Positions 1 to 39,817 of a stretch of DNA of 39,817 nucleotides are shown here, in pieces. Position numbers and translations under genes: made by a program. The stretch's first letter is position 1. Each line of letters starts with the position of its first letter. A model generated the notes under the pieces. That model did no database searches. It was given only the letters and a program-made list of their open reading frames with translations, and was not told the origin of the DNA. The DNA comes from Prevotella sp. Its GTDB lineage: Bacteria > Bacteroidota > Bacteroidia > Bacteroidales > Bacteroidaceae. The DNA lies in assembly GCA_017458125.1 (NCBI GenBank), contig JAFTGB010000071.1, positions 1 to 39,817 on the forward strand. Reading direction: 5' to 3'.

Positions 1-133
1 GGGCTAATTAATTCCTCCCCTTGGAAAGGGGAGGTTAGGAGGGGTTGATTTCATCGACGAATATGTTATATTTACCTGCGAATTATCAACCACCCCCCGC
101 CCCTCCTTTCCAAGGAGGGGAGTTAGCTACATT
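1..133. repeat. Long imperfect inverted repeat built from CTCCCC/GGGGAG palindromes
   Basis: The left arm reads CCTCCCCTTGGAAAGGGGAG and continues into TTAGGAGGGGTTGAT. The right arm is its imperfect reverse complement, ATCAACCACC followed by CCCCTCCTTTCCAAGGAGGG. Each arm holds its own small palindrome, and together they form a ~40-base terminal inverted repeat around an AT-rich centre. It lies just past the 3' end of the dipeptidase gene, so it may also act as a terminator. No transposase is attached, so it looks like a non-autonomous, MITE-like or REP-like element. Related CCTCCCC..GGGGAGG palindromes occur inside the GH31 gene. Confidence 0.75.
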
Positions 134-157
134 TTGACACACCCTCATTTTTTTATG

Positions 158-1597
158 CTATGCCATGCGGCGGAGCAGTTCTATGAGTACGTGCCAGATG
201 TCTTCGATGGTTCGCAATTCTACGCGTTCGCTGGTGGAGTGCGGTTCCAGTATGCGCGGACCGATGCAGGCTATTTCTATGCCCGGAAACTTCTGGACGA
301 AGTAGCCGGCCTCCAGAACGAAGTGCATAGCTACCAGTCGGGGACGCCATCCCAGTATGTCGTTGAACACGTCGGAGGTCAGCCGTAAGAAGTCGGATTG
401 CTGGTTCTCCTGCCATGCCGGCGACGACATGACCGTCTCCGATGTGGCTCCGTGGGCAGCGAATGTGGCAGCAATGTCGTTAGCCAGTGCAGTCATGTCG
501 GCGTCGATGAAGCTGCGTGTGTGGGTCGAAATGAGGATGTGGTCCTCTGCTGTGCTGATGCGTCCCACATTGTTCGAGGTCTCCACGGTGCCCTTCATCG
601 CCTTGCTCATCTTGACAACGCCCTGCGGTATCTGTTCGAGACAGGACAGCAAGGCTTCAAACGCCTTGCGGTCGATGATGGTCTCCTGGCGTTCCGTCTT
701 GGTGATGGAGCAGCGAATGTGAGGGTCGCCCTTGCCGTACTCGTCGCGTAGCCATTCGTTCATCGAAGCCTCCTGCGACTTGACGAACTCAGCAGCCTCA
801 CCAGAGGGTACGCAGACGATGATGTCGGCCTTGGAGGCTATGGAGGCGTTGGCCTCGCCGATGTTGATGCTGGCCAGGTCGAAGTCATACTCGTTGTAGA
901 CCGCTGCCAGGATGGCCCATGCCGGGATGACGGCGCTGGCCCGTCCCTTGTTGATGTCTACGCCCGAGTGCCCGCCCAGACCGCCTTCGATGGTGATGCG
1001 ATACCAGCGGTGCTTGCCTCCTGGTGCCGGTTGGCGGTTGACGGGTATGCGGTGCAGTTGCAGGGTGGCTCCTGCCGCTCCTGTGGTGATGGTGTCGTAG
1101 TCCTCGGAGTCAAGGTTGATGACCTTGCGGCCTTTCAGGAAGTCTGGCGACAGGTTGGCTGCTCCGGTCATGCCGTCTTCCTCGTTGGTGGTGGTAATGA
1201 CCTCTAACGGACCGTGAATGATGCTGTCGTCAGCCAACACGGCCAGTGCCATAGACAACCCGATGCCGTTGTCAGCGCCTAACGATGTGCCGCGAGCCTT
1301 CATCCATCCGTCCTCGATATAGGCGTCGATAGGGGTGGTGAGCGGGTTCTCCATGCCGACGCACACCATGTCCATGTGGTTGAGCAGCACAACGGGTGTG
1401 GCCTGTTCGTGACCTGGTGTGGCAGCCTTGCGTATGACGACACAGTTGTGTTCGTCTCGTTCGTAATCCAGTCCCAGCTGCTGTACGTAGTCACACAGGA
1501 AGTCGGCCACGCCCTCCTCATGGTGAGAGGGTCGTGGGATGGCGTTCAGTTTTTTGAAGAGGCTCATCACGGCCTCTGTTGTTTGTTGTATTGGCAT
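158..1597 (-). CDS. pepD: Aminoacyl-histidine dipeptidase (peptidase M20C, PepD)
   Basis: A cytosolic zinc dipeptidase that hydrolyses Xaa-His and other dipeptides. At 479 residues it has the normal family length. Visible metal and catalytic residues are H74 and D76 in NHMDMV, D109 in GADNGIG, E139-E140 in TNEEDGMTGA, D163 in NLDSED, and a C-terminal histidine in EPHSTSERVE. There is no signal peptide. The ATG at the 5' end is used; MSLFKKLNAIP, ten residues in, is an alternative start. It is the last gene of an operon, 13 bases after the GH78 stop codon. That short gap is made of heptad-like sequence (AACTCTA AACACTC AACTCAA) running into the start codon. Transcription probably comes from the promoter upstream of the beta-helix gene. 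Its link to glycan breakdown is unclear. Confidence 0.93.
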   Translation of the reverse strand: MPIQQTTEAVMSLFKKLNAIPRPSHHEEGVADFLCDYVQQLGLDYERDEHNCVVIRKAATPGHEQATPVVLLNHMDMVCVGMENPLTTPIDAYIEDGWMKARGTSLGADNGIGLSMALAVLADDSIIHGPLEVITTTNEEDGMTGAANLSPDFLKGRKVINLDSEDYDTITTGAAGATLQLHRIPVNRQPAPGGKHRWYRITIEGGLGGHSGVDINKGRASAVIPAWAILAAVYNEYDFDLASINIGEANASIASKADIIVCVPSGEAAEFVKSQEASMNEWLRDEYGKGDPHIRCSITKTERQETIIDRKAFEALLSCLEQIPQGVVKMSKAMKGTVETSNNVGRISTAEDHILISTHTRSFIDADMTALANDIAATFAAHGATSETVMSSPAWQENQQSDFLRLTSDVFNDILGWRPRLVAMHFVLEAGYFVQKFPGIEIACIGPRILEPHSTSERVELRTIEDIWHVLIELLRRMA

Positions 1598-1610
1598 TTG
1601 AGTTGAGTGT

Positions 1611-3830
1611 TTAGAGTTGGAGTATGTTTTCCTTGTTTCTTTCTATGGGGACGCGGCGGTCGCCGACGATGAGCCAGCCCTGTCCTGCGGTGGTGCTTAC
1701 ACTTACCTTATCGCGGTCCATGCGGACATGTATTACCCCGTGAGGCGTGGGCACGTCGCCCTCCATCCATTCAAGGTCGCCCAGTACGGGGCGCACCTCG
1801 AACTCCTCGTAACCCGGCTTGGTGGGTTGCACGCCTAAGTAGTAGCGGCCTAACAGGTAGATGGGTGACGCTCCCCATGCATGGCACAGCGACTTGCCGT
1901 AGGGACGGCCGTACATGGCCAGATGCTGCGTGCCAGACTCCGTGGGGACATATTTTTCCCAGAACGATGTGGCACCCTCGCGGAGCATGCCTCCCCAGTA
2001 GTCGCGCATCTCGTGCAGCACCTGTGTGTGATAGCCCATCATGCAGAGCGTCTCCAGTTCGTAGAAGCGCATGTATGGCGTGGTGATGGGGTCGATGGCG
2101 GGGTTGAGCATGACGCTCTGCATAATCTCCTTGCGCTCCTCTTCGTAGGCCATGCCGTAGAGGATGGCAAACATGTTGGGGAACTTCGTAATCTGGGCGT
2201 TCATCTTTCCTTCCTCGATGGCGTGGAGGTAGGCACGCTTCTCGTAACTCCAGAACGTCTGCTTGATTTTGTTGCGGAGCGTTTCTGCTTTCACGCGGTA
2301 GTCGTTCTTCACTCCGAGCAGTTTGGCACAGACGGCCATGGTCTCCAGGGCTTTGCAGAAGAGTATCTGCTCGAAGCACAGTGTACCGCGCTTGTGCATG
2401 GGGAAGTCCACCCAGTCGACGAATATCCAGTCGTCAGGTTTTCCTTCTGCCATGCCGTCGGCGTTGGTACGGCTGAGCACGTAGTCCATGAGTGTCACCA
2501 TGCGTGGCCACATTTCGCCGACAAAAGCTTTGTCGCCCGTATAGCGGTAGTAGTCCAAGATAGCGTTGAACCAGTAGAAAGTGTAGTCCATGATGGTGTT
2601 GATGTGTGCCGTCACGGGGTCCTTTCCCCTCAGTTGTCGGATGGTGCGCTTGACGCACTCCGTGTCAAAGCGCAGGTAGTAGTTCATCAGGTAACTCTGT
2701 ATGGCATCGCCCGACCATGTCCAGCGGTCGCGCTTGATGCCGTCCATGAAGAACTCGCGCGTCGTCAGGTCTAAGGTGTAGGCAGCCACCTGCCAGATGT
2801 GGTTCAGCTCGTCGTCAGAGCAGCGGAAGGAACCAGAGTGCGAGAGGTTGTGTGGGGAATATTCGTAGTCCATCAGCACGTCGGTATAGGTGGAGCCTGC
2901 CTCCTTTTCTATATAGACATAGCGGAAGGCCTTGCTTGTTGCGATACAGTCGCAGCAAGCAGGACAGGAGAGGACATCGAGGGTCTCGCAGTGCTCGCGG
3001 TCTAAAGCCTCCTCACGGCTCTCGCCATAATAGACGCGGAGGGTTCCTTTGAGGTCCTTGACTTTCAGATAGCCAAAGGTCTCGCGCCCGAAGTCGTAGA
3101 GCGTGCCGTCTAAAAGTGAAGAGTGAAGAGTGAAGAGTGAAGAATTTGCTACCGCCGTACTCTCGCAATGCAACGCCACACTCTGACCAACGGTCAGAGA
3201 ATGCAACGCCACACTCTGACCAACGGTCAGAGAACTTACGGGACGCTGCTCTCTGCGCTCCAGATGGTATGAGGAGGGCGGGGTGTCGGCGCTGTCGAAG
3301 TTCCATGAGGCTGCGGGCACGTAGATGCCCGAACCGTGAGCCACGCCGTTCTCGTCGATCCACAACTTGTCCTCGTAGGTGACCATCCAGCTGCTGTCCG
3401 TCACGATGGTCTCGCCGTCGATGAAGAGGGCAGGCGGTGTGGCTTGGTTCCATACTTTCAGGTTCAGCTTATGTTTGCCGGCGGGGATGGTGTAGTGGCT
3501 GTCAGGAAACTGCAGTTTGCCGTCAATGGCACAGTTAAACGCTCCCTCGGCGAACACCCGTATGCTTTCTTCTTTCTCTAAGTTGAAAGCCTTCGAGAAT
3601 TCCACCGTCACGTAGTGCGAGTCCTGCTTCCAGAACGGTGGGAACATCGCTCCGCGTTCGGTGCGACGGTTGTTGAAGATGTTGCCTAACCACACCTCAA
3701 AGTCGCCGGTATACCATATCCAAGTAGCCTTTTTAATTGAAGAGTGAAGAGTGAAGAGTGAAGAATTTGCTTCCGCCACACTCTTAAGTGAAGAGTGAAG
3801 AGTGAAGAGTTGAGAATTTGCTTCCGCCAT
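1611..3830 (-). CDS. Alpha-L-rhamnosidase, GH78 family, with in-frame repeat insertions
   Basis: Predicted to release terminal L-rhamnose from pectin side chains or other plant rhamnosides. The catalytic (alpha/alpha)6 barrel contains DGIKRDRWTWSGD near residues 360-372, the general-acid region, and GATSFWEKYVP near residue 620, which holds the usual general-base Glu. A C-terminal beta-sandwich follows GKSLCHAWGASPIYLLG. The usual DERxGW acid motif is shortened to RDRWTW, a variant I associate with Bacteroidetes members of the family. No signal peptide is visible. The first ~33 residues derive almost entirely from repeat DNA (two copies of ANS-LFTLHSS), and even the start codon sits in the repeated block. 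A second insertion near residues 197-238 encodes two SLTVGQSVALH units plus another LFTLHSSL stretch. The gene follows the beta-helix gene by 7 bases and precedes pepD. Confidence 0.85.
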   Translation of the reverse strand: MAEANSQLFTLHSSLKSVAEANSSLFTLHSSIKKATWIWYTGDFEVWLGNIFNNRRTERGAMFPPFWKQDSHYVTVEFSKAFNLEKEESIRVFAEGAFNCAIDGKLQFPDSHYTIPAGKHKLNLKVWNQATPPALFIDGETIVTDSSWMVTYEDKLWIDENGVAHGSGIYVPAASWNFDSADTPPSSYHLERREQRPVSSLTVGQSVALHSLTVGQSVALHCESTAVANSSLFTLHSSLLDGTLYDFGRETFGYLKVKDLKGTLRVYYGESREEALDREHCETLDVLSCPACCDCIATSKAFRYVYIEKEAGSTYTDVLMDYEYSPHNLSHSGSFRCSDDELNHIWQVAAYTLDLTTREFFMDGIKRDRWTWSGDAIQSYLMNYYLRFDTECVKRTIRQLRGKDPVTAHINTIMDYTFYWFNAILDYYRYTGDKAFVGEMWPRMVTLMDYVLSRTNADGMAEGKPDDWIFVDWVDFPMHKRGTLCFEQILFCKALETMAVCAKLLGVKNDYRVKAETLRNKIKQTFWSYEKRAYLHAIEEGKMNAQITKFPNMFAILYGMAYEEERKEIMQSVMLNPAIDPITTPYMRFYELETLCMMGYHTQVLHEMRDYWGGMLREGATSFWEKYVPTESGTQHLAMYGRPYGKSLCHAWGASPIYLLGRYYLGVQPTKPGYEEFEVRPVLGDLEWMEGDVPTPHGVIHVRMDRDKVSVSTTAGQGWLIVGDRRVPIERNKENILQL
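3114..3236 (-). repeat. Composite in-frame repeat: TTCACTC heptads plus two CTGACC..GGTCAG palindromes
   Basis: In the gene's sense direction there are two copies of a 33-base unit containing the hairpin CTGACCGTTGGTCAG followed by AGTGTGGCGTTGCATT. These lead into GAGTACGGCGGTAGCAAATTC and then four TTCACTC-type heptads. The block contains no stop codon in the reading frame and is translated inside the GH78 gene. The hairpin unit recurs with a changed stem in the GH31 gene, and the GGCGGWAGCAAATTC plus heptad unit recurs at the start of this gene. Confidence 0.9.
3734..3830 (-). repeat. Two copies of the GGCGGAAGCAAATTC + TTCACTC heptad unit at the GH78 start
   Basis: Each copy has TGGCGGAAGCAAATTC followed by four heptads of the TTCACTC type, some with substitutions. 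The outer copy contains the annotated ATG: the TG of the codon and the following G match the repeat unit, where the sister copy reads GTGTGG instead of CTATGG. The repeat therefore supplies both the start codon and the first ~33 codons. Confidence 0.88.
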
Positions 3831-3837
3831 AGTGTTG

Positions 3838-5613
3838 TTATTTGGTGATTCCTGCTCGTTTCTTGATGTCGTCGCTCACTTGCGGTCCGTTGTTCTCCCA
3901 CGTGTTGCCCGGTCCGTTGGCGTTTTTCAGGAACTTCTCTTCTGGCGTCCAGTTGTCGCGCAGGGTGATGTTGCTGCTTCCTTCGTCAGTATAGAGGTAG
4001 AACCAGTGGTTGGGGTCGTGGACGTAGGAAGGCTTGGCGATGTCGCGCACTACATTCTCCGAGATGACGGTTCCAGGCTGGTTGCCTAAGGTGTAGATGC
4101 CGGCACAGTCGTACATGTGCCGGGCGTAGTCGTAGATGAGGTTGGCGTGCACGCGGTTGTCTTTCATGCACACCAGGTCGCGGTTCCAGCCCCAGCCTAA
4201 CGAGATGCCTGTGTAGCTGACGTCGTGGATGGTGTTGTGCTCAATGTTGATACCGCTGACGTAGCCTGCCGCGATGGCCACGCAGCCCCAGTCTTCGTTG
4301 GTGACATTGTAGAACTCGCAGTTTTTCACTTCCTGACGGGTGCAGACCTCACGGAAGTCGGTGGGCTGGTAGGGCAGGTGGGTCTCCAGTCCCTCGGGCG
4401 AGAACGAGCCACAGACGTAGCCGTTCATGGCAATATCGGTGAAGGTGCAGCGCGTGGTGCTTCCTGCGCGACAGCCCACGACATAGTCGAGTCCGGAACC
4501 TCCCAAGTGCTCAAAGCGGCACTGCTCGAAGCTGCAGTTCTCTGTCCAGCGCAGTTCCACAGCCGCATCGGCGCGTCCCAGCCACCCTTGGTTGTCCAGT
4601 TTGTGGTTGTTGGGGCGGTCTGTCTGCGGGCGCAGCTTATAAGCCTCGGTGAGATACATGCCAGCCTGCAGGGGGACGTGGCCCTGCTCCGACGGGCGCA
4701 TCCAGGTGGTGTGATGAAAGGCAACGTCCTTGATGGTGATGTTGCGGACGGGGTGCTCTGGGGTTCCTATCAATTCCATCAGGGTGGTCAGCACGGGTAC
4801 GATAGCCTCGCGGATGGTCTCGCCTTTGCGCGGCATGTAGTAGACCTTATGCTCGCGGATGTCGTGATACCACTCGCCGGGCTCGTCCAATAGCTCAAGG
4901 GCATTGGTCAGGTAGAAGGGCGAGGGGTGCTTGGTATCGGGCGTCATAGGCGAGGGCCACGGGTGCTCGAACTGCAACTTGTCCTCAGGGGCGTGGAAGC
5001 GCACGGCAACGGAGTCGCCCTGCACCGTCATGCTCTTGATGCGCAGGTTGCTGGTGCACCACATCTCGTGCAACACCAGCTCCAGATATTTACTATTTAC
5101 GGATTTACTATTTTCGGATTTACTATTTACGGATTTACTATTTACTATTTTCTCCACCGCCTTCTTGGGTACCCAGAGCACATGGTTCCGTTTGTCGTAG
5201 GTGCGGATGCGGTGCATCTGCTCGAAGTCGCTGACATCGCGGGCCCTTGTGGCTTTCTTTCCGTTGATGTAGAGCTGTCGGAAGTCAACGGGTCGGCCGT
5301 TGAAGTCGGGCACACTGGCAACCAGAAATTTGCCCTGCCGCTTCCAATCCGTGACGGGCATGCCACCAGTGATGACGGCTCCGTTGCCCTCTATGCGGAG
5401 TCCGCTGTCCTCAGGGCGCAACCGCAAAGGCTCGTACAGATAATAGGTGCCAGCGCTCAGATGCAATGTCACTTCGTTGACTTTGCCTAATCGCCGCATC
5501 TCGCGTGCTTTGCGCACGGCATCCTGTAATGATGAATCTGGGGTGATGCTTATATCGGCAGCCATCGCTTGCAGGCTGCTCATGAGGGTAAATATCAATA
5601 GCATATTTTTCAT
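3838..5613 (-). CDS. Secreted right-handed parallel beta-helix glycosidase, GH141-like
   Basis: A 591-residue exported protein with a signal peptide (MKNMLLIFTLMSSLQAMAA). The rest is a parallel beta-helix: an N-terminal pectate-lyase-like edge (LSAGTYYLYEPLRLRPEDSG), then repeated short strands with Asn-rich turns, such as CSFEQCRFEHLGGSGLDYV and NEDWGCVAIAAGYVSGINIEHN. The C-terminal part, with YDCAGIYTLGNQPGTVISENV, resembles Bacteroidetes proteins I associate with GH141 (fucosidase/xylanase activities, known from rhamnogalacturonan II degradation). That family assignment is from memory. A second, clearly paralogous protein lies at 19755-21296. A repeat-derived stretch (NSKSV, NSKSE, NSKSV, NSKY) interrupts it near residues 154-175. 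It is the first gene of an operon with GH78 and pepD, behind a TGACA-N15-CGTC promoter-like motif. Confidence 0.7.
   Translation of the reverse strand: MKNMLLIFTLMSSLQAMAADISITPDSSLQDAVRKAREMRRLGKVNEVTLHLSAGTYYLYEPLRLRPEDSGLRIEGNGAVITGGMPVTDWKRQGKFLVASVPDFNGRPVDFRQLYINGKKATRARDVSDFEQMHRIRTYDKRNHVLWVPKKAVEKIVNSKSVNSKSENSKSVNSKYLELVLHEMWCTSNLRIKSMTVQGDSVAVRFHAPEDKLQFEHPWPSPMTPDTKHPSPFYLTNALELLDEPGEWYHDIREHKVYYMPRKGETIREAIVPVLTTLMELIGTPEHPVRNITIKDVAFHHTTWMRPSEQGHVPLQAGMYLTEAYKLRPQTDRPNNHKLDNQGWLGRADAAVELRWTENCSFEQCRFEHLGGSGLDYVVGCRAGSTTRCTFTDIAMNGYVCGSFSPEGLETHLPYQPTDFREVCTRQEVKNCEFYNVTNEDWGCVAIAAGYVSGINIEHNTIHDVSYTGISLGWGWNRDLVCMKDNRVHANLIYDYARHMYDCAGIYTLGNQPGTVISENVVRDIAKPSYVHDPNHWFYLYTDEGSSNITLRDNWTPEEKFLKNANGPGNTWENNGPQVSDDIKKRAGITK
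5088..5152 (-). repeat. In-frame TAAATAG/TCCG repeat, period 15 (7+8), in the beta-helix gene
   Basis: The sense strand alternates AATAGTAAATCCGTA-type 15-base units and ends with plain 7-base steps. A pure TAAATAG heptad would place stop codons in frame. The extra base in every second unit fixes the frame, so only N-S-K-S-V/E is read. It is related to the TAAATCG heptads at 6171 and 17168. Confidence 0.85.
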
Positions 5614-5623
5614 ATACCTTAAA

Positions 5624-5647
5624 GACGATTAGCACAGGGAAATGTCA
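5624..5647 (-). promoter_or_regulatory. ECF-type promoter candidate upstream of beta-helix 1
   Basis: On the minus strand TGACA (5647-5643) and CGTCTTTAA (from 5627) are separated by exactly 15 bases. The -35-like box is extended as GATGACATTT. The ATG is only ten bases after CGTC, so a transcript starting at the usual distance would be nearly leaderless. The same arrangement occurs upstream of four other genes in this window. That it is read by an ECF sigma factor is inferred from shape and spacing; no sigma factor gene lies in the window. Confidence 0.6.
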
Positions 5648-5700
5648 TCGAAGTCTTTTGACGTGTTAACAACTAAAGAAACTAATTAAAATACGTTAAG

Positions 5701-5746
5701 AACTAAAGGTGTTAGTTGTTAGTAACGAAAACTTTTAGTTACTTTG
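5701..5746 (+). promoter_or_regulatory. Promoter and two operator-like palindromes for the BlaI operon
   Basis: AACTAAAGGTGTTAGTT (5701-5717) is a perfect 6-5-6 inverted repeat. A second one spans 5721-5743, with arms AGTAACGAAAA and TTTTAGTTACT around a single C and one mismatch. A Bacteroidetes-type promoter fits across it: TTG at 5716-5718, a 20-base spacer, and TTACTTTG at 5739-5746 (one mismatch to TAnnTTTG). The second palindrome covers the spacer, as expected for autorepression by the BlaI-family protein encoded just downstream. Confidence 0.6.
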
Positions 5747-5804
5747 CATTCAGATATTGATAACAACGCATTTTGAACGCACAAACTTAAAGCAAACAAC
5801 GACA

Positions 5805-6170
5805 ATGAAAAAGCTGACGAATAAAGAAAAAGAGATTATGGAGCTGTATTGGCAGCACGGTCCGATGTTCGTTCGCGAACTGCAAGAGCACTATGCCGAA
5901 CCCCGCCCGCACTTCAACACCCTCTCGACGATGGTACGCATCCTGGAGCGGAACGGCTTCTTGGGGCACCGGCAGTTTGGCAACAGCTTCCAATACTATC
6001 CGTTGGTGACGGAGAAAGAGTACGGACGCTCATCGATAGCCGGAGTCATCAAGAACTATTTTAATGACTCCTATCTCTCGGCCGTCTCCTCGTTTGTCAA
6101 GGAGGAGAAAATCAGTATCGAGGAACTCCGTGAACTGATAGCCCAAATAGAGCAATCGGACCATGAATAG
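5805..6170 (+). CDS. BlaI/MecI/CopY-family transcriptional repressor
   Basis: A small winged-helix repressor of 121 residues, starting at MKKLTNKEKEIMELYW. The N-terminal half has the BlaI helix-turn-helix, including VRELQEHY, PHFNTLSTMVRILERNGFL and the wing HRQFGNSFQYYPLV. The C-terminal helices (SSFVKEEKISIEELRELIAQ) form the dimerisation part, which in the family is cut by a membrane metalloprotease. An in-frame ATG sixteen codons upstream is rejected because the family begins at the chosen Met and upstream sequence is promoter-like. It precedes an M56 sensor gene, the standard BlaI-BlaR pairing. Two palindromes in its promoter suggest autorepression. In Bacteroidetes such pairs are widespread and need not concern beta-lactams. 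Confidence 0.92.
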   Translation: MKKLTNKEKEIMELYWQHGPMFVRELQEHYAEPRPHFNTLSTMVRILERNGFLGHRQFGNSFQYYPLVTEKEYGRSSIAGVIKNYFNDSYLSAVSSFVKEEKISIEELRELIAQIEQSDHE

Positions 6171-6203
6171 TAAATCGAAAATCGCTAAATCGTAAATCGA
6201 AAA
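6171..6203 (+). repeat. TAAATCG/AAAATCG heptads filling the BlaI-BlaR1 gap
   Basis: Directly after the BlaI stop codon come TAAATCG, AAAATCGC, TAAATCG, TAAATCG and AAAATG, the last unit merging into the ATG of the next gene. The whole intergenic gap is therefore repeat. The same heptad family precedes the SSS symporter gene. Confidence 0.85.
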
Positions 6204-7762
6204 TGATGACAGACTTTCTGACTTACGATGCCAAAGTGGCTGTGCTGATACTGGCGTTTTATATCTGTTACCGCCTGCTGCTCGCCAAGGAGACGTTCCA
6301 CCGCGTGAACCGCCTGGTGCTATTGGGCACTGCTGTGCTCTCGTTCCTGTTGCCGCTGTGTGTCATCACAATGCACGAGACGGTGGTGGCTCCTCGTCCG
6401 GAGATTGCCATCGGCGAGGTGGGCATGGCCGTTGTCGATGAAGTGCAGGAGCCTTGGTGGCACTATGCCCTGCCCACCTTATTTATAATAGGTGTGGTCA
6501 CCACACTCGGCCATACCATCGTATCGCTGGTCAGAGTCATTCGTCTGATTCGAAAGAGTGAGCAGCATCCTTTGGACGACGGCACCGTCGTCTGCGTGAC
6601 AGACCGGCCGGTGTCGCCCTTCAGTTGGATGCACTATATCATGATGGACCGCGAGGATTATGAGGCTCACGATGCCGCCATCCTTGCCCACGAACGGGGA
6701 CACATCAGGCTCCATCATTCCTGGGACCTGCTCCTCGTTGATACCCTCACCGCCCTCCAATGGTTTAACCCCGCCATGTGGATGCTGCATCAGGACTTGC
6801 GCGCCATCCACGAATACGAGGCCGACGGTGCAGTACTCTCTCAGGGGTTCAATGCGCGTCAATATCAATACCTGTTAATCACGAAAGCCGCGAGCATTGG
6901 CGGGTACTCCATTGCGAACGGTATCTCCCACAGTACCCTCAAAAACCGTATTCGTATGATGATACATAAAGAAACCAAGCGCAGCCATCTTGTGAAGCTG
7001 CTGGCCCTGCTGCCCATCGTCGGCACCGCCCTTGCCCTGAATGCCGAGACCGTCACTGACTATCAGTATGATACGCCCCAAAAGAAACAAATCATCAAGA
7101 AGGGCAAACAGAATGCCAAGATCAGTGCCAACGGCGCGAATGAGATTGTAGTGATAGAGCAGGAAGTTCCTGCACAGCAACAGCAAATCAATCCAGTAGA
7201 AATGCCTAACGGCATGAAAGTGGGCAAAACTGTTAAGCCCTTCGATGTGGTGGAGCAGATGCCCCAGTTTCCAGGCGGGCCTGCAGCAATGATGCAGTTC
7301 CTCGCCCAGAACATCCGTTATCCTGAGACCGCTCATAAGGCTGGCATACAGGGACGTGTGATTGCCAACTTCGTCGTGGAGAAGGATGGCAGCATCACAG
7401 AGGCAAAGATCGTCAAGTCTGTATCGCCAGAGCTGGATGCCGAGGCCCTGCGTGTAGTCAGCGTCATGCCCCAGTGGATTCCCGGCAGGCAGAACGGTGA
7501 GGCCGTCCGTGTGAAGTACACTATACCTGTTACCTTCCAACTGCAAGGCAGCGAAAAGCCTGCCGTATCGCATGTAATGATTGGCCCGGAGCATAGGGGC
7601 AAGTCCAAACCTGTTGAGGTGGTGATTGACGGCCAGGTGGTGGATGCCATTGCGATGAGCAGCCTCAATCCTTCCGACATCGAGAGTATAGATGTCGAGA
7701 AGGCCAAGGACGGCCAGCCTAAGGACCGCATCATCATCAAGATGAAGCAGAAGAAAGAATAA
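6203..7762 (+). CDS. BlaR1-like M56 membrane metalloprotease with TonB C-terminal domain
   Basis: An inner-membrane sensor protease predicted to cut the BlaI repressor. Membrane helices lie near residues 10-25, 38-55 and 92-112. The M56 zinc motif HERGH is at residues 163-167, and the third ligand is probably in AIHEYEADGAVL near residue 205. Another membrane segment (LLALLPIVGTALAL) follows. A TonB C-terminal domain (PQFPGGPAAMMQFL to RVKYTIPVTFQLQ, about residues 355-450) is fused behind a Gln/Pro linker. The last ~65 residues (VEVVIDGQ...LNPSDIESIDVEKAKD) resemble the plug domain of TonB-dependent receptors. Either of two adjacent ATGs could be the start. It is co-transcribed with the repressor and the downstream TPR gene. 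The M56-TonB fusion is common in Bacteroidetes; its trigger is unknown. Confidence 0.88.
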   Translation: MMTDFLTYDAKVAVLILAFYICYRLLLAKETFHRVNRLVLLGTAVLSFLLPLCVITMHETVVAPRPEIAIGEVGMAVVDEVQEPWWHYALPTLFIIGVVTTLGHTIVSLVRVIRLIRKSEQHPLDDGTVVCVTDRPVSPFSWMHYIMMDREDYEAHDAAILAHERGHIRLHHSWDLLLVDTLTALQWFNPAMWMLHQDLRAIHEYEADGAVLSQGFNARQYQYLLITKAASIGGYSIANGISHSTLKNRIRMMIHKETKRSHLVKLLALLPIVGTALALNAETVTDYQYDTPQKKQIIKKGKQNAKISANGANEIVVIEQEVPAQQQQINPVEMPNGMKVGKTVKPFDVVEQMPQFPGGPAAMMQFLAQNIRYPETAHKAGIQGRVIANFVVEKDGSITEAKIVKSVSPELDAEALRVVSVMPQWIPGRQNGEAVRVKYTIPVTFQLQGSEKPAVSHVMIGPEHRGKSKPVEVVIDGQVVDAIAMSSLNPSDIESIDVEKAKDGQPKDRIIIKMKQKKE

Positions 7763-7782
7763 ACACACTCTCTCGTTTTAAT

Positions 7783-8958
7783 ATGAACAGATTATCACTC
7801 ATGTTCATCCTCGCCCTCTTAGCGGTTTCCGCCGCAAGGGGCGAGGCTCTTGACTCGCTGGCCCTGCTTGTGCAGCGGGGTGACAGCCTGATGCAGCAGT
7901 ACAATACCTTCGAGGCGTTGAAATACTATCAGCAGGCATATAATCAGGCACAGGCTCAAGGTATCACCCGTTTCTCGATGGATGCGGATTTCAGCATGTC
8001 GAAGCCTTACGTGCCAGAGGATTGCGTTCCCCGTCAGATCCGGCTGAAGTTGGCAGATTGTCAGTATAAGCGTGCTAATTATCGGGAGACCACGGAACTG
8101 CTGAAGAACATGTCCGAGGACAGTCTGACGCACGATGCCTTCCGACAGTTGGCCAACAGCTACAGACAGCAGGGCGACATGGACTCTTACATGTACTGGG
8201 CCGCCCGGCTTTTGGAGCGCTACCCGAAGGACGGCGAGGTGGTGGCTGGTCTCACGCTGGCCTATGCCAGGAGTAATCAGCCGCAGAAAGGCATTGTCTG
8301 TGCAATGATATACACATTGAAGGACTCAACCAACATCCTCGTCAATCGTGCTGCAGCCGAAGCCTGGCTGCTGAACGGCGACTATACGGCGGCAGCCAAA
8401 ATGTATGGTCGTTTGCTGCAGCAGGGAGACTCCGCTTTCAGCACCCTCTATTCCGCCGGTATGTGCTATAGCAGGATAGACTCGCTGGAACAGGCCTACC
8501 AGTGCTTGAAGACAGCCTTCTTCGCCAGCGGCATGCAACATGCCAATTGTGCCTGGCGTCTGGGCGTGGTCAGTATTGATACTAAGCGCTTCGCCGAAGG
8601 ACTGGAGTATCTCAACGTGGCTTTGGAACTGATGAAGCCCGACACCACAGCCATGCGAGCCATCACGCTGTCGCAAGGCGAGGGATACTACCTGACCGAA
8701 CACTACGCAGAGGCCGTAGCCTCATGGAAAGAGCATTTGGCATATAACCCTTCCTCTATTGCTACCTATTATAATATAGCCAGTGCCTACTATTACTTCT
8801 TTCCAGACGGTCAGGAGGCCAAGAAGTACTATGAGCAGTTCCTCGCCCTGGCCCGCAAGGAAGAAAAACCTACGCCACAATTGACGGAGATGATAGAAAA
8901 GGCCGAAACGCTACTGCGTACCACCCACTTCGGGCAACATAAAAGCAAACGGCATTAA
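7783..8958 (+). CDS. Periplasmic or lipid-associated TPR protein
   Basis: A 391-residue exported protein with a signal peptide (MNRLSLMFILALLAVSAARG) and repeated tetratricopeptide helices from about residue 25 to the end, for example NTFEALKYYQQAYNQAQ, DYTAAAKMYGRLLQQGD and PSSIATYYNIASAYYYFF. TPR arrays act as protein-protein scaffolds. It begins 20 bases after the M56 sensor stop codon and ends at a strong terminator, so it is the third gene of the BlaI operon. A TPR protein after an M56-TonB sensor is a recurrent Bacteroidetes arrangement, but I cannot name its partner. Nothing looks broken. Confidence 0.85.
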   Translation: MNRLSLMFILALLAVSAARGEALDSLALLVQRGDSLMQQYNTFEALKYYQQAYNQAQAQGITRFSMDADFSMSKPYVPEDCVPRQIRLKLADCQYKRANYRETTELLKNMSEDSLTHDAFRQLANSYRQQGDMDSYMYWAARLLERYPKDGEVVAGLTLAYARSNQPQKGIVCAMIYTLKDSTNILVNRAAAEAWLLNGDYTAAAKMYGRLLQQGDSAFSTLYSAGMCYSRIDSLEQAYQCLKTAFFASGMQHANCAWRLGVVSIDTKRFAEGLEYLNVALELMKPDTTAMRAITLSQGEGYYLTEHYAEAVASWKEHLAYNPSSIATYYNIASAYYYFFPDGQEAKKYYEQFLALARKEEKPTPQLTEMIEKAETLLRTTHFGQHKSKRH

Positions 8959-8964
8959 ACCTTT

Positions 8965-9006
8965 GTTAGTGATGTTCGTCTAATGATGAACATCACTAAC
9001 CTTTTT
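8965..9006 (+). terminator. Strong intrinsic terminator after the BlaI-M56-TPR operon
   Basis: A 16-bp stem (8965-8980 paired with 8985-9000, one G-U pair) closes on a TAAT loop and is followed by C and five T residues. It ends the operon seven bases after the TPR stop codon and separates it from the alcohol dehydrogenase. Confidence 0.9.
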
Positions 9007-9023
9007 AATGCATTAAAGAACCA

Positions 9024-10211
9024 ATGAGAGATTTTAATTATTTCGCGCCGACACAGGTGGTGTTCGGACGTGAGAGTGAGGAGCAGGTGGCTGCTCTGGT
9101 GAAGCAGTATGGTGGCACAAAGGTGCTGGTGCACTATGGTGGCAAGAGTGCAGTGAAATCGGGACTGCTTGACAAGATTTGCGGTCTGCTGCGTGAGGGC
9201 GGCATCGGCTTTGTGACCTTGGGCGGCGTGGTGCCCAATCCGCGCCTGTCGCTGGTGCACGAAGGCATCAAGCTCTGCCGTCAGGAAGGTGTCGACTTCC
9301 TCCTTGCCGTTGGCGGCGGCAGTGTCATCGACTCGTGCAAGGCCATCGCCATGGGTGTGGCCAATCCTGACGAAGAGGTGTGGAACTACTACACGGGCAA
9401 GGCCCGGCTGACGCGCGCACTGCCCTTGGCCAGCGTGCTTACCATTCCCGCAGCAGGCAGCGAGATGAGTCCCGCCACGGTCATTACCAACGAGGATGGT
9501 GACATGAAGATAGGCTACGGCAACGACCTGCTGCGTCCCAAGTTTGCCATCATGAACCCCGAGCGCACCTTTACGCTGCCCCCTTACCAGACGGCAGCCG
9601 GCGTGACGGACATGATGCTGCACATCTTCGAGCGCTATTTTACTGTGGACGACGACATGGACCTGACCACGGCCTTGGCAGAGGCTACCCTGCGCACCAT
9701 CAAGAATGCCGTCTTCGCCGTGCTGAAGCATCCTGAGGACTATCGCCAGCGTGCCCAGATCATGTGGGGTGGCAGCGTGGCCCATTGGGGACTCTTAGGC
9801 ATGGGCGTGCAGGAAGACTGGGCTACCCACCAGCTGGAGCACGAGCTCAGTGCCATGTTCGACGTCACCCACGGTGCCGGACTGGCTGCCGTCTGGCCGT
9901 CGTGGGCGCGCTACACCATGCACCGGAACCTGCGCCGTTTCGTGCGTTTTGCCGTCAACGTGATGGATGTCCCCAACGACTACACCGACCCCGAGGGCAC
10001 CGCACTCAGGGGTATTGAGGCCGTCGAGCGCTTCTATCGTGCCATTGGCATGCCCACCAACATCAAGGAACTCATAGGTCGCGACATCACCGACGACGAA
10101 ATCAAGGAGATGGTGCGCAAGTGCAGCCGCGACGACACCCGTCATCCCGGCGGTCTGATGGTGCTCTATCCCAAGGACATGGAGGCAATCTATAATCTGG
10201 CACGCGGATGA
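9024..10211 (+). CDS. Iron-containing alcohol dehydrogenase (YqhD/BdhA type)
   Basis: A cytosolic NAD(P)H-dependent aldehyde/alcohol oxidoreductase of 395 residues, the usual length. The nucleotide-binding half contains GGGSVIDSCKAIAMG near residues 93-107. The metal-binding half contains the histidine cluster THQLEHELSAMFDVTHGAGLA, with D194-type ligands expected upstream in AAGVTDMMLHIFE. In the family it reduces butyraldehyde, methylglyoxal-like aldehydes or glycolaldehyde; the substrate here is unknown. It starts 17 bases after the preceding terminator, leaving little room for its own promoter, and I see no good TAnnTTTG there. GH9 follows 31 bases downstream and could be co-transcribed. 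Confidence 0.92.
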   Translation: MRDFNYFAPTQVVFGRESEEQVAALVKQYGGTKVLVHYGGKSAVKSGLLDKICGLLREGGIGFVTLGGVVPNPRLSLVHEGIKLCRQEGVDFLLAVGGGSVIDSCKAIAMGVANPDEEVWNYYTGKARLTRALPLASVLTIPAAGSEMSPATVITNEDGDMKIGYGNDLLRPKFAIMNPERTFTLPPYQTAAGVTDMMLHIFERYFTVDDDMDLTTALAEATLRTIKNAVFAVLKHPEDYRQRAQIMWGGSVAHWGLLGMGVQEDWATHQLEHELSAMFDVTHGAGLAAVWPSWARYTMHRNLRRFVRFAVNVMDVPNDYTDPEGTALRGIEAVERFYRAIGMPTNIKELIGRDITDDEIKEMVRKCSRDDTRHPGGLMVLYPKDMEAIYNLARG

Positions 10212-10242
10212 AGACAAGCCCGGCTTAAAACGCCAATAACCA

Positions 10243-11955
10243 ATGAAAAAGTCATTATCGACCATTGCGCTGGCCTGCGTTGCCCTGAGCATGCAGGCCG
10301 GCAGCGGGGTGCAGATACGTCGCAACCAAGTCGGCATGTACCCCCAGCAGGAGAAAGTAGTAGTTATAGAAGGCACCAACCCCAAGGGTAAGCTGCGCGT
10401 CACCACGCCCGACGGTCGCGTCTTGAAGCCCCGACAGGTGCGCAAGGCCGTTTCGCCCCTGTCGGGCAAGACACGCTATGTCGTGGACTTAGGCGACCTG
10501 ACGCTGACGGGCACTTACCGGCTCACCGTGGGCGGCCAGCAGTGCCGGCTGACGGTGGCCGACCGTCCCTACGGCGACATCGCCACCAGTGCCCTGCGCC
10601 TGTTCTACCTCATCCGTTCGGGTGTGCCCATTGACATGGGCGGTGCCTACAACCGTCCGGCAGGCCATCCTGACACCAGCGTGCTGGTGCACCCGTCAGC
10701 CGCCTCGCTGCTTCGTCCTGCAGGCACCGTCGTCAGTTCGCCATTGGGCTGGTACGATGCGGGAGACTATAATAAATATGTGGTCAACTCAGCCTTCAGC
10801 ATCGGACTGATGTTCGCCGCCTACGACCAGCTTCCCGTCTACTTTGCCAAACTCAACACCAATATTCCGGAAAGCAGCAACCAGACCCCTGACCTGTTGG
10901 ACGAGATGATGTTCAACCTGCGCTGGCTGCAGACGATGCAAGACCCGTACGACGGCGGTGTCTACCACAAACTGACCACACCCAACTTCGAGGGCTTCAT
11001 CATGCCGCAGGACTGCCGCCAGCCGCGCTACGTCGTGGCCAAGAGCACGGCGGCCACACTCGACTTCGCTGCCGTCATGGCCGATGCGGCCCGGCTCTTC
11101 GAGCCGTTCCAGCACGACTATCCCGGCTTTGCGGCCCAAGCCGCCGCACAGGCCGAACGTGCCTACCAGTGGGCCAAGGAGCACCCCGCCGTCTACTACC
11201 ATCAGTCCGACCTGAAGGACCCTGCCGTCACCACGGGCGCCTACGATGACGAGCACACCGGCGACGAGTTCTTCTGGGCTGCCTCCGCGCTCTATCGGCT
11301 GACGGGTCGCCAGTGCTACATGGACGATGCCCGTCAGCACGCGCCCACGCTGTTCACCACGCCGTCGTGGGGTGGGGTGGCTTCGCTGGGAGCCTTCGAG
11401 TGGCTGGCTGACAGCAAGTCAGCCCTGTACGATGCGATGAAGACTCAGCTGCTGGCCTGCTGCGATGCCGCCGTCAAAGGCGTGGGCACCTCGTCGTTCC
11501 AGTCGCCCTTCGGCAACCGCGCCTCCGACTTCGGCTGGGGCTGTCTCAGTGAAAAACTGTGCTGTCAGGCTATGCTCATGCTCTATGCCGACCGGTTGAC
11601 GGGTACACAGCAGTACCGCCGCTATGCGCTGCAGAACGCCGACTACCTGCTGGGCCGCAACGCCACGGGCTATTGTTACGTGACGGGTTTCGGCGACAAG
11701 AGTCCCATGCACCCCCATCACCGCATCTCCGAGGCTGACGGCGTTGTCGCACCTTTCCCCGGCATGCTGGTGGGCGGTCCTAACCCGGGACAACAGGACA
11801 AGGCCACCATCAACCAGCCTTATCCCTCCGACTGTCCCGACGAGTCGTATCTGGACGACATGTCATCGTATGCCTCCAACGAGATAGCCATCAACTGGAA
11901 TGCCTCGCTCGTGGCCTATCTCTGCTGGCTCGACGCCCTTGCTGCGGCACAGTAA
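10243..11955 (+). CDS. Secreted GH9 endoglucanase with N-terminal Ig-like domain
   Basis: An exported inverting beta-glucanase acting on cellulose, mixed-linkage glucan or xyloglucan backbones. It has a signal peptide (MKKSLSTIALACVALSMQAG), then a CelD_N-type Ig-like domain at about residues 25-105 (RRNQVGMYPQQEK ... TYRLTVGGQQ), then the (alpha/alpha)6 catalytic domain. The catalytic base motif is DAGD in GWYDAGDYNKYVVNSA (D172 and D175). The general acid is E547 in YASNEIAINWNASL near the C-terminus, and the GH9 histidine region PMHPHHRISEAD is present. Its 570 residues match other N-Ig GH9 enzymes. A Gfo/Idh oxidoreductase gene follows 28 bases downstream. Confidence 0.94.
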   Translation: MKKSLSTIALACVALSMQAGSGVQIRRNQVGMYPQQEKVVVIEGTNPKGKLRVTTPDGRVLKPRQVRKAVSPLSGKTRYVVDLGDLTLTGTYRLTVGGQQCRLTVADRPYGDIATSALRLFYLIRSGVPIDMGGAYNRPAGHPDTSVLVHPSAASLLRPAGTVVSSPLGWYDAGDYNKYVVNSAFSIGLMFAAYDQLPVYFAKLNTNIPESSNQTPDLLDEMMFNLRWLQTMQDPYDGGVYHKLTTPNFEGFIMPQDCRQPRYVVAKSTAATLDFAAVMADAARLFEPFQHDYPGFAAQAAAQAERAYQWAKEHPAVYYHQSDLKDPAVTTGAYDDEHTGDEFFWAASALYRLTGRQCYMDDARQHAPTLFTTPSWGGVASLGAFEWLADSKSALYDAMKTQLLACCDAAVKGVGTSSFQSPFGNRASDFGWGCLSEKLCCQAMLMLYADRLTGTQQYRRYALQNADYLLGRNATGYCYVTGFGDKSPMHPHHRISEADGVVAPFPGMLVGGPNPGQQDKATINQPYPSDCPDESYLDDMSSYASNEIAINWNASLVAYLCWLDALAAAQ

Positions 11956-11983
11956 ATCAACAACTAATATAAGACACAAGACT

Positions 11984-12970
11984 ATGACACATGACAGCTT
12001 GATGCGCGTCGGCATCGTCGGCGCGGGATGGATAGCCGAGAAGGCCGCCATCACACTCAACGGCATGGCCGACTGCGAGGCCTATGCCGTAGGCTCGCGC
12101 AGTATGGAGAAGGCCGAAGGCTTCGCCCGCAAGTGGGGCATAGCCCGGGCTTACGGCTCCTACACCGAAGTTATCAACGACCCGCAGGTCGACCTCATCT
12201 ATGTGGCTACGCCGCACTCCCACCACTACGACGTGACGCGCGAGGCCATCATGGCCGGCAAGGCGTGCCTGGTGGAGAAGGCTTTCATGGCTAACAGCCG
12301 CCAGACCAAGGACATTCTCGACCTGGCTCACGAGCGCAAGGTCTTTATTGCTGAAGCCATCTGGACACGCTACCAGCCCGTCGTCGGCATCGTTCGTGGC
12401 CTGATAGCCGACGGGCGTATAGGCCAGCCTGCTCTCATCACGGCCACCCTGGCCTACAACATGATGCACAAGGAGCGCATTCACCGCCCGGAGCTCTGCG
12501 GCGGAGCACTGCTCGACGTGGGAGTCTATGCGCTCAACTTTGTCCGCATGTTCACCGACGCTCCCATCCGGACCATCGACGGCCACTGCGTGCAGAACGA
12601 CCAGGGCATGGACCTTACGAATGCCGTCACCATGGTGCTGGAGAACGGTGTGGTAGCCAACGTGCAGTCGGCAGCCACCTGTGTGGGCGACAACATCGGC
12701 GTCATAGCCGGTCCGAAGGGTAACCTGATTATCGACAACATCAACAATCCGCAGACCGTCACCGTCAACGGCCCCAACCGCACCTACGTGGAGACCATCC
12801 GTGTGCCCCGGCAGATTACGGGTTACGAATATCAGTTCTCGGCCTGCAGGCAGGCCCTTATTGACGGGCTGCTGGAACCGCGCGAGATGCCCCATGAGGA
12901 GACGCTCTACATCATGCAACTCATGGACCAGCTGCGCCGGAAATGGGGCGTTCGCTACCCCATGGACTGA
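11984..12970 (+). CDS. Gfo/Idh/MocA-family NAD(P)-dependent oxidoreductase
   Basis: A 328-residue cytosolic dehydrogenase of the glucose-fructose/inositol dehydrogenase family. The Rossmann motif GIVGAGWIAEKAA opens the protein. VEKAFMANSRQTKDILDLA stands where EKP is usual, and GGALLDVGVYALNFVRMF carries the conserved catalytic region. The overall pattern resembles the dihydrodiol-dehydrogenase-like branch. The start MTHDSLMRVGIVG is preferred over an in-frame ATG 84 bases upstream, which lies inside GH9. It probably oxidises or epimerises a sugar released by neighbouring enzymes; the substrate cannot be read from sequence. It converges on the GH127 gene across a repeat-filled gap. Confidence 0.9.
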   Translation: MTHDSLMRVGIVGAGWIAEKAAITLNGMADCEAYAVGSRSMEKAEGFARKWGIARAYGSYTEVINDPQVDLIYVATPHSHHYDVTREAIMAGKACLVEKAFMANSRQTKDILDLAHERKVFIAEAIWTRYQPVVGIVRGLIADGRIGQPALITATLAYNMMHKERIHRPELCGGALLDVGVYALNFVRMFTDAPIRTIDGHCVQNDQGMDLTNAVTMVLENGVVANVQSAATCVGDNIGVIAGPKGNLIIDNINNPQTVTVNGPNRTYVETIRVPRQITGYEYQFSACRQALIDGLLEPREMPHEETLYIMQLMDQLRRKWGVRYPMD

Positions 12971-12984
12971 GCGTCAGAGGGGGC

Positions 12985-13053
12985 TTTTTACCACCGTCGC
13001 TGATGTTTTTTACCACCGTCGCTGATAAAATTAGATCGCGTCGCTGATGTTTT
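12985..13053. repeat. Three direct ~21-base repeats (TACCACCGTCGCTGAT type)
   Basis: Two near-identical copies of TTTTTACCACCGTCGCTGATG are followed by a third, diverged copy that keeps only GTCGCTGATGTTTT. They fill almost the whole gap between two convergent genes. T-runs occur on one strand and A-runs on the other, so a role in transcription termination is possible, but no clear hairpin is visible. Confidence 0.8.
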
Positions 13054-13057
13054 CTGG

Positions 13058-15157
13058 TCAGCGCGCCAAAGGAAGCCAGAGCGACATGTCCTGAATGCCG
13101 CGGTTGTCCCAGGCGTAATAGGGTATGAGGCGTATGTGAGCGGTCTGCTGTCTGACGGGGCGCAGCTCGCGGTAGAGGTCGTCCTTACCCCAGAAGTCGC
13201 GGTTGACCACGGGCACATCGGCCTCTAAAGCCACCATCTGGTGGCCGGCAATGGTCACCGTTGTCTCCGTGAACTTGACGTCGGCGGGAATGGCAATGTC
13301 GTTGATGCGCGGCTTGTCGGTGGCAGAGGCGCCGGTGGCACTGATGTCCTCGCCCTCCAAACAGTAGACGATGGGGCCACGCATGACGGCCACTTGGTTC
13401 TTGGCCTCCTCGACCAGCGGGTTGGCCTCGATGAGCCGCGGCTTCATGGGCAGGATGAGTTCCACCTGGTCACCCTTCTTCCACTTGCGCGGTTGGCGCA
13501 GGTCTTCGGCCAGGATGTCCTTGCCGTTCAGCCGTAGCGTCATGCCGTCGGACCATCCGGGAATGTGCATGCGGATGCTGGCGAGCCGCTTGGCGCGCTT
13601 GACGGTCAGCGTGATGTGGCCGTCCCACGGGTAGCCGGTCTGCTGCTCTATCTCCACGTCCTTGGTCTTCAGCGTGTTCTGTCCGTACAGGTTGACCCAC
13701 AGCGTGTCGCCCTTGACGGAGTAGGCGTACTCCTGTGCCTGGCAGAGCGTGCGCAGCGTGTTGGGCGGGCAGCAGAAACAGGTGATGTAACGCTGGCGGT
13801 GCTTGGGCCAGCGCATGGTGTAGGGGAACTCGTTGGTGCGGCGCAGGGCCTCGGTGTAGAAAAAGTCGCGGCCGTCGAGCGAGATGCCTGAGAGGATGCC
13901 GTTATAGAGTTCGTTCTCGATGATGTCCACGTACTTGGGGTGCATGTCGGTCTGGTACATGCGCCACGAGAAGAGCAGCATGCCTATCTGGGCGCAAATC
14001 TCGTTGTGGGCGGCCTCTTGCGGCAGTTGGAACTGGCGGCCGTAGGCCTGGTGTATCTGCTGAATGTAGGGCTGGTTGTAGGTGGTGCCGTCCGGCGACA
14101 CGCCGTCGTAGAGTGCTCCGCAGCCGCCCATGATGTAGATTTTGTGGTTGACGATGTCGTCCCAGATGGCTTCGAGGTTTCGCTTCAGCTGTTCCTCGCC
14201 GGTCTCGGCATAAAGGTCGGCGACGCCGGCGTAGAGGTAGTTGGCGCGCACGGCATGCCCCATGGCCTCATACTGGTCGCGGAACTTCAGGCGGTCCTGA
14301 TTGTGGTCCTCGCCGTTGGTCACGCTGTCACGTATGGCTATAAGGCCTTCAGTCAGGCGCAGGTACTTCTGGTCACCCGTCTCGCGGTACATTTCGGCTG
14401 CGCCCATGTAGTGACTCGGACAGATGGCGTTGCGCGACAGCTCGGCGGCGTCGTTGGTCAGGAAGTTGTAGAGGAAGTCGGCGGCCTTCCGGCCACAGTC
14501 GAACAAGGTGGTCTTGCCCGTGGCGCGCTTGTGCACGATGCCTGCCGTCATGAGGTGTCCCAGGTTGTAGGTCTCGAAGTTCAGGCGCGAAGCAAAGGCG
14601 TGCTTCTGGTCTTTGCCTATCTCGATGCCCGCAGCATTGTCTGTACCGGCATGGCTGTCAATACCCTGGTTGCGCTCCGAAATGACCACCGGCGTGTGGA
14701 TGTAGCCGTCGGCACGCTGAGCCAGCGCCACCTGTTCGATGAAGCGGTCCATCAGCGCGTCTAACTTCGGGTCTTTGGTGACGGCATAGACTGCGGCACA
14801 GGCTTCCAACCACTTATACATGTCGCCGTCGTGGAAGGGAGGACCGTGGTGCTTGCCCTTGACGGTGCCTGCAGCCGCCTGGAAGTTGGCAAAGCCGTGC
14901 GAGCCGTGCTGTCCGAGGGCGTCGATGGTCTCGTAGGGCGTGTTCCACGTTTCCCACATCGACCAAATGCCCGTGGTAGAGAGCACGTTGAAGCGCTCGC
15001 CCCAGAAGCCTCCCGTCCATTGGGTGGCTCCGAGCGGCAGATTCTGCATCAGTGCTTGTTTGCTGTGGCTCATGTCGGTGAGGCCCTGAGCCGTGGCCGT
15101 CCTGACGGTTGCTGTCATAGAGCAACAGGCGAGACAAAGGATGAGTAGTTTTTTCAT
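13058..15157 (-). CDS. Secreted GH127-type beta-L-arabinofuranosidase
   Basis: A retaining glycosidase predicted to remove beta-L-arabinofuranose or a similar sugar from plant glycans. It has a signal peptide (MKKLLILCLACCSMTATVRTATA), an (alpha/alpha)6 barrel, and C-terminal beta-sandwiches. The zinc-thiolate active site of the family is visible: E and C in NEICAQIG near residue 388, and the cysteine pair in ITCFCCPPNTLRTL at about residues 460-463, where one Cys is the nucleophile and the others bind zinc. Its 699 residues fit the family. GH127 also contains 3-C-carboxy-5-deoxy-L-xylose-acting members, so the exact sugar is open. The ATG lies 13 bases after a TGACA-N15-CGTC promoter motif, so it is transcribed on its own and shares control with the beta-helix and methyltransferase genes. 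Confidence 0.9.
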   Translation of the reverse strand: MKKLLILCLACCSMTATVRTATAQGLTDMSHSKQALMQNLPLGATQWTGGFWGERFNVLSTTGIWSMWETWNTPYETIDALGQHGSHGFANFQAAAGTVKGKHHGPPFHDGDMYKWLEACAAVYAVTKDPKLDALMDRFIEQVALAQRADGYIHTPVVISERNQGIDSHAGTDNAAGIEIGKDQKHAFASRLNFETYNLGHLMTAGIVHKRATGKTTLFDCGRKAADFLYNFLTNDAAELSRNAICPSHYMGAAEMYRETGDQKYLRLTEGLIAIRDSVTNGEDHNQDRLKFRDQYEAMGHAVRANYLYAGVADLYAETGEEQLKRNLEAIWDDIVNHKIYIMGGCGALYDGVSPDGTTYNQPYIQQIHQAYGRQFQLPQEAAHNEICAQIGMLLFSWRMYQTDMHPKYVDIIENELYNGILSGISLDGRDFFYTEALRRTNEFPYTMRWPKHRQRYITCFCCPPNTLRTLCQAQEYAYSVKGDTLWVNLYGQNTLKTKDVEIEQQTGYPWDGHITLTVKRAKRLASIRMHIPGWSDGMTLRLNGKDILAEDLRQPRKWKKGDQVELILPMKPRLIEANPLVEEAKNQVAVMRGPIVYCLEGEDISATGASATDKPRINDIAIPADVKFTETTVTIAGHQMVALEADVPVVNRDFWGKDDLYRELRPVRQQTAHIRLIPYYAWDNRGIQDMSLWLPLAR

Positions 15158-15170
15158 AGTTTATAGTTTA

Positions 15171-15194
15171 GACGTGCGGCAGGGGCTTTTGTCA
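15171..15194 (-). promoter_or_regulatory. ECF-type promoter candidate upstream of GH127
   Basis: On the minus strand TGACA (15194-15190), a 15-base spacer and CGTCTAAAC (from 15174) lie in the 50-base gap between yraN and GH127. TGACA is followed by AAA here, as at the MtaA-like gene; the other three sites have TTT. The start codon is 13 bases past CGTC. Confidence 0.6.
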
Positions 15195-15207
15195 TGTCTT
15201 TCAGCCC

Positions 15208-15564
15208 TTACCACTGGAAGTCGCGGATATGTTCGATGAGGGGTTCGCTGTCGGGACAGCCTGTCACTGTGACGACATCCAGCCGTATCTCCTGCCTGAT
15301 GCCACGGCTCTTGACGTAGTGGTTGGCGGCCGTGCGCAGGCTGTTCAGCTTGTGCCAGTCCACGGCCTGCTCAGGGTCAGCGAAGAGACGGTTGCGGCGT
15401 GCCTTCACTTCGACGAAGACTACTGCATCCTCGTCCAAGGCAATGATGTCGATGTCGCGATGGCCTGACCGCCAGTCGCGCTCCACTATGGTGTAGCCTT
15501 TGCGTTGCAGATAGGCTGCTGCCATGTCCTCGCCCCATCGTCCTAACTCGTTGTGTGTAGCCAT
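15208..15564 (-). CDS. yraN: YraN family (UPF0102) putative endonuclease
   Basis: A 118-residue protein of the UPF0102 family, with a PD-(D/E)xK nuclease fold related to Holliday-junction resolvases. Visible hallmarks are the N-terminal GRWGEDMAAAYLQRKGY and the catalytic run HRDIDIIALDEDAVVFVEVKARR, containing the acidic residues and the E-V-K. It is near universal in bacteria and its physiological role is poorly defined. It follows the SSS symporter gene by nine bases, so the two are likely co-transcribed although functionally unrelated. Confidence 0.93.
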   Translation of the reverse strand: MATHNELGRWGEDMAAAYLQRKGYTIVERDWRSGHRDIDIIALDEDAVVFVEVKARRNRLFADPEQAVDWHKLNSLRTAANHYVKSRGIRQEIRLDVVTVTGCPDSEPLIEHIRDFQW

Positions 15565-15573
15565 GGCCGTCGC

Positions 15574-17157
15574 TTAGTTGAAGTAGACATAGAGGCTGAC
15601 CATGACAACAGCCAGCACTATCCATAGGGTCACGGCCAGGCGCGAGACGTTCTCGTGAATGGGGGCTGGGATGGTGTACTCCGTCTTGTCACTGTCAGTC
15701 AGCGAGATGACGACCATCGAGACAACAAGGATGACAAACAGGTAGAACGACAGCATCATGAAGTGGGGCAGGGCGATGCCGGTCGCGGCAAGCCACGACG
15801 TAAGCCACAGGGGCGGCCAGAGGTAGAGGATGCCGACGGTGAGGCAGAACACCGTACCGACGGTGAGGCAGAAGTTGGCGGCACGGCGTGTGCAGCGGCG
15901 CCAGAAGATGCCTAACAGGAAGACGGAGGCCATGGGCGGTGCAATAAATCCTAACACCGACTGGAAGACGTTGAAAAGGTTCAGCCCCTGAATGGCGTCG
16001 ATGGCTACGGTCATCACAATGGCCAGTACGGCACCAATGACCACGACGATGCGCCCTACGAGGTTAATCTCCCACTGGGGTGCACCAGGCTTGAAGTTCT
16101 TGACATATACATCCATGGTGAACACCGTCGATAGTGCGTTGAGTGCCGAGCCGATGGTACTGACCAGGCAGGCTGTCAGCACGGCGAACACTAAGCCCAC
16201 CATGCCTACGGGGAACAGGTTCTCGACCATCGTCAGGTAGGCCTCGTCGGGGTTTTTCAGTGTGTCGCCGAACAGGGCAAAGCAGATGATGCCGGGCAGG
16301 ATGTAGAGTGCCACGTCCAGAATCTTCAGCCAACCGGTGAAGTTGGTGCCAAGTTGTCCCTCGCGTAAGTCCTTGGCGGCAAGCACAGGCTGCACCATGC
16401 TCTGGTCGGTGCACCAGAACCAGACACCCATGACGGGGTAGCCCAGCAGGATGGGCAGCCACGGAAAGGCCTCGTCAGAGTTGGGTTTGAACATCACCCA
16501 GTAGTCGGCAGGCACCTTGGCCACCAGTGCCGACACGCCACCCACGCGGTCGAGACCCACGACGACGAGGACGAGCGACACGACGATGAGCAGCACCATC
16601 TGGTAGACGTTGGTATAGGCTACGGCCTTCAGTCCGCCCATCATGGTGAAGAAGGCCGAGATGATGACCAGCACGAGAGCCGACGTCCACATGGGAATGT
16701 CGAAGACCTGACGGATGAGCACGCCGCCGGCGAACAGCGTCAGCGCTAACCAGGAGATGATGACGGTGACGATGGTGTACCACGCCAGTATGTTGCGCGT
16801 GCTCTGTCCGAAGCGCAACCCCATGAACTCGGGCAGCGTCGAGATGTTGGCACCTAAGTAGCGGGGGGCGAAGACAAAGGCCAGCAGGGCGATGAAGACA
16901 AAGGCGTACCAGGCGTAGTTGCCGGAGACGATGCCCGTGGTAAATCCCGCTGAGGCTGAGGCAATGAGCATGGAGGGGCCGACGTTGGTGCCCCACATGG
17001 AGAAGCCGATGTGGTGCCAGCGCAGCGAGTGCTCGGCAAGGAACAGCGACCCTTCTTTCTTACGTTTCGTACTGGCCCATACCCCAATGGCGAGGAGTAC
17101 GGCGAAATAGAGTCCTAAGATAGCCCAGTCGAGGCCTTGCATGTAGTGACTTTCCAT
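15574..17157 (-). CDS. Sodium:solute symporter (SSS family), probable sugar transporter
   Basis: An inner-membrane, sodium-coupled transporter of 527 residues with about 13-14 predicted helices. Family signatures include the N-terminal LGLYFAVLLAIGVWAS, the WGTNVGPSMLIASASAGF region lining the substrate site, AWYTIVTVIISWLALTLFAGG, and MMGGLKAVAYTNVYQMVLL. The most similar SSS proteins I recall transport sugars such as galactose or xylose. Lying between GH31 and GH127, it plausibly imports a released monosaccharide. The start at MESHYMQGLDW is immediately preceded by TAAATCG-type heptads. A long hairpin separates it from GH31, so it may have its own transcript. Confidence 0.9.
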   Translation of the reverse strand: MESHYMQGLDWAILGLYFAVLLAIGVWASTKRKKEGSLFLAEHSLRWHHIGFSMWGTNVGPSMLIASASAGFTTGIVSGNYAWYAFVFIALLAFVFAPRYLGANISTLPEFMGLRFGQSTRNILAWYTIVTVIISWLALTLFAGGVLIRQVFDIPMWTSALVLVIISAFFTMMGGLKAVAYTNVYQMVLLIVVSLVLVVVGLDRVGGVSALVAKVPADYWVMFKPNSDEAFPWLPILLGYPVMGVWFWCTDQSMVQPVLAAKDLREGQLGTNFTGWLKILDVALYILPGIICFALFGDTLKNPDEAYLTMVENLFPVGMVGLVFAVLTACLVSTIGSALNALSTVFTMDVYVKNFKPGAPQWEINLVGRIVVVIGAVLAIVMTVAIDAIQGLNLFNVFQSVLGFIAPPMASVFLLGIFWRRCTRRAANFCLTVGTVFCLTVGILYLWPPLWLTSWLAATGIALPHFMMLSFYLFVILVVSMVVISLTDSDKTEYTIPAPIHENVSRLAVTLWIVLAVVMVSLYVYFN

Positions 17158-17167
17158 ATTACTTATT

Positions 17168-17204
17168 TTCGATTTACGATTTACGTTTTCGATTTACGTT
17201 TTCG
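17168..17204 (-). repeat. TAAATCG heptads just upstream of the SSS start codon
   Basis: In the sense direction the sequence reads CGAAAACGTAAATCGAAAAC, then GTAAATCG twice and AAAATAAG, ten bases before the ATG. It is the same heptad family that fills the BlaI-BlaR1 gap, again next to a start codon. Confidence 0.82.
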
Positions 17205-17251
17205 TTCATAGTTAAGTAACCGTTAAAAAATAAATTGGTATGATTTAGACT

Positions 17252-17336
17252 GAACACGAAGACACAAAGACACAAAGTTTGGTTTTCTTGACACTGCGAC
17301 CAGCTCAATTCTTTGTGTCTTTGTGTCTTTGTGTTC
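17252..17336. repeat. 85-base hairpin element with 26-bp arms of ACACAAAG repeats
   Basis: The arm at 17252-17277 (GAACACGAAG, then GACACAAAGACACAAAG-type sequence) pairs with 17311-17336 with a single mismatch, around a 33-base loop. The arms are internally periodic, about 8 bases. It sits between the GH31 stop and the SSS start, so it could stop or attenuate GH31 transcripts. Confidence 0.82.
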
Positions 17337-17373
17337 CATAAATAATTTCGTCCCAAGTTATTTTTTATCATTA

Positions 17374-19758
17374 CTAAAAGGTGATGCCTTTATATTCCTT
17401 GGTAATCTCGATGGTGACGGCACGGCTCAGGTCCATGTCGTCGGTAGAGTCTACATCGTCAGGATAAAGGGCAATGTGGGCACCGGGGCGCACGAATACC
17501 GGCATGTGGTCGAGCGGCACCTCTACATCATAGTACCAGCGGCCGCCCTGCAGACGCTCGCCCGTGAAGAAGTTGACCCACTCGGCCCCCTCGGGCAGAT
17601 AGATGTCGCGACGGCCCTCGCTGTTCATCACAGGACAGACCAGAAACTCGGAGCCGAAGTAGTATTCGTCGTCGATGTGCCACACCTGGCGGTCGTACGG
17701 GTGGTGCATCAGGAGGGCACGCACCATGGGGTAGCCGGTACGGCAGGAGCGTTCGGCCTGCTCGACGATGTAGGGCAGCAGTTTGTAGCGCAGCTTCCAC
17801 CAGCGCTTCACGATGGGAGCAATGTCGGGGTAGTGCCACGGCTCGCGCTTGCTGGTGCCGTGGTAGCGGATATGCGAGGAGAAGACGCCGAACTGCGTCC
17901 AGCGCACGTAGACGTCGTCGGCCACGGGACTGTTCATGAAGTCGGGAGTGGAGTGGAAGCCTGGCACGTCATGGCTCCAGAAGGCGAAACCGCTCAGACC
18001 GAAATGCAGCCCGCCTTTCAGCGAACCGGCCATGCCTGCCCACGACGACTCGGAGTCGCCGCCCCAGTGCAATGGATAGCGCTGACAGCCGGCCCAGGCC
18101 GCGCGTGCCCATACGATGCCGTCGCCCGTCACTGCCTTGGTGACTTCGTAGGCGGCGCGCTGGTAGAGCAGGGCGTAGAGGTTGTTCAGCCGCTCGGGTG
18201 TCATGCCATGGTACTGGTGGTCCATGTGGATGTTCTCGCCGAAATCGGTCTTGATGCATTTGACACCCATCTCCAACAGCGGACGCAGCAGTTGGTTCTT
18301 GTACCATTCAGTGGCTTTGGGGTAGGTGAAGTCGATGGTACCGGCATAGTCGAGGGCCGAGAAGTTCGAGGAAGCCCCTGAAGCCCCACTGTTGTCCCCC
18401 GAGGGGGACATATTATTCACAGCTTCATCAGGTTCTAAGCCTCCCCTCGGGGAGGTTTGGAGGGGGCTTGCTTGACTGATATACCTGTTGGCTTTTGCCT
18501 CTTCCAATTGTTCTGCCCCTTGAGCCACATAGGGCAACTGCCACAGGGAAACCTTGAAACCGTTGTCTTTAAGATGCTGGACGAAAGCCTTGGGGTCAGG
18601 AAAGCGCTCGGGGTTGAACTTCCACTCACAAAGCCAGTCGGTGCGGAACCAGCCCGTGTCAAGGTGGATGACGTCGCAGGGGTAATGTTCGCGGCGAAGA
18701 CGGTCGCAAATCTCGTTCACCTCGTCAGCAGAGAAGTAGGTCATGCGGCTCATCCAGATGCCGAACGACCACAGCGGCGGCATCTGCGGGAAACCTGTCA
18801 GCATGCGATAGCCGCGCAGAATCTGCTCGGGAGTCTTGCCTCCGATGAGAAAGACGTCTAACGTGGCATGGTCGTTGAGGAACTGTACTGAGCGTGTGGA
18901 GTGGTCGGCGAGCGACAGTTTGCAGTAGTCGCTGGTATGGAAGAAAGCACCATACATGCGGCTCGACAGGTAGAACGGGATGTTCTTGTAGCAGCGGCGG
19001 TTATTGACGCCCTGGCCGTCCTGGTTCTTCAGTTGGAAGGTCTGGCCGCTGAGGTCCATCTTGCGGAAGCGCTCGCCCGTGCCTACGAAGCACTCGTCAG
19101 ACTCGCACTTGAAGCTGATGGTGGCGCGTTCGGTCTTGGTGGCCGGGGCATTGCCTCGGCTTACCGAACAGAAGCCCAAGGGTAGCGCATCGTAGCGGGG
19201 CGGCGAGAAATGGTCGTCGCTCAAGGCTATGCCCTTCGTCTCGTCGCCATCGGGATAGAAGGTGATGAAGGGCGCAGGCTGCGGTGCAGGCAGCAGGTCG
19301 CTCCAGTGGTCCAGTTTGGGTTCGCTGAGGTCGATAGCCCCCACCAAACCTCCCCGAGGGGAGGCTTTACTGATTACTACGATTCCGCCATTGTCCTTTA
19401 TAGAAAGAGGTATGCGCTTTACCTCTGGCGCAAACAGCAGCATGTCGTCCTGCTCGGTCATCTCGTCACCGCTCATGGTGGTGAACAGGCGCAGGATGTT
19501 GGGCTCGTAGGCGCGGATAATGAGGTCGTAGCTCTGCTGTGCTGCTGTGGTGTCAGGCGCCATGTCCTCCTGATGCAGTTGCTTTTGATAGGGAATGGTG
19601 ACTATGATGTCGCCGTCATGCTCCTGTATGTTGGTAGGTGCGTATGCCTTCCAGAGAGCTTCATCCTTCTGTAGTGAAGGGTCGTTCGTAACGCCACACC
19701 CTGACTTGAAGTCAGAGAAGTCCATGAAGTCAAATAGGTGGTAGTTGGTTAGTTTCAT
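17374..19758 (-). CDS. GH31 alpha-xylosidase-like glycosidase with several repeat insertions
   Basis: A retaining alpha-glycosidase, most like YicI-type alpha-xylosidases that remove xylose from xyloglucan fragments. The nucleophile Asp is in CIKTDFGENI and the acid/base Asp in HWGGDSESSW; the W-x-F-x-W region of the family appears as QMPPLWSFGIWMSRMTYF. No signal peptide is visible, so the enzyme may be cytosolic, as for YicI. Its 794 residues exceed the family norm because repeat DNA is read through. SDFKSGCGVTNDPSL near residues 14-28 is a CTGAC-palindrome unit. KASPRGGLVGA near 130-140 and QASPLQTSPRGGLEP near 427-455 are CTCCCC palindromes. It overlaps the beta-helix 2 stop by four bases and shares that gene's promoter. 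Confidence 0.88.
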   Translation of the reverse strand: MKLTNYHLFDFMDFSDFKSGCGVTNDPSLQKDEALWKAYAPTNIQEHDGDIIVTIPYQKQLHQEDMAPDTTAAQQSYDLIIRAYEPNILRLFTTMSGDEMTEQDDMLLFAPEVKRIPLSIKDNGGIVVISKASPRGGLVGAIDLSEPKLDHWSDLLPAPQPAPFITFYPDGDETKGIALSDDHFSPPRYDALPLGFCSVSRGNAPATKTERATISFKCESDECFVGTGERFRKMDLSGQTFQLKNQDGQGVNNRRCYKNIPFYLSSRMYGAFFHTSDYCKLSLADHSTRSVQFLNDHATLDVFLIGGKTPEQILRGYRMLTGFPQMPPLWSFGIWMSRMTYFSADEVNEICDRLRREHYPCDVIHLDTGWFRTDWLCEWKFNPERFPDPKAFVQHLKDNGFKVSLWQLPYVAQGAEQLEEAKANRYISQASPLQTSPRGGLEPDEAVNNMSPSGDNSGASGASSNFSALDYAGTIDFTYPKATEWYKNQLLRPLLEMGVKCIKTDFGENIHMDHQYHGMTPERLNNLYALLYQRAAYEVTKAVTGDGIVWARAAWAGCQRYPLHWGGDSESSWAGMAGSLKGGLHFGLSGFAFWSHDVPGFHSTPDFMNSPVADDVYVRWTQFGVFSSHIRYHGTSKREPWHYPDIAPIVKRWWKLRYKLLPYIVEQAERSCRTGYPMVRALLMHHPYDRQVWHIDDEYYFGSEFLVCPVMNSEGRRDIYLPEGAEWVNFFTGERLQGGRWYYDVEVPLDHMPVFVRPGAHIALYPDDVDSTDDMDLSRAVTIEITKEYKGITF
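18397..18475. repeat. CCTCCCC..GGGGAGG palindromes read through inside GH31
   Basis: On the plus strand TCCCCCGAGGGGGA is followed, after 26 bases, by CCTCCCCTCGGGGAGG and TTTGGAGGGGGCT. In the sense frame the second reads S-P-L-Q-T-S-P-R-G-G-L. This Gly/Ser/Pro/Asn-rich stretch has no counterpart in ordinary GH31 enzymes and falls between two conserved segments of the barrel. Confidence 0.85.
19338..19375. repeat. Second CTCCCC palindrome in GH31, opposite orientation
   Basis: CCCCCACCAAACCTCCCCGA followed by GGGGAGGCTTT is the reverse orientation of the element at 18440-18472. Because the core is palindromic, the sense frame again reads S-P-R-G-G-L. It lies in the N-terminal beta-sandwich. 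Confidence 0.83.
19683..19724 (-). repeat. CTGAC palindrome + GTGTGGCGTT unit at the GH31 N-terminus
   Basis: The sense strand reads TTCTCTGACTTCAAGTCAGG followed by GTGTGGCGTTACG. It aligns with the GH78 unit TTCTCTGACCGTTGGTCAGA-GTGTGGCGTTGC, but the stem differs on both sides (CTGACC/GGTCAG against CTGACTT/AAGTCAG). Pairing is kept. Confidence 0.78.
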
Positions 19759-21296
19759 TGTTTGAATATAAGGTTGGGACCGGGATGGTTGTCGCCTATC
19801 TCGTCGCGACGAATAAGTCGGCCTTCCGTGGTGTTATTCTCGATGGTAAATCCGTCGGTATGCGCATCCAGATAGATGCAGAAACCGCGGTTGTTGGTGG
19901 CGTAGGGGGCAGGGTAGGGCTGACTGATGTCGTTGCCCGTGATGACGGAACCGGGCTGGTTCGAGAGCGTATAGATGCCACCGGCATCGTAGAGCTGACG
20001 GGCATAGCCTTTGACACTGTTGCCGATGATGCGGTTGTTCTTCATGCCCGTGTCGAGCGGTGTCCATCCCCAACCGACGCAGATGCCCGAATAGTTGACG
20101 CGGTTCACGTAGTTGTTGCTGATGGTGCAGTCGCGTACATAGCCCAAGCCAATGGCTACGGCTCCCCAGTCCTCAGTGGCGGCATCGACGATGACGTTCC
20201 TCTCGATGGTCAGCCGCTGGCAGCGACTGGCCAGGTCGGTGTAGGGACGGTGAACCTCGCGAGGGCTTTCGGCAAAGGAGCCGCCCATGATGGCCGTGCC
20301 GCCAATGTTGCCAAAGGTGCAGCCCTGCACACGGCAGTCGCTGATGTTGTCGACAAAGTCGAGGGCCGTGGCGGCCAGACCTTCAAACACTACCCTGTCG
20401 AAGGTTACATGGTGGGCGTTGCGAACAGTGACGGCACTGACGGGGCGTTCCACCCATGCCTGGTTCTCCAGTCCGCTGTCCCACGGCAGTCCGGGCTTCT
20501 CTTTTAGTTTATAAGCATCCACGAGCGGGAATCCGCCTTGCAGCGTGACGTGTCCTTTGTGCAGGGGACGGTTCCAACAGGTGCGTGCGAAGGTGATGTT
20601 GTCGAACGTTACATAGTTTGCACCGTCGATGATGGCCAGCTGTTCGATGCCGTCGCGCTGTTCGGTGGTGCGCAGCAGGAATGACGAGTTACCGCGCTCA
20701 CCCCCAATGACGGGCTGAGGCCAGGGGTGCTCGAACTCCAGGCGGCTCTCCGGCTCCATGAAGCTGACAACGGTCTTGGCGCCCTGCACCTTCATCTCCT
20801 TGACGCGCAGGATGGCGATGGCCCACCGTTGGTGGACTACCATTTCAAGAGGTGAGAGGTGAGAGGTAAGAGGTGAGAGGTGTGGTTTCAGCGAATCGAG
20901 TACGTTCTTCGGTGGGGTGGGAATGGTGATAGTGCGGTCGGTGGTGTTAAAGGCTATCAAGCGCTCCATACCCTCCGTAGGCCACACCTGCGTATGCTTT
21001 TGACGGGCGTCGCCGCAGATGTAGCTCTTGTGGTTCTCTCCAATGCCGCGGATGATGAGAGGCGACTCCTTGGTGCCGCTGTCCTCGGGGCGCAGGAACA
21101 GCGGTTCCTGCATGTAGTATCGTCCTGCTTCGATGGTGATGGTGATGCCGCCTTTGCAGCGTGCATCGTTGGTGCGTCGCCATTCGCGGGCCTGCCTTAA
21201 AGCGTTGTGGATGCTTTCTCCCTCGTGGACGACAATCTCGGCGGCATGTGCCAGCGTGACGGTGAAGAAGAGTAGTGCGGTGAATACATGTTTCAT
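19755..21296 (-). CDS. Secreted parallel beta-helix glycosidase, paralogue of the 3838-5613 protein
   Basis: A 513-residue exported protein with a signal peptide (MKHVFTALLFFTVTLAHA). It shares a run of motifs with beta-helix 1: AGRYYMQEPLFLRPEDSG, LEFEHPWPQPV, GHVTLQGGFPLVDAYKL, EDWGAVAIGLGYVRDCTI, YSGICVGWGWTPLDTGMKNN and YDAGGIYTLSNQPGSVITGN. It is therefore the same GH141-like type and probably acts on a related plant side chain. The C-terminus is about 25 residues shorter than in the paralogue. A CACCTCT heptad insert (HLSPLTSHLSPL, about residues 138-150) sits at the position where beta-helix 1 has its NSKSV repeats. It is the first gene of an operon with GH31 and carries the TGACA-N15-CGTC motif, divergent from the MtaA-like gene. 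Confidence 0.72.
   Translation of the reverse strand: MKHVFTALLFFTVTLAHAAEIVVHEGESIHNALRQAREWRRTNDARCKGGITITIEAGRYYMQEPLFLRPEDSGTKESPLIIRGIGENHKSYICGDARQKHTQVWPTEGMERLIAFNTTDRTITIPTPPKNVLDSLKPHLSPLTSHLSPLEMVVHQRWAIAILRVKEMKVQGAKTVVSFMEPESRLEFEHPWPQPVIGGERGNSSFLLRTTEQRDGIEQLAIIDGANYVTFDNITFARTCWNRPLHKGHVTLQGGFPLVDAYKLKEKPGLPWDSGLENQAWVERPVSAVTVRNAHHVTFDRVVFEGLAATALDFVDNISDCRVQGCTFGNIGGTAIMGGSFAESPREVHRPYTDLASRCQRLTIERNVIVDAATEDWGAVAIGLGYVRDCTISNNYVNRVNYSGICVGWGWTPLDTGMKNNRIIGNSVKGYARQLYDAGGIYTLSNQPGSVITGNDISQPYPAPYATNNRGFCIYLDAHTDGFTIENNTTEGRLIRRDEIGDNHPGPNLIFKQ
20848..20882 (-). repeat. Five in-frame CACCTCT heptads in beta-helix 2
   Basis: Five units of CACCTCT (one reads TACCTCT) are translated as H-L-S-P-L-T-S repeats. 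Three heptads make 21 bases, so all three frames are read in turn, and none contains a stop codon. Confidence 0.9.
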
Positions 21297-21306
21297 ATAC
21301 TATTAA

Positions 21307-21330
21307 GACGCTGACAGCAATGAAATGTCA
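21307..21330 (-). promoter_or_regulatory. ECF-type promoter candidate upstream of beta-helix 2 / GH31
   Basis: On the minus strand TGACA (21330-21326), 15 bases, then CGTCTTAAT (from 21310). The start codon follows ten bases after CGTC, the same distance as at beta-helix 1, again implying an almost leaderless mRNA. Confidence 0.6.
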
Positions 21331-21343
21331 TCAATGGACGTGG

Positions 21344-21367
21344 TGACAAAAAGCCCGACTTCCCGTC
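21344..21367 (+). promoter_or_regulatory. ECF-type promoter candidate upstream of the MtaA-like gene
   Basis: TGACA (21344-21348), 15 bases, then CGTCTTAGA (from 21364). It lies back to back with the beta-helix 2 site in the same 94-base intergenic region. The chosen start codon is 23 bases past CGTC, behind an A-rich leader. Confidence 0.6.
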
Positions 21368-21390
21368 TTAGAATAAACAAAAAGAAACCG

Positions 21391-22398
21391 ATGAAGATGA
21401 ATATGCGACAGTGGATGGCTGATGTCATCAGGCTGCGGGAGGTGACAGCACTGCCTGTGATGACGCATCCGGGCATAGAGCAGAACGGCCATACCGTGCG
21501 GCAGGCAGTCAGCGACGGCAGGGTGCACTATGAGGCTGTGATGACGCTGACACGGCGTTACCCGAGTGTTGCGGCAGCGACGATAATGGATCTCACCACC
21601 GAGGCTGAGGCTTTTGGTGCCGAAGTGGCCTTCAGCGATGATGCCGTTCCGGCTGTCAGCAGCAGGCTGTTGCCAGATGTGGAAAGCATTTACAGCCTGC
21701 AGGTGCCGTCGCTCAGGGCCGGCCGCATACCGCAATACCTGAAAGCCAACCTGCTGGCGGCCAAGGCCGTCACCGACCGTCCGCTGCTGGCGGGATGTAT
21801 TGGACCGTTCTCGCTGGCCGGCCGATTGTATGACATGTCGGACATCATGGTGCTGATTTACGAACATCCCGAGGCAGCCCACACGCTGTTGCAGAAGTGT
21901 ACCGACTTCATCGAGAAATACTGCCAGGCACTGAAGCTGACTGGTGCCAACGGTGTGATGATGGCGGAGCCTGCCGCAGGCCTGATGTCGAACGACGACT
22001 GCCTGACTTTCTCGTCGCAGTATGTCAAGCGAATCATAGATAGTGTGCAGGATGACACGTTTGCCGTTGTCTTGCATAACTGCGGTAATACGGGGCATTG
22101 CACCAAAGCCATGGTGGCCACGGGTGCTGCTGCCTACCATTTTGGCAACAAATGTCAGATGGAGGAGGTCATCAGGGATGTTCCGCCTACGGCTTTGGCC
22201 ATGGGAAACATCGACCCGGTGTCGGTGTTCAAGGACGGTACGCCAGACATGATGCGCCAGACCGTTCTCGACTTGTTGGAAAGAATGGCTACTTACCCTA
22301 ACTTTGTGCTGAGCAGTGGTTGCGACACTCCTCCGCAAACTCCTATGGCAAACATAGACGCTTTCTTCGAGGCTTTGGCAGACTACAACAAACAGTGA
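21391..22398 (+). CDS. MtaA/CmuA-type (uroporphyrinogen decarboxylase fold) methyltransferase
   Basis: A 335-residue protein of the UroD superfamily, in the branch that moves methyl groups to or from corrinoid proteins. The zinc motif of MtaA-like enzymes is visible: H229-x-C231 in VVLHNCGNTGHC and C311 in LSSGCDTPPQTPMANI, a normal 79-residue separation. Other signatures are GCIGPFSLAGRLYDMSDIM and NGVMMAEPAAGLMS. Such enzymes activate a thiol acceptor or accept a methyl group from methyl-cobalamin. An in-frame upstream ATG is rejected because it lies in the promoter region; MKMNMRQWMADVIRL fits the family. The stop overlaps the GTG of the B12-reactivation gene, and the pair faces the methyltransferase fusion gene. 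A TGACA-N15-CGTC motif lies upstream. Confidence 0.85.
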   Translation: MKMNMRQWMADVIRLREVTALPVMTHPGIEQNGHTVRQAVSDGRVHYEAVMTLTRRYPSVAAATIMDLTTEAEAFGAEVAFSDDAVPAVSSRLLPDVESIYSLQVPSLRAGRIPQYLKANLLAAKAVTDRPLLAGCIGPFSLAGRLYDMSDIMVLIYEHPEAAHTLLQKCTDFIEKYCQALKLTGANGVMMAEPAAGLMSNDDCLTFSSQYVKRIIDSVQDDTFAVVLHNCGNTGHCTKAMVATGAAAYHFGNKCQMEEVIRDVPPTALAMGNIDPVSVFKDGTPDMMRQTVLDLLERMATYPNFVLSSGCDTPPQTPMANIDAFFEALADYNKQ

Positions 22399-23048
22399 CG
22401 GAGAAGACGCTGACATACGAAGACTTGCAGATATCGCTTGCCGACGTCTATGAGCAGATGGGCTATCGCGATGCCGAACCTGATAAGGCGACGCAGCGTG
22501 AGACGCTGGGTGTCATCGGTGAGGTGCAGGGGTGGCTTCGTCCGCGTTTCTGCTATCAGGTGGTCAGACTGCAGCCTGATTTCGACATGGGACGCATCAT
22601 CCTGCGACAGTTGCATGGTGCGGATGCCTATGTGCTCTTCATCTGTACCAGTGGTATGGAGTTTGAAGCTTATCAGCAGCGACTGAAAGACGCTGGCGAT
22701 ATGGTGCGTATCTTCATTGCCGACGCTTTGGGCTCCGTGATAGCAGAGAAGACTGCCGACCGCATGGAGGAACATTTGCAGGAGAGTATCGACAAACTGG
22801 GCTGGCAGCATACCAACCGCTTCTCGCCAGGCTACTGCGGGTGGCATGTGTCGCAGCAACAGTTGCTTTTTCCTCTATTCAACGGTAATACATGCGGTGT
22901 ACGCTTGACAGATTCTTCACTCATGGTACCCATCAAGAGTGTTAGCGGCATTATCGGTGTAGGCGAAAAAGTCCGCAGGCTCGACTATACCTGCGGACTC
23001 TGCGATTTTCAACAATGCTACAAGCGGAAGCTAAAGCCTGCCAAGTAG
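22395..23048 (+). CDS. Stand-alone methionine synthase activation-domain protein (cobalamin reactivation)
   Basis: A 217-residue protein matching the C-terminal AdoMet-binding activation domain of MetH, encoded separately. The AdoMet site RFSPGYCGWHVSQQQLLFPLF, the SSLMVPIKSVSGIIGVGEKV segment and the C-terminal TCGLCDFQQCYKR are all present. Its expected job is reductive methylation of inactive cob(II)alamin on a partner corrinoid protein. The start is taken as GTG, in frame and overlapping the upstream TGA as GTGA; the upstream ATG lies inside the MtaA-like gene and adds unrelated residues. The 3' end overlaps the convergent methyltransferase fusion by 18 bases. The likely partner is that fusion, which has a corrinoid domain but lacks an activation domain. 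Confidence 0.88.
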   Translation: MTEKTLTYEDLQISLADVYEQMGYRDAEPDKATQRETLGVIGEVQGWLRPRFCYQVVRLQPDFDMGRIILRQLHGADAYVLFICTSGMEFEAYQQRLKDAGDMVRIFIADALGSVIAEKTADRMEEHLQESIDKLGWQHTNRFSPGYCGWHVSQQQLLFPLFNGNTCGVRLTDSSLMVPIKSVSGIIGVGEKVRRLDYTCGLCDFQQCYKRKLKPAK

Positions 23049-25883
23049 TTGCTTGGCTACGGTAACAGCCGAGTTGGCATTGTCAGAGTAGCCGTCGGCA
23101 CCTATCTCGTCGGCAAAACCTTGCGAGACGGGTGCGCCGCCCACCATCACCTTCACCTGGTCGCGGATGCCAGCAGCCTGAAGGGCGTCTATCACCTCCT
23201 TCATATACCCCATTGTGGTGGTAAGCAGAGCCGACATGGCCAGGATGTCGGGGCGGTTCTTCTTGATTTCCTCGACGAAGGTGTCGGCAGACACATCGAT
23301 GCCGATGTTGACTACCTCAAAGCCACAGCCCTCCAGCATGGAAGCCACCAGATTCTTGCCGATGTCGTGCAGGTCACCCTTGACGGTGCCTATGAGCACC
23401 TTGCCTAACGAGGTGACTTGCTGACCGGCCATCAATGGTTTCAATACCTCCAGACCGGCCTTCATGGCGCGACCGGCCATCAGCAGCTGGGGCACGAAGG
23501 CTTTGCCGTTCTGAAAGCGCTGACCTACCTCGCCCATGGCGCGAATCATCTCGTTATTGATGATGTCTTGGGGCTGTTGACCCGCCTCTAAGGCCTGATG
23601 GGTGGCTGTGGCGCAGTCGTCGCTTTTCCCAGCAACAATGGCTTCGAAGACGGAGTGTTGAGTGTTGAGTGTTGGGTGTTGAGTGTTGAGTGTTGGGTGT
23701 TGAGTGTTGAGTGTTGGGTGTTGAGTGTTAACCTCTAACTTCTCACCATTAACCTCTAAAGCAGACAGGCGCAGGCCGGGGACAGGCTCTAAGGCTTGGG
23801 CTATGAGATTAATGTGTCGGTCAGTAGTACCGCAGCATCCTCCGACGATACTGAGATGGTGCCCCTGTAAGAGTGGCCACAGGTCGGCGACAAGACTTTC
23901 GGGAGTCTTGGAGTAACGGCCTTGTCCGTCAGGCATGCCGGCATTTGGGTAGAGGCTGACATTCGTACCAAAGCGAGCCAGCTTCTGAACCAGCAGTGTC
24001 ATGGCTTTGATGTCGGCTATGCAGTTGATGCCGATAGAGAAAGGCACAAAGTCAAGACTTGCAACGAAATCCAGGATGTTCTGCCCCAGCATGTTGTGCC
24101 CGTCAGGCGTTGAAACGCTGAAACTGAGCATCAATGGTAGTTCGGGGGCAGTGTCTTTGGCACACGCCATGGCTATGCGGGCATTCTCTACATCGAAGAC
24201 GGTCTCCACTAACAAGGCGTCTACGCCACCTTCCTTCAGTGCTTGAATCTGTTCGGTATATGCTGTGCACAGTGTCTCCGTGTCTAATGGTTCTCCACTG
24301 GTGTCCATGCTTGTGGTACGGTTAGTGGGACCGATGCTGCCAACGACAAAGCGGGGATGTGCTGCCGTACTGAACTCATTGGCACACTGTCGGGCCAGCC
24401 GGGCGGCAGCAAGATTGATGTCACGGCAGTAGTCCTGCAGACCATAGTCGTTCATGGATATGCGCTGGGCATTGAAGGTGTTGGTCTCGATAATGTCAGC
24501 ACCGGCAGCGAGGTACTTGCGATGAATGTCACTGATGACGAAGGGGGCCGTTAGAGACAGCACGTCGTTGCATCCTTTCAGGTCGGTGGGGTGGTTGGCA
24601 AAGCGGGCTCCTCGGAAGGCTTCTTCATTCAGCTGATACTGTTGTATCATAGTGCCCATAGCACCGTCGAGGACCAGCATGCCCGTCTTCAGCCTCGTTT
24701 CTAAGGAGGGACGCTCTATGGTGTCAATGATGTGTTGCACCTCACGGTCGGCTTCATCGTCGGAGGGAACATGGATGACGGGTGCCGTCATGTTGTTCTT
24801 TACACTTGAAACAGCACTATTCTGGTATTCCTCTACGATGCGCATAGCCTGTTCTACCTCTCGTTCGTTGTGGAAGTCCATCTCAATGTGTACGCCGTCG
24901 CCGCCGATATTGTCCAATAGCGGCCGCAGTTCGTCAAGGGTCACCCAACAGGCCATGATGCTCTTTCCGTGCGAAAGGATTTTCTTATAGAGGTCGTACC
25001 ACTTGGGACTGCCGCCTTGCGGCTCACCCACGCCGGGTGTCCACTGGATGGCATTCAGCTCGTCTATTTCCAAAAGGGCATCCAAGTGGTGCATGGCTCC
25101 GACACCGTCCAAATGGTAGAGGGTGTAGTCTATCTTCTGGCACTGCTCGCGTATGAAGGGTTGTACGAAGCGGCGGTAGTCGTCCTGACTGATCATTGTT
25201 GATATGTCGCTCTGCAACTTCGACATCTTGCCTGGTGCCCATGAGGAGAAGTAGCAGAAAGCCATCTCGTCGCCCTCGCGGATGATGTCGTACAGTTCGT
25301 CGAACACCTGAAAGTAGATGTCGTTGATTTGTTGCATCTGCTGCTCCAGCACCTCAGGCTGCATGACGGTGTCGAGTAGCACCTGGTCAGTACCTTTAAG
25401 GGCTGCCAGCACGTCCAAACCCTCCATCAGGTCGGGCATTCCTACGTAGTAGTGGCCTTGCGCCTTGCGCTTGCAGGCCTTCAGCAGCTCCTTGTGCAGC
25501 AGCCAGTTGGGATGGTTAGGGTCAAACTTGATGTCGTCGGTATAGTTGGGGTCGGGGTGAATCCAGATGGTGTCCTCGCCGCCTTCAAAGACACCACCTA
25601 AGATGGCTGCCAATGAACCAGGACCCAACTGGGTGTTGGCAACGGGCAACATGTCGGCCATGAGTGACGAGTGGGCCACATACCAGTCCAGATAGTCGGC
25701 TCTCCACTCTGGGTCGAACCACCGTTGGTTCAAATCACGATAGGGCTTTGGTGCTGGAATGTCGGCGTGTGGTTTGACACCGTCCTGAAAGTGTTCCCAC
25801 ATGTTGAGCACTATGCCTTTGTGGTTCCACCAGTTGATGTATCGCTGCTTGGTTTCTTCGAGATTAGCTTTCCAAGTATTCAT
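23031..25883 (-). CDS. Three-domain fusion: UroD-like methyltransferase, homocysteine S-methyltransferase, B12-binding domain
   Basis: A 950-residue cytosolic protein. Residues ~1-360 are UroD-like (WEHFQDGVKP, LPVANTQLGPGSLAAILGG, YHLDGVGAMHHLDALLEI, WTPGVGEPQGG), without the H-x-C zinc motif. Residues ~385-700 are a MetH-type homocysteine methyltransferase (LKTGMLVLDGAMGTMIQQ; zinc ligands C621 in GINC and C683-C684 in GGCCGT). Residues ~745-950 are the MetH cap and cobalamin domain (GDLHDIG with H839 as the cobalt ligand). Compared with MetH it lacks the folate domain and the activation domain, and has an N-terminal UroD domain instead. Inferred role: moving a methyl group from an unknown donor, via cobalamin, to homocysteine. 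A heptad-repeat linker (NTQHPTL x3-4) joins the last two domains. It has its own TGACA-N15-CGTC promoter, and an AGGAG lies near the ATG. Confidence 0.87.
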   Translation of the reverse strand: MNTWKANLEETKQRYINWWNHKGIVLNMWEHFQDGVKPHADIPAPKPYRDLNQRWFDPEWRADYLDWYVAHSSLMADMLPVANTQLGPGSLAAILGGVFEGGEDTIWIHPDPNYTDDIKFDPNHPNWLLHKELLKACKRKAQGHYYVGMPDLMEGLDVLAALKGTDQVLLDTVMQPEVLEQQMQQINDIYFQVFDELYDIIREGDEMAFCYFSSWAPGKMSKLQSDISTMISQDDYRRFVQPFIREQCQKIDYTLYHLDGVGAMHHLDALLEIDELNAIQWTPGVGEPQGGSPKWYDLYKKILSHGKSIMACWVTLDELRPLLDNIGGDGVHIEMDFHNEREVEQAMRIVEEYQNSAVSSVKNNMTAPVIHVPSDDEADREVQHIIDTIERPSLETRLKTGMLVLDGAMGTMIQQYQLNEEAFRGARFANHPTDLKGCNDVLSLTAPFVISDIHRKYLAAGADIIETNTFNAQRISMNDYGLQDYCRDINLAAARLARQCANEFSTAAHPRFVVGSIGPTNRTTSMDTSGEPLDTETLCTAYTEQIQALKEGGVDALLVETVFDVENARIAMACAKDTAPELPLMLSFSVSTPDGHNMLGQNILDFVASLDFVPFSIGINCIADIKAMTLLVQKLARFGTNVSLYPNAGMPDGQGRYSKTPESLVADLWPLLQGHHLSIVGGCCGTTDRHINLIAQALEPVPGLRLSALEVNGEKLEVNTQHPTLNTQHPTLNTQHPTLNTQHSVFEAIVAGKSDDCATATHQALEAGQQPQDIINNEMIRAMGEVGQRFQNGKAFVPQLLMAGRAMKAGLEVLKPLMAGQQVTSLGKVLIGTVKGDLHDIGKNLVASMLEGCGFEVVNIGIDVSADTFVEEIKKNRPDILAMSALLTTTMGYMKEVIDALQAAGIRDQVKVMVGGAPVSQGFADEIGADGYSDNANSAVTVAKQLLGRL
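23653..23729 (-). repeat. Eleven in-frame AACACTC/AACACCC heptads (interdomain linker)
   Basis: Eleven perfect 7-base units, with AACACCC at every third position, give a 21-base higher-order repeat translated as N-T-Q-H-P-T-L. It lies exactly between the homocysteine-methyltransferase domain and the cobalamin cap. The high identity between units suggests recent expansion. Confidence 0.93.
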
Positions 25884-25911
25884 TGTATGCTCCTATTATA
25901 TATAAGGTAAA

Positions 25912-25935
25912 GACGCTGTTGCCAACTAAATGTCA
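25912..25935 (-). promoter_or_regulatory. ECF-type promoter candidate upstream of the methyltransferase fusion
   Basis: On the minus strand TGACA (25935-25931), 15 bases, then CGTCTTTAC (from 25915), with the GATGACATTT extension seen at both beta-helix genes. It occupies the 58-base gap after hemW. The leader is about 20 bases and holds an AGGAG-like ribosome-binding site. Confidence 0.6.
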
Positions 25936-25941
25936 TCATGG

Positions 25942-27042
25942 TTAAACGTAAATGAGTGACGACATGACATCGTTGCTGACGAAGAGACCTTTGCGAGTGA
26001 GTATCAGTCGTTCGCCGTCTCGTCGCAGCAGCCCGAAGTCGATGTAACGTTGCGCTTCTTTCAGACAGTAGCAGCGGTGATGCTCGGACAACAGGTTGAG
26101 GTCAAGACCGTCGCTGGTGCGCAGGGCTACGGTGACGAGGTCGTTATAGCGCGTGTCGTCGTCTAACAGTTCACGCTCGCAGGGTATCTGTCCTTGTTCG
26201 ATGGCCTTGATGTAGCGGTTGATGTCGCTGACGTTCCACTGGCGGTATCGTCCACTGAACGAGTGGGCTGCAGCACCCAGTCCGATGTAGGGCACTTCGT
26301 GCCAGTAGCTGCTGTTGTGCTGAGACCGCCAGCTGTCCCCATTGGAAGTTTTAAGGGCGAAGTTGGAAATCTCGTAGTGTTCGTAACCAGCGGCCGTCAG
26401 CAGGTCGGTCAGCAGTTCGTACATCTGCAACTCCTGTTCTTCGTCGCATGGTGCAATGCCCATACGGTGGAGGATGGTACCTTCTTCGATGCTGAGACAG
26501 TAGGCGGAGATGTGTTCCACGTTAAGCGCCAGTGCGGCATCAATGTCGCGTCGCCACTCGTCCAATGTCTCTGCTGGGAAACCGTACATCAGGTCGATGC
26601 TGATGTTACGGATGCCGGCCTGACGAAGCCGTACGACAGCATCCGAGACTTGATTGGCTGTATGGCGGCGATGCAGGAACCGCAGGCGGTTGTCGTCGAA
26701 CGTCTGAGCTCCCATGGAAATGCGGCTGACGGGCATGTGCGATATAGCGTCGGCAAAGTCGTCAGTGACATCGTCGGGGTTGCACTCTAAGGTGACTTCC
26801 TTGGCTCCTGTTGGCAGGATGCCCAGCACCTGTTGCAGCTGGCTAATGGTCAGCTGACTGGGGGTTCCCCCTCCGAAGTAGATAGTCTCTGTGGGTTCTG
26901 CCAACTCGTCTTTGCGCAACAGCCACTCATGGCATACGGCATCGACATAACGTTGACGCAACTTCAGGTCAACGGTGGAGTAGAAGCTGCAGTAAATGCA
27001 GCGGCTCTGGCAGAAAGGAATGTGGACGTAGATGCCGGCCAT
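25942..27042 (-). CDS. hemW: HemW-like radical SAM protein (heme chaperone)
   Basis: A 366-residue radical SAM protein of the HemN/HemW group. The cluster motif CQSRCIYC (C11, C15, C18) sits right after the start MAGIYVHIPF, followed by the SAM-binding ETIYFGGGTPSQL and ISMGAQTFDDNRLRFLHRRH. The motif lacks the further Cys of true coproporphyrinogen oxidases (CxxxCxxCxC), as I recall for HemW; a role in heme insertion rather than synthesis is expected. An upstream in-frame ATG lies inside GH3 and is rejected; the chosen ATG is one base past the GH3 stop. It is likely co-transcribed with GH3. Confidence 0.9.
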   Translation of the reverse strand: MAGIYVHIPFCQSRCIYCSFYSTVDLKLRQRYVDAVCHEWLLRKDELAEPTETIYFGGGTPSQLTISQLQQVLGILPTGAKEVTLECNPDDVTDDFADAISHMPVSRISMGAQTFDDNRLRFLHRRHTANQVSDAVVRLRQAGIRNISIDLMYGFPAETLDEWRRDIDAALALNVEHISAYCLSIEEGTILHRMGIAPCDEEQELQMYELLTDLLTAAGYEHYEISNFALKTSNGDSWRSQHNSSYWHEVPYIGLGAAAHSFSGRYRQWNVSDINRYIKAIEQGQIPCERELLDDDTRYNDLVTVALRTSDGLDLNLLSEHHRCYCLKEAQRYIDFGLLRRDGERLILTRKGLFVSNDVMSSLIYV

Positions 27043-27043
27043 G

Positions 27044-29221
27044 CTAATTCTTGATATTGACAAAGGTGCGCAAATCGGCCGAACTACTGCCGATGTCGAA
27101 CCTGACGATGCCAGGAACAGGCACGAAGGCGTGGCTTTCAACATTCCAGTATGTCAGGTCGCGGCGACTGACGTTGAGAAGCACCTCGCGTGTCTGTCCT
27201 GCTGCAATGCTAACTCGTTCAAAAGCGCGGAGCTGCTGATGAGGCATGTTGATGTTGCTGTCGGGATAGGTGGCGTAGAGCTGCACTACTTCGTCACCGT
27301 CGTACGGGCCGCAGTTGGTTACGGGCACGGCTATGGTGACGTGCTTCTTGTCTTGTTTGGTCACTCTGGCCTGTCCGTACTCAAAGCGGCTGTAGCTCAG
27401 TCCGTAGCCGAAGGGGTAGAGTGGGTTGCCCCGATAGTACATATAGGTACGACCGTGGTGGATGTCGTAGTCCATCATAGGCGGCAGCTCACAGATGTCG
27501 CGCACCCAGGTCTGGGTAGTACGGCCTGCCGGGTTGTAGCGTCCTAACAACACGTCGGCCACGGCATGCCCCTGTTCCTGACTACAGTGGGTGACATGCA
27601 GGATGGCGGGCAGATGGCTGTCGCTCCAGTTGATGGCATACGGGAAACTGCTTACCAACACAAGCACTGTGTTGGGGTTGGCGGCTTTCAGCCGGCGCAG
27701 TACATCCTCGTCAGGTAGTAGCAGCGAGTGGCGGTCGTTGGCCTCGCGCCCATCGCTGGGTACAGGGCAGAACTTCCAGTCAGGACGTGTGCCGAAAGGG
27801 TGGTTGCCAGTGCAGTAGATGACGATGTCGGCTTCGTGGGCCATGGCTTCGGCGCGTCCCATCTGGTTGTCGGGAGCATAAGTGACTTCGAAGCCTAACT
27901 CCTTACCGGCCTCACGCAGTGCGTTGAGTATAGTCACCTGATAGGGTGGCGTGCCGCTGTACCAGTCTTGTATGATGTTGTCGGCATAGGGGCCGACGAC
28001 GGCTATCTGCTTGACGGCATGCAGCCGCAGGGGTAGCAAGCCCTCGTTCTTCAGCAGAACGATGGATTTGCAGGTGACGTCGCGTGCCAGTTGTCTCGCC
28101 GCCTCCTTGGCAAAGGGTTGCTGGGTGGAGTCGGTGCCCATGGTGGCATAAGGGTTCAGCGTTCTTTCTCCGTCTAAGAGTCCTAATCGCAGCATGACGA
28201 AAAGGTTGCCGCGGATGGCGCGGTCAATGTCGGCCTCGGTAATCAGGCCTTTCTTCAGCGCCTCCTGCACATGGGGCAGATACTGGTCGAGAAACATGCC
28301 CGTGGTGGCTTTGATGACGGCAGCCGAGCCTTCGGCCAGGGTAGGGAAGGCTTTGTGAGCTTCCACCAGCAAGCGCAGTCCGCCGCCGTCAGTGCAGATG
28401 ATGCCGTTGTTGCCCCACTCACGTCGTGCCACCTGTTCCAGACAGGGGTTGATGCACATGGGCGTTCCGTTCCACGCGTTGTAAGCTGCCATGAAAGCGC
28501 GGCTGCCTCCCTCGGTGATACCTTTATAGAAAGGATAGCTATAGTATTCGCGGAAAAGTCGTTCATCGAAGTTGCTCGATGTGGAGTCGCGTCCGTCCTC
28601 ATTACTGTTGGCAAGGAAGTGCTTCATCAGTGCTGCCGCCTTCCAGTAGCGAGGGTGGTTGCCTTGCACGCCACGCACCATGGCCACAGTCAGTTGGGCG
28701 GTCAGGAAGGGGTCTTCGCCATAGCTCTCCTCAGTGCGCCCCCACCGCGGGTCACGGGCCAGGTCGGCATTGGGGGCATAGAGCACCAGTCCTTTACGGC
28801 GGGCATTGGCGCGGTGGATGTAGTAACGCACCTCGTCAGCCATCTGGCTGCCAACCTGACGTACGGCCTCGCGGTCCCATGTGCAGCCCAGTCCATAGGC
28901 TTGCGGAAACATGGTTGTGGGCAGGTCGTTGGCCACCTCTTTTCCGTCGACGGTTTTCTTGCCGTTATTCATGGCAGGACCGCCAAGAGCCAGACCGTGC
29001 AATCCCTCGTAACTGCCGTATGACGGGATGCCCAGACGAGGCACGCCGAGGTTGGTAGACAGCAGCGACAGCTTCTCGTCGAGTGTCAACTGGCGTAGCA
29101 GCTGTTCTACACGCTGGTCGTCACGTAGCTTGGTGTTCTGGAACGAATAGCCCTGTGCGCTGATGACTGCAACAGCGGTGAAGGCTAAGAGAATGCATGC
29201 AAGGTAGCGTCTTTTTAGCAT
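27044..29221 (-). CDS. Secreted GH3 beta-glycosidase (beta-glucosidase/beta-xylosidase type)
   Basis: A retaining exo-glycosidase of 725 residues. It has a signal peptide (MLKRRYLACILLAFTAVAVISAQG), a TIM barrel with RDPRWGRTEESYGEDPFL and KHFLANSNEDGR (substrate-binding K-H and R), and the nucleophile region GIICTDGGGLRLL, where TDG stands for the usual SDW/SDY. An alpha/beta sandwich (SIVLLKNEGLLPL, VAVVGPYAD-like) and a C-terminal fibronectin-III-like domain (LYPFGYGLSYSRFEYG onward) follow. The pattern is closer to the xylosidase-like GH3 branch, but the substrate is not certain. A perfect TATTTTTG -7 box lies upstream; no TGACA-N15-CGTC motif is present, so it appears to be controlled separately from the other glycosidases. 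Confidence 0.9.
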   Translation of the reverse strand: MLKRRYLACILLAFTAVAVISAQGYSFQNTKLRDDQRVEQLLRQLTLDEKLSLLSTNLGVPRLGIPSYGSYEGLHGLALGGPAMNNGKKTVDGKEVANDLPTTMFPQAYGLGCTWDREAVRQVGSQMADEVRYYIHRANARRKGLVLYAPNADLARDPRWGRTEESYGEDPFLTAQLTVAMVRGVQGNHPRYWKAAALMKHFLANSNEDGRDSTSSNFDERLFREYYSYPFYKGITEGGSRAFMAAYNAWNGTPMCINPCLEQVARREWGNNGIICTDGGGLRLLVEAHKAFPTLAEGSAAVIKATTGMFLDQYLPHVQEALKKGLITEADIDRAIRGNLFVMLRLGLLDGERTLNPYATMGTDSTQQPFAKEAARQLARDVTCKSIVLLKNEGLLPLRLHAVKQIAVVGPYADNIIQDWYSGTPPYQVTILNALREAGKELGFEVTYAPDNQMGRAEAMAHEADIVIYCTGNHPFGTRPDWKFCPVPSDGREANDRHSLLLPDEDVLRRLKAANPNTVLVLVSSFPYAINWSDSHLPAILHVTHCSQEQGHAVADVLLGRYNPAGRTTQTWVRDICELPPMMDYDIHHGRTYMYYRGNPLYPFGYGLSYSRFEYGQARVTKQDKKHVTIAVPVTNCGPYDGDEVVQLYATYPDSNINMPHQQLRAFERVSIAAGQTREVLLNVSRRDLTYWNVESHAFVPVPGIVRFDIGSSSADLRTFVNIKN

Positions 29222-29243
29222 AGTCGTTGTTTTTTGTCTCTTG

Positions 29244-29251
29244 CAAAAATA
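29244..29251 (-). promoter_or_regulatory. Bacteroidetes -7 box for GH3
   Basis: TATTTTTG on the minus strand matches TAnnTTTG perfectly, 22 bases before the GH3 start codon. No convincing TTTG -33 element was found at the expected distance. Confidence 0.5.
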
Positions 29252-29281
29252 CTAATAAAATTTAATATTTGAAATAAATCG

Positions 29282-29312
29282 TTGGTTTTTTCCATGAAAT
29301 TGCCTACTTTTA
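29282..29312 (+). promoter_or_regulatory. Promoter candidate for the EF-G paralogue
   Basis: TTG (29282-29284), a 20-base spacer, then TACTTTTA (29305-29312), one mismatch from TAnnTTTG. The leader would be about 55 bases. It diverges from the GH3 promoter. Confidence 0.45.
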
Positions 29313-29374
29313 CGGTCGCTTTGCACAATGCAGGGCAAAAAGAGACCATTATATAAACCTAAAACAATAACGTA

Positions 29375-31534
29375 ATGAAAACTTATCAGACAAACGAGAT
29401 TAAGAACATTGCACTGCTTGGCAGTGCGGGTAGCGGCAAGACTACTCTTGCCGAAGCAATGGTTTACGAGGCTGGCATCATCAAGCGCCGCGGCACCGTA
29501 GAGGGTAAGAACACCATGAGCGACTACTTCCCTGTCGAGCAGGAGTATGGCTATTCGGTGTTCTCTACTGTTTTTCATGTAGAGTGGAACAACAAGAAGC
29601 TCAACATCATCGACTGCCCGGGTAGTGATGACTTCGTAGGTGGTGCCATCACCGCCCTCAATGTCACCGACCAGGCTGTGCTGCTCGTCAATGGTCAGTA
29701 TGGCCCCGAGGTAGGCACGATGAATGCTTTCCGCAATACTGAGAAGCTGAAGAAGCCCGTTATCTTCCTCGTTAACCAGCTTGATCGCGACAACTGTGAC
29801 TATGACCAGATACTGAGTCAGCTGAAGGAAGTGTACGGCAACAACTGCGTTCCCGTGCAATATCCTATCGCAACAGGCAACGGCTTCAACAGCGTCATCG
29901 ACGTGCTGCTGATGAAGAAATACTCATGGAAGCCTGAAGGAGGAGCACCCATTATTGAGGACATTCCCGCTGACCAGATAGAAAAGGCTAAGGAGTGGAA
30001 GGCTGCTCTCGTTGAGGCTGCCGCTGCCGGTGACGACACGCTGATGGAGAAGTTCTTCGAGAGCGAAGACCTGACTGAAGACGAGATGCGCGAGGGTATC
30101 CGCAAGGGTCTTGTTACCCGCAGTATCTTCCCCGTATTCTGCGTTTGTGCCGGTCGTGATATGGGTGTTCGCCGTCTGATGGAGTTCCTCGGCAACGTCG
30201 TACCGTTCGTCAGCGAGATGCCCGTCATCAAGAATGCTGCCGGCAAGGAGGTTCCTGCCGATGCCAGTGCTCCCACATCGCTCTACTTCTTCAAGACAGG
30301 TGTTGAACCCCACATCGGTGAGGTACAGTACTTCAAGGTGATGAGTGGTGTCGTGAAGAGTGGTGACGACCTGACCAATGCCGACCGTGGCTCCAAGGAG
30401 CGCATGGGTACGCTCTATGCCTGCGCTGGTGCCAACCGTATCCAGGTTGACGAGCTGAGGGCTGGTGACATCGGCTGCACCGTGAAGCTGAAGGATGTCA
30501 AGACAGGCAATACACTGAACGCCAAGGATGTCGACAACAAGTTCGACTTCATCAAATATCCTAACTCTAAGTTCTCTCGTGCTATCAAGGCCGTCAACGA
30601 GGCCGAGACCGAGAAGATGATGGCAGCCCTGCAGAAGATGCGCCAGGAAGATCCTACATGGGTGGTTGAGCAGTCTAAGGAACTCCGTCAGATCATCGTT
30701 CACGGACAGGGTGAGTTCCACCTGCGTACCTTGAAGTGGCGCATGGAGAACAACGAGAAGATTCAGATTAACTACGAGGAGCCCAAGATTCCTTATCGTG
30801 AGACCATCACCAAGATGGCCCGTGCCGACTATCGTCATAAGAAGCAGTCGGGTGGTGCCGGTCAGTTCGGTGAGGTACACCTGATTGTCGAGCCCTACAC
30901 CGACGGCATGCCCGATCCGACGTCGTTCACCATCAACGGTCAGGAGTTCAAGATGAACATCAAGTCGAAGGAAGAGAAAGACCTGGAGTGGGGCGGCAAG
31001 CTCGTCTTCATCAACTCGGTCGTCGGCGGTGCCATCGATATGCGTTTCATGCCCGCTATTCTGAAGGGTGTCATGGAGCGTATGGAGCAGGGCCCGCTCA
31101 CTGGCTCTTATGCCCGCGACGTGCGTGTCATTGTCTACGACGGCAAGATGCACCCCGTTGACTCCAACGAGCTGTCGTTCATGCTGGCAGCCCGCAACGC
31201 CTTCAGTGCCGCCTTCAAGGAAGCCGGTCCTAAGGTGCTGGAGCCTATCTACGACCTCGAGGTGCTCGTTCCCGCCGACTACATGGGTGACGTCATGTCC
31301 GACCTGCAGGGTCGCCGCGCCATCATCATGGGCATGGACAGCGAGGCTGGCTATCAGAAGCTCAGCGCCAAGATTCCTTTGAAGGAGCTGGCCAGCTACT
31401 CTATCGCTCTGAGCTCGCTCACCGGCGGCCGTGCATCGTTCACCACATCGTTCTCCAGCTACGAGCTTGTGCCGAACGACATCCAGCAGGCACTCATCAA
31501 GCAGCACGAGGAAGAAATGAAGGACGAAGACTGA
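29375..31534 (+). CDS. fusA2: Elongation factor G paralogue (EF-G2 type)
   Basis: A 719-residue translational GTPase homologue with the full EF-G domain order. The P-loop is GSAGSGKTTL (16-25) instead of AHIDAGKTT. The G3 motif is DCPGSDDF (80-87) instead of DTPGHVDF, so the catalytic His is Ser84. The switch I RGIT is replaced by YGYSVF, and G4 is NQLD instead of NKMD. Domains III-V are intact (IQINYEEPKIPYRETI, QSGGAGQFGEVHL, ARNAFSAAFKEAGPKVLEPI, GRRAIIMGMDSEAGYQ). In Bacteroides thetaiotaomicron an EF-G2 without GTPase activity is reported as important during carbon limitation; this gene has the same type of active-site loss. Codon usage looks like that of a highly expressed gene. It is monocistronic, with a terminator-like hairpin downstream. 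Confidence 0.88.
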   Translation: MKTYQTNEIKNIALLGSAGSGKTTLAEAMVYEAGIIKRRGTVEGKNTMSDYFPVEQEYGYSVFSTVFHVEWNNKKLNIIDCPGSDDFVGGAITALNVTDQAVLLVNGQYGPEVGTMNAFRNTEKLKKPVIFLVNQLDRDNCDYDQILSQLKEVYGNNCVPVQYPIATGNGFNSVIDVLLMKKYSWKPEGGAPIIEDIPADQIEKAKEWKAALVEAAAAGDDTLMEKFFESEDLTEDEMREGIRKGLVTRSIFPVFCVCAGRDMGVRRLMEFLGNVVPFVSEMPVIKNAAGKEVPADASAPTSLYFFKTGVEPHIGEVQYFKVMSGVVKSGDDLTNADRGSKERMGTLYACAGANRIQVDELRAGDIGCTVKLKDVKTGNTLNAKDVDNKFDFIKYPNSKFSRAIKAVNEAETEKMMAALQKMRQEDPTWVVEQSKELRQIIVHGQGEFHLRTLKWRMENNEKIQINYEEPKIPYRETITKMARADYRHKKQSGGAGQFGEVHLIVEPYTDGMPDPTSFTINGQEFKMNIKSKEEKDLEWGGKLVFINSVVGGAIDMRFMPAILKGVMERMEQGPLTGSYARDVRVIVYDGKMHPVDSNELSFMLAARNAFSAAFKEAGPKVLEPIYDLEVLVPADYMGDVMSDLQGRRAIIMGMDSEAGYQKLSAKIPLKELASYSIALSSLTGGRASFTTSFSSYELVPNDIQQALIKQHEEEMKDED

Positions 31535-31562
31535 TTCAGTCCCCTTCCCCCTATACACGACA

Positions 31563-31591
31563 CCGCCCCGACCTCATACAGGCCGGGGCGG
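31563..31591 (+). terminator. GC-rich hairpin after the EF-G gene
   Basis: CCGCCCCG pairs with CGGGGCGG, extended inward by CCT/AGG after one mismatch, 29 bases past the stop codon. No strong T-run follows. It also lies at the 3' end of the convergent DUF5675 gene and may serve both. Confidence 0.65.
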
Positions 31592-31606
31592 ATTGTTGAG
31601 AGCTGT

Positions 31607-32065
31607 TTATCGGACAGTCAGCCATACGGCCTCGCCGTTGTCTTTGGCTTCGACTATCTTCTGTTTCAGACTGCGGACACAGGTGCGGCTGTCAACCAGC
31701 TGACCTACAAGTTTGTTCTTGCCTACGAGGATGCAACCCTCAGTATCCTTGACAGTGTTGCCTGCATGGATGCGGATGCCCTGCCACTTGCGGTTGAACT
31801 CTGCGTCGCCCAGCAGGATGGGAAGCCATTGCTTGAACTTCGGTGAGTATGTGATAACCACTGCGTAACGACCTTCGGGGATGGCCGAGCGGCCTTTCAC
31901 CTTGTAGGCACCGTTGGCATAGTCGCGCCATGTGGGTTCGAGGGTGTCGCAGAAATACTTGTCCTCAATGCCGGATGAATACTCGTCGGCAATCTGTTCC
32001 CGGATGTAAAGATGACCTATCGTGTAGGTCTTGCGTTTTGCTATACGTTCTAATATCAGTTCCAT
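31607..32065 (-). CDS. DUF5675-family protein
   Basis: A 152-residue protein that I recognise as the DUF5675 type found in Bacteroidetes mobile and phage-like contexts. Its biochemical function is not established. Conserved-looking segments are YFCDTLEPTWRDY, SAIPEGRYAVVITYSPKF, IRIHAGNTVKDTEGCILVG (a compact H...C-containing core recalling cell-wall hydrolase or transpeptidase folds) and SRTCVRSLKQKI. The H-x15-C arrangement is suggestive only. The start MELILERI is chosen because it lies one base after the upstream stop; the longer reading from 32101 overlaps that gene. It is last in the operon with the primase-like gene. Confidence 0.72.
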   Translation of the reverse strand: MELILERIAKRKTYTIGHLYIREQIADEYSSGIEDKYFCDTLEPTWRDYANGAYKVKGRSAIPEGRYAVVITYSPKFKQWLPILLGDAEFNRKWQGIRIHAGNTVKDTEGCILVGKNKLVGQLVDSRTCVRSLKQKIVEAKDNGEAVWLTVR

Positions 32066-32066
32066 G

Positions 32067-34412
32067 TTATTTCTGTTTTTTGATTTTCGAAAAACTGTCA
32101 TCTGTCATCTGTAAGAGGTAGCCGCGATGTACCCACTGCGAGAGCATGTTTCGGGTACCGCGAGTGTCCATGCCATTGGCCTGTCGGATAAGGTCTGCAT
32201 CATGTACTGTAAACTCGTCGGGCAGCAGTTTTAGCAGGTTGCGAGGACCACGACGGCCTGTCTGCTCGTCGGCACTACGGTTAGCATTCTCGATAGCCTC
32301 GCCAAAGAATGTCATTTTACAATGCATGTCATATAGCAGGCTCCAACGGACAAATTCTTCAATCTCCTTCGACCATTTGTAGTCGTTGCAGATGTAGAGC
32401 ACACAAGCCTTCAGATAAGCTATCACGTTGGCTCGGAACGAGAGATTCTCATAGACTCTCGACTGCGACAGCCGGGCAAACTCGGCGCACTCATCCTTCA
32501 ACTTCTTTGCCAGACGGAATGCCTGCTGACAGTCTATCACGCCCGATGCCCGGCAGAGGCGGTCGATGAATGGGCGAAGCTCTTCGTCGAAGGCGGCATC
32601 GTAAGTGCCATACACGGGCATGTCGGCTCCGATTTCGCGCTCCGGGATGGTGCAGAAGTTGATACGACTGATAGGGCCATCGGTCAAAACCCGTGCGAAA
32701 TAGCGCTGCCCTTTTTGGATGGTCGTTGCTGCATTCCAATTGAATCGGATGCACACTTTTTCCGTGACCGATTGCGTACCTACACGCGTCTGACCGTAAC
32801 GGTTGTCGGGGTCGAATGCCAGACACATAATCTGAAACTGCTGCGAGCCGCGGGCCGAACCGCGAAGGGCATCAAACTGGTCGATCTCGTTCATCTTCGT
32901 ATAGAGGAAATGCTCGTCGGCCTCGGCCATGCGCATCACGAAGGCGGGGTTGGTCATGTCGGGGTCTACCTCTTGGATAACAAGACCTTCAGGGCGCTGG
33001 CGTTTGTCTTTATTAGAGCCCTTAGAGTTCACCTCCTTCTTCCAGTCGGCCTCTCGTTTCAGGTTCTCAGCATCACGCTTGCGGATATCAGCCATGATGT
33101 GGTTGATGGGTTGCGAGATACAATCCTTACCGGCTCCCGTTCCAGCCATCAGCACGTTCATGAACGTGGCCTCGTGCATCACATTGTCGATATACGGGAA
33201 GCGCACCTTCCACAGATGGGCACCCAGCGAGGGAAAGATGGCATGAGCCACAGCAGGCTTATAGACATCGGGGGTTCTTGAAACTAGCAGCTGTACCACT
33301 TTCGGCAGTTTCTTCGGCATCTCTGGTGGCAAGGCAGGCTCAGTGGTCATAGATGTTGAATGACCATTTGTTGCCACTTGATTGTCTGCTGGCTCTGCTT
33401 TTATCATCTTCAGGCTTTTGGCCAAAACTTTGCGCTGGAACTGTGACATCTTCTGACTAGGGTCGTAGTACTTCGAGTAGAAGTCGTCCACCAGCGTCTG
33501 AATATTCTTGTCCTGCCAGTTCTGCGCCATACGTACCTGCAACACACCCATCAACTCCGACTTCTTCAACAACTGGGTAGCCCCTACAGAGAGGATGCTT
33601 TTCAGAGCCTCATGTCTATGACCTTCCACGATGAGCACATCGGCAGTCAACTCAGCCTCCTTCATGCAAGCATCAAAGATATATAAGGTGCGCGCATCAG
33701 CCTCAACGATGTCTTCTGAAATGCTTACGGCAACAGTAGGGGTAGCGTTGGCTTCAGGCTTAACCAAAGGCCTTCCATCTACATCAAGCCCTCTTTGCAG
33801 ATAGGCCTCTCGGCGCTCCTCCAACTCTTCGCCCTCAATGGGCTCCAGCCAATGCTCTGAGCGGAATGTTTCTTGGTCGATACCCGTTACATAGATATAC
33901 CTTTCGGGTGTGAAGCATGATGCATCAAGCAACTCGTTGGCATCGAATCCTAACTCCTCGCAGAAAGCACGCTGTGCTTCTTCGATGGTCATACCTTTAG
34001 GAATGCGGATATAGATGTGGCCTTTGCCACGAGCCGAATAAGCCTCACGCAGCACCATATCGTACCACTCCGACATCTCGTCCTTGTTCACCTCCAAGGC
34101 TTTCTCGAAGGCCTGACGCACCAGTTTGGGATTGTCGATATCCACACATGTCATAAAGGTGAAAGCCTCGGGGATAATGCTGTCCTGCGACCGATGGTTG
34201 TCCTTGAAAGTCGTGTAGTGAGGGCAGATGAATGGCAGCCAGTCTTTCTTCTCTTCCTTACCGGCACGGATGTCTGCGACATCGCGGCGGAGCCACTCCT
34301 GGCGGAGCAGCTCGTCAAGCTGCTCCCCAGTTTGGGTCTCTGCATACCCCCGATTATTCTTCTGTTTGTCAGAGAAATGCTTGGTGTTCAGTGCTATCAG
34401 TCGATTTACCAT
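32067..34412 (-). CDS. Primase-like / DUF3987-type large ATPase protein
   Basis: A 781-residue protein. The N-terminal ~200 residues resemble the archaeo-eukaryotic primase-like (BT4734/VirE-N type) domain, with FICPHYTTFKDN, TFMTCVDIDNP (hydrophobic-D-hydrophobic-D) and GKGHIYIRIPKG. After a linker, the C-terminal half (about 360-780) is DUF3987-like with a Walker A variant in LMAGTGAGKDC near residue 424. Primase-ATPase proteins of this kind occur in Bacteroidetes as parts of integrated elements and near defence or capsule loci; the role of this one is unknown. The last codons include two GATGACA heptads, read as Q-M-T-D-D-S. It overlaps the stop of the preceding small gene by seven bases. 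Confidence 0.75.
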   Translation of the reverse strand: MVNRLIALNTKHFSDKQKNNRGYAETQTGEQLDELLRQEWLRRDVADIRAGKEEKKDWLPFICPHYTTFKDNHRSQDSIIPEAFTFMTCVDIDNPKLVRQAFEKALEVNKDEMSEWYDMVLREAYSARGKGHIYIRIPKGMTIEEAQRAFCEELGFDANELLDASCFTPERYIYVTGIDQETFRSEHWLEPIEGEELEERREAYLQRGLDVDGRPLVKPEANATPTVAVSISEDIVEADARTLYIFDACMKEAELTADVLIVEGHRHEALKSILSVGATQLLKKSELMGVLQVRMAQNWQDKNIQTLVDDFYSKYYDPSQKMSQFQRKVLAKSLKMIKAEPADNQVATNGHSTSMTTEPALPPEMPKKLPKVVQLLVSRTPDVYKPAVAHAIFPSLGAHLWKVRFPYIDNVMHEATFMNVLMAGTGAGKDCISQPINHIMADIRKRDAENLKREADWKKEVNSKGSNKDKRQRPEGLVIQEVDPDMTNPAFVMRMAEADEHFLYTKMNEIDQFDALRGSARGSQQFQIMCLAFDPDNRYGQTRVGTQSVTEKVCIRFNWNAATTIQKGQRYFARVLTDGPISRINFCTIPEREIGADMPVYGTYDAAFDEELRPFIDRLCRASGVIDCQQAFRLAKKLKDECAEFARLSQSRVYENLSFRANVIAYLKACVLYICNDYKWSKEIEEFVRWSLLYDMHCKMTFFGEAIENANRSADEQTGRRGPRNLLKLLPDEFTVHDADLIRQANGMDTRGTRNMLSQWVHRGYLLQMTDDSFSKIKKQK

Positions 34413-34840
34413 ACTGTTTCCTCCTTTCTTGAGTTAAAATAGGCCATGATCTCCTCCGACTCCTGATAGAAGAGGCTCTTCATCAACGAGAGAGGGTAGC
34501 GGCGGGGGAATCTGAACTCCACCTTCAGGCAGCCACGCTGTCCGTGGTTCATCTCGCGAGTACGCTTCACATCAGCATGGGCAGTCTGGAAAAGCGTCTC
34601 ATACTTAGGACCGTTCAGTCCGTCGCGGAACCGCTTCACCACCGTGCGGCCCTCGTCCACCACTGTCACCCCGGCGCGGTAGCGTACTATCGGCTTGCCA
34701 TCGGCAGTTACGGGAGCCTTGTCCCCCTCCCATGAGCATGGGTAGATGTTGATGTCGCCGTTGTTCATGAATGTTGTCTGCGTGTCCATCTGGACGTCGT
34801 GCAGAATCTGCTGCTTGTAACTGTTGTTTACTGTTTCCAT
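34406..34840 (-). CDS. Uncharacterised small protein in the primase operon
   Basis: About 144 residues from METVNNSYKQQILHD. I do not recognise a family. It has no signal peptide or membrane segment. The sequence is mixed alpha/beta and basic in its second half (KVEFRFPRRYPLSLMKSLFYQ), with a recurrent-looking GDINIYPCSWEGDKAPV core. An alternative start (MARKGRL, 34876) adds 12 residues but lies against a strong inverted repeat at 34878-34904; the shorter form is preferred. It sits between DUF3127 and the primase-like gene and overlaps the latter, so it may be an accessory DNA-binding or replication subunit. That role is inferred from position only. Confidence 0.65.
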   Translation of the reverse strand: METVNNSYKQQILHDVQMDTQTTFMNNGDINIYPCSWEGDKAPVTADGKPIVRYRAGVTVVDEGRTVVKRFRDGLNGPKYETLFQTAHADVKRTREMNHGQRGCLKVEFRFPRRYPLSLMKSLFYQESEEIMAYFNSRKEETVW

Positions 34841-34877
34841 GTTTTGAGTTGACTTTAATCGACCTTTTCTCGCCATG

Positions 34878-34904
34878 CCAAAGTTCAAACAAGTTTGACT
34901 TTGG
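34878..34904 (-). promoter_or_regulatory. Inverted repeat in the leader of the small primase-operon gene
   Basis: CCAAAGTTCAAAC pairs with GTTTGACTTTGG with one bulged base around an AA loop. It lies 37 bases before the preferred start codon and two bases before the alternative one, so it could hide an initiation site or be an operator. Confidence 0.5.
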
Positions 34905-35001
34905 TCATTTGGCTTATCGAAAAGGTTGTTTGCGAGAAGAAGGTTGGAATCTTTGCGCATTTACCCGGGAACATCCTCCTCACTTCAACCCAAAGTTTAA
35001 C

Positions 35002-35283
35002 TTATCTGTTTATTTTAATAATGTCCGTGGCTACGATGTCTTGAAAAACTTCACCATTGTACTCGCGGGTAGAGAACCGAAGGGTCGTGATGACCACATC
35101 GCCTTCGTAGAACTGGCATCCGGCAAGGTTGCCGAGGACCGCCACAAGATAAGAGTTTTCATACTTGCCGCCAATCTCCTGAAGCACCAGGTTTCGCTTG
35201 GCCATCTGACCGTTGTCGGCCTTCTCACTCTTCACGTAGAACTGCTCACTGCAGCTCTTCACTTTCATGATGTTTGCTTGCAT
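35002..35283 (-). CDS. DUF3127-like OB-fold protein
   Basis: A 93-residue protein resembling the DUF3127 family of Bacteroidetes, which I regard as single-strand-binding-like OB-fold proteins often found in mobile elements. Visible family-like segments are KRNLVLQEIGGKYENSYLVAVLGN, YEGDVVITTLRFSTREYNG and QDIVATDIIKIN. The first ATG is chosen because an A-rich stretch with AAGGAAAG precedes it; the next Met (MKVKSCSEQ) five residues in is possible. It heads the operon, behind a perfect -33/-7 promoter covered by an inverted repeat. A replication role together with the primase-like gene is plausible. Confidence 0.72.
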   Translation of the reverse strand: MQANIMKVKSCSEQFYVKSEKADNGQMAKRNLVLQEIGGKYENSYLVAVLGNLAGCQFYEGDVVITTLRFSTREYNGEVFQDIVATDIIKINR

Positions 35284-35375
35284 TTTTTTTCTTTCCTTTT
35301 TTGTTAATACTTTTGTTGCTTCTTGGAACTCATCCGAACGGGGTTTATAGAGCCCGTGGCTTCTTGTTCACGATG

Positions 35376-35411
35376 CAAAGATAGGGCACTTCGTCAAGAT
35401 GACAAAGTGCC
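35376..35411 (-). promoter_or_regulatory. Promoter and operator-like palindrome of the DUF3127-primase operon
   Basis: On the minus strand TTTG (35406-35403), a 19-base spacer, then TATCTTTG (35383-35376), an exact Bacteroidetes promoter. An inverted repeat with 11-base arms (GGCACTTCGTC / GACAAAGTGCC, one mismatch, 5-base centre) spans 35385-35411, covering the -33 box and spacer. Repression by an unknown regulator is the simple reading. Confidence 0.68.
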
Positions 35412-35499
35412 TAAAACGATTCAGAATAAGCTTTGCTATTCTGTTTTTAATTCAGAAAGAAATATAGGAAGATTATGGCAGAAAAAGCCATGAAATAGA

Positions 35500-37134
35500 T
35501 TAAAAATAACGGCGACGACGTGATTCGCTATATGGTGTGCTCTTGCCAATTCGAAGCCATTCAAGGCTCTTTAGCCTCCACTTCATTGCTTCAACAGAGA
35601 CACCAAATCTTCTACTGAGTGGGCCAAGTACCCTTAAGCAATTCTGCATGGCATAGTGATTGTTTTCATCCCAATATAAGGGAGCCAAGCGATCGCCATA
35701 GGTAGCAGTAAGATAGAAATCGAAGTATTTCTTATACTGCTCTATAACAATCTTTCGAGGCATAAGAATACAAGCAGCAAAGTGATTTGCATGGTGTTCC
35801 AACCAACTGAGTTCGTCGCCTGATACTGGTGTTGTATTGGCTAATGTCGACATTGTTTCGCCAAATGATGTCAGTTTGTTACTTTCAAGCAAATCCTTAT
35901 GCAGAAGATGATGTCCTAACTCGTGGGCTAAGGTAAAGCGCTTTCGGTGTTCGTCATACCGAAGTGAATAGTTAATCGTCACTAAATCTTTGTTTAGTGC
36001 AATGATTCCAAGTTGCTCTGCTGGCAAATCTCCCCATTGCCATGACAGTTCGCAAGAACTTATTATGCGTTCCAGATTTACTGGTAGCAAGTCCCAACTG
36101 GGAAGAGAATCCGTTAGTTCATCAGCCAATTCTTCTATCTCTTCATTAGACATAATAGGTGACTTAAGCAATAAGCCTTCTTTTATCCTAACACCGTCAG
36201 CGGCTAATATCTCTGCCATAGATGATGTCACCATATTATCTCTCCATGACAGCAAAGGATACTCCATGTATCTCTTTCCCATCATCGTTTCAACACCCTG
36301 CTGCTGCCTAACATGGTCTTCAACAGAACGTGGTAATATAAAAGAATCTGCGTTTACGCCAGTGCTAAGATCTATACGCATTAACCCAATGAAATTATCC
36401 CTCGCCACACAGACAACATCATTTTTGAATCCACTGGTTGAGACTACCCACAACTTAACGCCTTGCATTCTGTTGTACTGGCCTATCAAGGAATAAATCT
36501 TATCACGGTCCACAATCCCGTCAAAACATTCGTATGCTACAATATGCGAGGGAGTCTTGGCCTCCTTGAACTTTGTAGTTTGGAAAGTCTCAATAGATAG
36601 TGTTGGCGTTATATTGCCATAGACTGGATGCTCAACTATTACCGAACAAGGCATCTTCTCCGTTTGTTCGTCTACGGTGTCCTTCAAATAATCTTCCAAC
36701 CTATTCTTTAGGGTGAACTCTGGCTCCGTAGGGGTCTCATAACCATCCTCAGAGAAAAATAAATCCTCTATTTCAGATACCAACAACCTCAAAGCGTGTG
36801 TATCGGGCAAAAGGTCAAAATCATTCATTTGTTTTTTTGTAAATGCACTTTTCTCCATACTTGCTTTGATACTTGAAGCAGTATCGCTGGCCTCTAAGGC
36901 TTTAGGGCATAAAGCAACCAACAACTCCGCAAACTTTAATCGGCTTAATGGCTTCTTGACGATTCCTTCGCGTTGGCTTGCAAACAATACAATATCCCAC
37001 AATGCTTTGTTGCCTTTGTCTTTTATCCAGGGGCCTATCCGGTTTTCTATTACAAAAATCCAATAGGGAACCTCTGCAGGCTGGGCAAAGCAACTTGCTT
37101 GTTCTGTAGTTAACTGTATGTTGTCTGTATCCAT
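35500..37134 (-). CDS. ImmA/IrrE-family metalloprotease-domain protein
   Basis: A 544-residue protein. The C-terminal ~200 residues are an ImmA/IrrE (COG2856) zinc peptidase domain: RFTLAHELGHHLLH near residue 400 is the HExxH motif, SWLEHHANHFAACILMPRKIV carries the third-ligand region, and LSRRFGVSVEAMKWRLKSLEWL is the usual terminal helix pair. The N-terminal ~340 residues are unfamiliar, with ALWDIVLFASQREGIVKK early and LWVVSTSGFKNDVVCVARDNF suggesting an alpha/beta domain. Family members cleave repressors of mobile elements or DNA-damage regulators. Placed beside a restriction-modification pair with its own promoter, it might control that system or a resident element. Base composition is AT-rich relative to the left of the window, suggesting transfer. 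Confidence 0.82.
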   Translation of the reverse strand: MDTDNIQLTTEQASCFAQPAEVPYWIFVIENRIGPWIKDKGNKALWDIVLFASQREGIVKKPLSRLKFAELLVALCPKALEASDTASSIKASMEKSAFTKKQMNDFDLLPDTHALRLLVSEIEDLFFSEDGYETPTEPEFTLKNRLEDYLKDTVDEQTEKMPCSVIVEHPVYGNITPTLSIETFQTTKFKEAKTPSHIVAYECFDGIVDRDKIYSLIGQYNRMQGVKLWVVSTSGFKNDVVCVARDNFIGLMRIDLSTGVNADSFILPRSVEDHVRQQQGVETMMGKRYMEYPLLSWRDNMVTSSMAEILAADGVRIKEGLLLKSPIMSNEEIEELADELTDSLPSWDLLPVNLERIISSCELSWQWGDLPAEQLGIIALNKDLVTINYSLRYDEHRKRFTLAHELGHHLLHKDLLESNKLTSFGETMSTLANTTPVSGDELSWLEHHANHFAACILMPRKIVIEQYKKYFDFYLTATYGDRLAPLYWDENNHYAMQNCLRVLGPLSRRFGVSVEAMKWRLKSLEWLRIGKSTPYSESRRRRYF

Positions 37135-37172
37135 ATAATCGTACTGTTCTTTTGAATTAAATTTTTGATGTG

Positions 37173-37212
37173 CAAAGATACGAAAAATCCCACACCTTTT
37201 TGCAGGTATGGG
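37173..37212 (-). promoter_or_regulatory. Promoter -7 box and operator-like palindrome of the ImmA/IrrE gene
   Basis: TATCTTTG (37180-37173, minus strand) is an exact -7 box. Upstream, CCCACACCT and AGGTATGGG (37189-37212, one mismatch, 6-base centre) form an inverted repeat where the -33 box would be. No TTTG is seen there, so an activator or repressor site is likely. Confidence 0.55.
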
Positions 37213-37295
37213 AGAAAAGATGATATTTCAAACTATTTTTAGTAATTTCGCTAAGCCAAATGAAGAATTACGCGCAACTTACTTGTTAGCTAGCA

Positions 37296-38300
37296 TTATG
37301 ACTCTTCCGAGTTGTATACTTTAAGGAACTTACAGCCATTTAAATGAATCATGTGTTCTGGTTCATTAGCAAACCAGACTTCAGTTTCCCAAGCAATTTC
37401 TTTCAAGTGCTTTAGTCCTTCCAGTTTATTCAGGAATGCGGTAACAAACACAACATTTGCGCCACTATCAACTACAAGTTGTTTCAGCGTACTGACACGC
37501 TCACCGTTCATAGGGTTAGAAGAATGATAGGCTTCAATAAGAAACAACAGATTCTTTTCACGACTATAGGCTACAATATCTGGTAGCGTTCCATGCTCCA
37601 GAGTAATATGAAGTTGCTGCAAAGCCTCGGTGTCACGATGAAGATACTTATCCGTAGAATCTCCAATATAAAGAACCTCAGCCCCCATACCAAACAAAGA
37701 CAGGAATTCCTCAACTATTTTCTTTTGCAACAGATTATGTTCGCCAGTTGACAATTCTAATGTCACTCCTGATGGCAAAGTCACAGGAATGCGTTCCATA
37801 GCCCGTTTACGTGCAAGTTCCTCTTTGGCCTTCTGATGAACATCAATGAAATAGGCAAGTTGCTTCTCCCATTTGCTAGTGCCATACACTTTTATAAGAT
37901 TCGCAAAAGGTGCGCTTAGCGTATAGCCACGTTTGGGATTGTTGGTGGCTGCCTGGTCTAATACCGACGAATTCACTACCAAGCCTTCGTCAATAAGTGG
38001 CTTCAAATCTTTACGACGTATGTCATCATAAGAACCTGACGAGATGTGCTCACCATAGTGACTGTTCTCAAACTTGATAATTTCGCGAGTCGTAGGAAAA
38101 TAACCATTCATTACCGACTTAGCCTCCTTGAAGCTTTCTACAATTTGACCCGCTGCCAGGCATGCGCCAGCCATTTTTTCTCGTCCACGGTCAGAAGCAA
38201 GTCCTTCTACGGGTATTCCAACTGCCACTAATATGTCAAGCATATCTAAATATAATTTCTGAACATGCTCATTTTTCCCGTCTGTGAATTTTATACGCAT
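37296..38300 (-). CDS. BsuBI/PstI-family type II restriction endonuclease
   Basis: A 334-residue protein with an N-terminal helical domain (YPTTREIIKFENSHYG-like, DLKPLIDEGLVVNS) and a C-terminal catalytic domain of the BsuBI/PstI family. The active-site run GTLPDIVAYSREKNLLFLIEAYHSS places D241 and E256 as in PstI-like enzymes, where E-A-x-x-S replaces the textbook E-x-K. Family prototypes cut CTGCAG. The start overlaps the methyltransferase stop by ten bases, so the two genes are one operon with methylase first. The sequence cut here cannot be read from the protein; the cytosine-5 partner suggests it may differ from CTGCAG or be protected at cytosine. Confidence 0.85.
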   Translation of the reverse strand: MRIKFTDGKNEHVQKLYLDMLDILVAVGIPVEGLASDRGREKMAGACLAAGQIVESFKEAKSVMNGYFPTTREIIKFENSHYGEHISSGSYDDIRRKDLKPLIDEGLVVNSSVLDQAATNNPKRGYTLSAPFANLIKVYGTSKWEKQLAYFIDVHQKAKEELARKRAMERIPVTLPSGVTLELSTGEHNLLQKKIVEEFLSLFGMGAEVLYIGDSTDKYLHRDTEALQQLHITLEHGTLPDIVAYSREKNLLFLIEAYHSSNPMNGERVSTLKQLVVDSGANVVFVTAFLNKLEGLKHLKEIAWETEVWFANEPEHMIHLNGCKFLKVYNSEES

Positions 38301-39325
38301 ACAGTATCAAATAAAGTTTGTTCTTGAAACACATTAATCTCTCTGATTTCTGCTTCTTGTTTCGGAGTCGTATGATAAGTCTCTTTCAATGCCAATGCCA
38401 GTTTATAAGCCAACAGTGGGGGTACGGCGTTTCCTATCTGGTAGAATTGACGTGTCTCTGTACCGCAGAACTCAAACCAATCAGGGAAACTCTGTAGGCG
38501 TGCAGCCTCTCTCACCTCAATGCGACGGCGACGCCCATCAGGCAACTTCACACGTTGCATGTCGCTGGTAGCTCCTGCCAAGTTACGGCATGTAATAGTG
38601 CGGGCAGGTTTATCTGGATGTAGGTCACGAGGATTGATGCAATGCGACTTTTCCTCATATACGGCAATATAGCGTTCTTGTTCAGGCGTCAGAAACTTAC
38701 TATTATCATCATACTTAGTCATCAAGTCGCCGATTGCTTCCTCCACCGTTACCTTTTTCTGCTCTTTTCTGGGGAATCGGAATGAAGATCTATGCCCGAC
38801 ACAGATAAGGCGTTCACGGTTCTGAGGTACACCATAATCGACGGCATTCACAATCCTATAATTTACAACATAGCCCAACTTGCGAAGTTCTGCTACAACC
38901 AACTCAAGATACCACTTATGACGCCCAAGGATATTTGCCACATTTTCAAACATGAACACGCGAGGTTTGATACGCTTCACGGCATCAATAAAAACAGGGA
39001 ATCCATCGCGAGCATCCTCAATACCCTTTTGATTGCCAAAACGGCTGAATGGTTGGCAGGGAGGCCCACCAATGATAATGTCTATTTTATCTGACTCAGG
39101 ATAGTCGAAGCCTACTTCCAAGAACTGGTTATAGCATGTGCCTTTCAGATTCTTGTTGTAGGTGTCAACGGCTGCGTCCACCATTTCATAACCAATGGTA
39201 CGGAAACCTGCCGCTTCGAAACCCAAGGATAGACCGCCACAGCCCGCAAACAAATCGAGCACCACAGCCTCTTCCTTGATGTCCGGCATGAGCCATTCAT
39301 CTATATTATAACTAAACTCTGTCAT
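38291..39325 (-). CDS. DNA (cytosine-5-)-methyltransferase, type II modification enzyme
   Basis: A 344-residue AdoMet-dependent m5C methyltransferase with all main motifs in order: I VLDLFAGCGGLSLGFE (23-38), IV GGPPCQPFSRFG with the catalytic C90, VI MFENVANI, VIII DYGVPQNRERLICVGHR, IX RLQSFPDWFEF-type, and X YQIGNAVPPLLAYKLA. The target recognition domain lies between VIII and IX (PARTITCRNLAGATSDMQRVKL) and is short, consistent with a short palindromic target. It protects host DNA from the co-transcribed PstI-like nuclease. A TACCTTTG -7 box lies 22 bases upstream of the ATG. Base composition is AT-rich compared with the metabolic part of the window. Confidence 0.95.
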   Translation of the reverse strand: MTEFSYNIDEWLMPDIKEEAVVLDLFAGCGGLSLGFEAAGFRTIGYEMVDAAVDTYNKNLKGTCYNQFLEVGFDYPESDKIDIIIGGPPCQPFSRFGNQKGIEDARDGFPVFIDAVKRIKPRVFMFENVANILGRHKWYLELVVAELRKLGYVVNYRIVNAVDYGVPQNRERLICVGHRSSFRFPRKEQKKVTVEEAIGDLMTKYDDNSKFLTPEQERYIAVYEEKSHCINPRDLHPDKPARTITCRNLAGATSDMQRVKLPDGRRRRIEVREAARLQSFPDWFEFCGTETRQFYQIGNAVPPLLAYKLALALKETYHTTPKQEAEIREINVFQEQTLFDTVCV

Positions 39326-39346
39326 TCAATTCAATCATATTTGAGG

Positions 39347-39354
39347 CAAAGGTA
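39347..39354 (-). promoter_or_regulatory. -7 box of the restriction-modification operon
   Basis: TACCTTTG on the minus strand matches TAnnTTTG exactly. A TTG at 39380-39378 is the nearest -33 candidate, but the 23-base spacing is longer than usual. Confidence 0.55.
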
Positions 39355-39419
39355 CAAATATTTTCTGAGATTATTTACAATCAACCACAATTTTACACAT
39401 TATTTAATAAAGAACTATT

Positions 39420-39817
39420 CAATCGTGTTATCTCATGCACTACATGCACTCATGACAGTTATGACAGTTATGACAGATGACAGTTCTTTAGAATTGAGAG
39501 TATAGAGATTATTATTATATATATTACAATATATATAATAATAACTATAACCTTGCAACGGATTTCAGAAAACTGTCATCTGTCATTTGTCATCGGTGGA
39601 TGGCGCCCGCCCTGGCCGCCAGCGACGAAACGTAATACATGAGGTCGGAAATTACGGATTTGAGGGCGCGAAATTACGGATTCCACCAAAGTAGTCAACC
39701 TTTTCCGTATGGATGGACACCGAAAAACGTCCCAATGTCCCATCGTCCCATCGTCCCATTAAGCATCTTCCAAATACGGAAATAGGGGGAAATTGACTTT
39801 TATAATATTATATATTA
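39420..39817. other. Gene-free, repeat-rich stretch at the right edge
   Basis: No ORF is convincing here. It contains TATGACAGT-type repeats (about 39453-39488), an AT-rich palindrome (ATTATTATATATATT ... AATATATATAATAAT, about 39510-39544), TGTCATC heptads (about 39574-39595) that mirror the repeats on the other side, a duplicated GAAATTACGGATT (about 39650-39682), and CATCGTCCC repeats near 39740-39760. The same TGTCATC heptads occur at the 3' end of the primase-like gene. It may lead into another element beyond the window. Confidence 0.6.

Follow-up and report, generated by a model that had tools for sequence, protein, structure and literature searches.

The window, i.e., the whole 39,817-nucleotide stretch of Prevotella sp. 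DNA analysed here, carries, among others, the following genes:

158-1597, minus strand: M20-family peptidase (Pfam Peptidase_M20, 6.6e-12), presumed third gene of operon 1
1611-3830, minus strand: GH78-type alpha-L-rhamnosidase (Pfam Bac_rhamnosid6H etc.), presumed second gene of operon 1
3838-5613, minus strand: GH141-type beta-helix protein, first copy, GH141a (Pfam GH141_M, 7.9e-61, and Beta_helix)
13058-15157, minus strand: GH127-type beta-L-arabinofuranosidase family protein (Pfam GH127 catalytic domain, 9.3e-100)
17374-19758, minus strand: GH31 glycosidase (Pfam GH31, 3.1e-87)
19755-21296, minus strand: GH141-type beta-helix protein, second copy, GH141b (Pfam GH141_M, 1.6e-31)
21391-22398, plus strand: UroD-superfamily MtaA-like corrinoid methyltransferase (Pfam URO-D, 6.9e-57)
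22395-23048, plus strand: stand-alone Met_synt_B12 activation-domain protein (Pfam Met_synt_B12, 4.1e-14)
23031-25883, minus strand: 950-residue fusion of a 400-residue N-terminus, a homocysteine S-methyltransferase domain and two B12-binding domains (Pfam)

The GH141a, GH78 and M20 genes are presumed to form one operon (operon 1) headed by GH141a, and the GH31 and Met_synt_B12 genes are likewise presumed to be the second genes of operons 3 and 4, behind sites 3 and 4 of these promoter-like sites:

5620-5647, minus strand: site 1, TGACATTT-N12-CGTCTTTA, 10 bases before the GH141a start
15167-15194, minus strand: site 2, TGACAAAA-N12-CGTCTAAA, 13 bases before the GH127 start
21303-21330, minus strand: site 3, TGACATTT-N12-CGTCTTAA, 10 bases before the GH141b start
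21344-21371, plus strand: site 4, TGACAAAA-N12-CGTCTTAG, 23 bases before the methyltransferase start
25908-25935, minus strand: site 5, TGACATTT-N12-CGTCTTTA, 28 bases before the fusion start

Sites 3 and 4 form a divergent pair. The first-pass annotation had described five TGACA-N15-CGTC sites lying 10–28 bases from a correctly oriented start codon, and the motif is confirmed as real at all five positions, with all sites pointing toward a start codon that follows CGTC after 10, 13, 10, 23 and 28 bases, respectively. Dinucleotide shuffling of the window yielded a mean of 0.38 such sites and reached five in 0 of 100 shuffles, for a pattern that had been picked post hoc from sites already seen. 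All five sites fit the longer form TGACAWWW-N12-CGTCTWWR without mismatch, and no long sequence common to them was apparent by eye. The usual Bacteroidetes promoter pair, TTTG/TAnnTTTG, was absent from the 250 bases before the five genes (a lone TAnnTTTG lies 176 bases before GH141a), but since it was likewise missing ahead of seven other window genes, this comparison is uninformative.

Elsewhere in the genome, a BT_1020-like enzyme and an isomerase-TonB-receptor operon are also preceded by a form of the site with a looser –35. Families of the rhamnogalacturonan II (RG-II) type are represented by GH141, GH78, GH127 and the BT_1020-like enzyme here, and by GH95 and pectinesterase in relatives; BT1001-BT1003 and BT1020 act in RG-II breakdown. 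By family content, the site-preceded enzymes resemble an RG-II degradation set, and this pectin side chain would be their probable substrate. One group of targets, with three sites, had been labelled pectate lyase; this name was dropped, as Pfam found only repeat domains or nothing in it.

The methyltransferase at 21391-22398 belongs to the UroD family and is MtaA-like in its zinc-site residues, a His-x-Cys and a Cys (HNC ... GCD, aligned with MtaA 4ay7), and these residues (H229, C231 and C311) are invariant in 17 orthologues. Its match to the NCBIfam MtaA/CmuA model (2.8e-35) falls under that model's own cut-off, and the protein does not reach NCBIfam's curated cut-offs for either MtaA or MtbA. 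In the terms of passages of PMC10418091, UroD-superfamily proteins with a His-Cys-Cys zinc site are S-methyltransferases. It is the only UroD-family protein in the genome, and no activase was found among the 26 window proteins scanned.

The fusion had been annotated as UroD-Hcy-B12. Pfam bore out the homocysteine and B12 domains; the UroD part had no sequence match, as searches of Pfam, NCBIfam and PDB sequences with residues 1-400 gave no hit and a comparison of shallow profiles with the other methyltransferase scored 0.2%. A distant relation to UroD may nevertheless exist. Because these searches matched nothing, the UroD label of the N-terminus rests on the reader's eye, and it was not retained. 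The fusion was also rejected as a MetH methionine synthase: it has only homocysteine and B12 domains, Pfam found no pterin-binding domain in it, and an activation domain is encoded by a separate gene. A MetH with a pterin domain is encoded elsewhere in the genome (contig C61).

Across the whole genome, the nine-base core was about as frequent as its reversed control (35 vs. 30 matches), and of the 25 out-of-window matches whose context was inspected, 22 sit within an open frame of at least 100 aa (5 of the 35 yielded no locus). Neither was the long form enriched when two mismatches were allowed (41 vs. 54 in the control). The exact long form, in turn, occurred six times vs. once for its reversed control, and clustered, with five of the six copies falling in the window, i.e., in 1.2% of the genome. 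Loosening the –35 part (DDACAW...CGTCTWWR) gave eight sites vs. six in the control, which is no clear numerical excess; all eight lie just upstream of genes fitting the regulon, spread over four contigs.

Within the genus, TGACAWWW-N12-CGTCTWWR was found at 126 sites (a hand count) in 66 of 398 genomes, compared to 27 reversed-control sites. Annotation covered the 120 sites with distinct context, 101 of which have an ORF start at most 60 bases away by mechanical count. Several of the other 19 lie within long frames and look like chance, and two clusters (of three and two sites) inside unrelated genes were also counted as chance. The genome scan proposed in the first-pass annotation thus showed the exact long form to be enriched genus-wide and to sit before the expected genes, and the core alone to be unenriched genome-wide.

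Conservation was assessed in loci fetched by protein, excluding matches with a query start beyond 25, identity below 45%, short coverage, scant upstream DNA or repeated upstream sequences. In this set, the core preceded 15/15 GH141b genes, 19/43 methyltransferase and 11/25 fusion orthologues when the –35 was loosened (13 and 10, respectively, in strict form) and 2/9 GH127 orthologues, compared to 0/27 neighbouring genes (SSF 0/15 and GH31 0/12). GH141a-type genes carried the motif in 7/9 cases, in a locus set that was partly motif-selected. The anticipated conservation upstream of orthologues was therefore complete for GH141b and partial for the methyltransferase genes; since 24/43 UroD and 14/25 fusion genes have no site (as do 7/9 GH127 genes), the methyl module belongs only partly to the regulon.

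The orthologous upstream regions retain the motif although much of the spacer changes. Moreover, positions that had not been used for selection agree with the consensus of the first-pass annotation: of 45 sites, 45, 44 and 40 have W at the first, second and third base following TGACA, and 36 have T following CGTC. Before the fusion gene, the motif occurs on the gene's strand in 11/25 cases and on the opposite strand in 0/25, and the distance from CGTC to the start codon ranges from 8 to 57 bases. The motif is non-palindromic and has the features of an ECF-type promoter, i.e., two short elements at a fixed spacing, with a CGTC-type –10, located upstream of genes and directed toward them.

The sole perfect copy of the long form outside the window in this genome lies between a sigma factor gene and a conserved 84-residue ORF:

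G000:C65:31484-32044: ECF sigma gene, 187 aa, Sigma70_r2 and Sigma70_r4_2

The encoded protein contains sigma-70 regions 2 and 4 (Pfam Sigma70_r2, 3.1e-8; Sigma70_r4_2, 3.6e-13) and no other domain, as in group 4 (ECF) sigma factors; most of the PDB sequences that it matches belong to ECF sigma factors, and the NCBIfam sigma70-ECF model scores above cut-off. An ECF gene with the motif, which the first-pass annotation had proposed to look for, was thereby found, the motif lying directly behind the ECF gene and ahead of the 84-residue ORF rather than upstream of the ECF gene itself. The other seven motif sites of this genome are off the sigma gene's contig.

Searches with the 84-residue ORF gave 41 matches, for 30 of which loci were obtained; 29 of these loci had upstream DNA (one was cut by a contig end). 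All 29 carry [TG][TGA]ACA-N15-CGTC upstream (25 TGACA and 4 TTACA); when spacings of 12–19 were tried, 15 alone occurred, and conservation is low over much of the spacer. The motif was present in 28 of the 33 genomes having the 84-aa gene vs. 38 of the 365 others (p ~6e-20, a statistic that ignores the kinship of the genomes), and the reversed control showed no such co-occurrence (2/33 vs. 25/365). Among 20 distant ECF relatives (42–73% identity), 13 have such a site at most 150 bases behind the gene and 7 do not. Eleven genomes with at least two motif sites have no strong 84-aa match. In eight genomes with GH141 or methyltransferase sites and no strong match (five of them belonging to these 11), the nearest ECF is 42–46% identical and is followed by a 40–46 aa ORF with TTACA-N15-CGTC.

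The 84-aa protein matched no anti-sigma family and no Pfam family. Its family profile (28 members) showed only weak likeness to 2 of 30 FecR N-termini (E 0.009 and 0.018; others worse). The FecR domain PF04773 had no match in this genome and was present in some form in 27 of 60 relatives. With only 84 residues and no FecR domain, this protein was rejected as a complete FecR-type anti-sigma factor, while its N-terminus may be weakly FecR-like.

Taken together, the genus-wide enrichment, the link to the C65 sigma operon and the conservation before orthologues support reading the five sites as, very probably, the promoters of one ECF sigma factor, whose regulon would join RG-II-type enzymes to part of a corrinoid methyl-transfer module. 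TGAC(A) would be the –35 element and CGTCT the –10 element, 15 bases apart, and the C65 ECF sigma factor would bind and read all five. It would also drive the 84-residue gene directly behind its own, and since the product most likely regulates the sigma factor, the arrangement would constitute a feedback loop. The regulon would turn on the two GH141 enzymes, GH78, GH127, GH31, the BT_1020-like enzyme and the isomerase-TonB-receptor operon. The same switch would turn on the MtaA-like methyltransferase, the B12 activation-domain protein and the homocysteine methyltransferase-B12 fusion, so that methyl groups freed from RG-II may end on homocysteine.

A short –35 and a CGTC-type –10 at fixed spacing are the layout of ECF promoters. 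The motif shares this layout. Together with its single spacing, its lack of palindromy, the strand bias before the fusion gene and the closeness of CGTC to the start codon, this makes it unlikely that an ordinary activator or repressor uses the motif as its operator, with the ECF-84-aa operon merely one target, even though the ECF is tied to the motif through the 84-aa gene being a target and the genome's sites are scattered over four contigs.

A different sigma factor might also read the motif, the C65 operon again being just one target. The genome has 19 genes with sigma-70 region 2, and similar –10 elements are often common to several ECFs. Yet in genome-wide pattern searches (a direct scan of the 19 sigma loci was partial, the antisense frame having been taken at several) the exact long form adjoins a sigma gene only at C65, and the motif-holding genomes have close relatives of the C65 ECF, which renders this alternative very improbable. 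Three other core matches near or in sigma genes look like chance: one (C54) is upstream of a sigma gene but within a coding frame, and two (C34 and C72) lie in antisense orientation at or within a pair of related sigma genes.

A fortuitous cluster of nine-base matches, or the spread of a repeat element, would agree with the near-equal core counts and the unenriched two-mismatch forms, but can practically be dismissed because the motif is kept upstream of orthologues while much of the spacer changes, and given the 126 vs. 27 sites in the genus and the lack of long shared sequence among the five sites.

The presence of the motif beside the sigma gene, here and in relatives, suggests one dedicated ECF regulator for pectin enzymes and B12-dependent methyl transfer. 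A further, rather doubtful extension is that the sigma factor and its small soluble partner sense an intracellular signal and command both RG-II dismantling and methyl salvage, the fusion acting as an additional methionine synthase whose methyl donor, used via its N-terminal domain, is a methylated plant sugar or methanol in place of folate.

The proposed regulon resembles the ECF/anti-sigma pairs of Bacteroides polysaccharide utilisation loci in that an ECF sigma factor controls glycan-degrading genes in a Bacteroidales bacterium. According to passages of PMC3878776, B. thetaiotaomicron has 26 sigma/anti-sigma systems linked to genes for sugar utilisation, with a membrane-spanning anti-sigma factor that contacts a SusC-like porin. 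Here, in contrast, the partner has 84 residues without a FecR domain, the sigma gene lies on a contig other than that of the window genes, and the predicted targets encode enzymes for plant pectin along with methyltransferases. An unusual regulator adjoining a Bacteroidota ECF also appears in passages of PMC13088901, whose Dma proteins span the cytosol to the outer membrane; the present partner has only 84 residues, and the controlled functions differ.

Type 1 mlp clusters and MtaA or MtbA share with this system a UroD-superfamily methyltransferase with a His-Cys-Cys zinc site. According to parts of PMC10418091, those clusters have two or three UroD-family proteins, whereas this genome has one, along with a Met_synt_B12 protein and a homocysteine methyltransferase-B12 fusion that are predicted to be co-regulated with glycosidases; the words Prevotella and pectin do not occur in the main text of that paper. 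The fusion recalls MetH in combining homocysteine S-methyltransferase and B12-binding domains in a single protein, but differs in having no pterin-binding (folate) domain and an N-terminal extension of 400 residues. The RG-II loci of B. thetaiotaomicron likewise comprise GH141, GH78, GH127 and a BT_1020-like enzyme, whereas here such genes are found at several separate loci, which an ECF-type promoter would unify. Passages of PMC12282258 describe the B. thetaiotaomicron RG-II enzymes and list GH141 among fucosidases.

No description of the motif or regulon was found in the open-access literature searched (listings and passages). A class I anti-sigma domain occurs in the neighbourhood of only 6% of Bacteroidetes ECFs, according to a passage of PMC7406223. 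For one ECF, a promoter, a regulon and a small partner can now be proposed as candidates, each open to testing in a relative that is in culture. Methanol from rumen pectin feeds methanogens, as stated in part of PMC10530356, and the link between pectin enzymes and corrinoid methyl transfer may be an answer to the fate of some pectin methyl groups in the rumen.

The TGACA-N15-CGTC core occurs exactly five times in the window (0.38 expected from shuffles), and these are the very sites, in position and strand, that the first-pass annotation had reported; they stand ahead of two GH141 genes, a GH127 gene, an MtaA-like methyltransferase gene and a homocysteine-B12 fusion gene. At each of them a start codon follows 10 to 28 bases downstream of CGTC, and all five fit the long form, TGACAWWW-N12-CGTCTWWR, with 0 mismatches. 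Since the pattern was picked after the sites had been seen, independent tests were needed.

When the window's own genome was searched (3.37 Mb, 86 contigs, the window being contig 50), the exact long form had 6 copies (vs. 1 for the reversed control), and the nine-base core alone was not enriched (35 sites vs. 30). Five of the six copies lie in the window and the sixth at C65:32077-32104. A form with a looser –35 element gave 8 copies (vs. 6 for the control), all with fitting genes downstream. The copies outside the window include:

C65:31484-32044, ECF sigma gene, with the long-form copy behind it
C55, looser-form copy ahead of an operon for a xylose-isomerase-like protein, a DUF4992 protein and a TonB receptor
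C62, looser-form copy ahead of the gene for a protein of 1427 residues, in which Pfam recognises the domain that takes its name from BT_1020, an RG-II enzyme

An ECF gene preceded by the motif had been anticipated; the motif does adjoin an ECF gene on C65, but stands behind rather than ahead of it, with CGTC 20 bases upstream of the start of an 84-residue ORF. A search of 398 genomes found this ORF in 40, with E no higher than 1e-19 in 33 of them, and 30 loci were examined. In all 29 with available upstream DNA, [TG][TGA]ACA-N15-CGTC precedes the ORF (25 TGACA, 4 TTACA); of the spacings tested (12 to 19) only 15 occurs, and the spacer is poorly conserved over much of its length. At locus L233 the ECF gene is divergent, yet the 84-aa gene still has the site ahead of it. 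The motif was found in 28 of the 33 genomes with these stronger ORF matches (E at most 1e-19) vs. 38 of the 365 others (p about 6e-20, kinship ignored), and the reversed control showed no link with the ORF across the same genomes.

The 84-aa protein had no Pfam match, no NCBIfam match over the cut-off and nothing below E 0.2 in the PDB. Its length leaves no room for the periplasmic domain of FecR, a search of its own genome turned up no FecR protein, and its profile weakly matched the N-terminus of 2 of 30 FecR proteins. We read it as a putative soluble regulator of the sigma factor, inhibiting or assisting it.

Among 20 more distant ECF relatives (42-73% identity), 13 have a loosened-type site within 150 bases behind the gene, including eight genomes with GH141 or methyltransferase sites but without a strong 84-aa match, in which an ORF of 40-46 aa has a TTACA site ahead. 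The other 7 have no site within that distance; one is the divergent L233 case, and four have a large GH67 or DUF5703 ORF close behind (by Pfam or near-identity). These four relatives (52-60% identity) stand directly ahead of GH67 (L331) or DUF5703 genes (Pfam assigns those of L327 and L332, and L330 is almost the same as L327), and the stretch in between lacks such a site.

At loci L316-L324, where the ECF relatives share 42-48% identity, the next ORF encodes 40-49 aa that look by eye like the C-terminal portion of the 84-aa protein; the –35 variant there is TTACA or GTACA. Separately, a two-mismatch long-motif copy (G000:C34:32680-32707, L051) lies a short way ahead of another ECF gene.

Across the 398 genomes, the long form totalled 126 sites vs. 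27 for the reversed pattern (both counted by hand), in 66 genomes (computed). Among 60 relatives, matches were confined to the window's genus (7 genomes, its own included). Surroundings were obtained for most of the sites, the ORFs behind 120 distinct ones were grouped, and groups were named from one representative each by Pfam, except the 84-aa ORF and the unnamed secreted protein.

Genes behind the 120 distinct long-form sites
GH141: 32 sites in 26 genomes
MtaA-like methyltransferase: 14
84-aa ORF: 9
DHDPS-family aldolase: 7
Xylose-isomerase-like protein: 5
Homocysteine-B12 fusion: 3
GH127: 3
Iron alcohol dehydrogenase: 3
GH2: 3
Unnamed secreted protein (Pfam repeat domains only, or nothing): 3
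TonB receptors: 2
Pectinesterase, GH95, aldo-keto reductase, BT_1020-like: 1 each

Two more groups, five sites in all, together with several single sites, fall inside unrelated genes and look like chance background.

Conservation upstream of orthologues was assessed at 45 loci retrieved with the methyltransferase protein, checking 120 upstream bases for the strict core or a loosened –35. It was complete for the second GH141 (15/15, 15 strict) but partial for the methyltransferase (19/43, 13 strict), the fusion (11/25, 10 strict) and GH127 (2/9, 1 strict). Neighbouring SSF transporter genes (0/15) and GH31 genes, second in their operon (0/12), had no site upstream. Over 170 bases, 18 of 44 methyltransferase genes had a site (12 strict), vs. 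0/44 for a control stretch within the gene. Bases not used for selection agreed with the consensus first proposed: the three positions after TGACA are W in 45, 44 and 40 of 45 sites, and T follows CGTC in 36.

Thus, the proposal of an ECF-type promoter is supported at the sequence level, because sites are conserved before orthologues, a copy is physically linked to an ECF operon, and the motif co-occurs with the 84-aa ORF; the motif would accordingly be a putative ECF promoter.

The window also contains:

37296-39325 (-), BsuBI/PstI-type restriction endonuclease adjoining a C5 cytosine methylase, likely a type II restriction-modification pair
3733-3829 and 3115-3143, tandem repeats with a unit of seven bases (AGTGAAG type), located at the 5′ end of the GH78 gene and also within it; seven not being a multiple of three, length changes could shift its frame
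6203-7762 (+), BlaR1-type M56 peptidase and TonB C-terminal domain in one protein, then a TPR protein
29924-34960 (-), large ORFs of 544, 781 and 184 aa without Pfam matches, adjoining a DUF5675 protein, with an IrrE-like protein further on
23653-23729, 21-base tandem repeat encoding the fusion's linker between homocysteine methyltransferase and B12 domains; the fusion's overall alignment length varies among orthologues

The corrinoid genes comprise:

21391-22398, MtaA-like methyltransferase, His-Cys-Cys
22395-23048, separate B12 activation domain protein
C61, MetH with pterin domain

RG-II contains 2-O-methyl xylose, and methanol is released from pectin. PMC12282258 places 2-O-methyl fucose in RG-II, and PMC10418091 associates the His-Cys-Cys type with S-methyl transfer. 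The fusion joins a homocysteine methyltransferase domain to B12 domains; residues 1-400 gave no match in Pfam, NCBIfam or the PDB sequences. Since the fusion has no pterin domain, whereas a MetH with one is encoded on C61, and since the B12 activation domain is separate, its methyl group may plausibly come from a source other than folate.
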